Origin: Macrocystis pyrifera
Lineage: Eukaryota; Sar; Phaeophyceae; Laminariales; Laminariaceae
Assembly (NCBI GenBank): GCA_031763025.1
Contig: JASSKH010000005.1
Coordinates: forward strand, 15,032,128-15,096,127
Direction: 5' to 3'
DNA: 64,000 nt
In this document: piece by piece, positions 1 through 64,000 of the stretch
Position numbering within the stretch: position 1 is the stretch's first letter
Layout: each line of letters opens with the position of its first letter
The notes under the pieces: model-generated
What the model saw: the letters and a program-made list of their open reading frames with translations, nothing else
Databases searched by the model: none
Told to the model about the DNA's origin: nothing
Program-made: the position numbers and the translations under genes

Positions 1-300
1 TAAACGACCTTGGAGTTGGGGCTCGGTGTGCAGAATGTGCGGGGGGGTTGGGATGGGGTTGGGGCTAGAGGGTGACTTGTGGCTGTGGCGTTGGTTGAGG
101 CCGGGATCACAGCCGAGGCTGGGGCTGTGGAGTTGACTGGTGTGAGACTTGGGCTTGAAATGTGACTTTGAGCGCATCTGTACGTAGCTGGGCCCTGCTA
201 GGTGGGACTGGGGGTGCGCTGGGTCGGGAACTGGGGCTTAGACTGCAGTGAGGCCGAAGATGCACACTATTTAAGTTTCTTGTGTGGACGTTTTCTCGAA
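1..300. repeat. G-rich degenerate repeat
   Basis: Irregular reiteration of GGGGTTGGGG and GGGGCTGTGG-like words on the + strand. No gene seen. Confidence 0.5.
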
Positions 301-1792
301 TTTCACGGGCATGTCATGGACAACCCACAGGTAACCCACGGGTGTCTTATAGGCGACCCGTGGGTGACTCACGAACTAGCTATGGGCAATCAACGGGTTA
401 TCCATGACCGCCCCACGGATTGTCACCTCCGGCGAACGAACGGCCACTCATGGACTTCCTACGGACGACTCATGTGCGTTCCACGCAAAACCCCTCGGCA
501 ACGCACGGACAATCCGGATAACTCATTGACACCCTGCGAACACCCTATGGACTGTCCCTGGACACGCCATGAGCGACCCATGGACACCCCAAGACACCCC
601 ACGGACATCCCATGACACCCCACGATCACTCTATGGGTGACCCATGGACACCCTACAAACACCACATAAGCTGCCCACAGACACCCAGCGACACCCCACG
701 GACAACCAACGACACCCCACGGACACCCATTGGGAACCCCATGGACACTCCACGGACACGCCACTGATACCCAATGGGAGTCCAATGGATACCCCACGGC
801 CACCCGATCGACAACCCCCCGACACTCCACGACACCCCACGAACATCCCACGGACATCCCAAGGACACCCAACGGACACCTCACGGACACCCCACAGACG
901 CTCACGACAATCCACGGACACCCCACGACACCCCGTGGACACCCCATGATACCCCATGGACATCGCACGGACATCTCTCGGGCTTCCCTCGGACGTCCCA
1001 CATCTGGTGGCCTATGGGCGACCTATAGGCACCCCAGGACACCCCACGGACACCCGACGGACACTCCACGGACACCCCATGGATGCCCAATGGACAACCC
1101 ACGGACACCCCACGGAATATCCACGGACAGCTCGGACAGCCCCCTTCCACTCCATAGACACCGCACGACACCTCACGAACACCCCACTAGCGCCCCACGG
1201 ACACCTCACGAACAGCCCTGACCCATGGACACCCCGCGACACCCCATTGACGCCATAGACACCCCACAGACACCCCACGGACGCCCCGTGGATGCCCTAT
1301 GGATAACCCATAGAAGTCCCACGGACACCACCCTTACACCCAATGGACACCCCACTACACCCCACAGACACTCCATTGGCGCCCCACGACAGCCCATAGA
1401 TATCCCGTGAGTGACCCATTGGCAGCCCACTACACCCCATGGGCGCCCCCTTGGACACCCCTTGGACACCCCAGGGACTACTCACGGACACCCCACGACG
1501 CCCCACGGGCACTACATGACTCTATAACACCCCACGGAAACCCTATGCTCGCCCCATGACACCCCACGAACACTCCATGGGGGCCCCATGGACATCCCAC
1601 GGACACCTCATGGGCGGCTCCCGGGCACCTCACGACACACCACGACACACCACAGAAACCCCATGAGGGACCCATGCTCTCCCCACGGAGCACCTCATCC
1701 GTACATCACGGACACCCCACGGGAAACCCCATGGGCTACACATGAACAACGCCCTGATACCCCACAAACAACCCCGCGTACAACCCAAGAGC
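301..1792. repeat. Degenerate minisatellite, unit about CACGGACACCCC
   Basis: Over a hundred imperfect copies of an 11-12 bp word such as CACGGACACCCC with CATGGACA and CGACACCCC variants. All six frames are partly open here (Gly/Val/Ser/Trp-rich on one strand, Pro/His/Thr-rich on the other), which is a composition effect and not evidence for a protein. Confidence 0.9.
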
Positions 1793-2020
1793 TAGTGTTG
1801 GATGTCAGGTCGAAAGTTTCGACATATCGAAATATCGAATTTTCGATATATAGCATTGAACGTGTTTTTTGCACTCCATCCCCTGGCATCCCTGCGGTTT
1901 TCACGCGGATATTGAACACAATCCTCAATCTGATCTATCCACTTTTCGAAATCGAATCGATGAGCTTTTCTGTTCATCGTTGTCGTGTCGAACTCGATTA
2001 TCGTTCGATATCCAACACTA
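1793..2020. mobile_element. 228-bp inverted-repeat element (MITE-like) inside the minisatellite
   Basis: Starts TAGTGTTGGATGTC and ends GATATCCAACACTA, so the 14-bp ends are inverted repeats with one mismatch. The outer TA on each side may be the target duplication. The interior is AT-rich with TCGAAA/ATCGAAT palindromes and carries no coding signal. It interrupts an otherwise continuous minisatellite. Confidence 0.7.
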
Positions 2021-2445
2021 CCCAAGGTCCCCACACGGAAAACCACTACACTCCACGGGTACCCCACGACACCCCTTGGACACTCCATGGGCGGTCCATT
2101 GGTACCCCACGGACAGTAAGTCGACCTCCCATTAACGCCATGGAGGGCCTGTGCACCAAGGGTCGCCCATGGGACGTCGGAGGGAAGCCCGTGGGTTGTC
2201 TGCTGGCAACCCATGGGGTGGCGGTGGGGTGTTATTGGGGCGCCCGCGGGGTGTTCGTGGGTTTCCCATGGTTATCATGGTCAGTGCATTGTCCGTGGAG
2301 TGTCGTGGAGTGTATGTGGGGTATCCTTCGGTGTCCGTGGGTTGTCCATGGGTCACATATAGGGTATGCGTGGGTAGTGCGTGGTCGTCAAAGGACCTCC
2401 AGGGTACATCGCCAGGCGTTTCTAGGTGGACCTGAGTCATGCGGA
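2021..2445. repeat. Minisatellite continuation that flips strand
   Basis: To about 2110 the C-rich word continues (CCACGACACCCC). From about 2165 the complementary G-rich word (GTGTCCGTGGG, GTCGTGGAGTG) is on the + strand, so the array is inverted around 2110-2165. Confidence 0.8.
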
Positions 2446-2776
2446 GGGTATATCGGATACTGCTGCGTGTTGTTGTAGATAGTCCGAACACACAAGTCAC
2501 TCTGCTTATGGCTCTGTCTCTACAAAGGAAGCAATCCACCATACATACTTATTTTGGTCTCCCCCGTGAGTGCGTCACCTGGCTAGTTCTCTCACTCGAG
2601 TACCTCGGCGATGCTGGCCCTAGGCTGAGTGATCTTGTACTCCTTGACCATAGTTCGGCAGAGTTTGCGGGCCGATTGTCAGTACTCGGCAACTAATATC
2701 AAGGGTTAGGTTTGGGTTTGTTCTGAGATCCTTACACCATCAAAACTACCGAAACCCAACGTGCCAGCACCAATAA
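2446..2776. other. No feature seen
   Basis: Unique-looking sequence with no coding or repeat signal apart from a short GGGTTAGG-like word at 2705. Confidence 0.5.
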
Positions 2777-2976
2777 CCCCCCCCCCCTATTAGTAGGATG
2801 CAGCTCACCCTTCAAACGACTCGCCCAACACCTCACGGCGCTTCGCGCTTGGTGCAAGCAATGTCTGCCTGGTCGGTGAAAACCCGACGTGCTCCGTCCC
2901 GGCATTGTAGGGATGCAAGGGTCAATGGTCATATGACTACGGCCATGCACGATAATGAGTACCCCCCCCCCCCCCC
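2777..2976 (-). repeat. Dispersed poly-G/poly-C bounded repeat, partial copy 1
   Basis: About 190 bp lying between two C tracts. It shares GATGCAGCTCACCCTT, CTCACGGCGCTTCGCGCTTG, CCGACGTGCTCCGTCCCGGC and GACTACGGCCATGCA with copies at 25.26 kb (opposite strand) and 57.7 kb. Confidence 0.85.
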
Positions 2977-5374
2977 CTCCACCCTCCGCCCAGTCCCCGG
3001 CGCTCGTCGCTCCTTCTTTTGGGTCCGACATTCTCCACTTAGTCAAGAATTACACGGCGTTTCTCGACTGGGCCAGTTGCCCTCACTACGTTGTTTTCTC
3101 GCCTGTTATATAGCAGTGTCCTTCTTGGTGTGCTTTAATCACGCCGGGGGCGGGCCCCTCCTACCTCATGCTAGTGAATAGAGGAGCGTTTGGGGTTGAA
3201 CCCGCGGATGTGAGTGCAAAAACTGCAATTTATAGCCCATACAGTCGCTGGGCGTCACCAAACTGCCTAATAGTCGACGCGGTTCCGTCCAATGCCGACC
3301 CGAGTTCGGGGGCCCACTTGAGGGAATAACTCTCAATAGTTGGGCCTGTTTACTGCTGGCGGAGCCGAGCCAGACGCAACAGGCTACAGGTAAGAGATGC
3401 AGGAGAGAGAGGTGGGGGAGTTGTGTTCGGGTGTGCTTTGATCGTGCAGCTTCGTCTCGGGGGCGCGACAGCAATATTTTTTCTCTCCTGTAGCTGTGAG
3501 GCTTGCGCACGAAGGCGAACTCTTACGCGTATACGTGTTTGCGTGCGAAGATGTCGGCGTTGTTGAGTTTTATGGATCCGGCTGCAGCATTATTGTGATA
3601 TTCGCCTGGGAATGTGTGCCTGTTAGTTTCTTCTTAGGGCTTCGAAGGGTCTTTCTGGCATATCCGAAATAATCGTTGTGGTAGTGCAATTACCCAATGT
3701 CATGAAAATATGTTCCCATGTACGTACTCAACGCCGACACATGCGGCCCCTCGTCGGGGGAAAGCTGCAAGAGCATTGGTGAAACAAACGCAGCCGTAAG
3801 GCGTCTATTGGGTGCGCACGGGGGCAATTGAGTGTTCTAGGTGTCAACTAACTGTTGTAGAAAACGCATGCAACACCACGGTAGCTTGTACCACGTACCA
3901 GGTATACAGTGCCGCATGTTGAAGCTTACGAACGATAACATTGGTCCGCCTCTAGAAGCGTTCGCAGGACTGACACAGCTGGACGGGGTCGAGGTGCACT
4001 AGCTCTGTGATACGCATACAACAACCATTTTCATTACTAGCTTGACACAAAGAACGTCGCCAACATTAGACGGGCGTGGGATACGAATTCCCGGTTTCCC
4101 GCTGGGAATCCCGCAGTCCCGCTACAACAAATCACTTTCACGTTTATGACCCCCCCGCACATCCCCAGACGCTGTTGTCTCTGTATCATGTTACAAGAGG
4201 ACCGTAATCGAAGGATATTTAATATTTATGGGGCACATCGCACAAGCACGAGTCGGTCCCACGTTCTGTGGGCATCGAGCAGCGAATTTCGTTCCTCGGC
4301 CGTGCGGTGTGCGGCGGAACAATCTTGGCAACGCATCACGACGTCCTATTGTAGTGCACGTTGGCCTGGGAATTACCTGGTACCTGGTATGTGATAGTGT
4401 ACCGAGATACATTGCTGTGAATGCAAGAGAAGGGTGGCAATGCTCAAATCAGGCCTGTAGTATTCAGGCACAGGACGACGCACTACCTGTTTAACGCTAT
4501 TCTAATGTTCGGTTTACAGCTGTTTCTTCTCCCGTAGCTACTGACTACGACACTCGGTGACCGCCTGCTGCTTAAGACAACAGCTCAAGGTATGATCACC
4601 GACCTATGCGAATCCACGTACGTTGAGTGCCAAATTAGCGAATAAATAGAGGCGGTCACTACCCCCGATGCTTTCCCGTATGCGGGGAACCATTGGCACC
4701 GTACTACGTTCCCTACATCCTCCCCATCGATATTTAGTGGTCGAAAACCAAGTCCAGCTCTCACGCCAATAAGTATGCTCGCTTTTGAAACACACCCAGC
4801 TTACACCAATAAGCACGCTCACCTACGCAAAAACATCACACCTCGAGATCCAATACCTACTATGAAAACGGTGCACATAAACTCAGATGTATATATGTAC
4901 CGCCGAGCCAAGATAGGGACCACGACATGCGAAAACGGTTACTAGGCATATGCAACGTTAGATGTGCTTGTCTCTCATGAGAACTTGCGCCTCGGGATCA
5001 CACAACGAATCAGCGGTGCAAGCATACCTCGCCGAGAGGGCGTTTCTGTAAACCGAGCCAGAACACAACTAATGACCCTAGCCATGCTCGTCCCATTTTG
5101 AGTGACCTGATAAATCACTGATTACCATACCACTATAACGACGTAGAAGCGGCAACAACAAAAACCGTATCTATCAATGGGAATCCTGTCGTTTCTTCCT
5201 GGTGGTTTTCGTTGCTGAGCCTCGGCTCCCAACGACCCGTCTCTCTCCTTCAGCACGCTCTCGCTGTAAATCTTTGTTTGAGTACTAGCACCAAAACCAA
5301 AGGTCACGACTCGAGCATATATACGAGATTGTCTGGGCCCACGCGCCAGGACCTCGCCCCTTTTCTGCGAGTCT
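2977..5374. other. Downstream flank of gene A, no gene seen
   Basis: No conserved exon, no match to the gene B flank and no clear repeat. Small open frames here are of random length. The 3'UTR of gene A probably lies in its upper part. Confidence 0.5.
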
Positions 5375-5614
5375 CTATTGAGAGGAAGATGGCGCCCACG
5401 AGTCATGCCGTCGAAGCGTCGGTATTGAAGCAGTAGACGGGTCTCCGCTGCTGCCGCCGTGCCCGTTACTCCTCGAACACGACGGCGCCGGTGTGTCCTT
5501 TGAAGTTTTATCCGCGCTTCGGAAAATCCACTCATCGACAATTTTTCGGACTAGGCGGTCAGCGATGAAGGCGGGAACGGGGGTCGCCTTGATCAGCACT
5601 TGCATATCGGTTAC
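5375..5614 (-). CDS. Gene A exon 19: C-terminus
   Basis: 79 codons plus TAG, acceptor GCCCAG|GTA. Encodes VTDMQVLIKATPVPAFIADR and LVRKIVDEWIF, well conserved with B, then a Ser-rich low-complexity end. The last residues (WAPSSSQ) have no counterpart in gene B. Confidence 0.85.
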   Translation of the reverse strand, partial: VTDMQVLIKATPVPAFIADRLVRKIVDEWIFRSADKTSKDTPAPSCSRSNGHGGSSGDPSTASIPTLRRHDSWAPSSSQ

Positions 5615-8600
5615 CTGGGCAGTGATTAGGTTAAGGCGGGAAGGGGAGATGACACACGCACTGGTTCAGATCCCCAGGGACGGCGAAGTGACCCTCGGTA
5701 TGTATCCATTATATCTCGTGCGTGTTGATTTGTCCATACCAGCGAAACGCTCAACCGCCCTCATTGCCTTGTTCCAGTAGACGGCGCACATGATTAAGGA
5801 CACGACGCGTCCATGATTATACCCTACCCCCTCGTTTCCATACAACATAGGTCCCCAACTTGCATCGTGGTGTCAGCTTGAGAGGCCGATGCATTCCATA
5901 AACGAGGTAAATTGTATGTGAGTAGTCTCGCAGGCACAGGGCGGTAAGATCGATAATGCATCTGTTGTGTGAAAATGAATACCAGGGATATGAAGTGGGA
6001 AGAGCGCTGGCCATGGCCTCGTGCTAGATGGAAATGAGAAACAAGCAGATACGTCTTTGGCCTGAATCAACAATCCATACATGGCCCCAGACCGCAGTAT
6101 ACCAGCACTTGAGAGTCAGCACAAGGGCCCTGCGGTCGTGAAATCGAGCACGGCCTCCTAAGGCAGCTGCGTGAAAGGATTTGTGTGATGAAAACGGAGA
6201 CCGGCAGTGAAGGGAAGGGATAAAGGTATGCTGTGGCGGGTGGGAAGTCCGTGCGGCGCTCCCTCAAGCAAGATTCAGCACAAAAAAAATCCCTTCGCCG
6301 TCGCGCGTGTCACGCAGGACATGCTCATAGTAGTACGCAACGCCTAGGAGCAAACGCCATGGGAAGTGAAAGATGGTTTATAACCTGATGCGACCTTTTC
6401 GCGATTGTGATTACCTCTTATAACTGCATCACACCGACTTGGTTTGCGACCCTTATGAATCCAACGTTTGAAAGGGACCTGGATATTTCCTAAACCGACA
6501 GTATTCTCATTGTTTTCGGTCTTTGCTGCAACAAAAAGGTTGATTCATAAGCATGGCACATTGATGTTTTCCTATCGTAACGAACACGAACTATCATTCT
6601 ACTGTGCAAGGCTTCTGTTGGGGAGAGCCCGCCTGTAAGGAATCCCTTCCGGTCCGGCATCTGCCAAAGGTAGTGTCTCTATGGCTCGAACTGCGACCGT
6701 ATTCGCCATTGTCAAATAAGTTGTTCGCGAAATGCAAGTGCTCGCAGATGACACAACAGCATCGTTATGCCGACAACAGGCCGCAACCGATCGGCCGCCA
6801 GGCCGGTAGCAACAACAGCACCAGACAGAACCCTAGTGAACACACCCACCGAGATGTAGCGCGGGCAGTTGAAGGACAAGTGTCTCTTGGACGGCGAGAG
6901 AAATGAACCGCTGGGCCTCTTTATCAACAAAACCGGCCGCCCGTCGACCCCGCAGACGGTGCTCGGTCCCTGGAGGGAGAGCTTGAGGGACGGTCGCTTC
7001 TCGTGACGAGACGCGCCATCCGAAAGCCGCCAACGAACGTAGGCGTTGGTCCATTGCATTCGGGCTTTTCCCATGCACCTTTTTTTCATTCCGTCGTGGA
7101 TGGATAAAAACGGGCGTGTGTGAGAAATGGAGGGGGGGTAGGAAGGTGTAGGGTTGGAAGGGTATCGCGTCATTATTCGTCGATACAGTCCTACAACAGT
7201 ATAGCAGGGATACTAAAAATGGGAGATACAACAAAACAGAATAAAGGGGCGTGATCTGTTTGTCACCGCAACCTGGGATGCATTACAGTAGTATGGAAAA
7301 TGCGAGAAGTGGTAACGCCGTGGCCGTTACACCTCCACACCTTGCTCTACCGAGGGGGCGCCCCACCCACCGGTTCTGGGGGTTCTATTTTCGGCTTTGC
7401 TAAGTGACACAAGCTTTTTGAAGTGGTGTTTCGTGGCACTCACAGAGTCATGCCGACGAACGCGCCGAGGGATTGAAATATGGTGTCTTCGTCCTTCATT
7501 CCCTCCCCAACCACTCGGTAGGCCTGTGAGAGGGGGGGCGGGGGCGGGGGGGGGGTATGGATTGCCGCATTCTAAACGACACCGTGGAAATTAGCTCAAG
7601 AGGTAGTCCTAACGCTTGCTGGAAGAAGAAGGGAAAAAAAACTCGACAGCAAGGGTAGTATAGGCCTATACGCAAGAACTAAATAAACGGCGAGATGGCG
7701 CAACAAGGCATAGTCCGGAGGTGTACCGTTTATCAAACATTGAAGCATCGTTAAGGCTCAGACGAACCACGGCAAAAATCCCAGCACCAGACACGCGCCC
7801 CCAACGAACAACGCCTCGACTTCCCCAGAGACAATGTATGCCATATATAGCTCCTCGATCGACCAGCCACCACCCAAGCTTCCATCACCAAATCATTCCC
7901 CCGCTCCCCCGAGCCCCGTCCCCTAGAAGCAAGCCTTAGGCACGCCACACTCAAGAGTAGCAGCAGCAGCAGCAGCAGCAGCAGCAGACGCTGTAACGCA
8001 CCTCGAGAAGCACGGCGATGACCACGTTAAGTAGAAGAACCACTTCGAGGACCTGATACACGACCACAACTACCGGGCCCACAGAGGGCTGTGCCTCTAG
8101 AATCTGAGAGTAGAATGTCTCATACTCCCCCAGAGTGACGCGAATGACGCTCCGCCACGCCCTCCCCGGCGTGGAAAAGTCATCGGAGCGGGAGCCCACG
8201 AGGAACCAGGTCAGGTTCGTGAACACCAATGCCACCTTGTTCGACGGGGGGGCGCGCGTGATCAGGACCCACGCGGGGAAGCTTAGCACACGGCCCGTGG
8301 CATAACTGCAAAATTATCGGGGACTACGGTATACGGCGATGCCTGTTTCATTTTCCCACAGTAATAGCGAATGTTACAGCTGGTGTCGAACTATTGCATG
8401 TCAGTACGCATTGAGGGTAGGGTGAGTGGAAGGCTATATATGTGTAGTCCATCTGTCGCTGCCTTGTTCTGCGTCTCTCTCTCGGCTCAGCGTTCCGAAA
8501 TATGCACCAAAACGACCACAACACCCTTCAAAACCTACTGTAAGCATTCACTGACCGCCATAACTCTCTGCAATGCCTCGCATGCGATTAGACTTGAACC

Positions 8601-11600
8601 CTAGGCAAGATGCATGGGTTGCGCCCAGGGGTGCTGACGTTTTACCCATAAAACCCCTGTGCGCGTCTTCACTATCAGGGGCGGCGCATGAAGAAGAGGC
8701 GGCCGTTAAAGCGGGATCAACGAGGTGCGGCATAAACAATACGCAAGTCGCCCTGCGGTAGCTCAAGCACGCCTTGCAAGCCGCACTCCTACTGGCCGAG
8801 CGCCATCACGATCGGACGCAAAGAAGCGATTTGTTCCGTGCAAGGTCGTATCGTGAGCGTAGGGCTTAACAAGGCAGACATCATATTGCAGTGGAACGTG
8901 ATATACGTAGCACGGCTTCCTTCTAGCTACGTCTTTCCTTGCGGGACAAGAGATTTCAGAACGGGGGAAATATGCCCAGCTCGCACGCGTATGGGGTTTA
9001 TTCTGCATGTACCCATTCGCATTCGCGCCAACATCATATGATACTCTCTTGTCTGATAATTTGTTCGGCACTTGTCTGCTTGCAGTACGTCGCCCTCACT
9101 CCCCTATCCATGGTTTCTACATCCCATGCTGTAGTTCCAGGTTCCACGAATTATGCGCTCGGATTTCTGTATTTCACCTTCGTCCCTTCACGTTCTTCCA
9201 CAGTTCTGGCTAAACGCCGCGATCTTTGGTCCGTGTGTCTCCCCACTGTTGAAGCGACCACACTTCACTTCTCGCTTCGTCTGCTCGTTTATGCGTTCAA
9301 TTCTACGCCTGCCGGGCCCGCTCTGTAACCTAGCTTCACTCCCCCTCACTCTCCCCATTTTGCCATATGTGTCGTGTTTGCCTGGTGATTGCGTCCTAAC
9401 TACACACAAGAACAATCGCGTTGGCCCGAAAGCAGTGTTTACACCTGTGAACGTAAAACACGCCTCCCCTAACCCACGCGCAACGACTCCATCCTGTTCC
9501 TGCCGTACACCACTGGACTATGAGCTCGAGGGAGGGGGATGAAACAACTCCTTCTACCATCGAAGATATCGGGCACACACGATGCGCACGGACGCTCGGC
9601 ACATCAAACTACCAGGAAGTTGATATATACAGGTGGGATAAATAAAGAGACGCGAACGCCTTGCCCTGGGAGTAGAATACCAAAATCGACCGTAACTCGC
9701 AGAGTGCTTGGGGGCAAGCTCCATGCACACCACTGGGGCCATAGGGGGCACAAAACCGCTTAACTCACCAAGAATTTCACAAAAAGGAAGTGCTGCAGAT
9801 GGGTGCATGCTCCGCTCAGCGTGTCCGCGACGATGCCCATGCGCTTGTGAAATGTCAGCATCTGTGAGCGCGCTCAATTCGTACGTGAGATTTCGGTTGG
9901 CACCACCGAAGTCTGTTCAGCATTTGGATATAAAATTCATGCACCCACGATGGCACGACGCAATAACCAGAGAGGAACACACGAGGTATTAATAGTAAAC
10001 CAACACGAACAAGCCAGACGCTGCCGAGTATGTCTCACCGTTTCCCGACCCGCCATGCCCCGTAGTTAGGCAGCTCGCGCCACCGCGGGACGCGAGAAAA
10101 GCACACGTGTGTTTGCGACATTTGCGCCGGCTGTATTTGTTTTTGCTTCGTTGCGCATTCCGTGCGCCTAGCATACCAAATGGGTACCGGTGGATGAGTT
10201 GGTAGGTGTATCGACCAAGCGCGGGAATATGCGCCCATCAGCACTATACCCGCTGCCCCCTATCATCACGTTTTCGTTCATCATCGCACCCACGCGAAAA
10301 TATATACCGCTCAGCAGAACGGCCTCGGCGGCAGAGAGGAGATGTACGTGATAGCCAAACCTTTCACATGGCCACACCGTTCCTTTTTTTCATGTGAACC
10401 CACCGTGAGTAAGCGAATCCGTAGGTACATGCTACGTGCGTAGTGGAGCTGCGGCTGCTTTCGCGGCATTTACGTCTGAACAACATTTCCCACCTGAAAG
10501 ATCCAGCGGTAAAGTCCGGCCATGGTCGTGAGCAGAAACACGAAGTAATAGATGGACACGAAACGCGCCACTCTGTTGAGGGTCACCACTTCATGGGACA
10601 ACTGTCGTGCGCAGGCACGTTCACCAATGTGCCGAGTCAGTAGGGAAGCGAGGGGGGGGGGGGGCAGGGGCCTTACACGTGAGGCACTGAACATGGCGAT
10701 CTTTGAGCTGATCGATTCATAGGCGTCGATCCACGGAGTTCTTCACTACGTGCATCGGAGGCGGGGAGAAGACGGTGCCAATGTCGTTTCTATCCTCCAG
10801 TGGATGCCTAAAACCTAAGCTTGCGTTTAACATCGTTTTTGACAGAAGGCAATTATGTCCGGAAAGGAGGACTTTTGTCAGAAGTACAGCACCGTCGACA
10901 GTGGCGATTGATCGAACGCTAGGTGCCGCCTTGTCGGCAGGCAGCACTTCTCTGTCCCCGTCGAATAAGCTTGCCGGACACAACCACTACCACGCACACA
11001 TACCATTGGTTAAGCGCATGCTTGCACGTGTGAGTAAGTGCGTACGTTCTACTTACCGAGTCAATGTTCGGCATTTCGGTCATGGAATCATCCCTCTCAA
11101 ATATGGACGTACCGGAAAATCCAATCGTCCACACCTGGTCATGGAGGGCGGGTCGACAGAGCACAAATATGCGACCAGAGAAGCAAACGCTTTTTCAAAA
11201 ATGTTTGGTGGGGTCGCCGTTGATGGGCTTTATACTTGTTCGTATCACAAGAGCATGTCATGGACAAAATACCCCCATCAAGTAGACGTACATAACGCCA
11301 CGGAGTCAAAAGCAACGACGAGGCCGCAGGGCAGAGGTCGGGGCGCATTCCCTTCGTCATTGTATCGTTTGGGGCAACATAATATTTCCGGTGTTCATCA
11401 GCGACGACAGAGTTTCACAGATACTACAAAGGGTTTCCACTCCTTGCCAATGCCGCACCCATGATTTGTGTTGCACTGAAACCTGATATATATTAATGAG
11501 CCATTCGCTCAATCGTGATCCAGACAACCTTCGGCACTGATAGCTTTCTCTTGACGTGTTGACTCCATGCGAAATTTGCCACATATATTCCCTACCTCTG

Positions 11601-14600
11601 TCTATCCCACCCATCTGCTAAAATTACGATGTAGATTTCACTACTGGCTGTTAAGACAGGTGGTGGATCGTCTAAACGACCAAAACCAAACACGCGAACG
11701 CACTCCTAGACCAACGGACGGGCCTCCAACTCATTCGGCGAGCGACGAAAAAAAGGCGTGAAATCCGAGTGACACCGGCTTTTTTTTTTTCCCTGCAGAC
11801 TAGCAAATTCGACGAATGTTTACCGCTGGGATGCACATGACGACAGTCGAACAGGGCGAATGAGGGCGACAACGCCTCTACTTACCAACCATAGCAACAT
11901 GTTGACGAACATCAGGCCAAAAAATGTGAACCCACACACGCAGTTCCAGCAGTTTCCTGGCGCCGGAGGGGTACCAATCATCGGAGAAGGGGTTGGGGGT
12001 GTTCAGCGCGGCGTTTTTGTCGGGATCAGCGACTGCTTGACCCTGCGGGTATTATACGAAAAGGAGGTACTCGGCGAAGTGGCGGTGACGAGGTTCTGTT
12101 GTTTTTCGGGGGGTGCAGTAAAGGGAGGGAAAGGTGGTCCTCAGAACGTGAAGATAACTTCTTTTTTTTTCATTAAAACGAAGGACATGTAACCGCTGGG
12201 ACGGCCGTTACGTGTCGCTTCAACGAAAATAAGACATCGCCTCAGAGTTAAGCGCGCGCATGCCGTCGCTCGTACCACCCACTCGCGGGGGCACGCCGCC
12301 ACACATGTATCTACCCGTTCGACCAAGCGACATACAACGCCGTTCCAAAGTAGGACTTTCACCCGTGCGCTTGGCCTTGGAGCGCCTCAGATGCCACCAC
12401 TTATTCATGTCGTGCCGCAGCATCCCGACGAATAAGCCCACGAAAAGCACGAGCGAGGCCCACCTCCGCCTGCATGCATGCGTGCGTGCGTGCGCCCGTG
12501 TTGGCAGAGCCGGGGCATGTTAAACCCAACGGTGGATACCAGGTCCCACATGTCAGGTCGCAGGTGTAGGTAACACATGCCGGCGGTAAGAAGGCGAGGA
12601 CTGTATCCTGCAAAGCACCACGTGAAAATGTTCCAAATAGGGTGATCTATTAATAGCGAAGCTTAACGGCCGCTTATTTACCTGTAGCTCGACCCTTCGG
12701 TATCTCTCTTCAAGGAGTACGCTGATATGCTCTCCGAAACGGTTACTTTGCCTCCTGCGGTAGTATATAAAACGCCCGTTCACACGGGGTGGACACGGGG
12801 GTTTGAACAAGTAAGGGTGGAGAGGACGAAGGGAAGGGGGGGGGGAGTGGCAGGGGCGTGGAATATTCAACGCTTTGATCCGGTCTCTAGCCATGAGATA
12901 AGACTATCAATGCCAGGACTGCAAAGCGATCAAACCCGGCAACGACAAGATGTTTTCGAAACGACTTTTGCCAGTTCCACCGTCTGCATTGTTCATCGGG
13001 CAACGTGTCGAGTCGATGTGTACGCCATCTTCACATCAACAAATACATACGACAAACAACCGTACCATAGCAGACTCCAAACCTATCCCAAAAACAAGTC
13101 ACGCCAGAGAAAAAGCAACGTACACCAGGCTTCGCCACACAGGTACCATCTTCAAAGCTGAAGTCGACGGAAATGGAGCCGAAGGCCGACTTCTGGTGCC
13201 CATTGTACGTCACAAGCTGGACCGACACCGACTTGACTTCTTCTGGAGGAATTATGTCCAGGTCCTCCATCACCAAAAGGGTGCACAAACCCCTGTTCAG
13301 CTGTTGCGGTGGAGTGTAGGGAGGGGCGGTGATTGCGCCAAGAGTGTCAATGCACCGATGACAAAGGCAAGGCGAAGGGTTGGAGGGTACCACAAGCTTC
13401 GGGGTGCGCGAAAACCAAAGCAATATTTGGTACACACACTTTGCGCTGATAAGCGCCCTCCACCCCCCCGGCCCGGTCAAAGACAATGTCAACGACACAA
13501 GTCGATCAGCGTAGCCAGGAGCCGTGCAGTTTTTAGGGGAGTATAAGACAACACGAAAACACACGGCGACCGGCTTCATGCTAACGTGGTCTCCGCTTGT
13601 GGTAGGCTTTCGCGCTCAAAAGGTACACGTGGCTGCTGTGGTTTTCCGTACATTATGACAAGAATCTTTTGTAAACGGCAGCCGGATAAACTCCAGACAT
13701 GGTACAGTACTGCCATTGACCGGAGGATGATATCAAAGACGTATACACATCTATTTATATATGTATCCCACAGGAAATAGGGGATGCGTCCAATATTTTC
13801 GCACCTAATCTCCGTCCTTTCCCCCTTCGTGCTTGGTGGTACGCTCGAAAAACAATATTTGAGGCAAACCGACCCAAGCAGCGACTGATTTTCCCGTGAA
13901 ATGGGACTCACCCCCGTATTGTAGCGCCCGGTGTCGATCAGGATGGGGTAGCCCTTAGCGACTAGGCAGTGCGCGAATTCAATTTACAAGAGGCAGTAAC
14001 GAGCGCGACACCAAGCACGAGAGACGCAGCAGCATTAACCGCAGAATCAAGAGCCGCAACATAAGCAGCAGCTACAACAAAAGCAGTAGCAGCGATAGCA
14101 GCAGCAGGAGGAACAGTGGTAAGAGCAATAACAATTCAGTAAAACTAACAGCCACAACAACAACGCAAACACAACGACACAACAGCAACAACAACGCAAC
14201 AGCAACAACGACGACGACAACAGCAACAACACCGGAAGAAACATCAGCACCGGCATCATCAGCATAAGCAGAGAAAAAAGCAGTAGAAACTGCAGCACCG
14301 TCAGCGGCGACCGTATCAGCACCAACGCAAGTCGCAGTAGCAGAAGCAAGAGCAGCGGCGGTCGTCACTGAGCGAAGGAGATAGCGAGGGTGACAGGATA
14401 GCATATCGCGCCCATGATCAACCGGGGAAAGCGAACAGCTTCCATCGGCGACAGGCGAGCGTGAAATGGCATAATCGTGTGGGATTCACACCCCGTCAGT
14501 AGGTCATTTTCAGTGGTGCAGTACTACATTGCGGGAAAGCAAGGGGAAGAAATAGGTCGCAACCTCGAATTACCAGTTAGCGTAACGGCGAACGGAAGCA

Positions 14601-17600
14601 AATAGAGGCCCGCAACCCCCAAAACATTGGTTAGCACGATGCACACGCCTGTTCATTCAATACACACGTATCACGCAGGAACGATTAGCATAGTTGGCGC
14701 GTACACCAGACCTTGAGTCGCAAAATGTCTTCGATTTCCTGCCGCCTTGATTGCTGTCAGTGCCCTTCACTCGCGTCTCCGGCATGGGGCGTATAGTCAA
14801 GTTTGGCGTCTAAGGAAGGCCTGGTACGCGTCAGTCATTTGACCAGGTGTCGAGCAGATGCTACGCTGATTAAACATGCCGGTGCATCCGGGGCTCCTCG
14901 CCTCGATTGCGAGCCTCTTTCACTGCAATAGTTTTCTTTAAGAGGAGACATGGAGCTTAAACTCTCGGCGACAGGCGTTTGAACATCGGCCTTGCCCGCG
15001 TCCATCTGTAAGGTCTTGTCCGCGCCCATCCAACCCAAACAGCAAAGCCTGAGGCAGGACTGATGACGACAGAACCGTTGCTGAAGTACAGTGTTTGGTT
15101 GACAACAACCGTCGTTCTTTGCGGTGGATCTGATCCGATGCTGCGATGGGCGTTGGCTCTGTGTGGCTGAGGGCCAGTCAGTGTGTGGCGCAGTAACCAT
15201 CGCCATATCAATACAACTCGTTCGAGAGAGGGGAAGTATACAATGAATCGCGTGGCTGGATTACCACCTATCATGGTCACCGACGTCGTGCACGCTTATA
15301 GGGCAGGCACCCCCTCGCTCCCCGGTTACAATAAACAGCACGCGAACCCAGCGCTTACCCTCGATGTAGACAACTTCGTTGTCTGGTCGAAGCTCCGCCC
15401 AAGCTCCCGCCGGAATGATAGTTTCCTTGTCTTCTTTGTCTGCCAGGCAGACATCGAAGAAGTCACGCGACGCCTGACATCTCTCCTCCGACAGGCGCAT
15501 CCGTCGCGTGAACGTCACCTGCCGGTGCCAGACATGTTAGAAGACGCACATCGTGCATCCAAACCGATCTTGAGAAGCGTTGTTTGCGAGGGTGATTGCA
15601 AGCGTTCACGCACTAAAGGCAAAGGCCTAGCGATTCGCGAACTGCTCTTGAAGATCCATGGAGAGACTACTGAAGATTTATCACACATGTTGAGGGGAAC
15701 CTAGGCCCTCGTCTTCGTATACCACTGTTGCAGAAGCGTGTAATACGTAATATTTAGACGTTAAGTCGGGACGGCCCTTTATACACCTGGTGCTTTGGTA
15801 GGATATATTTGCATGTGTTCCAGGCGTTGCATTTTCTTAGGTTTGCTTGGCCAGCAACGTCTACGGATTCACCATCAAGTACATTGGGAGGATTGGGGGG
15901 AAATGACTAAAGGGGCGGCAGCACCAAACATAGTGAGAGGTTAGTAGCCGCTCATGCCTGCTCTCTGCAAGACTGACAGGTCCGGCGAAGGAATTCGTTA
16001 CCTTTCAAGGTGGATGAATGACGAAGCAGCACCTGCTCCAATCGCCAGTTTACATCAGTGGCTGATAAGAGTTAAGAATCCTCAGAATACGTTATACCTC
16101 AAAAAACACCAGCGAACGAGAAACCTTCGCTGGCATGCGCTTGCTTGCGAGCTTGAAGAGGTGGATGCTCTCCTGTTGCTGGGAAGAGTATTCAGCTGAT
16201 CCGCTCAGAGACGTGCCAACTAGCATGGAGGCTGCCTGCACTGAAGGGGCCCGCATTGCCGTATGGTGGCCGGGGTCGGCAGGCGACGGGGAAGGTGGAA
16301 GGGCCCTGGGGTGTCTTGCAGCGATGTGTGGTATCGTGACAACAACGTTAACCCTGAGAACGCAAACTCACCAGCATCCCGCCGATGACTCTATTCCGAT
16401 CTGCCACGAGCGCCATTGTGTTGAAGAGCAACTGCGAAAAGGGAGATTGCAGCACAAGTGTGATGCAGAACACAGGATACAGTGCGGCGGAGGGCGGGGG
16501 GATCGAGCGCGAGGGAACCGATAGTGTTATCGCTGTGTTCGTTTTTATGTGTGAGATGTGAGCGCCTACGAAACGCCCATAAGACACTAACAGCTGCTGC
16601 TCAGACAAAAAATAATCGTACATCGCCACCGCACCACTACCCCACCACTACGAAACACGGTATCGATATTTCGTTTTTAGGTGGTCTCGCTAGTAGGTCA
16701 GCTCCACCATCATCCTGAGTCTACAAACCAAGTCCGGGCGGGAGGAACTACGAGTGTGCTTGACCTGAGTAATAGGTTTTCACGCGCATACTCGGTCAGT
16801 ATGCCACAGCAGTGGTGCATACCCTGAGCACCAACGAAACAGAGACAGGGAAATCCACCATCCAAGGTCAAACCGATCGGGCCTAAGCCCTTCCCCCTTT
16901 TCCAGTTTTACACTACCTGAGTCGTCGCCGCTCTCGAAAGGAAGGAAACAACTATGTTTCATAAAGCGCAAACAACACTCGGAACCGTCTGGCAGTCAAA
17001 TGTAAGTGATCGAGCTCTAACGAAGGTGTTGTGACCCCCTGCACCGCTATTATGCAAATGGCGTAGGGTGGCATCTAGCGCAAGACCTGGCTCGAGGAAC
17101 CGGGGTGGGGCGGTCTGTCGAGTCAGCATACTCTTGTGTTGTCGGTGCGGGCGGAGAGGGCGATAGCGGAACAACCATAAAACTTGGGGGTTCACTCACA
17201 GGAAGATTGGCCCTATAACGGGCGACGTTTGTCGTAACTCCCACAGTCGCGTCGAAGTTGCTGCACTGGGTGACCTGTCAGGAGGTGGAAACGATCAGGG
17301 GCAAGCGCGCCGAGCGTGCGTTCTGGGCGTCTAACGGAAACCGACACGACGTGTGGGATAGAGCAGGTCATGTAGGATGGGTTGCCGTCCAGACATTGGG
17401 GATCTGATTTCTCGTTGTACTCGGGAACTCAACGTAGTTCACATTTTTTCCATATCACGTCACTGCCGGCACCTGCCGGACGAATAAACAGCCTTGATTG
17501 AGTGTTGAACACGAATCCTCTACGGTTTGACAAACGATATCGGCGCGTCGTCGGCTAGGCTTTTGTCACGGACAGCCGCGCCCTCGGAGTGTGCTGGGAT

Positions 17601-20600
17601 GTTCGGGTGTGAAACGAAAGGGATGGTAAATCAAACCGTCTCGTGATACCAATCCTAGTGCATAGTGGATTAGATCATTCTACACAGTGCCACTATTATA
17701 CCCCACCCTTCCGCCCTCCCTTTAGAATTTGGTGCGCTCCTAAAACCCGTCGTTGGTTCGAACGTGGATATGACTTGGATCTGACCTGCATCTGTGAAAG
17801 GTGAACACATCCATCGTCGGCCTTACGCTACAATCACAAACACATAGCAGTGCATACTGCCCCTCCTGCCCGCGGCACACCCAAGGCCTCTCTTTGGGCA
17901 CTCCTAAGGCTTCTCTTTGGACACTCCTAAGGCCTCTCTTTGGGACGAGACACGCCGCTCCCTCCGATTTTAAGCGGTTACGCGAACCAGACGTGGTTAC
18001 CCCGCGTCCGGGAACCCATAGCCAACAACCCCACAGACCGTCAACTCACATTTTCGATGACGAGATGGCCCCTGGCCGCTGAGACGCCACCCACTGGATC
18101 AAGAACGAGAGCGTTGAGCGCGGTGGTGTTGATAACCACCTCGACTGCGGTATCGGAGGTGAACATATCTGAAGTAGACGCCGAAGATACGTCGTGAAGC
18201 GAATCGCTGTTATCATGGTCCTCCAGTGAGGTAGACGAATCTTCGTCGAGCGAAGCCGCGCAGATCTCCAGGTAGTTGCCCGTGCAAAAACGCCCGACCT
18301 TAGATATTTACAGGGTGAGCACGGTGCGGAAGGTATGGCAAGCTATATGGCATGTACAGTGCGTCGCGCGGGAGGATTGCCATGGCTTGCTCGGCGGAGT
18401 GGTGTTCGTTTATGGTGCGTGGGGACCAGACGAACTACCGAGAAACTCGATTTATGTCGCCTTTACCCTCTAGAACACGCTTGCTGCAACAACGGTATGC
18501 CGTGTAGGATGGGCCACCCACGATGGAAACATATTGAACTAAACAGTAGTTCAAAGTACTACGGGCGTCGTGCCACAAGGTACGGAAACCGTAGTACGCA
18601 GTATATGCCCACGAGACTGACATCGCACCGTATGACACGAGAAGCACAGGGTCAACAACACTGCACTGGTTGTACGTATCGCCCCCTTGAAAGCCGACGA
18701 AAAACACGCGTGAAGAGCAGGTGCAGGGGAGAACAGCCTATTACTTTTGTCCCCTTTGATAAACGTGTGAGGAGGTTTGATACTCTCCATAGCATCCCTC
18801 TTGAGGTCGGGAACATTGAACGCTGACTCGGTCCTCCGCGCCCAGCACAATACGAACGACTGCTGTTATCGCACATACCGCACTACTATGAAAACGAGAA
18901 CTACTGAACCATAAATACGCAGCACCGAACCAGCAGGAAGCATTTTTTCTTTCTACGGTGGTACTCCTGTCGCATATAGCAGCGTAGAACCCACCCCGCG
19001 TGTTTGATGTCGCGCGCGTGTCATGGAGTCATCCTCGTTGCTGTGTGACGCTTGATCCCTAGACCTATTTGTGTTTGCACAGGAAGCAGCTAGTAGTACC
19101 TACCAGTGCTTTCACGATCTTGAACGGTGAAGTTTAGCATACACGGTCTTTTTGAGTTTGGCGTGATGTGTACCGTTCAAACGATCTGATGCTGGGCACC
19201 ATCTGTCACACAAAGCGCAACTAAAAGTTGGATGCGTTCGACACGGTTTGGTATGCCGCCGTCCACTCCTCGCGGCACCATCCGTTTTAAATGATGTGTC
19301 TAAGCGTCACAATCCGCAGTCTAGCTCGAAAGCAGACTCACCAACGACGTCAGCTGGACGAGTAAGGGCTTCGGTATTTCAGAGAGGCCAAGAGTCCCTG
19401 TAAGCGGAGCATTGGCATCGAAGCATCACAACAGCGTTGATCACATCGCACGGGGTGACCGTGCATTGCACAAACACTCTGCACCTAAATAAAACCAATA
19501 CACTGATATTCCATTACGCCTTTCGACGGCCGGTCGTCACCATCCGATTCCACCGCTCTCAGTGGCTCCTCCATCCCAAGCATTAAAATGTCCCCATCCT
19601 TCCAAACTCTGACCAATTGTAATTCTATCGAGGCTAGAGACCGTGCAACGCGCGCACATCACCCCAACCTACAACACACCGCCTGCTAATTATGAACCCC
19701 GGTCGGAAGTGCAGTGATACGAGAGAGGGGTGCACCCTCCACCCTAGCATCGCTTGTCAACCGATCGCGCACGGCGTACGTCTTCTTCCAGGCCGCGTGG
19801 GTTCGCAAGTTTAGGTGCCTATCCCTACGGGCGGTGACCGACGAAGTGCGAATTCCTGCTCCACAGTATTACAACGCCAGAAGGCTAGGAGGCCAACAGA
19901 TGAGGCCAAATCATGTCCTGCAGCCAAAGGCAGCACGCCCACCAAGAGTATGTGGGGTTTCACCGCCATTTTCCTACAGGCACGCATATTAGTTACCACC
20001 TTGTATGTTGCTTCACGCGAGCCATGTATAAGCGTTCCGTCTTCCCATCTACCGGTTCGAAAGGGGAATATCACTCGCAACCGGGCCAACCGTCATTGAA
20101 CAAGTCCCAGTGTATGCCCTCCCCCCCGTCCTCTCCGCAATACGGAAACGTGCAAGCTTACCACACAAGCCTCGCATTCCTTGGATAGAGCTATGCTGCT
20201 GCCGCCACTGCTGCCGCTGCTTCTGGAGCTGCTGGCACTGTTATCGTTACTGCTGCTGCTGCTGCTGCTGCTACTACTGTTGCTGTGGGTGCCCACCACC
20301 GCTGAGCGTCTCCTTCCCGGCTCATCCGAGGTAGAGCCGCTGTTGTTTATGGACACTAAGGTCGAATCGGAGATGCTTGCGTCGTACATGTTGAAGTCGC
20401 AGGCGTTGCAAATGTCGTCTGGAGGTTTAATGGCGCAAATCGCGCACCGATCTTCCAGCTCTGTTCCGTGATAGGTCTTGAGGTAAAACGCCTGCAAAAC
20501 CACGAAGTGGAACCGAAAGGTGAGCGTATTTGCAGGCACACCGCAAACACGCGCACAAAGCAAGTGGAAGGCATGTCTTGGCCAGGGGGGTAGAGGGGGG

Positions 20601-23600
20601 CACCGAGGTGGCACGACGGCTCCTAGAACAAACACGACACGAACTGGAAAAATCAACACGTCTTATCCTCGTAGCTTGACCCATCCCGTCATCCTGCGAT
20701 GGAACCACAACAACTGAAGGTGAAGGCTAACACGTTCAGATTATTGTCGCTGCCGAGTACTTTAACCTGCCGGTTGTTGAGGCCCGTGTCAGGCGAGAGG
20801 ACCTTCGTCACTGCACAAAATTCCTTCTATCTCGCAGCCACCTCCTCTAGTACGCCTGGCTTGAGCGTACACACGAAAACCTACCGAAGTAGCACTGCAG
20901 TAGCCTACGAGACATCATCGTGGGGGGGCGCATTGTCAACAAGACCCAACTGCTGGAAGGACAAGCGCAGCGGACACAAAGGCCGCTGCTCCTCTGGTTT
21001 TAAGCTAATCAACTCAAAATACTCCTATACCAACGAGCACCAAAATACTACTCCTTGGCCAATAAAGCCACACCTGCATCCATTGGTAGATCTCCGGCAG
21101 GGAAGTGACATCTGCGTGGGTCCTGTCCTGCCCTGGCCCGTACTTTGCCTGGATGGCAGCATCGCCAGGTAACGGCGGTTATGTGGGAGGGAGGAATGCC
21201 ACTTTCAAGGACTTGTCGGCGTTCTTGGCACCAGCGAACCGACGACGGCCGCTGATTTGAGCGAGAAAACTGATCGGCCTATGTGCGCTCACTGCAATCC
21301 AAGCGAAAAGGTCGATCGAACGTACGAGCAGCCTCCGCACGCACTAAGCACAACGCCTTCTTGGTATGCATGAGTAAACCCTGCGCCGAAAGTTGGAAAA
21401 GACGCTCAGCACGAGGCAGTATGTGATCATGATTTCGGGATGAGGTCTTCCACGCGAGCGGTCTAGCAAGATTGACTGGGCTTGGGCAACGCCCCGGCTG
21501 ATCTCTTCTCGGGGTATAGATGCACTTGACTTCTACTCCATTTATTGACCGGGGCGCATCGACGTTCCCCGGCGGCGGACTTGTGACGGTTACGCCAGGT
21601 AAGCGTACCACTCGTTCGCGTATATTACCTAATGCGGAATGCCCGACTTAGGACGAAAACGCGTCAACCCCGTCAACCAAGAGGCAACGTTGAAACCGTG
21701 CGGCGTGCAGAGTTACTCAGACATGGCTGGTCTGATGTACTGAGGTCCTACTCGCCGCGATCATCAGGGGATCGCCTTGAACAAACACGAGAAATCCCGC
21801 CCGCACCTCTGACGCGCAACGCAGCGCGCGCGTGATGACCACCCTACTCAGTACATGAAATCCGACAGCGGACGATCGACAAATGACCATCACCGACCCC
21901 GACTCAAAATGCCTTCCACCAGAAACGCACTCTACTGGCACCCCACACCACAAAAACCGCAGCGAAAGCAGCTACAATGCCGAGATCACACAACAGCCCA
22001 TTGAAGCGCGACCGTGCACGGCCACCCCATCGATCGCGCGGTAAACCCAAACAACGTCCCGAACGCAAGATCGTGCGTAGTTATCAACCCGCAAGGCTCT
22101 CTCACCATGGTAAGGTGGTTCTCTAGCCCCTGATGCACCGTGCGCTGGAACGCAACATCGGCGCCGCTAAACACAAGAGAAAAAAACAGTCCGACGAAGA
22201 CGAGGAACAGGACGACGCGCCGAAACCCTTGCGCATTTGCGTGCAAGGCTCGTATCGTCATCTCCGCCTTCTGAGCTGGCAGTTGGCGTAGTCGATGTCG
22301 GAGTCGGTACCCTCGAAATGCGGCCTGAAACACGGTTTATCGCCCGCGGGGTGAGAGGGTAAAGATAGGGGTGGTGATGGAGGGACCACACCGTGTTTTT
22401 TTTTTTCGCGATGCTGTGTTTCGTCTCATGTGTGTCCATGCGCGGCTACCCGTCTGCATGCCTTTCCCTGCTTCAAGCCTGTGACAGAATCATGCCGTTC
22501 CGTTGCCAGACCGCACGTCGTATGCAGTTGTCGCGTTAGCCGATCAATGGACACATGCTACTCCTCGCTTGGAGAACTCTGTACTATTGGTATGTAAAAA
22601 AATCGACTCCCGGTAAAAATATGAAAGCACACCATACTGCTGTAGGTATACGGCGAACAACGTGTCAAGTACATATGGCGTTCCGACGACATTGGGTAGT
22701 TGCCTCAGCTAGGGAGTCACGGCGGTCAGATTTTGTTAGCCCAGAGCCTGCTACCCTTGTCGTAGTCAGCTTCTGAAGATACATCACTCGTCGTGAGCGA
22801 GGCAGAGAGCTGTAGTTGAAGTTGATGACCACGGCTTCTCGAAATGGCAAGAAGGGAGGGAGTGGCTGCCGAGGACAACGAACAGAACGCAACGTCCGTG
22901 ACCGCCTGCCCTTTGGGTGCCAGGCGTCCGCTGTTTATTTTTTATTTCGTTGTTTCGAGTCTGCAATTGAATTCGTGTTGCCACCCTCGAGCCACAGCTC
23001 CAGTTCATTACATCAGCGCAGCCCGGAGAGCTTCCGTGCGTTGCGTAGTGGGCAACATTCCATGAGTTGTGTGTCGCTCCTTTCACGGCAGGTTTTAGAT
23101 CACGGGAAACTTACCGCTGTGTTCTAGTCGAAACCCACCTATGTTTTACTACGTTTCCAGCACGAATACAGGACGGGATAAGGAGATGAATCAGCCTGCT
23201 TTGTCTACAGTAGAATTTGTGTTACACAAAAATAAGGGACGGGGAAAATAGGTCAGCCCCGCGGTCTTAAGGGCGATTTTCACGAACCGAACCAGAAAGA
23301 TAAGCATGCATTTGCGGCGCAAAACCCCTTACCATACCCCCACTTAAAGGCGTGTTCCGCTTTAATACCATCGGAAACACTCCCACCCCACGTGATGCCA
23401 GCCAAGTTAGTCATGCTTGTCTGGAGGAAGGTGGGAGGCAGAGCAGTACCTGGCCATATGTGTGTTGTGTTTCACGACAACAATAGTATTAATCGGTCCT
23501 CTACAGTCAGCCGACATCCCAAGATTGAGTTCTGAATACTACTAATAATATTACGGGGGGGGGCATAGTAAATAGGACCTAATACGGTTAGTAAAAATAT

Positions 23601-26341
23601 GGTAATATATGGGTGTTTGTATGTACCGTAGGTCCTATTAACTATGGTCCCCCGTAATATGTATTAAATATTTATACTCACCACTTCGGTACCTGGTATG
23701 CTCCTACGCTCCTTATGTTAACACGTAGCAGGCGGTCGAACCGCTGTAACAATAACGCAAAACCTCAACAAAGTAAAATGCAGCAACATCACACAAAGAA
23801 GTTTCGTGCTGCTGTATGCTTCCGGCTGTGATCACATTCAGCATTTTCGTTGCTGTGGCTTTAAGAGACCCTCGTTGTTGCTTTTGTTTGTCGTTGTCGC
23901 CGTTTTGCGGGCCAAGCGTTTTGTTTCGCGTTCACTGTATCATCATAACTGAATGAAGCCATCGCCCAGCTGTGATCGTATATACGACAGGCTCGGAGGC
24001 AATGCCCTTCGGCCCAGGAGTAAGTACGGGTATTACAGCTCTAGAAAACCTGTGTTGCTGCTGACGTGCTTGGAACGATCGTGTAGACTTTCAAATAGTT
24101 CCATTGATGTCCACATTGTTTTCTACTCTCGTTGTTCAAGGCCCGGGTCTGTTCGTACGACCGGGCTACCCGGGAACACCAAACAAAAAAAAAACGCAGC
24201 CTGCCGTGGAAGGAAGAATCAACCAATCGGTGCGCTACGGACGTTTGGAGTGGGGTCGCTTGTTGAAATATTGTCGAGTTTCTCGACTTCTCGAATTGTG
24301 GACGCGTGACTCTTCTACTGCTGCCCTGACCTCCACGGTCAGTCGAATTCGAACAAAACCAGTTACAGCCCTAAATGCCACGGCTGCGAAGAGGCTGCGT
24401 CAAGGCTCTCCAAATGTGACGCCAGCAGCTGCTGCATGCAGCTGCTCCGGCAGGTGGCCCGACATCGCACCCACAACGTCACAGGGTACTCACCCACGCC
24501 CTATACAAAACGGTTTTTCAAAGTGCACTATTACGGGGGACCATAGTAAATAGGGCAAATATTGTTGCTAAAAATAGGTAAATATATAGCTTTTTGTGCA
24601 TACCGTAGGTCCTATTTACTATGGCCCCCCGTAATACTACAAATGCCAGCAATCGTACATCCGTATCGGTGTGAAGAAGTACTGTATGCGTTAGGATTTC
24701 ATATTTATTGTCGTTCCTTTTGCTACCTGAGAATGTCCAGCGTATATTCCAATCACACCATCCACATACTAAAAAAGGTTAACTACTACTTGTAGAATAC
24801 CATGATCTAAAAATACATATGATATCCCTTACGCTTGCAATTACAGTAGTTCGGCATGGTTGGGCGTTTTGAAGGGCACATCTAATTGGGTTTTTGTTTA
24901 TTGGGTGGGGGGGGCGAGCATATATCGGGAGCATAGCTGAGGGAAAAAAACATTGTAGGATATTTTTTTGTGTTGCTCTTTTTTCATCAATAAGAGTTAA
25001 AATTGAGAAAAAATAAGCAGAACGCGTTAAACAACGTACCTTGCGCCTGCAAAAATGTGGTTATGATCGAAATCACGGTTCGAGCGCACGTGAAAAAAGA
25101 AAAAATTGACACCCCCCTCCAATTTCCGACCAATACACGCGTATAGAGGAGGGGGGGTATTGTAAGTATAGTAAAGAAGAAAAATGTTCGTTTCCGAACA
25201 GAATTGGCATCCCCCTCAGCCTCATTGGTTTGTTTTTCTCGATCTCGCCTGGGGCGCGGGGGGGGGGGGGGGGTACTCATTGTCATGCATGGCCGTAGTC
25301 GTATGACCATAGACCCTACTCGCATCCCTACAATGCCGGGACGGAGCACGTCCGATTTTCACCGACCAGGCAGACATTACTTGCACCAAGCGCGCAGCGC
25401 CGCGAGGTGTTGGGCGAATCGCATGAAGGGTGAGCTGCATCCTACTGAGAACCGCTTTAGGGACGGATGTTCTTGCATATGGATAGCAGCACTAATGAAT
25501 TGATTTAATGTCTGGTGTGGCCACTTCCAGAGTCAGCAATGGGTTTACTATGTACCTGTCTCGTGGGTTCCTCACCATATACACACTACGTGATACGATC
25601 ATCCCCCTTATGCGGAGTAAAGGTTCTCCCCAGCACAAGAATGATCTAACTCGACTGCCAGCCGTGGTAACCGCCAAAAAAAAAAAAAAAAAACGGTACG
25701 CTGGCTGTCTAGCTCACGCAGTGAAAGGCGTGTTTTGCAGCGTCGTCGCCAACCGACGCCAACCCAACCTATATATATATAGAAGATCTCGCCGGGGGGG
25801 GGGGCGTGGTGCCATTTTCTCATATTTCGTTTACCCAACATGTCATTTTTTCTACAGTGAGTTCATCAAGTAAGTGGCGATGGTTCAGGATGGCTACTCA
25901 TATGTTTCGTTCCGTTGATATCGTCCCCAAACAAAAAACAAACGACTAACTCACGCTACGAGTGCGTAACTCAAGCCATCGATTCAATACTATCACTCCA
26001 TAATTTTTACCAGGTATCTCTCTAGGATCACGGGTCAGGGCGGACGCTGGATGTACTGATAATCATGTCGTTGAGTAGAAATAACGGTTGAATGTGAATA
26101 CATCAACAACAACAACAACAATCAACGACAGAAACAACAAAATCAACAACAGAAACCACAACAATCAACAACAGGAACAACAGAAACAACAAAATCAACA
26201 ACAAAATACTCGGCAATAGGGGTGGCTATCCATCTAGGACGCGGACCTCATTCGCCACACCCAACGAAAAACAAGAACAAAAGTATCATCGGTCGGCGGT
26301 GTAGAGCTTTTGCACAGAGTACTAGCTGTGAGCACGTTCAC

Positions 26342-26390
<49 letters not shown>

Positions 26391-26909
26391 CATCAGAAAT
26401 ACCTCAATTCCAAACATCATCGGCCTACGGTCAACCAAGCAATCAAATGTCTCATTCGTGAAGTCACGAACAGACTCGAGCGGGCACCAAAAAGGAACAA
26501 TAGCTGTGTGCATGTTCTTTTTCACCGGAAAAAAATGTTTCTACCCATGAATGTTCGTCGCGTATGTCCACTTATTTGTCCGTTTTGTATGTGTCAGGTA
26601 CGAAGCAAGGGTACCTGACATAATAATCATAATATTCGAAAACGTATCAGAACTGTTCTGTGCCTGGTTTGCTGTTATGGTGCCCCCTAGACGGTAGACC
26701 CCACCAAACAGACAGGGGGGGGCATCATGCAAAGGGGAGCGGCGAAGAGCCGGCAGATGATGGGGCAGACGACGGAGTCGACGAAGAGCCCGCAGACGAG
26801 GGGACGCCGAAAACTCTCTAAACATTAAGCATAGCAGTGGTAGTAGCGGTAGCAATTATGATCCGCGATCTCTCGAGGTATGACGAGGGGGTCCCCCACC
26901 TTGCCGCTT

Positions 26910-26951
<42 letters not shown>

Positions 26952-26979
26952 CTAGTACTAGTACTAGTAGTGGTAGTAC

Positions 26980-27050
<71 letters not shown>

Positions 27051-27915
27051 TCAATAGTAGTACTAGTACTACTAGTACGATTAATAGTAGTACTAGTACT
27101 ATTACGGGGGTCCATAGTTAACGGGACCAAATTTTGTTAGTAAAAATACCTAAATATAAAGGTTTTTGTGTATGCCATAGGTCCTGTTAACTATAGACCC
27201 CCGTACTAGTACTAGTACTAGTACTGCTAGTAGTAGTACTACAGTAGTAGTACTGCTAACTTTGAGCACAGGCTACTATTGGCTACCTGAAACTTATTAT
27301 GGCACTCGACCCTTAGCCCAGTTCATTTGATCACATTTCTTATTCACTTGTGGTCGTGGGAAAACGAGCCTCAGGTTCTTACGATCAGATTTCGTAAGAA
27401 CCGGCACCCTCATTCCTTATTGCAGTCGTACTCTATAGTATGCAAGTACTGGCACGAGTAGAGTGCCACCTAATCCGGCTGTGCCGTAAGCTCAACGTCT
27501 TTAAGCTATGCTGTACCTGCAGCCATGACTTGAACGAAGTTCTCTCTCCAGCATGTAGCAGCATGCCTCTGTCTACGATGTCATAGAATTTTTATAAATA
27601 GTACCACAGGTAGTACAGTCGCTGTGACAGTAAGTAGTAGTGATAAAACACGATGGCACAGGCCGGCACTACGAGAATTTCACACCAATCCGGTACATCG
27701 CACGTCACCTGCGTGAGTATCGCGGCCGTCACAGCAGGGTCCAGGTCCTCGACCGACGGGGCCACTGCCACCCTCGTCGCGTTGTCACTCGCGATGCTCC
27801 GTCGCGAGGAGCGCGTTTCTCTCGACTCGTCCGCGTTGCAGCTGCGGCCCCCCCTCCGCTTCCCCCTCGGCCCAGTCTTCGTCGTCCGCAGGGCGCACTG
27901 AGCTCGAACTACCAT
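5375..27915 (-). CDS. Gene A: PKD2-like (polycystin/TRPP) cation channel, 19 exons, spliced
   Basis: Predicted six-transmembrane cation channel subunit of the polycystin-2 family, about 937 aa (human PKD2 is 968 aa). The model joins 19 exons (listed separately). All junctions keep frame and the total of 2814 nt ends in TAG. Domains: IQ-like motif ~68-83; S1 ~106-128; polycystin/TOP domain ~150-550 with a Cys/Ser-rich insertion ~168-385; S2 ~554-568; S3 ~588-610; S4 ~625-641; S5 ~668-693; filter LGE at 712-714; S6 ~730-753; tail 756-937 without EF-hand. Family evidence: the RNRVIGGML..RRMRL..C block, the LVTYN...VDFSFEDGG block before S2, and the DFST...LGE pore. Exon order, size and phase match gene B throughout. 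The tandem position indicates local duplication. Introns hold only repeats and no other supportable gene. The start codon is uncertain (see exon 1). Acts in a membrane (plasma, ciliary or ER cannot be told). Confidence 0.85.
6850..7078 (-). CDS. Gene A exon 18: cytosolic tail
   Basis: 229 nt (phase 2 in, 0 out), acceptor AAAAG|G, donor TCG|GTGGGT. The frame was chosen because A/B differences are largely synonymous in it (CMGKARMQWTNAYVRW..., GVDGRPVLLIKRP) and non-synonymous in the competing open frame. No domain recognised. Confidence 0.75.
7444..7523 (-). CDS. Gene A exon 17: post-S6 segment
   Basis: 80 nt (phase 0 in, 2 out), acceptor CACAG, donor CTCT|GTGAGT. Encodes AYRVVGEGMKDEDTIFQSLG, then AFVGMT. 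Takes the place of the region between S6 and the EF-hand in animal PKD2. Confidence 0.85.
7961..7986. repeat. CAG/CTG microsatellite next to exon 16 donor, gene A
   Basis: About nine AGC units, starting 16 nt from the exon edge on the intron side. Same placement in gene B. Confidence 0.95.
8002..8235 (-). CDS. Gene A exon 16: S5 end, pore (LGE) and S6
   Basis: 78 codons, acceptor AACAAG|GTG, donor GAG|GTGCGT. Encodes the rest of S5 (VALVFTNLTWFLVG), DDFSTPGRAW, pore helix and filter (SVIRVTLGEYETFY), QPSVGP and S6 (VVVVVYQVLEVVLLLNVVI, then AVLLE). PKD2 has LGD at the filter. A CTG repeat follows within 11 nt of the donor. Confidence 0.95.
9769..9861 (-). CDS. Gene A exon 15: S4-S5 linker and S5 start
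   Basis: 31 codons, acceptor CACAG|ATG, donor TTG|GTGAGT. Encodes MLTFHKRMGIVADTLSGACT and the first half of S5 (HLQHFLFVKFL). Confidence 0.9.
10494..10601 (-). CDS. Gene A exon 14: S4
   Basis: 36 codons, acceptor CGACAG, donor CAG|GTGGGA. Encodes LSHEVVTLNRVARF and S4 (VSIYYFVFLLTTMAGLYRWIFQ), with Arg near the inner end as in TRPP channels. Confidence 0.9.
11886..11956 (-). CDS. Gene A exon 13: S3
   Basis: 71 nt (phase 1 in, 0 out), acceptor CGCCAG, donor TTG|GTAAGT. Encodes NCWNCVCGFTFFGLMFVNM and LLWL, which is S3, corresponding to the FWNCLD helix of PKD2. Confidence 0.85.
12363..12469 (-). CDS. Gene A exon 12: S2
   Basis: 107 nt (phase 2 in, 1 out). Encodes S2 (WASLVLFVGLFVGML) and the intracellular RHDMNKWWHLRRSKAKR segment. 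Gene B's donor after AAGC is GTAAGC. Here that position reads GCACGG, and a donor 6 nt downstream (G|GTGAAA) restores the same phase, adding two residues. Confidence 0.85.
12682..12754 (-). CDS. Gene A exon 11: end of TOP domain, pre-S2
   Basis: 73 nt (phase 1 in, 2 out), acceptor CCGCAG|GA, donor ACAG|GTAAAT. Encodes GGKVTVSESISAYSLKRD..., following the FED.G strand directly as in PKD2. Confidence 0.8.
13147..13300 (-). CDS. Gene A exon 10: TOP core, LVTYN and FEDG strands
   Basis: 51 codons plus one base, acceptor CAACAG, donor GATG|GTACCT. Contains CTLLVMEDLDIIP, SVSVQLVTYNGHQKS and SISVDFSFEDG. This corresponds to the FIDFSVYNANINLF...VEFPATGG part of PKD2 and is one of the best conserved exons between A and B. 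Confidence 0.9.
13912..13961 (-). CDS. Gene A exon 9: TOP core micro-exon
   Basis: 50 nt, phase 1 in, phase 0 out. Acceptor CTAG|TC, donor GGG|GTGAGT. Encodes AKGYPILIDTGRYNTG, the counterpart of the AGYYLDL strand of the polycystin domain. Exact size match with gene B. Confidence 0.85.
13990..14365. repeat. Imperfect CAG/CAA/AAC trinucleotide tract in gene A intron 8
   Basis: About 370 bp of AGCAGC, AACAAC and GCAACA words. The reverse strand reads as Leu/Cys/Val-rich open frames, a composition effect. Confidence 0.85.
15359..15518 (-). CDS. Gene A exon 8: TOP core, RRMRL..C
   Basis: 53 codons plus one base, acceptor GGCAG, donor GAGG|GTAAGC. Starts VTFTRRMRLSEERC, the counterpart of the R-x-R-Q-L-R-V...C strand in PKD2. 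It contains KETIIPAGAW, identical in gene B. Confidence 0.9.
16372..16431 (-). CDS. Gene A exon 7: polycystin domain, RNRVIGGML
   Basis: 20 codons, acceptor TTCGCAG, donor CTG|GTGAGT. Encodes LLFNTMALVADRNRVIGGML. The RNRVIGGML block, identical in gene B, matches the NLLLG.PR-type segment leading into the RQLRV strand of PKD2. Confidence 0.85.
17200..17274 (-). CDS. Gene A exon 6: polycystin domain
   Basis: 25 codons, acceptor TGACAG, donor CCT|GTGAGT. Encodes VTQCSNFDATVG...ARYRANLP, carrying the ninth conserved Cys of the insertion. Gene B has the same exon size but a GC donor. Confidence 0.8.
17883..17945. repeat. 23-bp tandem repeat, about 2.7 copies
   Basis: Unit AAGGCCTCTCTTTGGGCACT plus CCT at 17883, 17906 and 17929, within intron 5 of gene A. 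Confidence 0.85.
18050..18298 (-). CDS. Gene A exon 5: variable extracellular linker
   Basis: 83 codons, phase 0, acceptor CTAAG|GTC (an AAG site), donor AAT|GTGAGT. Begins VGRFCTGNYLEICAASL and ends with GGVSAARGHLVIEN. The middle is acidic and Ser/Thr-rich and diverged from gene B. It holds two conserved Cys residues. Confidence 0.8.
20162..20491 (-). CDS. Gene A exon 4: Cys-rich and poly-Ser insertion
   Basis: 110 codons, acceptor TTTGCAG, donor GTG|GTAAGC. It begins AFYLKTYHGTELEDRC, followed by C-x2-C-x8-C-x2-C (CAICAIKPPDDICNAC), a long Ser/Asn-rich stretch coded by a CTG/ACT-type repeat on the + strand, and a closing CEAC. The ends are well conserved with gene B, while the Ser tract differs in length (110 versus 90 codons). 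It lies on the luminal/extracellular side between S1 and the core TOP fold. Confidence 0.85.
20196..20285. repeat. Trinucleotide tract inside coding exon 4 of gene A
   Basis: CTG/ACT triplets on the + strand, read on the minus strand as AGC/AGT Ser codons. Gene B has a shorter tract at about 51983-52020. Confidence 0.85.
21074..21148 (-). CDS. Gene A exon 3: start of polycystin domain
   Basis: 25 codons, acceptor CATCCAG, donor CAG|GTGTGG. Encodes AKYGPG..DRTH.DVTSLPEIYQWMQ. The TSLPEIYQWM part corresponds to the SMEDFWKF-type segment just after S1 in polycystins. Confidence 0.85.
22106..22324 (-). CDS. Gene A exon 2: IQ-like helix and S1
   Basis: 73 codons, acceptor TTTCAG|GCC, donor ATG|GTGAGA, phase 0 on both sides. 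It begins AAFRGYRLRHRLRQL, the body of an IQ motif whose Q comes from exon 1. A conserved RALHANAxGFRR segment follows, then S1 (VVLFLVFVGLFFSLVFSGAD) and the first extracellular residues. Homologue at 54499-54717. Confidence 0.85.
23549..23659. mobile_element. ~110-bp MITE, copy 1 (gene A intron 1)
   Basis: Family signature: TATTACGGGGG at the left, a GGACC/GGTCC inner TIR, AT-rich core with GTAAAAAT and GTTTTTGTRT, and CCCCCGTAATA at the right. TIRs of about 28 bp (ACGGGGGnCCATAGTAAATA plus GGACC). Same family at 24529, 27100, 29394, 58479, 59139, 61776, 63739 and 63913. Confidence 0.9.
24529..24636. mobile_element. ~110-bp MITE, copy 2 (gene A intron 1)
   Basis: TATTACGGGGGACCATAGTA at the left and GGCCCCCCGTAATA at the right, with a core in the same orientation as copy 1. 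Confidence 0.95.
25257..25790 (+). repeat. Dispersed poly-G bounded repeat, copy 2 (gene A intron 1)
   Basis: About 530 bp matching the reverse complement of 57.37-57.90 kb over its length (GTGGCCACTTCCAGAGTCAG, ATGGGTTTACTATGTA, TACGTGATACGATCATCCCC, CAGCGTCGTCGCCAA). The left end is a G18 run followed by TACTCATTGTCATGCATGGC. The right-terminal block present at 57.3 kb is missing. Open frames are not conserved, so I see no protein. Confidence 0.85.
26101..26215. repeat. CAA-rich simple repeat
   Basis: Imperfect AACAACAAC / AACAGAAAC words. Confidence 0.9.
26343..26387. repeat. Uninterrupted C45 homopolymer
   Basis: 45 consecutive C on the + strand, the longest homopolymer in the window. 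Confidence 0.9.
26911..27249. repeat. GTA/CTA microsatellite split by a MITE
   Basis: GTAGTAGTA and ACTAGTACTAGTA triplets from 26911 to 27099, then the MITE at 27100-27205, then the triplets resume to about 27249. Confidence 0.95.
27100..27205. mobile_element. ~106-bp MITE, copy 3, inside GTA microsatellite
   Basis: TATTACGGGGGTCCATAGTT at the left and ATAGACCCCCGTA at the right. The right end has lost the final ATA, and the next bases are microsatellite. Confidence 0.9.
27709..27915 (-). CDS. Gene A exon 1: N-terminus, ends in ILTQ
   Basis: About 69 codons from an ATG at 27915 to the donor CAG|GTGACG. The last 16 residues (EDLDPAVTAAILTQ region) match gene B exon 1 closely, with mostly third-base changes. 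The rest is basic, low-complexity and diverged. The ATG that aligns with gene B's start lies at 27937 but is out of frame by one base with ILTQ (229 nt), so gene A either starts at 27915 or carries a frameshift. It joins exon 2 in phase 0, completing an IQ-like motif. Linking it to this gene is inference from order, strand, phase and the paralogue. Confidence 0.6.
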
Positions 27916-27968
27916 GGCAATTCCACCAGAAGAACATGGATGGCGCGTTTCTCTCGCTCACTGAAGCA

Positions 27969-27990
27969 ATATATATATATATATATATAT
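27969..27990. repeat. (AT)11 tract upstream of gene A start
   Basis: Lies 54 nt upstream of the ATG at 27915 on the minus strand. It could sit in the 5'UTR or promoter; no other promoter signal is clear. Confidence 0.8.
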
Positions 27991-28019
27991 CACAGGAGGA
28001 GGGGTGAGGTGCGGTTGGA

Positions 28020-28449
28020 GGCACAGCGTCACTACACGAAGATGAAGGGAGCGGGGTGAAGACCACTCTGTCGATGTTTCTGCCCCCGCGCTGCCTCAGG
28101 AAGATGCTCAGGGGTCTTGAAACTATTTCGAATACGTCAACTGTGAGTTCCAACGATTGACTGGTTATCAATGCACAGCTTTGAAAAAGGCTGAGAAGAT
28201 ACAATGGACGTCCTTTTTGTTTTTTTTAAATCATCACTTTTACTTTCCAGCCTAACTCCTAGGAGGACAAGCCGTGGTAACAGGTGTCGTCCCCTCTTCC
28301 CCCCGGTACGTGCCTTTATTTTTTGTCGTGCATAGGGTTCAACGTTCCCACTGCTCGTCGATTTTCATCGAATGTAGCTAACTCATCATTATCTCGCGCT
28401 TTTCGCTTATCAATTTTTTATGCAAGAAAAAGTACCTACGAGCATGCAT
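28020..28449. other. Upstream flank of gene A, no gene seen
   Basis: Presumed 5' flank and promoter side of gene A. No conserved block with the gene B flank was found by eye. Confidence 0.4.
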
Positions 28450-28527
28450 TCACTCGGTGAGACTTGAACCCACCAAATTGATCTTAATGGGCACGCGGAC
28501 CACCTACCAAGCCACCGGGACGCCGGT
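28450..28527 (-). other. tRNA-promoter-like patch (possible SINE head or tRNA relic)
   Basis: On the minus strand TGGCTTGGTAGG (28514-28503) resembles a pol III A box, and GGGTTCAAGTCTC around 28470-28459 resembles a B box with a foldable T-arm. The flanking acceptor stem does not pair, so this is not a functional tRNA gene. Confidence 0.35.
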
Positions 28528-29325
28528 TCTGGTTTTTTATTCCTTGTTTTGCGTGTTTGTTCTGTCTGTACCTGGCATGTCGTTTGCCGGTATTATAGCA
28601 GGTAGGTATATAATTGTTACACAAAAAAAAACTGCCATCATCGCCTTCAACCATTGTATCTGCGGTAGTCACCCGATAATGGTAACTGATTACATGATGA
28701 GGGATGAGGTGGGCACATAACCGCCATATATAGTACCGGGCACCATGGTTTATCGGTCCTCAGTTGTCAGGCACGGTACGACGATCGAGTTAAAAGGTAT
28801 TGCGTATGTGCTGCTGCAGCACTACTACTATCTGTACTGCACAGAAACTTAAGGCCGAATCCAACTCCAAGTAGATTGTCCCCTACATGGGAAGATTGCA
28901 GTCCTGCAGGGAGGGGTGGAAGGCCGCGTCGTCTAAACACAAACTGGTCCACTGCTAAGCCTTGTAGACTACTGTAGACTGCTCGTACTCCTCGTGCTCG
29001 AAGAAAATACGTGCTATTGTTGTTGTTGTTCCTGGCCAGGCCGAGGCATATGCATGCACTGACTGTTCGCCGCCTGCATGGCACACGAATTGCGTTTGAT
29101 GTTATTGGCGTACTGCTACTGCTGTAATACTTAGCATACAGGGGATCAAAGTCCTCGTGGGACAGAGGGCGCGGATGGGAGGATGAATATATTTCATCAG
29201 TTACATATTTATGAGCCACTCAGTGTGAATTAATTTAATATTACCGGTCCATTGTTTTTCAGGGGACGATAGACTGAGCCCGAAAAATATCTATTAATAC
29301 CTGCTCTACTCTGTATTAACACTAC
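28528..29325. other. Intergenic, no gene seen
   Basis: Only random short open frames. Some GGTCC-containing fragments may be decayed MITE pieces. Confidence 0.4.
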
Positions 29326-29665
29326 TTCACGGGGGGGCATAGCAAATAAGACCTACGGTATATACAAAAACCCATATGCTTCCGTATTTTTACTTTTACG
29401 GGGGATCATAGTAAATAGGACCAAATACGGTTGGTAAAAATTGCGAAAGATATTATAAGTTTTTTTCTGTACCATAGGTCCTATTTTATATGGTCCCCCG
29501 TAATAACAATGTTTGGTCCTATTAAGTGCGGGGGCACATAGTAAATAGGACCTACGGTGCACACAAAAACCTATGTATTAACCTTTTTTTACTAATAATA
29601 TTTGGTTCTATTTCCTATGGCCCTGTGTATATCATAGTTCCTATTTACTATGGTCCCCCGTAATA
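29326..29665. mobile_element. Cluster of nested and abutting MITEs of the ~110-bp family
   Basis: An outer copy starts near 29326 (ACGGGGGGGCATAGCAAATA). A second copy (29394-29505) is inserted in its core. The outer core resumes as ACAATGTTTGGTCC and then meets a third copy (from about 29527, GCGGGGGCACATAGTAAATA). A further right end (CATAGTTCCTATTTACTATG, then GTCCCCCGTAATA) closes at 29665. Confidence 0.9.
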
Positions 29666-30567
29666 GTGGGTGACGGTGTCACCACGGGCTGCACGACAGA
29701 GAAACTCGGAGAACATCCCGGAAAAAACGTGGTTGCCAGAGTTCGTGGAGTGTCGATGGACAGCCCATTCCGGGGAACAGGGACTGGTCGACTATCGAGG
29801 CATAACCCCAACCCAATCAACCAACCTGTGTATGGGGTTGGCCATCTTCGTGTCATACACTGCGTGCGTAAACTAGTGATTCTTCATCCTAAAGAGATGC
29901 ACAAGGCCTCCGTGGTCACCAAATACGACGCAGATATCAAATTAACATTAAAATTCAGTTTAGATACGACAAACACAATGAACACACGCCAGTACACCAG
30001 ATGGATTGAATAAGAGAAAAAGTAGAAAAACAATAGCAGGGGAGAAAAAAATGAAGCAGATGAGAGTAGAAATCGGCTCGTATGGCTATTAATTAAACCA
30101 GCGTACCTGGTACTACACCTGATACTTATTATCTGCAAGTAGGCTGCGGTAATATAGTTGTAAACCAGAGATCCGGACATCCCTTCTGTCTCCAAAGTTG
30201 CAATTCGTACGTACTTTTACACAGGCATAGAAACCCAAGCATACATTGAGGCTGTTTTGTCTCCGTGCAGGCTTCGGGGCTGACGACCGGGCAGCGCCAG
30301 CTTCTACGGCAGCAGTGGTATGGCGCTGCCGGTAAAAGGTAAGTGATAGTGATTCATAGGCAGTCGATGTAGCCGGCAAGGTCAACTTCGCGAGCTCCAG
30401 CCCCCCAACGTTTGTTTTCTTGTGAAAACCTCGACGTTGACACCCAGAATGTGCCCAGTGTGACCATGCACAACTAAACCCGAGTCGAGGCCGAACGACA
30501 ATACTCAGCAGTCCTTGGGACACAAACGAAGGAATACGCCGTACTGAGGACGGGCAAGGACTGCCTG
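29666..30567. other. Intergenic, no gene seen
   Basis: Several open frames of about 70-136 codons on both strands overlap each other. None has a recognisable motif or a counterpart elsewhere in the window. Confidence 0.4.
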
Positions 30568-31935
30568 TTGGTGTCGATGGTGGTCGAGGTAGTGGTTGCG
30601 GTGGTAGTAGCAGCAGCGGCGGTGGTGCTGTTGGTGCTGGTGCTGGTGCTGGCGCTGGCGGTGCTGGCGATGGTTGTGCTGGTGTTGGTGGCGATCGTGG
30701 AAGTCCCGGTGGTTGTGACGATGGTTGTGGTTTTAGTGGTGATGGTGATGGTGGTGGTGATCTTGGTGGTCCTTGTGGTTGTCTTAGTAGTGGTGTTGGT
30801 GGTTGATGTTGTGGTGGTGGTGGTGGTGCCGGGGGCGGTTGCTTCGGTCGTAGTGGTGGTGGCGGCAGCGGTGGTGATGGTGGTGGTGAGGGTGACGATA
30901 TCCGTGGTTGTGGTCGTGGTGGTGATGGAGGTGGAGGTGGTGGGGGGTGGGTGGTGGTGATGGTGGTGGTGAGGGTCGTGGTGATCGTGATGGTAATGGC
31001 AGAAGTGAGTGTAACAGTGGTGGTGGAGGTGGCGGCAATGGTGGTCGTGGTGGTTGTGGTCTTGGTGATGGTGGTGGTGGTGGTTGCGGTGGTGGTGGTG
31101 GTGGTGGTGGTGATGGTGATGGTGGTGGTGGTGGTATTGGTGGTGGTGGTGATGCTGGTGGTATTGGTGGTGGTTGTGGTAGTTGTGGTAGCGGTGGTGA
31201 TCGTGGCCGTAGTGGTTGTTTCGGTGTCAGTGTTAGTGCCGGCGATGAGAGTGATAGGAGCGATAAGAGTGGTGATTGTGGTGGTGGTGGTGGTGGAGTG
31301 GTGGTGGTGGTCTTGGTGATTGCGGACACGGTGGTGGTGCTGGTACTGGTAGTGTTGGTGGTGATGGTGTCTGTTTGTGTTGGGTGTATGTGGTGGCGGT
31401 GGGTGGCGGTGGCGATGGCCCTGGTGGTAGTGACGGTGGTCATTGTCGTGGTAGTCGGGGGTGGTGGTGGTGGTGGTGGTGGTTGAGGTGGGTTTGGTAG
31501 AGGTGGTGGTGGCGGTGATGGTGGTGGAAGTGGTGGAGATGATGGTAGTAGTGGTGGTGGTGGCCGTCGTGGTGGTCGTGTTGGTGATGGTGGTGTTTGT
31601 TGAAATGGCTGGGGTGGTTGTAGTTGCGGTGTTGGTAGTGATGGTGGCATTGGTGTGGGGTTGTGTACGTGGTCGTGGTGGTCATGGTGGTGGTAGTGAT
31701 GGTAGCGGGGGTTGTGGTGGTGGTGGTGGTGGTTCTGGTGGTAGTGGTGGTGTTGGTGGTTGTGGTTGTGGTGATGATGGTGATGGTGGTGCTGATGGTA
31801 GGCTGGTGGTGGGAGTGGTGGTGGGGGGGGGTGGTGGCGATTAGGGTGGAGGGAGGCTCGGTGTTGTTTGTGGTAGTTGTGGTGACGCTGGTGATGGTGT
31901 TGGTTGTGGTGGCGGTAACGACGAGAGTGCCCGCC
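30568..31935. repeat. 1.4-kb GGT-rich simple-sequence tract
   Basis: Imperfect GGTGGT / GTGATG / GGTAGT triplets with a strong strand bias. The minus strand holds a 385-codon His/Pro/Thr-rich open frame and the plus strand long Val/Gly frames, all explained by composition. Confidence 0.95.
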
Positions 31936-33369
31936 TATCACGCGTGGCTGTAATACTACTGGTAGATATGTCGTGCATTGCGAAGCCGTTGGAAATTGGT
32001 AGGCGTTTTATGAGGGTGTTTTCCAAAGGGGCACGATAATCCGCTTATAATTGTGCACACGTACACCTCACATGGAGGGACCGCACATTAAATTAGCACG
32101 TACTGTAGATGGAGGACACTTCAGACAAACTATTTTCCCTAAGTAACGCAGGTTTTCCCACACGAAGTTCATACTTCATCCATACACGCAGACTCTCGTG
32201 ACAGCGCATCGCGATATTCTGCTGAAGGATTGTATCAACTGGGCACTCGCCGGTCAAAAACTGTGATCAAAAGGGTGCGAAGGTGGAAACAACGACTCAC
32301 AACTCTCTGCAGCGCAGGTGCGGATTAAATTACGCAGTGTTAAGAATGGACACATGTAAATTGATCGAACGATATATGCGTCCGCAGCTACCATACTGCT
32401 CACGGCGATCGCCGACAGCCTGGCAAATAAAGCAACACCAACGGCCGACCGCTTATGGCTCGACCCACTCGGTACCGTTACTCTACGCACAAGGTAGGCG
32501 ATCTAATCAACAATAAACATAGACAGCCACCTTTTCCAAGGCGTGTATGCAAGCTGCAAGCGAACGGGATCGTGACCCCCTCTCGCTGTCTTTCAATCCC
32601 TCCAAGATATTGTGGAAAACGTATGCAACGGACAGCGATGAAACCACCCGCTAATAAAATGGCAATACACCCCACCCGAAACTACGTCTACAGTGCGTGA
32701 ACAATTATCCGGGTGCCAGCTACATTCTAACTGTGGCAGTCTCTTCAATTTTGACAACAACCGAACCCTTGAGCACCGATGTATGTGGCGCCATGGTTTT
32801 ACGCATTGGTTTGCTGCCCAAGCCGCTAACCAACAAGTACGGCCATCCCTTCTGAGGCGTTCTCGCGAGCGAGGAACGAACAGGACCGTCTCGTCTACTA
32901 CCCCCCCCTCCCCCTAGACTCTTGTGAGGTATACATGCAGAGGAGGCGGGCGAATATGCCCGCTAAAGTAAATAAAAGCACACATCGCATTCAACATCAA
33001 AGGAGGAGAACAGTGTTTGCGAAATTCACCATACATCTAGACGTCAACCACAACCGAAATAGGGCCCACGAGGTGCAAAACTGCCTGCCAGATACAGCGA
33101 TGCACCAAAGCCGGCAATACGTGAGGTCAGCTCTACTTTTTTTTTTCTCCTCGTCGATACTCTTGAGCAGACCAATTTGAAATCGCAGGATGAACCAACG
33201 GTGCGGGTACAACAAGCCACCGAGAGACCCTTTCGTCAGTCCAGGCCAAGGCCATGACCCAAGCGGACCCAGGCATGGCCGCTCGCTTTGTGTGACCCTC
33301 CGATGTGCAACACCACCAATAAATCAACTTTAGCAAAGAGTGTTTTTCCCAAAAGAAAAGGTTCCACCG
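31936..33369. other. Intergenic, no gene seen
   Basis: No exon-like block or repeat recognised. Confidence 0.4.
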
Positions 33370-33581
33370 TCATTTCCTGACCCGCCCTTCGGTCACCGAA
33401 TCTTCACAACGATCAACGCGCTCCTTGGGCGCAGCGTACCACCCTGAGTACGAAATACAGTCTGAAATACTGCATTGTATATACCGTACAAAACACTGGC
33501 GAATTAACCGAAAAAATCGCGGCTTGCCCTCCCAAGCCGCGCGTGCGATCAGGTCGGCACCTCGCTTTGTACCATACCAAT

Positions 33582-33825
33582 CGTGCGACTGGAAACGATC
33601 GCACCGCCGCACACCCGACATCCCCACACACCACAGCCCCACACTCGACAACCCTACAGCCGTACCCAATTGCGACCAAACGCTACCCAGAGACGACTCA
33701 CACCGTGCGACTGGAAACGATCGCACCGCCTCACACCCGACATCCCCACACCTCACAGCCCCACACTCGACAACCCTACAGCCGTACCCAATCGCGACCA
33801 AACACTACCCAGAGACGACTCACAA
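33582..33825. repeat. 122-bp tandem duplication at the 3' end of gene B
   Basis: Two copies starting CGTGCGACTGGAAACGATCG at 33582 and 33704, differing at only a few positions. The second copy ends at the stop codon of gene B. Confidence 0.95.
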
Positions 33826-34041
33826 AGAGTCACGCTGCCTGAGCATCGGGATCGATCCCGTGGACGCATCCCCGCTACCGCTACTGAGTCCATATCCCAT
33901 CGAATACGACACCGTCGCTTTTTCCGTCGAAAGTTTCTCCTGGCTTCGGAAAATCCACTCGAAAACAATTTTTCGCATGAGGCGGCGGGCGACGAAAGGG
34001 GGGACTGGGGCCGCCTCGATTAACGCTTGCATTTCGATCAC
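33820..34041 (-). CDS. Gene B exon 19: C-terminus
   Basis: 73 codons plus TGA, acceptor TTCAG|GTG. Encodes VIEMQALIEAAPVPPFVARR and LMRKIVFEWIF, then a Ser/Gly-rich end closing in RQRDSL. The stop falls within the last bases of a 122-bp tandem duplication, where homology with gene A ends. Confidence 0.85.
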   Translation of the reverse strand: MIEMQALIEAAPVPPFVARRLMRKIVFEWIFRSQEKLSTEKATVSYSMGYGLSSGSGDASTGSIPMLRQRDSL

Positions 34042-36256
34042 CTGAACGAAGTTTTATATTTTGCGCAGGGGGGCGGGGGAGTGGCGGGGGGGGGGGGTGA
34101 CACATGTACCGTTTTAGGCCTCGATGACGATGAATATACCTTGGGTCGCTGGATTTCTGGCGCGATGCTTTGTCTGCTGGCGGGGCAGGTTTCTCACAGG
34201 GATCACTTATCTCAAGCGTGTTTCCTCTGCAATAGACTGTGTTTGCTGCGATTAATAAACCCCCACGCCGGCCCAGTCGTTTGGTGCAGATGGTAGTCTC
34301 TAGTTCCGCTTAAGAGTGTGTCTGCTGACTGAAGTGGCCACTTCCAAACCGAACCACATGCTCATAGATGACACGGCACACCGCAACAGAGAGCAAGAAA
34401 TGGGGCAAATCGATTGACCACCACGCCGGGAGAACAACGATGTCGCAAGAAGAGTGAGAACAAAACACACCCACCGTAATGTGGCGCGTGCAATTGTAGG
34501 ACAGCTGTCTCTCTGACGAGGCGAGATTAGGGGCATTGGGCCTCCTGATCATCAACACCGGCCGCCCGTCCACTCCGGGGACGCAGGTCGAGCCCTGTAT
34601 TGCAACCTTGAGGGACGGCCGCCTCTCTCGGTGCGACCTTGGCCTTGTGTTCCACAGCCTCCAACGTACGTAGGTATTGGCCCATTGTATTCTTGCTTTC
34701 CACATGCACCTTGTTTGATTCGTTGCGAACGCCAGCGGGTGAGGGATGTGTATGTGAGGGCGCGATGGGGGGGAGGTGGGGGGGGGGGGGGGTGAAGGCC
34801 GTTGCGTCAAAGGTCGTCGTCGCCAAACCATATTGTTGCTTGTAAAAAATAATAGCACAGCAAAATGAAGGAGCGACAGGGAAAAAGTAGATCGTTTTCA
34901 GGCTGAGTGCAGGTGAAGAAGGTTAGAAGGGCGGTAAAGTTCTAAGAGTTGGCTTGTTCGAAGATCATATGTAGGAAAAACAATAGCAGAGTAACGGAAG
35001 CGACATACCCAAACGAGCTGGGTCAATACGGTCGGGGGCAAGACGAAAGGTGGAAAACCCGTGGCTGTCGTGCCTAGTTCACGCTTCTGCGAAGGATAGG
35101 TATCGCCCGTCGATTCCGGGATCATCCATGATCGCTGTTGCTAAGTCATGGAAGGCTTATCGGGGTGGCATTTCGCCGTACTTACAGAGTCATGCCGACG
35201 AACGCAATCAGGGACTCCAATATGGTGTCCTCGTCTTTCATTCCTCCCGCAACCCCCCGGTAGGCCTGTGGTGGAGGTAGAGTTTGTAAGAGGCGAACAG
35301 GGGGGGGGAGAAGGGGGCAAGGCATGCAGCATTGAAATGCAACGGTGACACGTGCCGCAAACAAAATACGATCTCAACGCTTGCCGGAAGCAACGAAAGC
35401 AAACGCAACGGCAGGACCAATGAGCGTCCACACGCAAGGACAACATAAATGATGGGGTGGTGCAACTGCAGTAGCCCTACAATTCTTGTACCGTGTACGA
35501 TCAAGCAGGGAAGAAGCCCTCGAAGGACCCAACAGTGAGCAATGCAGCAGCAGCAAGCAGCACAAGCACGACCAGAAGCAAAAGACACGGCGCCGCCACT
35601 TGACGACACAGCTCCCTTACACACATTGAACGTTTTCAGAACTTCTCCGCGAGCATTTGAACGGCGCGTCAACAACGCTCGACGCATGCTACGAGAGGGG
35701 TAGCACCGAACACTTTATTAGTTTCCATGCTTGAGGAGCTCTCTGCTATCTCACTCAAACTACTGGCCTTGAGAAAAAACTGATATTCAGCCTGACAAAA
35801 ACCCTGTGGCTTACAGTACAGTTACAAGAACGAACGATGTTACCGACCCGCGTCCTTATCCCGAGGAAATATTTCGAATGCGTTGGAACGTCATTGTTTT
35901 TAATGTTTGTCGTTGTATACCTAGGCCACGGGGTTGCATTCCCATTTACTCTCGAAGTTACTGCAGTGTCTGGGTGAGACCCAGAGCTTCTCGAGAAAGG
36001 GGCCTCAGAGCAAAGTAGGCGCACTCTCATCGTAGCAGGTCTCTGCAAAGCACTACGTATTTATAGTGGTAATCCAACGAAGTAATGGTTGGGTAGCAGC
36101 GCCAATGGTTGAAGATCCTCGTATACATATGTTTGACCGAAAAGTACTACCCCTAATTGCAACCCCTTTTGTAGAACGCCTCGATGAAAAATGGCAAACC
36201 CCGCTCCCCCAGCCTCAACCACGTCTCCATCAGAGAGAAAACACCACTGAGCAGCA

Positions 36257-36287
<31 letters not shown>

Positions 36288-38898
36288 TGACGCACCTCGA
36301 GGAGCACAGCGATGACTACGTTGAGCAGAAGAACCACCCCAAGGACGTGATACAGCACTACAATCACCGGACCCACGGTAGGCTGTGCCGCCAGAATTTG
36401 AGGGTAAAAGTTCTCGTACTCTCCCAGAGAGACGCGGACTACACTTTGCCACGCTTCCCCCGCCGTCGAAAAATGTGTAGAACTGGCGCCCACGAGGAAC
36501 CAGGTCAGGTTGGTGAACACCATCATCACCTTGTTCAACGGGCGGGGCGGCGAGGCCACGGTAAGCAGGAGGGGCGTTGCACACGGCGCGCGAGACTAAC
36601 TGCGGGGAACTTGGGTTATGTACGGCGGTGGTCGGTTGGATACAGTTTTATGAGGCTGGCCAAAGTTACAGCGTGTATTCTCGAGAAGGTAAAACGTATA
36701 GACACAAATCAGAACCAGAGGGCCTCTAGTGTCGAGGTGAAGATTGAGCATCACGCGGAAGGTGGGGTGAGGGGAAGGCCGGTCCGCTAAATGCTCCGTT
36801 GTACCGCGTATTGTAACTGTTCGATGCAACATCCCGACTTTCTATAATCAACCAACTACGACTTGCTTGTACCCCCAAAACAAGTCAAACGTCGCCACAA
36901 AAACCATACGTACGTTTAGTGTGAGTCGCCCCGCATAGAACTCAAATCCGATTCAAACGCAAGATCAAAGGTTCCGGCTGTGTTTATATAGAGAGAGTGC
37001 TTTGTTCTGCCTTCCACACCGAGCAGAGGTTCGGCCGTGAGGAGCCGTGCGAGAAGAGGCAGGCCTGTGGTCGGGGTCAAGAGGTGCGACGGGAAAGACC
37101 AACGAGCCAAACCTACCCAAAACGTCCCCCAGTTACGCTCGCGATGGTGCATTGCCATAGCGCTCGTAACTAGGCAAGCGGCAACTGGCATGCGTGAAGA
37201 CAAGGAACGGACATATAGTGGCAACGAGATGGATGAGTTGTTGTGTGCTGAGCACAGCAGATGCGCGGTGTTGCACTGTCCCTTCTGCAACTCACTCGGA
37301 AGGGTGATGGGGATTCTGCCAGGCTCATCTACAAATGTTTCTTCGCGCATTCACGTTTTTTAGGTTTCTTGATATCTTACCACACGTCGTCGCTGTTGAC
37401 CAGCGTCTCTTCTACTTCATTGCTATAAACATAACTGGAGCACCTCCTCCCCCCACCTCTAAATCGACCTGTTCGTTTCGATTCCTGAGTACTGCTTTCT
37501 TCTTTCTGTATCTCTGTTAAATGTTCCTGACAAAATATAATGAAAATAGATCCGTTCGTCGCTCCTCAGTATGTGGCTACCCATCTTAACATATTTGGGC
37601 TGTATCAGTATGTTCTTTTCCACCTCCACCTCCACCGCCCCGGTCCGCTCGACAACAACGTCCCTGCCTTACCTTCCGGCTCCTAATGCCCATAGCGTTT
37701 CCTTCGACCGAAGGCGAACAAAAAAGCAAACTGAAGCACATTCATGCGTTCGATGGTATGCGCCATAAAAAACCTGGGGGATACGGCGCACGCGTCGTCA
37801 CGCTTTGAGCTCACCAGGAAAAACACGAAGAGAAAATGGCTCAGATGGATGCTTGCTCGGCTCAGTGTGTCGGCGACGATGCTCATACGCTTGTGGAACG
37901 TCAGTATCTGGGTGGGCGAAAACAATCGCACGGAGATTAGGGTGGCGCGAGCGAAGTTAGCCCCGCAATCAATTTTTCAGCTTCTACATCCTAGAGATGG
38001 CGGCGCGACAAAGAAGGTGCACAGGCAGACGAGTCAACAGCACCAAGCTAGGTGCTGCCATAGAGTAAATTATATGCATCCACGCAATCACGCACAACCG
38101 ACGGTTGACAGTGGCGATTCCAGCAACGAAAGCTTTGTTGCTTGCCAATGATTCTTGCTAGGGCTAGCGGTACCCCCGTTATGATGGTACTCGCCACACG
38201 ATGGTGCGCATGAGCGGGGAAATAACTGTCGCTATCCAGTCACGCATATTTCCTTATGTGCGCATAGTATACCCAGGCTAAGCCTGGGCTATAAGTGTGA
38301 CGCCAGCCAAGTTTTGGTTTGCCGCTGTGCGCCTCCACATTACTGGTGGTTGCTAAGAAACAGTCTACTGACCCTCCGGCACAACCAGGGCACAAGGTAC
38401 ATATTCTGACACAGAACACAGGATGATTATTTCTGGTCAACAGAGCTCTGAGTTCTTCGTGCCACGTTAGACTCTCGTCTGGCTGTGCGGGCGCTGAGAC
38501 AGCACGGCTTTTTTTGCTACGATTGCACGATCCTCAACACCTAACGTAGACTACATCCCCACCATGGGCAGCAACTAGGAAACGCCATACTTAGACGGCC
38601 CCGTCGTTCCTCTATCTGTCCTTTGCGTACGGTGCACCGTGAATGTACGCTGTGTGCACCGGTGGGTGGGAGGGCGCAATGGCTCAGTTCACGAAAAGTG
38701 AGCCCCACCACCTCCAGTGCGCTTCCTTTTGCTACTGTCATCGTCACATTTCCTCTCCACCGCGGAGGGATGAACCGCTCGATGGAACGGTCTTCTTGTC
38801 ATCAGAGGCAATCAGTAAAGGAGAGAGAGAGACAAACAAGCAAAGACAGACAAAAACCATATGTTTCTTGTGGACACGGCTCCGTTTGTACATCGATT

Positions 38899-38931
<33 letters not shown>

Positions 38932-41900
38932 TGCGTCGCGCCTCTCAAATACTGCTGTCGGAAACAAAACCTATCGGGGATGTGTGAAACATATGCGCGT
39001 AGTGCAGATACTATATTCCCATCGCGTTTTCGCACCTGGAATATCCAGCGGTAAAGCCCCACCATGGTGGTCAGCACGAAGACGAAGTAGTAGGTGGACA
39101 CGAAGGGCGCCACGTTGTGCAGAGCCACCACTTCCTGAGCCACCTTTGCGTGCGCAGCCCCGTCCACGACAAGGTACACGAGCCAAACACCCGGGAGGGG
39201 GGCGAGAGGGAGTGTTGTCTGGAGAGCGAGAATTCGTACTTCGAAGTAGAACGTTTGTGCCGATATGCGCAGCCTAGCCAAATCTCATTGCCTGTCGAGA
39301 TCTACACCGCAGGTTTACGTCTATTATAGATCTTCTGGCTGCCGGTACATGCTTGTATTTTCTTTCGTTTGTTCGCGGTGCAACCCTATCATGTGCACAC
39401 AAAGATAGACATGGGTCTGTCGGTTGGGTTGGTGCGTGCGTTTGTGCTTGCATATATGCCAGCGTGCGTATATATGTGTGCGTGCTACTTACGGAACTAA
39501 GGGAAGGCGTGTCCTCCTTAGCACCGCGGAATTCCGTGTCGAATGCAATCTTGCTGGTCAACACCAACCACCACACCTGCCCACGAGACAAAGGCCGGCA
39601 TAGCACACACAAGAGCATTACCGGCGCACGCGCTCGAATAGACGGGTGAACAAAAGCGCTCAAACATTTTGAGCCGCAGCATTGAATGGGCTTGTTTTGG
39701 TTGCTTAGACCGTTGAGAAAAATGTGGTATCAACGTATTGAGACGAGAAAGAAGAGGAGGTGAGACGGTGGTGATAGGAGACCTTCAGCATATCGCTTTG
39801 GGTACTCGTGCAGAGTTCCCGAGATTCGCACACATGCCTGTACTCATTTTCTTCGGGGAACAGAGCCAAACGAACCTACGTGGGTTTTCCGTTCAGAAAA
39901 TGCGTGACCCATTTTCTGTGCTTAGTTTTTGCGGGCTATCCTTCGTCAAACGCTAAGCCTTTGTATCCCCTGCTGTAGATGGCAAGTCAGACTGGAGAGC
40001 CATTGTCAGCGGCATCTTAGGGAGCTGATGTGATGCCGTATTTGCCATGAGAATCCTCTATTCCCTCCGCCCTTCCTATCCACCCACCAACCAACCCACC
40101 TACGAGGTCAGATCATGGACAGCACAAGTGGCATTGCTGAGTCTCCCCAAGGACATAGAATACCCCCCCCGCAGGAATGAATGGTACAAATGAAACACTA
40201 ATGGTCTACGCGTATTTCGACGTTCGAAGTCGCGAGGCTCTGTCTCTGTGATGCGAGATGCAGGTGGTGGTACCAACAACTGTGAAAATATATTGATCGA
40301 AAAGGCACACACTATGTGCCCACATTTTGTGGAAACGAAGAAGAGCAGAAAAAACGAACAAGAGATGAAAAAAACCCGGTCAAGTTTGACGGAAGTTTGC
40401 TTGATCATCGCGGTATGCACGTACTGCGGCTAGATTTACCCTGATTTGAGCTGTTGTCCTGGCCGACTGTCTGTCCCGCAGCAACATCACCCCCAAAACT
40501 TACGGTGGCAAGCTACAATAGCTGCCCGGCAATACTGTCAACGCCCCAATAAGCGTGCTTCGGATGTACAATACACAAGACCCTCAATACCTGAAGTCGG
40601 ACAGAGGTTTCGCCAAATGTTATGTTCGGCAGGGTATCAAGCCAAACTCAGATACTCTTGTCGGTGTTTAGTGATTATACGAATTAAGCAATATTGATGC
40701 GCTGACTTCATACCCCTTATTCTAGTGTCGTCACGGCAAGCGGACAGACGTACGGTGACCTACAAAATGCCCATATTTTATTTTTTAATATACGACCATA
40801 CGGGCTCTTCTTTTTGCACTCTGGCTGACTAAACGACTGTTCGCCTCAATGGCGCACACAGCACGGCAGCCGAACGGGACGGGTGAGACCGAAATGCCCC
40901 CACTTACCAACCATAGCACAATGGTGAGAACCATCAGGACAAAGAACGTGAACCCACAAACGCAGTGGCAGCGGTTTCCTGGTGCCCAAGGGGTGTCAAC
41001 CAACGGGGGGCGGGGCGGCGGGGGGGGGAGCTGCCGGTTTCAGCGAAGCACGTTTGCCGGGGTCGATGGTTACCTTTTCCGGTATGGACATCACGGCGAA
41101 GAGGTACTCAGCAAGGTGTTATAGAGAGGCTATTTCATTGAACGATTCATATCTCGTGAAGCTCATCAAGTTTAGAGAGGGGGGCGGCGGGAGGGGGGAG
41201 GGGGGAAGTGATTTCTGAACGGCAACAAAGCGCGTAACAGTTAACTAACAGCTTCAACGATCGTTTGATCTCAAGTTTGACCGCTTTTGTCGCAATATTG
41301 AGACCATCACGACGGTAGAAAGCATTGTGATATGCTTCGGACTCAATCAATAGGCGCTTGTCATCGTAGAACACAAAAGCAAGAATCGGTTTGCGTACGG
41401 ATAACGCCTTTGTCAGTCTAGCGAAACCATTGGTATAGGCTAGTAGCATACCAGGTACAATATACCAGTATAATGGCAGGATAGAAGAGCAAAAACTTCG
41501 TGGCCTTCACACAAAAGTCTTGCAAAGCAAAGAAACCAAACAGGTGAGAGAAACATGGCCATTCGTATACCTGCGCAACTCTAGCACAAAAAGATAACCC
41601 CAACACATAGAGAGAGAGATTCGCGTGCCATGCCCGGGGATGTTTTGCTTACGCTTGGCCTTGGAGCGCCTCAAACGCCACCACTTGCGCGTGTCATGCC
41701 ACATCATCCCGAACAGCATGCACACGAACAGCAACATCGAGACCTGTTGAAGCCTGCGTGCGTTTGTGCGTTCGTGCGTGTTTGCAGACCAGGTGTGTCT
41801 CAGGTCAGACCATTAATCACTACACATTTGGGTTGTTCTCGTAACACGATTCAGGTAACAGCAACGGCTGCAGGGCGTTGCAAGTAGTGAGAAAGAGCGA

Positions 41901-44900
41901 AGGGGGGGGGGGAGGATTGTAATCACAGTATTCTCAATGCGAAGGTATTGCGAGGCACAGATGGAATAGCCTCGCAGGCCCCCGACTCGCACCGATGTTT
42001 TCTCTCCCCCCTGCCCCTCTTGCAGCACGCGGTTTTATTTGTAGCTCTATCTCAAGATTGGAGCGTACCGCAAACCGCTTCGCAAACCTTAGCTGTGGCG
42101 CCGGATTGGGGTGGGGCAAAAATTATCCGTCGCCGATCGCGCGAAAGCACGAGTTGCCAAACTTCGGCGAAATCGACGCGCAGTGTGAATGCTGAATGAA
42201 CGCTATGCGCTACAACGGTGAGGCACGTACCGAAGGGGAGAAGGCCAACACCTGCCTGTCATCACGGCTTACGGCTCATTCAGAGTGCCGTCAAGGGCTA
42301 AGCCTCCTACGGATTGAGCTGGAAAGTAAGAGTGAGGCCTAAACTAAGTAAAAACATGGCTGGTGCGAGCATCGAAGGGTAACAGCAGCGTATGTGTCCA
42401 CAGGTTAGCGTCAATGGGACCCTGGCACCACAGTATAATCCACTTATGGACTTGATTCGACAGGTGTGGGCTAGTGGTACTCGTCGACGTATCTTCGACG
42501 TATCTCAAAGGATCAGAAACAGCTGCGGCCAAGGCCAGGCACAACGGGCATGGGGTACAGGCACAGGAAACATACGCCGGAGGAAGTTCGTCTAGGTAAG
42601 CTGCGGCATGCATGTGCAGTATAGCGTACCTGTCGCCAGATAGAACGAGTCTGCTTTTCACGGCGTACGTTGATATGGTCTCCTTCACAGCAACTTTACC
42701 TCCTGGGGCATAGTACAGAACGCCCACCAGCATGTGGTGGGCAAGAGGCCGCGGCAAGGTAAGGGCGAGAGAGGTGGTGGTGAGGAGGGGGGATGGGGCG
42801 CCTGAACTAGTCACCATTTTCGATCCTGTATGAAGCTGTGAGATCGGAAGGCCCATTCCATTCCGGCTCGGGAATAGGTGCGAGGTTCTGTAGTCTAAAG
42901 CGGCGAAGATCGGAGTCACTCGAGGAAATTGCGGTAGGTTGGTCGCTGTCGTGGCACCCATGACGCCAAGCAAACCGTGCATATAGCGCCGTACCTCACG
43001 CCACGTCGATGAACGCATGGAGTCCACAAAACTCAAAAGAATGTAATCAAAGCAGCCCAAAACAGACCAAATTTCAACCGTAATCACCCCACGGTATAAA
43101 TACACAAATCATGCCACTTCGCGGCACACCAGACTAAGCTGTGCCAGAGGTTAGCAAAAGCAGGTGAACGAGAGCAGTAACAGCAGCCGCAGGGCTACTG
43201 ACCAAACATGTGCATTGTTTCGATAGCTAAACTTCCCACCATCTTCAAAGTAAAAGTCGACCGAAACGGAGCCGTAGGCCGATTTCTGGTTGCCGTTGTA
43301 CGTGACGAGCTGCACCGACACCGACAGGACCTCGTCTCGCGGAATAACGTCCAAGTCTTCCATCACTAAAAGGGCACACAAGCCTATGTTAAGCTGTTGT
43401 GGTGGCGAGGTGGGTGCGTGTAGAAGTAGAGCATGAGCACCATCAATAACTCAAGCGCGAAAACGGGGAGGAGGAGACAAATTATAATGATGTTAAATAT
43501 GCTTACTACCTGGTACTGCATAAGTCAAAATAAAAACTGCCGGGTACTGCTAGATACATTTCAGTGAGCATCGCACATTGCCGAAAATATACTACGTCGC
43601 TAAGTGCACATCATTCCTCTGTTGCCGAAAGGTGGCTTGCTCATCGGGGGCTGGATAACTGCGCAAACACTTTCAGCAGAAGGCGATGATATGATCAGGC
43701 GAGGCCGTGAACCCGACTTCATGTGGACATCGCTTGGTCGCACTGACGAAACACACGTGGCTGGTTTGTTGCTGCGTTACAGTACGTGCCATGGTTGATT
43801 AAACAATTGTGTAAAAGGTCAGCCTGATAACCCCGGTATGTGATGTTGTCTATTCGGCGGGGTGCATACACAAGCTTACGTTCCCTTTACTCTACGGGTG
43901 GACGGAATATTTCCATCCTGCACGAAACTGATCGACTTCACTCCCTGCTTCTCTTCCATACTATATCCTCGATACAATCCTATCCTACGAAGATTGACGG
44001 TGAGGAAAAGAAAACACGCGAAGTCGCTTCTTTCGTGAAAATAGAACTCACCCCCGCGTTGAAGCCCCCGGTATCGAGCATGAGAACGTAGCCCCCAGCA
44101 GCTGAGCGGCGTTCGCGATTCCATTTTCCAGGTGTCAGTAGCACGCAGAACAGCAACCGTAACAACAACAGAAAAATGTCAACGACATCAGCAGCGCACC
44201 AAAACGCTACCCTTGGTCGCTTGTCCGGTATGCATCGAAACCAAACACGTCTGCTGTTCAAGAAAACCACATGTACGCGTCAAGCGCTTCGGAAGATGTC
44301 GCGCAGATGCTACGCTGATACAAAGTTGACGCCGCTTGTAGAAACTCTCTGATTCAGTTTCGACCCTGCTCTTTCCTGGCTTTAGTTTTAGAGCAGCTGC
44401 TAAAGTGAACGGCGGTGACCGATCCAACGGGTAGCCCTGCTCCCAAGTCCGAGTCAAACAGCAAAACACCGAGGCAAGACACACCAATCCGTATACGGTC
44501 GCATTGGCGAACCGGTCGTTGAAGCACGCCGTTCCAACGGCTGCAACCTCAACGTATACCAATACCTGCCAACCGATAATTCGATGCATTTCTCGGCTGC
44601 GAGTCGGGCTATGACACGTGCAGTACAGTCCTGACATAAAACAACAATCATCACGTTAGTGAAAGTCCACCGTCAAATGTTGCAGCGGAGGCGTGCCAGG
44701 AAGTCAAGCAACGATTCCCTGTCTGTATCCAGACCAGTCTTACCCGAAAGCTCCCAGTTGTTCCCCCTGCCGTGGCATTAGACGTTAAGAGAGGACGTCA
44801 CAGAACGAGAACGCCTCCTCCGCGTGTGAAAAAGTTACGAGAGTCGTCTGCAACTTCTTCGGTCGAACTTATCGTGTATACTGACATTCGTCAACGCGTT

Positions 44901-47900
44901 TAGAGCATCGTTTTCCATTTTTGCTGCCTTTTTCGAACACTAAACACTGAGAGTGTTCTATTCCGAGCTTATTGTGACTTTATCCTACTCGACTTTAAAC
45001 AGCGGTTAAGACAGTAACAAATATGTGGGGGTGGGTATTTTCCCAGCCAGAGAGCTGAAGCCTACAGAAACATGGTGAACTCAGGGACATAGAAGTACGG
45101 TGGTGAAAACTTTGGTCGTATCTCGGAGCTTCTATAGTAGTATATCACCGGGGTCTACAGTGAAGAGTCTTTTATTGTTCAGGTACCTGTTGTGTGTAGC
45201 GCAAAAGTGTCTGTAGTGCTGGCTGTGCGGAATGTAAGTGTCCAGTCGGGATATTGACGCATGCCTGGTGTTTGGAGAAGGCTTGCTCGTGATCAAACGC
45301 ACCTCGCTATGTCTGGTCACGTTCAAACGTGGAGATAAGGGATATCGGCGATACCGAATTCAAAAGTGAAGGTGAGGAGCTGTAAGGTCCTCTCGAGCAA
45401 ATGGTCAGGGCAATGCGCCTGTGGGCGCTTGGTTCTCTACATCCGATGAGAACCTCCTCCGGTATAGTGTAACACCACATAGGGCATCAAAGGAGCACCC
45501 TCTGCAAGATTTTACCTCTCCGCAGCCGTGCTGTAACATTGCAGTGATATGTTGCTTCGTATGTACTAATCTTCTGTAGTTCGTCAAACGTGCATTAAAA
45601 AAAATCGTAATTTTGGTGTGTACGCTTCTCTCTGAAGAATTACTACGGTAGTGTTTGCAGATCGGGAGTGGACGATACCAGAGCGAGACCGCAGAACATC
45701 GGCCGCCGGAAGAACAGGTCCAGGATCGCTGTACCCCGCAGCAGCTCGATCCACTTCGCCCTGTGCGGTGCGAAACACGTAGAAGGGCCAGGCCTGCCAC
45801 CCGTGATCTCCTCCAGCACCGTCGAAGGGGGGAAGGGGCTACAGGTTGCGAGCGAAGGCGTTACTAAACTTCCCCGGCCGGCACGCAGGTCCGACGGGCT
45901 TCCACAGGTGATGACGAGACGGATTGAATAGTAACAGGACGGCTCTACAACATCGCAGCGCCCTACGGGCAGGTGCGGCACCCTGACGGAGATCAGGAGG
46001 AATTCCGCAGCGAGAGGACCAGGGGTGTGAAGGACTACGCGAGCGCCGGAGGTCGGAGATAAACCCAACCGTCAGGAGTAAATTCAGATTCAGAAAGGGG
46101 GCTCCAATATAAAGAAGGCACCCGCTGCTGACGGGCTGTCACCGAGAATCCCGTTTTACACCGCCACGATTTTATAGGTAGGGAGGGAGGGGTGTTGCAG
46201 CGCGATGTCTCCAGTCTTAAGTCCAACCAGGTCCGGTGGCTCTCTGAGCCAGTCCTATTTGGCGGAGCTATGTATATGAGCTAGCACTGAGCTGTTAGAA
46301 GCTCCTTGTCGTGACTTGAGGGATTGGGAAGAAACGTCCCGGGACAGGAGCACGCGCCACACACTCACACATGTAGACTGTTTGCATGCAACTTACTCTC
46401 GCACCTCAGCGGGCATACGGGTGGTGGTGGTAACGGTGGTGGTAGCGGCGGTGGTTATGGTGGTGGCGGTGGCGGTGATGGTGGTGACAGGGGCGGTAGT
46501 CGTGCTGATGGTGGTGGTCGTCGTCATCGTCGTAGTGGTGGTCGTCGTGGTGGCGATGGTCATGGTGGGGGTAGTCATGGTCGTGATAGTGGCCAACGTG
46601 TTGGCAGGAATAGGTACTAATAGTGTTATTTTGTCAACGCTTTTGACACCTCGTCAACCAATCACGTTGCCGTTTGACCTATTGTTAATCATCCTCGTTG
46701 TTCGTGTCGCCACAACTAGACTACTGGAGTTCTGAGGGTCATCCGAAGATCCCACGTTTGGGGACCACCGCTTCTAATATTCAACCAAAAGTTTATACAT
46801 CCTGTTGCTTTCTGGACTGCAGGCTGAAGCGTGTTTGGCCCTTACGCTCACCCTTCAATCATGTCAGACACCACAAACGCCTAATAACGCACACGGCAGA
46901 TCAGGTGCCCCCCCTCTCTCTTAAAATAAGGACAACCCCAGGCCTCACCCTCGTTGTAGGCTATTTCGGTGTCTGGTCGCAAGTTCCGCCAAGCCCCTGC
47001 TGGGATTATTGTTTCCTTGTTCTCTTCCTGTGCCAGGCAGATGTGGATGTAACCGCGCGACGACTCACAACTCTCCTCGGGAACGCGCATCCGTCGCGCA
47101 AACTTTACCTACCGGTGCAAGACATTTTAGGTATAGGTGTTGCGAGCCATACCGGTCCCCGGACGGGATTTTTTTCGTCAGCGACGGTCATTTGACGCCG
47201 TTCACGGAAGTGCAAAGGTCCAGAGATTCGTGCCTTTCTCGTACAAGTCCAGCGAGAGTCAAAAATAACGCAGAGACGACCAGGCAAGAAGAGGGTGGCC
47301 GTGCGGTACTGCGGCTGCGATCAAAGTTCGTCGCAATGTTTAGACCCGGGTGTATGCAGATTAAGGGATGAGGGACAGGTATGCGGGGGAAGGCGTAGCG
47401 AGAGAACCAAATCGAGATGCACGACAGGCGTGAGTACATACATGTTTTCGGGACGGTGTACGCGTCAACAAGTCTTCTCAATTGGGATGTTCCAACATTT
47501 TCATACACCTTAGGACCACAACGGACAAGCAAGCCAAACCCGGCATACTCGAATTGCGTCGAGCAAACCATCCCCGACATGTGTGCGTTGCGTCCAAATA
47601 ACCCGCTTCCTTTTCAAGCGAAGCGACGCCCGCGTGCGTCGACAAACTGATGTTAGCCCTCTGCTAAGAACCCTAAACCAAACGGCGCGAGTGTAAACGC
47701 ACCCAAGAACGTGTCTGCTACTTCCTATCGACAGGGCGTGCACGGCGCTACAACCGCCAGGGAAAGAGGGTGGGGCGGAAGATAAAATGTGCAGGGGCGC
47801 TTTATACGGACGCTTAGCAGCGATATCTTGCCGCTCTTTCTTGCCTCGGGGCAGCCAACTCACCAGCATCCCGCCGATTACCCTATTCCGGTTGGCCACG

Positions 47901-50900
47901 TAACCTATTCCGTTGAAGGGAACCTATCCCAAACGGTGTTGCAGGAGGCGGGGGGGGGGGGGGAGACAGGGAATAGTGCGGCCACCGTGCGGGAGAGAAA
48001 CCTTTCAGTGTTATGTTTTTATTTCCTCCTCGTTTCGTGTGTGGCATACGAGAGGACGCACAAGGGCAAAGCGAAACCAACAGAAGCTACGCAGATGAAT
48101 GTGAAAGGCTAACGCCACGAACCAACAGAGCGAAAGGAAATTGGAGATGCCTCGTCCCGCCAGCCTGAATCGACGCAAGATACATCAAAAGTAGCGTTTG
48201 GACGCCCAAAGTGCCGTGGAAATGGACCATGTGGAGAATTATTCGAGAGAGTAGCACCAATGCACAAACCCTCTCCCAGTAAGCGACGGTGGTGTCCACT
48301 TTTGAAAAATATAGAAGGCGAGAGTAGCACAAATAAACAGCACAGGCACCAGCTGTGTGCACGAAAGACTATTTAACATCCAATACATTAGTCGGGCTAT
48401 TGATAGCAACTACTAAACAACAAGAAACGCTAGCTGGACGAAGACCGACGCGGGCAACCTTCCCGTCGGTATCATCAGAACCCAGCCTGATTTCAACGGC
48501 GGTCACCATGTTAGCCTATCGCAGCTCGTAAATTAATCCCCTACAGCGGTCGAGCCAGTCAAACTCGACCCTGTTGCCCCAGCCCTAGCCCTCCCGCCCT
48601 CTCCCCCGCCTCATCCTCTCAAGACACAATGGCTCAAAATGATCAAGCATAGCGGAACTTGAAAATGTCTGGCATCCAAACGGAAGTGACCGAGCGGAAA
48701 CGACGGTGTTGCTACACCTGGTTCTGTTACAACCAACGCCCCTGTGGGATGATATTCTAGCACAAGATGACGCCTGGGGGGGGGCGGGGCGGGCAAGGGC
48801 GGGGGACGTAGGTGCCGATAGATGGCTGCAGACGAAGTCGTTGTGGGGGGGAGAAGGATAACCTTATTCGGCAATCAGTTAGCGCGTGTGTTAGGCGTGC
48901 GGGAGAGGTTTCATCAAAGACGCGACTCGGTACTTCTCCGTTTGCGTGTCTCAATCCCGTCCCCTCTTATCTCCTCTAACTGCTCCGTCATCAATAGTAT
49001 GAGTTCACTTGCCCCAAGGTCGGCGTTGAAGCGGGCAAAGTTTTCCGTCATACCCACATCCACCGCGATATTGGTGCACTGGCTAGCCTGCGAGAAAGAG
49101 CAGAAACGAAAGCGAGGACGTACGCGTGGCGTGTGGGAGATCCGTCTCGTAGGCGGGGCGAAACGACCAGTGGGAAAAGCGCATGTTCTATTAAACAGGA
49201 GGCTTTCTCATCTAGGGATGGGGGACTCTCTATTTATAAGCCTTTCCATTCGGCTGCGTTAGTCCACGCTTATATTCCCAAGTGAATGTCGTCCCCGCGC
49301 GGACATGGGAGCAAGAACGAACGCTACGTAAAATCTGGCGAATTCGACAATCGTCTTCGCGTGCTTCCCATATTGGATAACCGCAAGCAGCCGTGTCCTC
49401 ACAGCTTTGAGGAGGCGCTGCGGAGGAAACGCACAGGAGAAATGTACGCCGTGTAGTGGTGTTGAGATACCACACGCAGTGGCTATGGCTAATTTGAATG
49501 GAACTCATCTTGCTGCGTCCCTATACCCCCCCCCGTTCGAATCGAAACCCCTCCTCCTGACACCAGCAGCAGCGTTTAAAGCTCGCTCCCTCCCACTTCC
49601 CGATGTCTCCGGTGTGATCGTCGCTCAGACCTGGGTCGTCATCCACCGGCGTCAATCGGCGACATACGTCCCCGATCATACGCAACAATAATAAACACGC
49701 TGTAGTTTATGCTACTCCCCCCGCTCATCGAAATACCTCTGTCCGCGATGCAGAGAAAACTGTGGTCTTCGGATCAAAATCGGTGAAATGACAAAACGAA
49801 ATGACGCTATGGAGACCCTTCGTTGCTTCCAAAGAAAAGCGGCGTTGCGTCCAGAGAATACGGCGGGAAATCACAAATCAAAAGTTCTACGCACATTATC
49901 GATAACCACGTGGCCCGCGGCAGCCGTGACACCCCCCGCCGGCTCGAGAATGAGAGCACTGAGCGCAGAGGTGTTAAGAGTCGGCTCGTTCGAGGCATTC
50001 AAGGCGGGGGGAGCCGAAGATGACGCCGAAGACAAATCGTCAAGCGTGTCACCCTGCTCTGGGTGCGGTGGTGTCGCGGATGGAGCATCAAGGGAGGCGG
50101 CGCAGATTTCCAGGTAGCGGCCTGTGCAGAGGCGCCCTAGCTAGAAGATGTTGAACGTCAAAAGGCACAGCGAAAGGAGGATGTAGTGGGGGTTGTCATG
50201 TGCACAAGAAGTAGTGCATTGCGAGTATCGGAAGGCGGAGCCTTGTTGGCCGAGCGGTGCTCGCCGTAGTTCCATCGGGACCCGTGCACACTCACGCCTA
50301 ATGTTTCACCTTCACCCCGTGCGGGCAGACCATACGTAGCTGACAAGCGTGTAGCACACGACTACGAGGATGGAAACCGGATACTTGGTATCCGGTACTC
50401 AGCGAACTATTCACAAGCTGCTGGCATCGCACAGTGTGATAACGGCGGAGACGGAATCAACCAGACCTTTACGGGTTGCAGATATATAAAAACGTGGAGG
50501 AAAACGACACCGCGGGGCACGCCGGCAAAGCGGAACAACACCTGGCAGGTTAGTATGATAGTCTCCAGTGCTGGATCTTGGAAGCGTTGATACTCTCCAT
50601 CACACCACTTTTGAGACTGCGTGTGTTAACGCGGAGCCTTTATTGCCCCACGAAGTAGACAGACGCCTACCGACAAAACACTGGCCAAGGAGTGGACATC
50701 GCGTCACGAACACAAAAAAAAAACGTGGGAGTGTGTGTGAACATCAGACACATTGTATCACCTCGGCGTGACCCCCTGGTGCCTACCACAGCGCACGGCG
50801 TACCCCACGCGCTGGATACCACCTGCATGCTCATCGTTGCTCAAATTGTGTAGTTCGAGCACTGAGATAAGGCACGAACCATAGCTGCCAGTGTACATCC

Positions 50901-53900
50901 ATGACCTGTAAACCATGAGGTTTTACTTGTGCTTTCGAGGCATGGTGGTGCTTCTCGTGAAGAATACACTCATCCACTGGGAACAGCCTATGCTCTTGTA
51001 GTTGCGGGGGTTTGCTTTGCCCGCGGTCGGCTCTTGTCGGCCATCAGCGGTTCCAAATGATTATTGCGTGTTGCAATTCGTCGCTGAGTTACAACACCTG
51101 AAGACACCGACGACATCGGCCGCGAGCACTTCAACTATTGATATTGTAGAAATCAGGAGCTTATACTTCGTACACATTGAGTAGAGAGACACGGACGATC
51201 TACGGCAGCGTGAATGTCGCCTCGCATGCAGCCAAATCTACGTATTAAAACCCCCTGAGGACACACGTGAACCCATGGTAGCACTGTGTTTCCGATCAGT
51301 AACTCGCAGCTCCACTGCTACACATGATAGTTCGATTCCATCGCATACCTTCGTTGCTCAAACACCCCAACCAACCGGCCGCCTTCTTCCCTCCCAAATA
51401 TTTTTTCCATCAAGGGCATGAAGAGGAATCAGACACCGAGCACACACTGCCCATAGTCTGTAGAGCCGCACCGGAGGGTGTGAAACGGTGAGAGCGCGCG
51501 TCCAACCTCCGACCCTCGCCTGGCCTGTGTACTGTTCTCCCGCGACTTACCTTCCCGTTTGCTTGCCGTATCGTGCCGTGATTCATGCCGCGTATTCTTC
51601 CACGTCATGAGCCCGACGACGAACAGGCTTTTCTGTTCCATAGGTGAAACCTCCAGCAACAGTATCGGCAGTACGCACTATAAGAGTATGTGGGAATTCG
51701 TTCGTGTACCCCCGGCTTCTCGCGACAAGAGCGGCTCGACTTTGTTATCGTGTTCGCTGTCAATATTCGCTCATGAATCGACACAAGGTCACAGCACACT
51801 TTCCCTCTTCCCGCATATTTTCTGTAGCTTTGCCAGGTGACTGACATTTACGGATGACACGGTTCGAAGTATACTCGTATCTACGTCGCCCCACCCTTCC
51901 CCCCCCCATTCGCAAGAAGGCTAACTGAAGAAAGACACTTACCACACACGCTCCACATTCTTCGGATAGACCCAAACTGCTGGCGCTGCTGCTGCTGCTG
52001 CTGCTGCTGCTGTCATGTACGGTCTCTGCGCGTCTTCTGGCCTGCTTATCAAAAGTAGAGTCACCGCCGTTGACCCACGGGGACGGATCGACATTTGTCT
52101 CGTCGTAAAGGTCGAAGTCACAGGCGTTGCAGACATCGTCTGGAGGTTTCACGGCGCACACCGTGCACCGATCTTCCAGCTGTGTTCCGTGGTAGGTCTT
52201 GAGGTAAAAGGCCTGAAAACCCGCCACAAAGAGAACAAAAGGGGGAGAACATTCACAAGCATCACTGAAACCCCCGGGCGCAAGGCAAGTAGAACGTGTA
52301 AATCTTATCGGCGGCGGCGGGCGGCGGCGTGGAGGAAGCGACACCGTGGCGCTGAAAGTCAACATGATTACTAAAACAATACAGACACACGTAGAGCAAC
52401 CCAGCTCGATTTTTACATATTGTTCGGCGATGAAAACACTAGACTGATTTCAGCATTCCACTCGTGAGCTCTAAGACGCGATGTTGATAACAATTATACA
52501 CTATTAATAGACTGATTTCAGTATTCCACTCGCGAACCCTAAGGCGCAATTTTGATAACAATTGTAAACTGCAATAAGCCCAGTGCACAATCCCGTAACG
52601 CTAGATATATAACCCTCGAAATCGATAATCGAATTTCGATCGAATCCAACGATACAAGGTAGCTATTTACATTTGAGATGCTCCATCGGTATGAAGCGTT
52701 TGAGTTATACCATCATCCAGTAAAAACTTTGCCGTAGCATCGCTCGTTCGTGCTCTTCCCGCCACTGCAGCTTTGTTCTCGCCGATTGATCGTGCCTTAC
52801 CTCAGTATTAGACAGCCACCGCGCAAGTACGCTGCGTGATACCACTTTTTTGTCTCGACTATGCACGTCTCTTGGGTGTTAATTTTCACACGGGCACTTT
52901 TTTCCTGGAGAAACATCGAGGCAGCCTACAAACCTCCGCCTCCCCTGCGATCGATCAACAACGGCAACGAGGGGCGATTTTCTAGCGAAACCAACGCTGG
53001 AGGCGCAAATGAATATTGACTGTTTGTTTGCCTCCATTGGTTTCAACTCGATCTACAAAGGGGAGCACAGCACAAAACACAACGTTGATTAAACTACGGT
53101 AACACACCTGCATCCATTGGTAGACGTCCGAGAGAGAAGTGACGTCCATGTGGGTCCTGTCCTTCTCCGGTCCATACCTTGCCTGGTTTGCGCCGGAACG
53201 AAGCAAGAACGGGATCAGTGGAGAGAGGTAAAAGTACCTCGCTTTTCCAAATGTGTTCGTCATTAGAAAATCGACAACTACGGCACTGCACAAGGAACAG
53301 TTTCAGCACATATCCAGTTGCCCTATCTGGCCAGAACAATTATCAAGCAACTATCAGATATATCGAAAATGTGAGCAGGTTCCGCGCGTTTCTAACGAAC
53401 TGAAAACGAGCCGAAAAAACCCTCTTTGTGCCCATGAAAGACCGCTGAGTATATACATGCAGTCAGCCTATCGCGAGAACTCCGGTACACAATCCCCATA
53501 CCGGGGGCCCGGAATATGGCCTCGTTTGCGCGTCAGGAAACGACTGGGCGGGAGTAATGTAATGCCCTCGGTAGTCGTTTGAGCCGTGACTACCCCAGTG
53601 TTCGGTCATCGCTTTCGTCGCCCATCCTAGGGTGTGGGGGCACCTGTGGCAAACACCCCCAGCCTTAGAAAATGCGTCCTTTCTCTTAGCGTTTTCCCCC
53701 GAAAAAAGGCCATGTGAACAACCCAATAAAACGCTACCATAAATCTATCGATGACGCTAACGGCGAGTGAAAACGTACGATGTGCGTTGACTGCGCACGT
53801 GTAGCTTGCCGCGCTGAGGTCGGGCTCGTTTGCCGTGGTCGTCGCGCTCGTTCTGCCTACGACAAACATGGGAAACGGCGCGCCTCTTCTTGAAGTGAAA

Positions 53901-56900
53901 CGCGGCGTCCATGGACCGTCGTCCTAACTACCCCAATGTCACTACCTGCGTCACGGACGACACGACGGCTTAATACAGTGTGCGCTGACCCCAACCGGAA
54001 TCTTTGACCGCCGGAACACTGCACCGACCTCCGCCTGCAACGGCAATAACATGCACAGCAACAGACACAGCGACAACGACCCACAGCTACGTTGACGGCT
54101 CCAATCCAGCCACCAAATAACAACGAGCTTCAACGTCTCGCGTTGTCCTGCCGCCTCCTCAACCACCCATCGAAAACCAGCACCAGCAGCAACCAGAACA
54201 TAACAAGTATATACTGCTGTCGCCGCACATGGCCGTCAGCGTACTATATATCTGACGCCAGATATACACTCAGTCTATTGTGCAACCCCATATGAATATG
54301 TTGAAAGTTACTGCCGAAACTATTTGGTGTATCCCCCTGCGATACCCGTCCCCCGTTTGACACATGCCAATATGATCACGAAACGCCTAGGATACAACGC
54401 CCAATACGTAAACAATAGAGACCAGGTGTCCGGTACTGTCGCAACTCAAGACTTTAGTTAGCCTCTCGACCTGCGAGACACTCGGTATAGCCTCTCACAA
54501 GCGCAAGGTGGTCCCTCAATCCCTGTTGCACGGAGCGCTGGAACGCCACGTCCGCGCCGCCGAAGACAAGGGAAAAGTACAGCCCGAAGAACACCAAGAA
54601 CAGGGCCAGTCTTCGAAACCCGTGCGCGTTGGCGTGCAAGGCCCGTATCGTCCTCTCCGCCTCTCGTGCGGGCAGGTGGCGCATTCGGTCCCGGAGGCGG
54701 TACCCGCGAAATGCGGCCTTGCGCGAGATGATCATCCGCGCGATAAGGGGGAGAGGGTGGGATCGGGGTTAGGGGTGGTGAAGCGTTGGTTTTGTTTTGG
54801 CGGATTTAGTCAATTTTTCGCGATGCTGCGATTCTCGGAGATCATGACCGTATATGGGTGCGAGTCGAACGGTACACCGGACACTATCAAAGTGGATAAA
54901 GAATGTCTCGGGGGTGCGCCTCAGAGCGGCAAGTCTCGGGCTGCAGAGCAAAAGGGAGTGCAAGATGGATCGATGTTTCAATACACGCCTGGCTATTTGT
55001 TCTGCGGGTACAACATTTCCTTCGCAGGACCACACAAGAGTAGTATTTAAAAAATAACTAATTACCATCGCCGAATACTGTTTAACGTGTTTACACCTGA
55101 GGATAACATATCTGCTGTGTATCCACCGCCGCTTCCCACGTGGGTGTATGGGTTCTCGCCGGAGCTTCCACGAGGGAACACGCGAGCCGCCTTGAGTTCC
55201 CCGAGACCACCTTCGTTAGTTCCCGTGAGCTTCCGGGAGTCTTGCAAATGCCCACATGAGTTTCCACGATAGCCCGCGTCAGTTCCCGCGATTTCGCACG
55301 CGAGTTTCGCGAGTCCGCGTTGGTTCGGCGGGTATTCATAGCTCCCAGGCGAGATACCACGCGAGTGCCCGCGAGTTACCATGAATCTCGATGAACGCCC
55401 GCGTCAGTTCTTGTGAGCGCCCGCGCAGTTCTCACGAAGGACCCAAGACTACTCGCGGGGGCTCGGGCGGGTACTCGCGGAAACTCGCGTGGGAACGTCT
55501 GAAAACGTACTCACGGAACTGATACGGCCGCCCGCGGGAAATCGTCTAGGCACCCGAGAGGTTCGTGAGGGACCTGCCTGATGCGGACGCTCACGGGAAC
55601 TCGCGTCTACGCTTAGGACTTGCGTGGGCAGTCACGGGGTTTGCGTGGCGACTCGCGGACGACGCGGGCGCTCGCGAGAACTCGTGCGGGTACTCTCGGA
55701 ACTTGTGAGAGAACTCGCGGGTACCGGTTCGGGCGTTCGCCGGAATTCGCGTCGAAACTACGACAATTCGCGTGGGAAATCGCGGGAACTCTTGCGGTCG
55801 CGGCAGGAACTCGCGTGGAAACTAGTGCGAGTCTGAATAAAAAATCTTCGGCAAATGAAGACGATTCGAGTTGGAACTCGCGGGAACTGACGCAGGCGTT
55901 TACGAGACCTCGCGTGGGCACTCGCGGGACCTCGCGTGAGCACTTGCGGAACTCGGGTGGGAACTAGCGAGAGATGACGCGGGTGGTGCAATCTTGCGTG
56001 GGCGCTTGGGACAACTCGCGTGGGCACTCGCGGGACTCAACTGGAAATTAGGACTACCCGCGGAAAAGACGAAGGGCACACGAGAGAGCTCGGTACTTGC
56101 TGTAACTCGGGTAATCTCGAGCGGCCACGCGAAGAAGTTCGCATGGGCCCCAGGACCACTCGCGGGGCTGATACGGACCTTCGCGGGAATTGGTGTGGGT
56201 GCCCGCGGTAGCATGCAGGAACATGCAGGAATGCACTGGAAACTCGCGGAAATGAATGGCGAAATTTCGCACTCCAGACGTTCGTATTAAGTATTTGTGT
56301 ATTGTAAGAGGCTAAGACTAGCCGTACACAATATTGTTGGCCCCTCTAATTTGCGGGGTCCTCAAGACTTCCCTATTGGCCCCACTTGGGTTCTGACATG
56401 GGCCTCCATGGGAAACTGTGCGATAATTTCCATGATATCTCGCGGACTCCCGCAGCACCTCAGTTGGGATGTCGCTGGCTCCCGTGAGATCCCATGGTAT
56501 CCCACTTGAGATGTCGCGGGTCCCCGCATGGGATGCTATGCGATACCGCGGGGTCTCGTGATATCACACTTGGGACCCCGCGGAAGCCCGCGGGAGCTCG
56601 CGGGACTTCCCGCGACTACCCACGCAAAAGCCCAACAATGGGAATCGTTGTTGCGTTCGCAATCATTGTAGTGGTGAGTGGTTGAAATGGTGTTTGCCCA
56701 CACGCTCAAAAATCGACGGCAATCCTAGCCAGAAACCGTATAGCACGCCAGAAGACGTGTTGCCCTCCGGGGATGCCTTTCCTGGCCGATTTCCTCGGAA
56801 ACGAAGGTGGAACGCACAACCAAAATGGGGATTTTGGAAATATTCCGCCGGTATTTTCCATCTAAGCGCATCGCTGGGAGTGTGCAATGTCCCCTGCTGT

Positions 56901-59900
56901 CGTTAAAATCAGCTCCTTAGAACGGGTGTGATATCCTGTATGGTATACATACGGGATGCATAGTGACGACAATGCAAGCACTATTTCCCCACGCCCCCCT
57001 GCCTGAAAGCTCCGCTAGCCCCCTCCTTTCCCGCGCTACCCTGCCACACGCTACCGCGAAGGGGCCAAGCCGTGCGCTCCAAGCACTGCCGAACAATCTT
57101 CGAAAGCGAAACCACCGCCCAAAACAAAAGCATCAAAATAGTTGGTTTGTGTGTAACTGCCGTGCGCGTGTACACGCTTCAACGCAAAGAAGGCTGTGGC
57201 ATTGTTTCCACCCGATACTGATGCCGGTCGTATCAAAGAGAGTCTCTCCGTTATAGCCCGCTTCAGATATGCCCTCTCCGACCCCCCCCCCCCCCCCCCC
57301 CGGCACAGTCGCGGGGGGGTATACTATGGTCATACGACTACGCGGTCATGCATGACTATATATATATTGGTATCTGGTGGATATATTGGTTGAGTTGGCG
57401 TCAATTGGCGACGACGCTGTCAAACACACCTGTCACTGCTGTGTGAGACAGACAACCAGGGTACCGTTTTTTTTTTGTTTTTTTGGCGGTCACCGCGGCT
57501 GACGGTCAAGTTAGATCATTTTTGTGCGGGGAGTACCTTAACTCCGCACAACGGGGATGATCGTATCACGTAGAGCGTATATGGTAGGACACCCTTGAGG
57601 CAGTTACATAGTAAACCCATTGCTGGCTCTGCGAGTGGCCACACCCGAAAATAAATCAATTCATTGACGCTGTCATCTATATGCGAGAAATCCGCCTCAA
57701 AAGCGGTTCTTAAGTATTAATAGGAAGCAGCTCACTCTTCATGCGACTCGCCCTACACCTCACGGCGCTTCGCGCTTGGTGAAAGCAAAGTCTGCCTGGT
57801 CAGTAAAAACCCGACGTGCTCCGTCCCGGCATTATGGGGATGCGCGGTCCTCTGGCCGTACGACTACGGCCATGCATGATATCGAGTACATCCCCCCCTC
57901 ACAGTCTCAGGGGGGGTGTACTAAGGTCATACGACTACGCGGCCGCGCATGACATGAGTACACCTACCCCCCCACAATATAATTACGGGGGAACATAGGA
58001 GCCTCAGAAATGTAGAGCGAACCTTTATCGTGGAACGCCTCGTGTCTACGTCACGAATACTATCGTAAAAACGCCACCATTAACCATAGTACTCCATTTA
58101 TGTTGGATTAAGGGAAAGAGCCCCGGCCAGTCAGAAACATTTTGTCCCAAAAAAGGCTACTCCTAAACGAAATAATTGGTGAAGACGCGTGCTGCGATAA
58201 CACCGGTAGTACCGTAGCATTTTTTGGCCAAAATATTTCTGACCGGCCGGGCTTCTTAGCCCAACATCGTTTGGGTTGTCGTTTATTGCTTGACCGTATT
58301 TTTCGCGTGGTGTGCCCAGGCTTTTGGGATCTTCCGTCGGGATGCACTTTTAGCTTTTCTCGAATTGTTGATTTTTTTTTTTTTGGCTGAGGTGTAGAGC
58401 TCCTCTAAAATGATCAAGTGAGGCGCCTCAGGAAATTTCGGTGCAAGCACTAATGTGGTACGCGTCTGCTTCCACACTATTGGGGGACCATAGTAAATAG
58501 GACCAAATATTGTTAGTAAACACAGGGAAATATATAGTTTTTTATGTATACCATAGGTCCTGTTAACTATGGACCCCCGTAATAGTGATCAGGACCCATC
58601 ATAGACACAGAAACCTATATATATATATATGTCAATATGTTTTCCAGGAAGATTTAGTCATGCGTTCCCTCCCTAATAGCTCAAGTAATAACTTGCCCGA
58701 GTTCACCCACCCCAAACAACCTTTGCGATTCTGGGGACCGAGCAACCCGTCCCAGGGAGGGCATACTTCGACCCCCCCCCCCCCCCCCCCTCTCCCCTAA
58801 TATGATGTTCTATTGTAGCACCGTCGTGGTCACCATTCGAAGGAAGTAAAAAAGGTCGCCATTCGAAGGAAGTAAAAAAACAAGGAAATTGCCGTCCGAT
58901 TCACGCCTTTGACTGACCGGTACTCTACATTAAAGCTACGGTAGTATACGATGGTCGAAAAGAGGCCTTTCGACGCGCTCGAAAGGTCCGGCCTGCTAAC
59001 AAGTTTACTTGTTAGAAAGGGAGAGCATAAGGGATGCGACGGCGAAGAACATGACAACTACTACCGCAGGGTCAGCAGTCTGACAGGTAAAAATGCCGAG
59101 GCCCGTATGAAGCAAGTATGATACGTGTAAAAATATTGTATTGCGAGGGTCCATCCATAGTAAATAGGACCTAAAATTGTCAGTAAAAATAGGTAAATAT
59201 ATAGGTTTTTGTGTGTACCATGGGTCCTATTTACTGTGTTCACCCGTAACAGCTATAAAAGGTGGTTCTTGCGATGAATTGTGTCACAGAGGAGGTCGGA
59301 AACGTGAACGAAAAGGCCCATGATACACTACGCACGATGATCGACAGTACGATCAACAGGTGTGTAATATACCGGGTACCTTGGTGCACCACCTATGAAA
59401 GACAGACAGAAGAAGCATGCTGGTCAACGACAGCAGTCTTCGTGTTGTTGTGCAGGGAGACGGTAGAAGTGACCCCTGGCACTTTGAGAACTATTATTTT
59501 GTACTGCCCAGCCAGGGTATATTATTTTGCTGTCATTGTACGTCCGTTGACGTCGGCGTGTACTGTTATAGGACGGTACTATTAATAAAGGTATCATAGC
59601 AGAGGTGGGTAGGTACAACGCAATACAATTTAGGGCATCGGCAGCGTACCGCTTACTACCGTTTGCGGTCACCGACGTATAGTGTTATAGTTTGTTAGAT
59701 TGCAAAGGCTCAGGGACCATAGGTAGGGGTCCAGAAATATATATAGATTGTTCGCGCGAAGCGCGAAAAAAATAGAAAGGCGTTTTTGTCGGGCGAGCTA
59801 CAATACCAATCACTTGAAAATAGTGGGAAAAAATAAGAAACCGGAATGCTGGTCGAGTCCGAATTTCTTCTTTGTCAAAGGTACGTTCTATACTGAGTTC

Positions 59901-61005
59901 AGTATAACCGCATTCAATTTTCTCATTTTCCTGTCATTTACTCTTACAGTGGGCTCCTTTACCTGTGTTCTGGTGGAAGGCAAGATTCTGTTTTCAGCGT
60001 CAAAAGTCGACTTCATGTATTAGTGCATATCTGTTCGAGATAAAATCCGATTGCGAAACGGTTTTTCACGTTCGATTACCTGGTACTTTCCGGATAGACT
60101 GGCAGTACCGGTATATTTGTTGCAGGTGAAGGGCTGCGGGGATGTTGTCGCAAAGATAGGCAACAAAAAACTAGAAAATACATTCTGTACTACTGCAGCG
60201 TGTGAGACCGCTGTGAAGCATATCGATCCCCACACAATAACGCCTTTTTTCTCCGTGATAAATATCACGGCATGAATATGGGCGTGAAGATTTCTCTGCC
60301 ACATACCTGCTGCACTGTCGCGTCGCGTGAACATTGGGGTATTTTACCTAAGGTTTCTGCAGTCTGATATATCGAGTTGTCAAACTCTAAGCACTCTGCG
60401 CCATGCTGCGTGCTTGCAGTGCTGTTCGTGGCTACGAATAAATACCTACAGCAATTATTCAGCACATATAGAATATATATATATATATATATATATCTCC
60501 GTCTGCGAGGAGCAAAATGTGCATGAGATCACGAATGGGATCATGCTTGATGCACGAATTCAGTAAACCATAGCAGTGCAGTCTCAGAAAAGCCCTTGGG
60601 CGTGGTGTTGTTGCAGTTGTCTGCGCTGCTCGATGACAGTGAAGACATAGAGCGTTACGATGTCGTTGCAATTCTACACGATATATACTCCGTGTAAAGG
60701 ACGAAATACCACCAGTCGTCAGTGCATGCAGCGCGTCGCACCTGCGTGAGTATCGCAGCAGCGACCGTAGGGTCCAGATCGTTCGGCAACGGAGCGATGT
60801 TCGTCATCTTCGAGCCGTTGTCATCGTCCTCGGCGTGACCTAACCGGCGGCTGCTACCACCACCACTACCGCCATGGTCTTTCGTTTCGCCCGCAGTGTA
60901 GCGGCGCCGCCCCTCCCCCTCGAGCGTGTCTCCGTCTCCATCGCCACTATCAGCACCAGCAATGCTCGAGAAGCCCGAATCGTCGCGGAGGCCCCAATGG
61001 AACAT
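33820..61005 (-). CDS. Gene B: PKD2-like (polycystin/TRPP) cation channel, 19 exons, spliced
   Basis: Tandem paralogue of gene A, predicted 929 aa. The 19 exons total 2790 nt, stay in frame throughout and end in TGA. Domains: IQ-like motif ~87-102; S1 ~125-147; polycystin/TOP domain ~170-548 with a nine-Cys insertion; S2 to S4 ~551-638; S5 ~664-689; filter LGE at 708-710; S6 ~726-749; tail 752-929 with no EF-hand loop. Every intron position and phase equals gene A; only exons 1, 4, 5, 12, 18 and 19 differ in length. The function expected from the family is a tetrameric, Ca-permeable cation channel; heteromers with gene A are possible but inferred. Gene B keeps a cleaner N-terminus (start ATG in frame) but has a GC donor after exon 6 and a shortened C-terminus abutting a tandem duplication. 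Introns hold only repeats. Confidence 0.85.
34475..34709 (-). CDS. Gene B exon 18: cytosolic tail
   Basis: 235 nt, acceptor ACAAG|G, donor ACG|GTGGGT. Encodes CMWKARIQWANTYVRWRL, a basic stretch and GVDGRPVLMIRRP. Two codons longer than gene A. Confidence 0.75.
35186..35265 (-). CDS. Gene B exon 17: post-S6 segment
   Basis: 80 nt, acceptor CACAG, donor CTCT|GTAAGT. Encodes AYRGVAGGMKDEDTILESLI, then AFVGMT. Confidence 0.85.
36250..36287. repeat. CAG/CTG microsatellite next to exon 16 donor, gene B
   Basis: About twelve CAG units (one CAA) starting 9 nt from the exon edge. Confidence 0.95.
36296..36529 (-). CDS. Gene B exon 16: S5 end, pore (LGE) and S6
   Basis: 78 codons, acceptor AACAAG|GTG, donor GAG|GTGCGT. 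Encodes VMMVFTNLTWFLVG, THFSTAGEAW, SVVRVSLGEYENFY, QPTVGP and S6 ending LLLNVVIAVLLE. Same acceptor and donor strings as gene A and the same CTG tract right after the donor. Confidence 0.95.
37815..37907 (-). CDS. Gene B exon 15: S4-S5 linker and S5 start
   Basis: 31 codons, acceptor CCCAG, donor CTG|GTGAGC. Encodes ILTFHKRMSIVADTLSRASI and HLSHFLFVFFL. Confidence 0.9.
38902..38930. repeat. C29 homopolymer in gene B intron 14
   Basis: 29 consecutive C on the + strand, about 100 bp past the exon 14 donor. Confidence 0.9.
39036..39143 (-). CDS. Gene B exon 14: S4
   Basis: 36 codons, acceptor GCAAAG|GTG (AAG site), donor CAG|GTGCGA. Encodes VAQEVVALHNVAPF and S4 (VSTYYFVFVLTTMVGLYRWI, then FQ). 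Confidence 0.9.
40908..40978 (-). CDS. Gene B exon 13: S3
   Basis: 71 nt, acceptor ACCAG, donor TTG|GTAAGT. Encodes NRCHCVCGFTFFVLMVLTIV and LWL. Confidence 0.85.
41653..41753 (-). CDS. Gene B exon 12: S2
   Basis: 101 nt, acceptor ACGCAG, donor AAGC|GTAAGC. Encodes S2 (VSMLLFVCMLFGMM) and WHDTRKWWRLRRSKAKR. Six nt shorter than gene A because of the donor position. Confidence 0.85.
42630..42702 (-). CDS. Gene B exon 11: end of TOP domain, pre-S2
   Basis: 73 nt, acceptor CCCAG|GA, donor ACAG|GTACGC. Encodes GGKVAVKETISTYAVKSRLV, then LSGDR. It lies in a longer open frame whose remainder is intron read-through. Confidence 0.8.
43240..43393 (-). CDS. Gene B exon 10: TOP core, LVTYN and FEDG strands
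   Basis: 154 nt, acceptor CAACAG, donor GATG|GTGGGA. Contains ALLVMEDLDVIPRDE, LVTYNGNQKSAYGS and VSVDFYFEDG. Confidence 0.9.
44052..44101 (-). CDS. Gene B exon 9: TOP core micro-exon
   Basis: 50 nt, phase 1 in and 0 out, acceptor CTCAG, donor GGG|GTGAGT. Encodes AGGYVLMLDTGGFNAG, aligned with exon 9 of gene A. Confidence 0.85.
46422..46600. repeat. GGT/GTC-rich tract in gene B intron 8
   Basis: About 180 bp of GGTGGT, GGTCGTCGT and GGCGGT triplets. The matching intron of gene A holds a CAG/CAA tract instead. Confidence 0.9.
46949..47108 (-). CDS. Gene B exon 8: TOP core, RRMRV..C
   Basis: 53 codons plus one base, acceptor GGTAG, donor GAGG|GTGAGG. Starts VKFARRMRVPEESC and contains KETIIPAGAW. 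Confidence 0.9.
47864..47923 (-). CDS. Gene B exon 7: polycystin domain, RNRVIGGML
   Basis: 20 codons, acceptor GATAG, donor CTG|GTGAGT. Encodes VPFNGIGYVANRNRVIGGML. Confidence 0.85.
49013..49087 (-). CDS. Gene B exon 6: polycystin domain, GC donor
   Basis: 25 codons, acceptor CGCAG, encoding ASQCTNIAVDVG...ARFNADLG. At the place where gene A has GTGAGT the donor reads GCAAGT, so this intron appears to be of the GC-AG class. Confidence 0.75.
49895..50140 (-). CDS. Gene B exon 5: variable extracellular linker
   Basis: 82 codons, acceptor TTCTAG|CTA, donor AAT|GTGCGT. Begins LGRLCTGRYLEICAASL and ends GGVTAAAGHVVIDN. The middle is Ala/Ser/Pro-rich, diverged from gene A, with possible N-glycosylation sites (NAS, NTS). 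Confidence 0.8.
51943..52212 (-). CDS. Gene B exon 4: Cys-rich and poly-Ser insertion
   Basis: 90 codons, acceptor TTTTCAG, donor GTG|GTAAGT. Holds C-x2-C-x8-C-x2-C (CTVCAVKPPDDVCNAC), a shorter Ser tract than gene A, and a closing CGAC. Confidence 0.85.
52441..52576. repeat. 68-bp tandem duplication
   Basis: Two copies beginning AGACTGATTTCAG at 52441 and 52509, each ending GATAACAATT, in gene B intron 3. Confidence 0.9.
53108..53182 (-). CDS. Gene B exon 3: start of polycystin domain
   Basis: 25 codons, acceptor ACCAG, donor CAG|GTGTGT. Encodes ARYGPEKDRTHMDVTSL, then SDVYQWMQ, 18 of 25 residues identical to gene A. Confidence 0.85.
54499..54717 (-). CDS. Gene B exon 2: IQ-like helix and S1
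   Basis: 73 codons, acceptor CGCAAG|GCC (an AAG site; gene A uses CAG), donor CTT|GTGAGA. Encodes AAFRGYRLRDRMRHL, RALHANAHGFRR and S1 (LALFLVFFGLYFSLVFGGAD). Confidence 0.85.
55127..56290. repeat. Degenerate minisatellite, unit about GGAACTCGCGTG, flips strand
   Basis: From 55127 to about 55400 the word reads GAGTTCCCGCGAG. From about 55440 to 56260 it reads GGAACTCGCGTGGG on the same strand, so the array is inverted near 55.42 kb. Lies in gene B intron 1. Confidence 0.85.
56340..56640. repeat. Second degenerate repeat, CCCGCATGGGATG-type words
   Basis: Imperfect copies of TGGGATGTCGCGG / CCCGCGGGAGCTCG words, adjacent to but different from the preceding array. Confidence 0.6.
57313..57898 (-). 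mobile_element. Dispersed G/C-bounded repeat, complete 586-bp copy (gene B intron 1)
   Basis: Bounded by GGGGGGGTATACT on the left and GAGTACATCCCCCC on the right (imperfect inverted ends). A block like TCATGCATGGCCGTAGTCGT lies near both ends. The interior matches 25.26-25.79 kb in reverse complement. No conserved open frame, so probably non-autonomous. Confidence 0.8.
57910..57973. mobile_element. Short 64-bp relative of the G/C-bounded repeat
   Basis: GGGGGGGTGTACT ... AGTACACCTACCCCCCC enclosing only the block AAGGTCATACGACTACGCGG and its neighbour. Looks like a solo or internally deleted form. Confidence 0.75.
57979..57999. mobile_element. MITE left-end fragment
   Basis: ATTACGGGGGAACATAG only, with no matching right end nearby. 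Confidence 0.6.
58479..58584. mobile_element. ~106-bp MITE, copy in gene B intron 1
   Basis: TATTGGGGGACCATAGTAAA at the left (two bases of the TIR lost) and GGACCCCCGTAATA at the right. Confidence 0.9.
58829..58880. repeat. Short tandem duplication
   Basis: CACCATTCGAAGGAAGTAAA and CGCCATTCGAAGGAAGTAAA, each followed by an A run. Confidence 0.85.
59139..59251. mobile_element. ~113-bp MITE, decayed copy in gene B intron 1
   Basis: TATTGCGAGGGTCCATCCATAG at the left and GTGTTCACCCGTAACA at the right, with a well-preserved core. Confidence 0.85.
60473..60496. repeat. (AT)n tract in gene B intron 1
   Basis: About 12 AT units, 250 bp inside the intron from exon 1. Confidence 0.9.
60742..61005 (-). 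CDS. Gene B exon 1: N-terminus, acidic/Gly-rich, ends in ILTQ
   Basis: 88 codons from the ATG at 61005 (ATGTTCCATTGG; gene A has ATGTTCTTCTGG at 27937) to the donor CAG|GTGCGA. Rich in Asp, Gly and Ser, ending NDLDPTVAAAILTQ. A CT-rich tract lies upstream, either 5'UTR or the acceptor of an unseen leader exon. Joining to exon 2 over a 6-kb intron is inferred from the paralogue and phase. Confidence 0.65.
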
Positions 61006-61775
61006 GAAGATTTGTCGAGACGACTTTCTCACCCAAGAAGACAGAAAGAGGAGAAAGAGGAGGAGAGGAGGATAAGGGGGAGAAGGAGGAAGAAGAGCGA
61101 GGCGGTTGGACCAGAGTGATCACCCCTACTGCTGTACCCACCTGTTTTATTCGGCGCGATTTGTAGCACGATCGTGGACAATACTGTTTGTGGAGACAAC
61201 CAAAGTGGGTGTATATTCAACCGGAAGCTGGTTGCCTGTACAATAGTAGCACTGGATGCTGATATCATGGTTGGGGGGTTTATCCCCCCCCCCTCCTTGC
61301 CCCTAGACGCCTCCTGACCGCCACCAAAAACAAGAGAATGCTGCTCGTGCTTATGTCTTCGTACTTTCTGCATTTTCTGGAAACCGGAAACTAACGTCCA
61401 AACTACACTCCAAGGTTTTTTATTCAACCACGAACGGCAGGCCAAACACGGCCAGGAGGAGGAGGAGGAGGAGGAGTCGACGAGCCGATGGGCGTTTATT
61501 CGCACCCATCCGTGGCCTCTTTCCTCCCTTACTTCGACTGTTTTGCTACTGTTGTTATTGCTGCTCCCTCTGAGCCTTGGTCGCGCTTTTTATTGTCTCC
61601 CCGGCGGTCGCACAGACGGGCTTAAAGGCAAGAGATTTGAGCTCCACCACCACCTCGATCACCCCAATCAATGCCTACTATAATAGGTACCAGATAAGCC
61701 GTGAACGTATATACCGTATTATATTGTATTTCAATGATGCGCACATTGACTTCTGGCTACAAATTTTGAAGTAAA
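61006..61775. other. Upstream flank of gene B
   Basis: On the minus strand a 75-bp CT-rich tract precedes the start codon. Further up are a CCTCCT run at about 61460-61480 and nothing exon-like. Presumed 5'UTR and promoter. Confidence 0.4.
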
Positions 61776-61886
61776 TATAACGGGGGACCACATAGCAAAT
61801 AGGACCAAACACTGTTCGTAAAAAAAGCGAAATATATAGGTTTTTGTGTTTACCGTAGGTCCTATTTAATATGATTCCCCGTAATA
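61776..61886. mobile_element. ~111-bp MITE upstream of gene B
   Basis: TATAACGGGGGACCACATAG at the left and GATTCCCCGTAATA at the right. Confidence 0.9.
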
Positions 61887-63285
61887 GCACTTGAAGCAAT
61901 AAATACGTAATATATCGACATGTAATAAATCGACATCGATCGGCTTGTCACATATTGGGATGCGGCCTACAAAAGCTGCAAATTTGGGTATCAACTATTC
62001 AATCAGTCGAACTCACAGCTGACCTACTTGATCATTTTATTGTAAAATAAGTTCAGATCGATGATAATGATGATGATGATGATGGATGAGCATTCCACCA
62101 GTTACATCAATCAATAATGAGGTGCCTGTCTGTGGCATCTGGTGGTGATTGGTGGTGGTGCAGGTGGCGGAATGTAATATATTGGTTTGACTATATACAC
62201 ACGGGCGGGCGACTAAAAACATCGAAAACCCCTTCATTCGGTACAAGCGATCGCATTGCGTCGACGGATGAAGACATGCCTGGTACCACAGCTAGGATGG
62301 TACGGCAATATTATGGAAGACCTACTCGTACATATTTAGAATATTAATATCGCACGCGGGCGACGACGGCAACCGCGGGTGATGCCTTCTGTTCGGAGGC
62401 TCTTATAAGACTAGCGTACCGCCCGCGCGGCGGTATTGACCCATCTAGTTGTAGGTTTTACGTACGTGTACGGCCAAACGACGCGTGACGTGTCGATGAT
62501 CACTCAGCTGAGGGCCAGCATAACAAAGTGTTTGAAAGGAAACACCCCAGGTACTGCTAACACTGTAGACGACAGATGACCACCCCGACGCCGCTAGTGA
62601 GAAAAGTTAGTCGTGTCCCACTCTGCGCACGAAACATGAGGAGCGTTTAGACGTTAAGTAAGACGAAGATCAAGCGTTCCCTCTATTTACTTAATAACAG
62701 TATTCTAGCAACACGTGAAAATAGATTAAAAACAAAGTGGCAGTCTATTATTGTGGCCCCTTTGTGTGTTGTTTTGCGACCAGCTTTGTCCACACCCGTT
62801 TCCCTCATATGATATATATGCATCCACATAGGAAACCCGGGGATGTGCCCAGGATGTCCCCTGATGCCCATATATTTATATACTGTAACCTGCCCCTGGT
62901 GAATGAAGACAACAACAACAGTGCACGAGCCCCTCGCAGTCCCGATAGGGGAGGAGGAGTGATAAGAAGGAGGGGGGGGGGGGCTTACTCAATTGTTGCT
63001 TGCATTATTAGTCATTTGACCGTGTTGACCACGCATCCCTTTCAAGACGGAGCACCGATCCTGCTCCTGATATAGACACCTCCAACAGCTGGACGCTCAC
63101 TGCGTTGTTTCCACATATTTCACAAAAAATATTTGCTATTCATATAGTATCACCCCCTTCCTGTTTCGCTGCCTTTGGCCACCATGTATCTCCTCTTAAT
63201 AGGATATCATAAATGTTTTCTCGCTACTATCTACTAGTAGTGTACCAAACTCCTCCGTATCATATTCGTATATTTTCACACCTCG
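61887..63285. other. Intergenic, no gene seen
   Basis: Only short GAT and G-run microsatellites and random open frames. Confidence 0.4.
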
Positions 63286-63725
63286 GGTAACGTAACACTC
63301 GGATAACACTTATCTACGTTTTGGGGCCTAACACAGGGACGTGGCAACGTACTATTAACAACATAGTGTTAGCACTGGAGGAGCAATCACGGTAACGAAC
63401 GGTAACAACACAGTGTTAACATGAAAGCCATCAACGTGCACACGCCTTAACGCAACGGATCTGCTCGATCTCGTCCAGCTCTGGTACAGGTAGCATTTAT
63501 GTTATGCCGTGATCCGTCCTTGAATCAACATTGCAACACAGTCAGTGTTAGGCTTGGATCAAACACGTATGTTGTCACTCGAACATGCCCAGATCGATAT
63601 CCGCATATTTACTAACACGATAAGTAAGGTGTTTTTACTGTCTACGCAGCGTTAGACATAACACACTAACATAGTATTTTACCCTTAGGACGAGCGTTAT
63701 ACAGAACACCCTAACATAACCATCT
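63286..63725. repeat. AACACAGTGTTA-type dispersed motif cluster
   Basis: Repeated TAACACT, AACATAGTGTTA, ACACAGTGTTAAC and CACTAACATA words over 440 bp, many palindromic. Related words occur between the two final MITEs. Confidence 0.65.
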
Positions 63726-63738
63726 TGGCCAGCACTAC

Positions 63739-63848
63739 TATTACGGGGGGCCATAGTTAAGAGGACCTATGGTATACATAAAAAAACTATATATTTCACT
63801 GTTTTTACTAACAATATTTGGTCCTGTTTACTATGGTCCCCCGTAATA
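63739..63848. mobile_element. 110-bp MITE, array unit 1
   Basis: Intact TATTACGGGGG...CCCCCGTAATA copy with the core in reverse orientation relative to the copy at 24529. Confidence 0.95.
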
Positions 63849-63912
63849 ATATCACATAACATTGTGCTACAAATAATACACTAACATAAAATAACGTAGT
63901 GGTCAGCATTAC

Positions 63913-64000
63913 TATTACGGGGGTCCATAGTTAACAGGACCTACGGTATATACACAAAAACCTATATATTTACCTATTTTTACTAACAATATTTGGTCCT
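63913..64000. mobile_element. MITE, array unit 2, cut by the window end
   Basis: TATTACGGGGGTCCATAGTT and core, same orientation as the copy at 63739 and 174 bp downstream of it, with a similar left flank (CAGCATTAC versus CAGCACTAC). Confidence 0.9.

Follow-up and report, generated by a model that had tools for sequence, protein, structure and literature searches.

The analysed window, a stretch of 64,000 nucleotides, carries two similar multi-exon genes on the minus strand. Further in the text they are called copy A (27915–5375, stop included; 22.5 kb) and copy B (61005–33820, stop included; 27.2 kb). Open reading frames (ORFs) of at least 20 residues from the whole window were compared among themselves, and collinear protein-level matches on the minus strand linked the region 5.4–22.3 kb with the region 33.8–54.8 kb. 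For each matched pair, acceptor and donor sites were listed, and the phase-concordant ones were retained as exon borders. Exon 1 was located via a conserved 42-base stretch terminating in a donor site (27747–27706 in copy A, 60780–60739 in copy B). In this way both copies were rebuilt as joined models of 19 exons each (lengths in nt).

27709..27915, minus strand: A exon 1 (207 in the model), start uncertain; an ATG like that of B lies in another frame, at 27937
22106..22324, minus strand: A exon 2 (219), IQ-like motif, S1
21074..21148, minus strand: A exon 3 (75)
20162..20491, minus strand: A exon 4 (330), S1–S2 loop, CxxC pairs at about 20399–20446, poly-Ser
18050..18298, minus strand: A exon 5 (249), S1–S2 loop insert
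17200..17274, minus strand: A exon 6 (75)
16372..16431, minus strand: A exon 7 (60)
15359..15518, minus strand: A exon 8 (160)
13912..13961, minus strand: A exon 9 (50)
13147..13300, minus strand: A exon 10 (154)
12682..12754, minus strand: A exon 11 (73)
12363..12469, minus strand: A exon 12 (107), S2
11886..11956, minus strand: A exon 13 (71), S3
10494..10601, minus strand: A exon 14 (108), S4
9769..9861, minus strand: A exon 15 (93), S4–S5 linker, start of S5
8002..8235, minus strand: A exon 16 (234), S5, pore (LGE filter at about 8125–8133), S6
7444..7523, minus strand: A exon 17 (80)
6850..7078, minus strand: A exon 18 (229)
5375..5614, minus strand: A exon 19 (237 coding + stop)
60742..61005, minus strand: B exon 1 (264), start ATG, N-terminus, first part of the IQ-like motif
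54499..54717, minus strand: B exon 2 (219), remainder of the IQ-like motif, S1
53108..53182, minus strand: B exon 3 (75)
51943..52212, minus strand: B exon 4 (270), S1–S2 loop, Cys-rich and poly-Ser insert
49895..50140, minus strand: B exon 5 (246), S1–S2 loop insert
49013..49087, minus strand: B exon 6 (75), followed by the GC-AG intron (donor GCAAGT)
47864..47923, minus strand: B exon 7 (60)
46949..47108, minus strand: B exon 8 (160)
44052..44101, minus strand: B exon 9 (50)
43240..43393, minus strand: B exon 10 (154)
42630..42702, minus strand: B exon 11 (73)
41653..41753, minus strand: B exon 12 (101), S2
40908..40978, minus strand: B exon 13 (71), S3
39036..39143, minus strand: B exon 14 (108), S4
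37815..37907, minus strand: B exon 15 (93), S4–S5 linker, start of S5
36296..36529, minus strand: B exon 16 (234), S5, pore (LGE filter at about 36419–36427), S6
35186..35265, minus strand: B exon 17 (80)
34475..34709, minus strand: B exon 18 (235)
33820..34041, minus strand: B exon 19 (219 coding + stop)

Exon lengths are equal in 13 of the 19 pairs, the differing ones being exons 1, 4, 5, 12, 18 and 19, and intron phases agree in 18 of 18. The joined coding sequences without the stop comprise 2811 nt in copy A and 2787 nt in copy B, with no internal stop in their 937 and 929 codons, respectively. All 18 introns of copy A are of the GT-AG type, as are 17 of the 18 in copy B; the remaining one, intron 6, is a GC-AG intron whose donor GCAAGT corresponds to GTGAGT in copy A. 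This donor is a detail beyond the claims of the first-pass annotation, which had proposed two minus-strand genes of 22.5 and 27.2 kb aligning exon for exon, with frames open over about 2.8 kb; our models reproduced the gene ends, the exon correspondence and the stop-free frames. No third copy was found in the window at E ≤ 1e-3 in a protein search with both products. One additional exon candidate (at about 14865–14828 in copy A and 44314–44277 in copy B) was dropped, given that its phases suit neither neighbour; with exons 8 and 9 spliced directly, the phase is maintained. This segment is the intron 8 island dealt with below.

The introns had been described as almost wholly diverged, and indeed blastn similarity at E ≤ 0.01 was seen in just five of the 18 pairs (introns 1, 4, 6, 7 and 8). 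Intron 1 has at least four matches, and the four listed belong to a common repeat family of ~110 bp. The matches in introns 4, 6, 7 and 8 are 22–47 bp long: two matches of 28–29 bp in intron 4, an island of 45 bp (80%) in intron 6, a 22-bp match at the 3’ splice site of intron 7, and an island of 47 bp (79%) in intron 8. Considered as an in-frame exon, the island of intron 6 yielded candidates in copy A and none in copy B, and that of intron 8, candidates in copy B and none in copy A. The copy A intron 6 island and the copy B intron 8 island had no Rfam match at E ≤ 5; the copy B intron 6 and copy A intron 8 islands, covered by the whole-window scan, had none at the gathering level. Over the entire window, neither Rfam at the gathering level nor the tRNA scan gave any hit. 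The G+C content of the window is 52%, which together with the gene structure tentatively hints at a brown alga. Ten other ORFs, out of 75 frames of at least 125 residues, matched no Pfam family at E ≤ 0.1.

The two proteins are 62% identical. From alignment column 70 on, dN, dS and dN/dS equal 0.228, 0.742 and 0.307 by NG86; 0.223, 0.901 and 0.248 by YN00; and 0.234, 0.706 and 0.331 by LWL85. Given this identity, dS of 0.71–0.90 over the three methods and dN/dS of 0.25–0.33, the pair is an old same-strand tandem duplication with both copies kept under purifying selection, in line with the initial view that the duplication is not recent. The NG86 ratio was also tabulated for 13 of the 19 exons, the remaining ones being too short. 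It spans from 0.14 in exon 10 (loop) to 0.62 in exon 1 (where the model is uncertain). The values are 0.18 for the S1 exon, 0.18–0.20 for the S4–S6 exons and 0.19 for the pore exon; they reach 0.34–0.37 in the loop insert and 0.32–0.33 in the C-terminal exons.

Both copies had been considered intact. The open joined frames and the conserved splice signals and phases agree with this, but for the first exon of copy A intactness is not assured. The B-like start at 27937 lies in a frame that differs from that of the conserved exon-1 end and runs into a stop at 27785. When this alternative frame is compared with the N-terminus of copy B, the score is reached by 39 of 1000 shuffles. In the model frame (27915), the N-terminus has no detectable similarity to copy B before the last residues, and 689 of 1000 shuffles reach the score. 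The frame of this exon is possibly shifted relative to copy B; the mismatch may mean that the frame has truly been lost, that the assembly is wrong here, or that the inner ATG at 27915 is used.

The joined proteins were searched against Pfam, the check suggested by the first-pass annotation. PKD_channel (PF08016) scored above its curated cut-off of 22.4 bits in both copies, with 41.5 bits (1.3e-10) in A and 40.5 bits (2.8e-10) in B, the match spanning only profile positions 110/111–223 of 225. Ion_trans scored lower, 20.2 bits in A and 31.7 bits in B. Among chains of solved structures, the closest ones are PKD2L1 and PKD2 (3.2e-11 to 6.1e-08), followed by the TRPV Inactive (0.0027), Nav (0.006) and TRPC6 (0.27); no mucolipin chain was found at E ≤ 1. 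Both copies have an LGE filter aligned to the LGD of PKD2 and PKD2L1. Hydrophobic segments of the S1–S6 type occur in the expected order, with a long loop after the first one. In 19-residue windows all six are found in copy B, along with two extra hydrophobic stretches inside the loop, and five of six in copy A, where S2 is under the threshold. The comparison of S2–S3 with PKD2 and PKD2L1 gave no signal (176 of 300 shuffles as good). Since PKD_channel is above the cut-off in both copies and the nearest structures are PKD2L1 and PKD2, the PKD2/TRPP reading is supported, with its weight on S4–S6.

The other suggested profile, the Pfam polycystin domain, had no match in the S1–S2 loop of either copy, and in a local profile comparison of the loop 72 of 300 shuffles were as good. 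From the proposed PKD2/TRPP order of parts, the S4–S6 homology and the LGE pore hold, and the ‘TOP domain’ is assigned by position only, its similarity being marginal or absent. The loops of both copies share the motif C-x2-C-x8-C-x2-C, followed by poly-serine and then by another CxxC. Directly N-terminal of S1, across the exon 1/2 junction, both proteins contain the identical TQAAFRGYRLR. The IQ motif profile (PF00612) scores 15.2 and 16 bits in the two copies, below the cut-off of 20.3, and hence we call this motif IQ-like only. The region C-terminal of S6 (182 and 178 residues) has no Pfam family at E ≤ 10 in either copy. Animal PKD2 has a C-terminal EF-hand, which the wider family need not have; since no Pfam family, EF-hand included, was found in the C-terminal pieces, the pair was not classed with PKD2 orthologues of the animal type.

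Taken together, the two genes are very probably paralogues left by an old duplication in tandem on the same strand, and the product of each is very probably a single subunit of a six-helix cation channel of the polycystin-2-like (TRPP) type. It is unlikely that they represent another group-2 TRP type, such as a mucolipin-like one, or a separate protist TRP class outside the PKD2 branch. Such an assignment would suit the S1–S2 loop without a Pfam polycystin match and the diatom TRPs, which, in the available part of PMC11085791, form clades apart from the animal classes; moreover, our comparison set consisted of animal structures only, without protist TRPP sequences. However, PKD_channel outscores Ion_trans in both copies, and PKD2L1 and PKD2 are retrieved at low E-values whereas mucolipin chains are not.

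The uncertain exon 1 could mean that copy A is a decaying pseudogene, readable since its constraint was lost recently; its N-terminal frame mismatches copy B and the alternative frame fits weakly. We consider this very unlikely, given that the other 18 exons are open with conserved splice signals and phases, and a higher pairwise dN/dS would be expected if one of the copies had long been neutral. The adjacency, common strand and common exon structure of the units would also be expected if they were halves of one two-repeat (12-helix) channel gene, like a two-pore channel, but every unit starts with a first exon of its own and terminates in a separate stop codon, the stops being at homologous positions, making this highly improbable. 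The same adjacency and identical structure could come from an assembly artefact with two alleles of one gene placed side by side; the chance of this is practically negligible, as 62% protein identity, the dS values and mostly unalignable introns far exceed allelic divergence.

If the products are polycystin-2-like subunits, by analogy with the family they would form tetramers, either homomeric (four A or four B) or mixed. The S1–S2 loop would fold into an outer lid above the pore, the acidic LGE filter would pass cations including Ca2+, and calmodulin or a similar Ca2+ sensor might bind the IQ-like motif and provide feedback. A more specific variant is unlikely: the pair would then be a distinct protist polycystin subtype with a calmodulin-type sensor directly before S1 and an outer-loop insert (CxxC-x8-CxxC + CxxC) stabilised by metal or disulphides, the tandem products would co-assemble, and the intronic islands would tune splicing.

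The analysis confirms a genuine, well-preserved pair; as tandem gene duplications go it is ordinary, and the channel family to which it belongs is widespread. The polycystin family gains a well-resolved, apparently non-animal paralogue pair in which the introns have kept exactly the same positions and phases and have lost their sequence similarity. The comparison of the copies ranks constraint by part, with exon 10, S1 and S4–S6 constrained most, and the loop insert, the C-terminus and exon 1 less. We met no description of this gene pair in the literature, which carries little weight. Neither viral contigs (queried with an exon peptide of 60 residues, with exon 16 extended by one codon, and with the A1 alignment) nor prokaryote genome contigs yielded relatives, and a eukaryotic gene is not expected in either collection.

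With animal PKD2 and PKD2L1 the proteins share the homologous S4–S6 block (26% identity to PKD2 over 116 columns), DDFST ahead of the pore in copy A (THFST in copy B), and the acidic L-G-D/E filter, here LGE in place of LGD. Unlike the animal channels, they have a loop without a Pfam polycystin match and with a Cys- and Ser-rich insert, an IQ-like motif preceding S1, and a C-terminal region without a Pfam family. According to the accessible text of PMC7399828, oomycete PKDRR channels belong to the PKD family as stramenopile representatives and have PKD-type pores, ryanodine-receptor R domains and LGA or AG(D/E) filters; in contrast, the Pfam matches of A and B at E ≤ 1 are confined to PKD_channel, Ion_trans and IQ, and their filter is LGE. 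PKD/REJ-like, polycystin-related proteins are known in a brown alga from Ectocarpus, where, as far as the available parts of PMC3879662 and PMC4700764 go, Esi0130_0068, the protein treated in detail, has an extracellular part with REJ and GPS domains; unlike it, A and B match neither REJ nor GPS at E ≤ 1. The TRP family is greatly expanded in brown algae, with 51 members in Sargassum fusiforme (PMC11085791; the words PKD and polycystin have no occurrences in its main text). Stramenopile polycystins, from oomycetes, and this expansion are already in print in the accessible parts of these papers (PMC7399828, PMC11085791). The pair leaves the family picture unchanged, and a tandem duplication such as this one is the kind of event that would yield such an expansion.

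Two short islands are common to introns of the tandem minus-strand polycystin-2-like channel genes A and B, while the remaining intron sequence around them is unalignable between the two copies.

Islands common to introns of genes A and B
Intron 6: A 16987-17031, B 48667-48711; 45 bp, about 80% identity
Intron 8: A about 14826-14872, B about 44273-44319; 47 bp, about 80% identity

The reading of these islands as in-frame exons common to A and B was ruled out.

At 33582-33824, immediately downstream of gene B, a 122-bp segment is present twice (the copies match at 95%); this pair overlaps the gene's stop codon. A GGT-type trinucleotide array of about 1.2 kb, in which several frames are open, lies between the genes (30621-31837), and a degenerate, CCCACGGACACC-like tandem array with units of 11, 22 and 33 bp extends over more than 1 kb (540-1663). 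Translations of short stretches at 2735-3049, located 3' of gene A, and at 57713-57898, in intron 1 of gene B, are related (at most 91% identity over 23 residues); these stretches possibly represent a repeat.

A further repeat, about 110 bp long, is located at 23.5-29.7 kb and 58.4-64.0 kb of the window. Its ends are inverted (TACGGGGG..CCATAGT ... ACTATGG..CCCCCGTA), and its core, with up to two mismatches allowed, has 12 matches in the window, compared with 0.13 expected. Each of these matches lies upstream of one of the two gene copies or inside its intron 1. This repeat looks like a MITE family.
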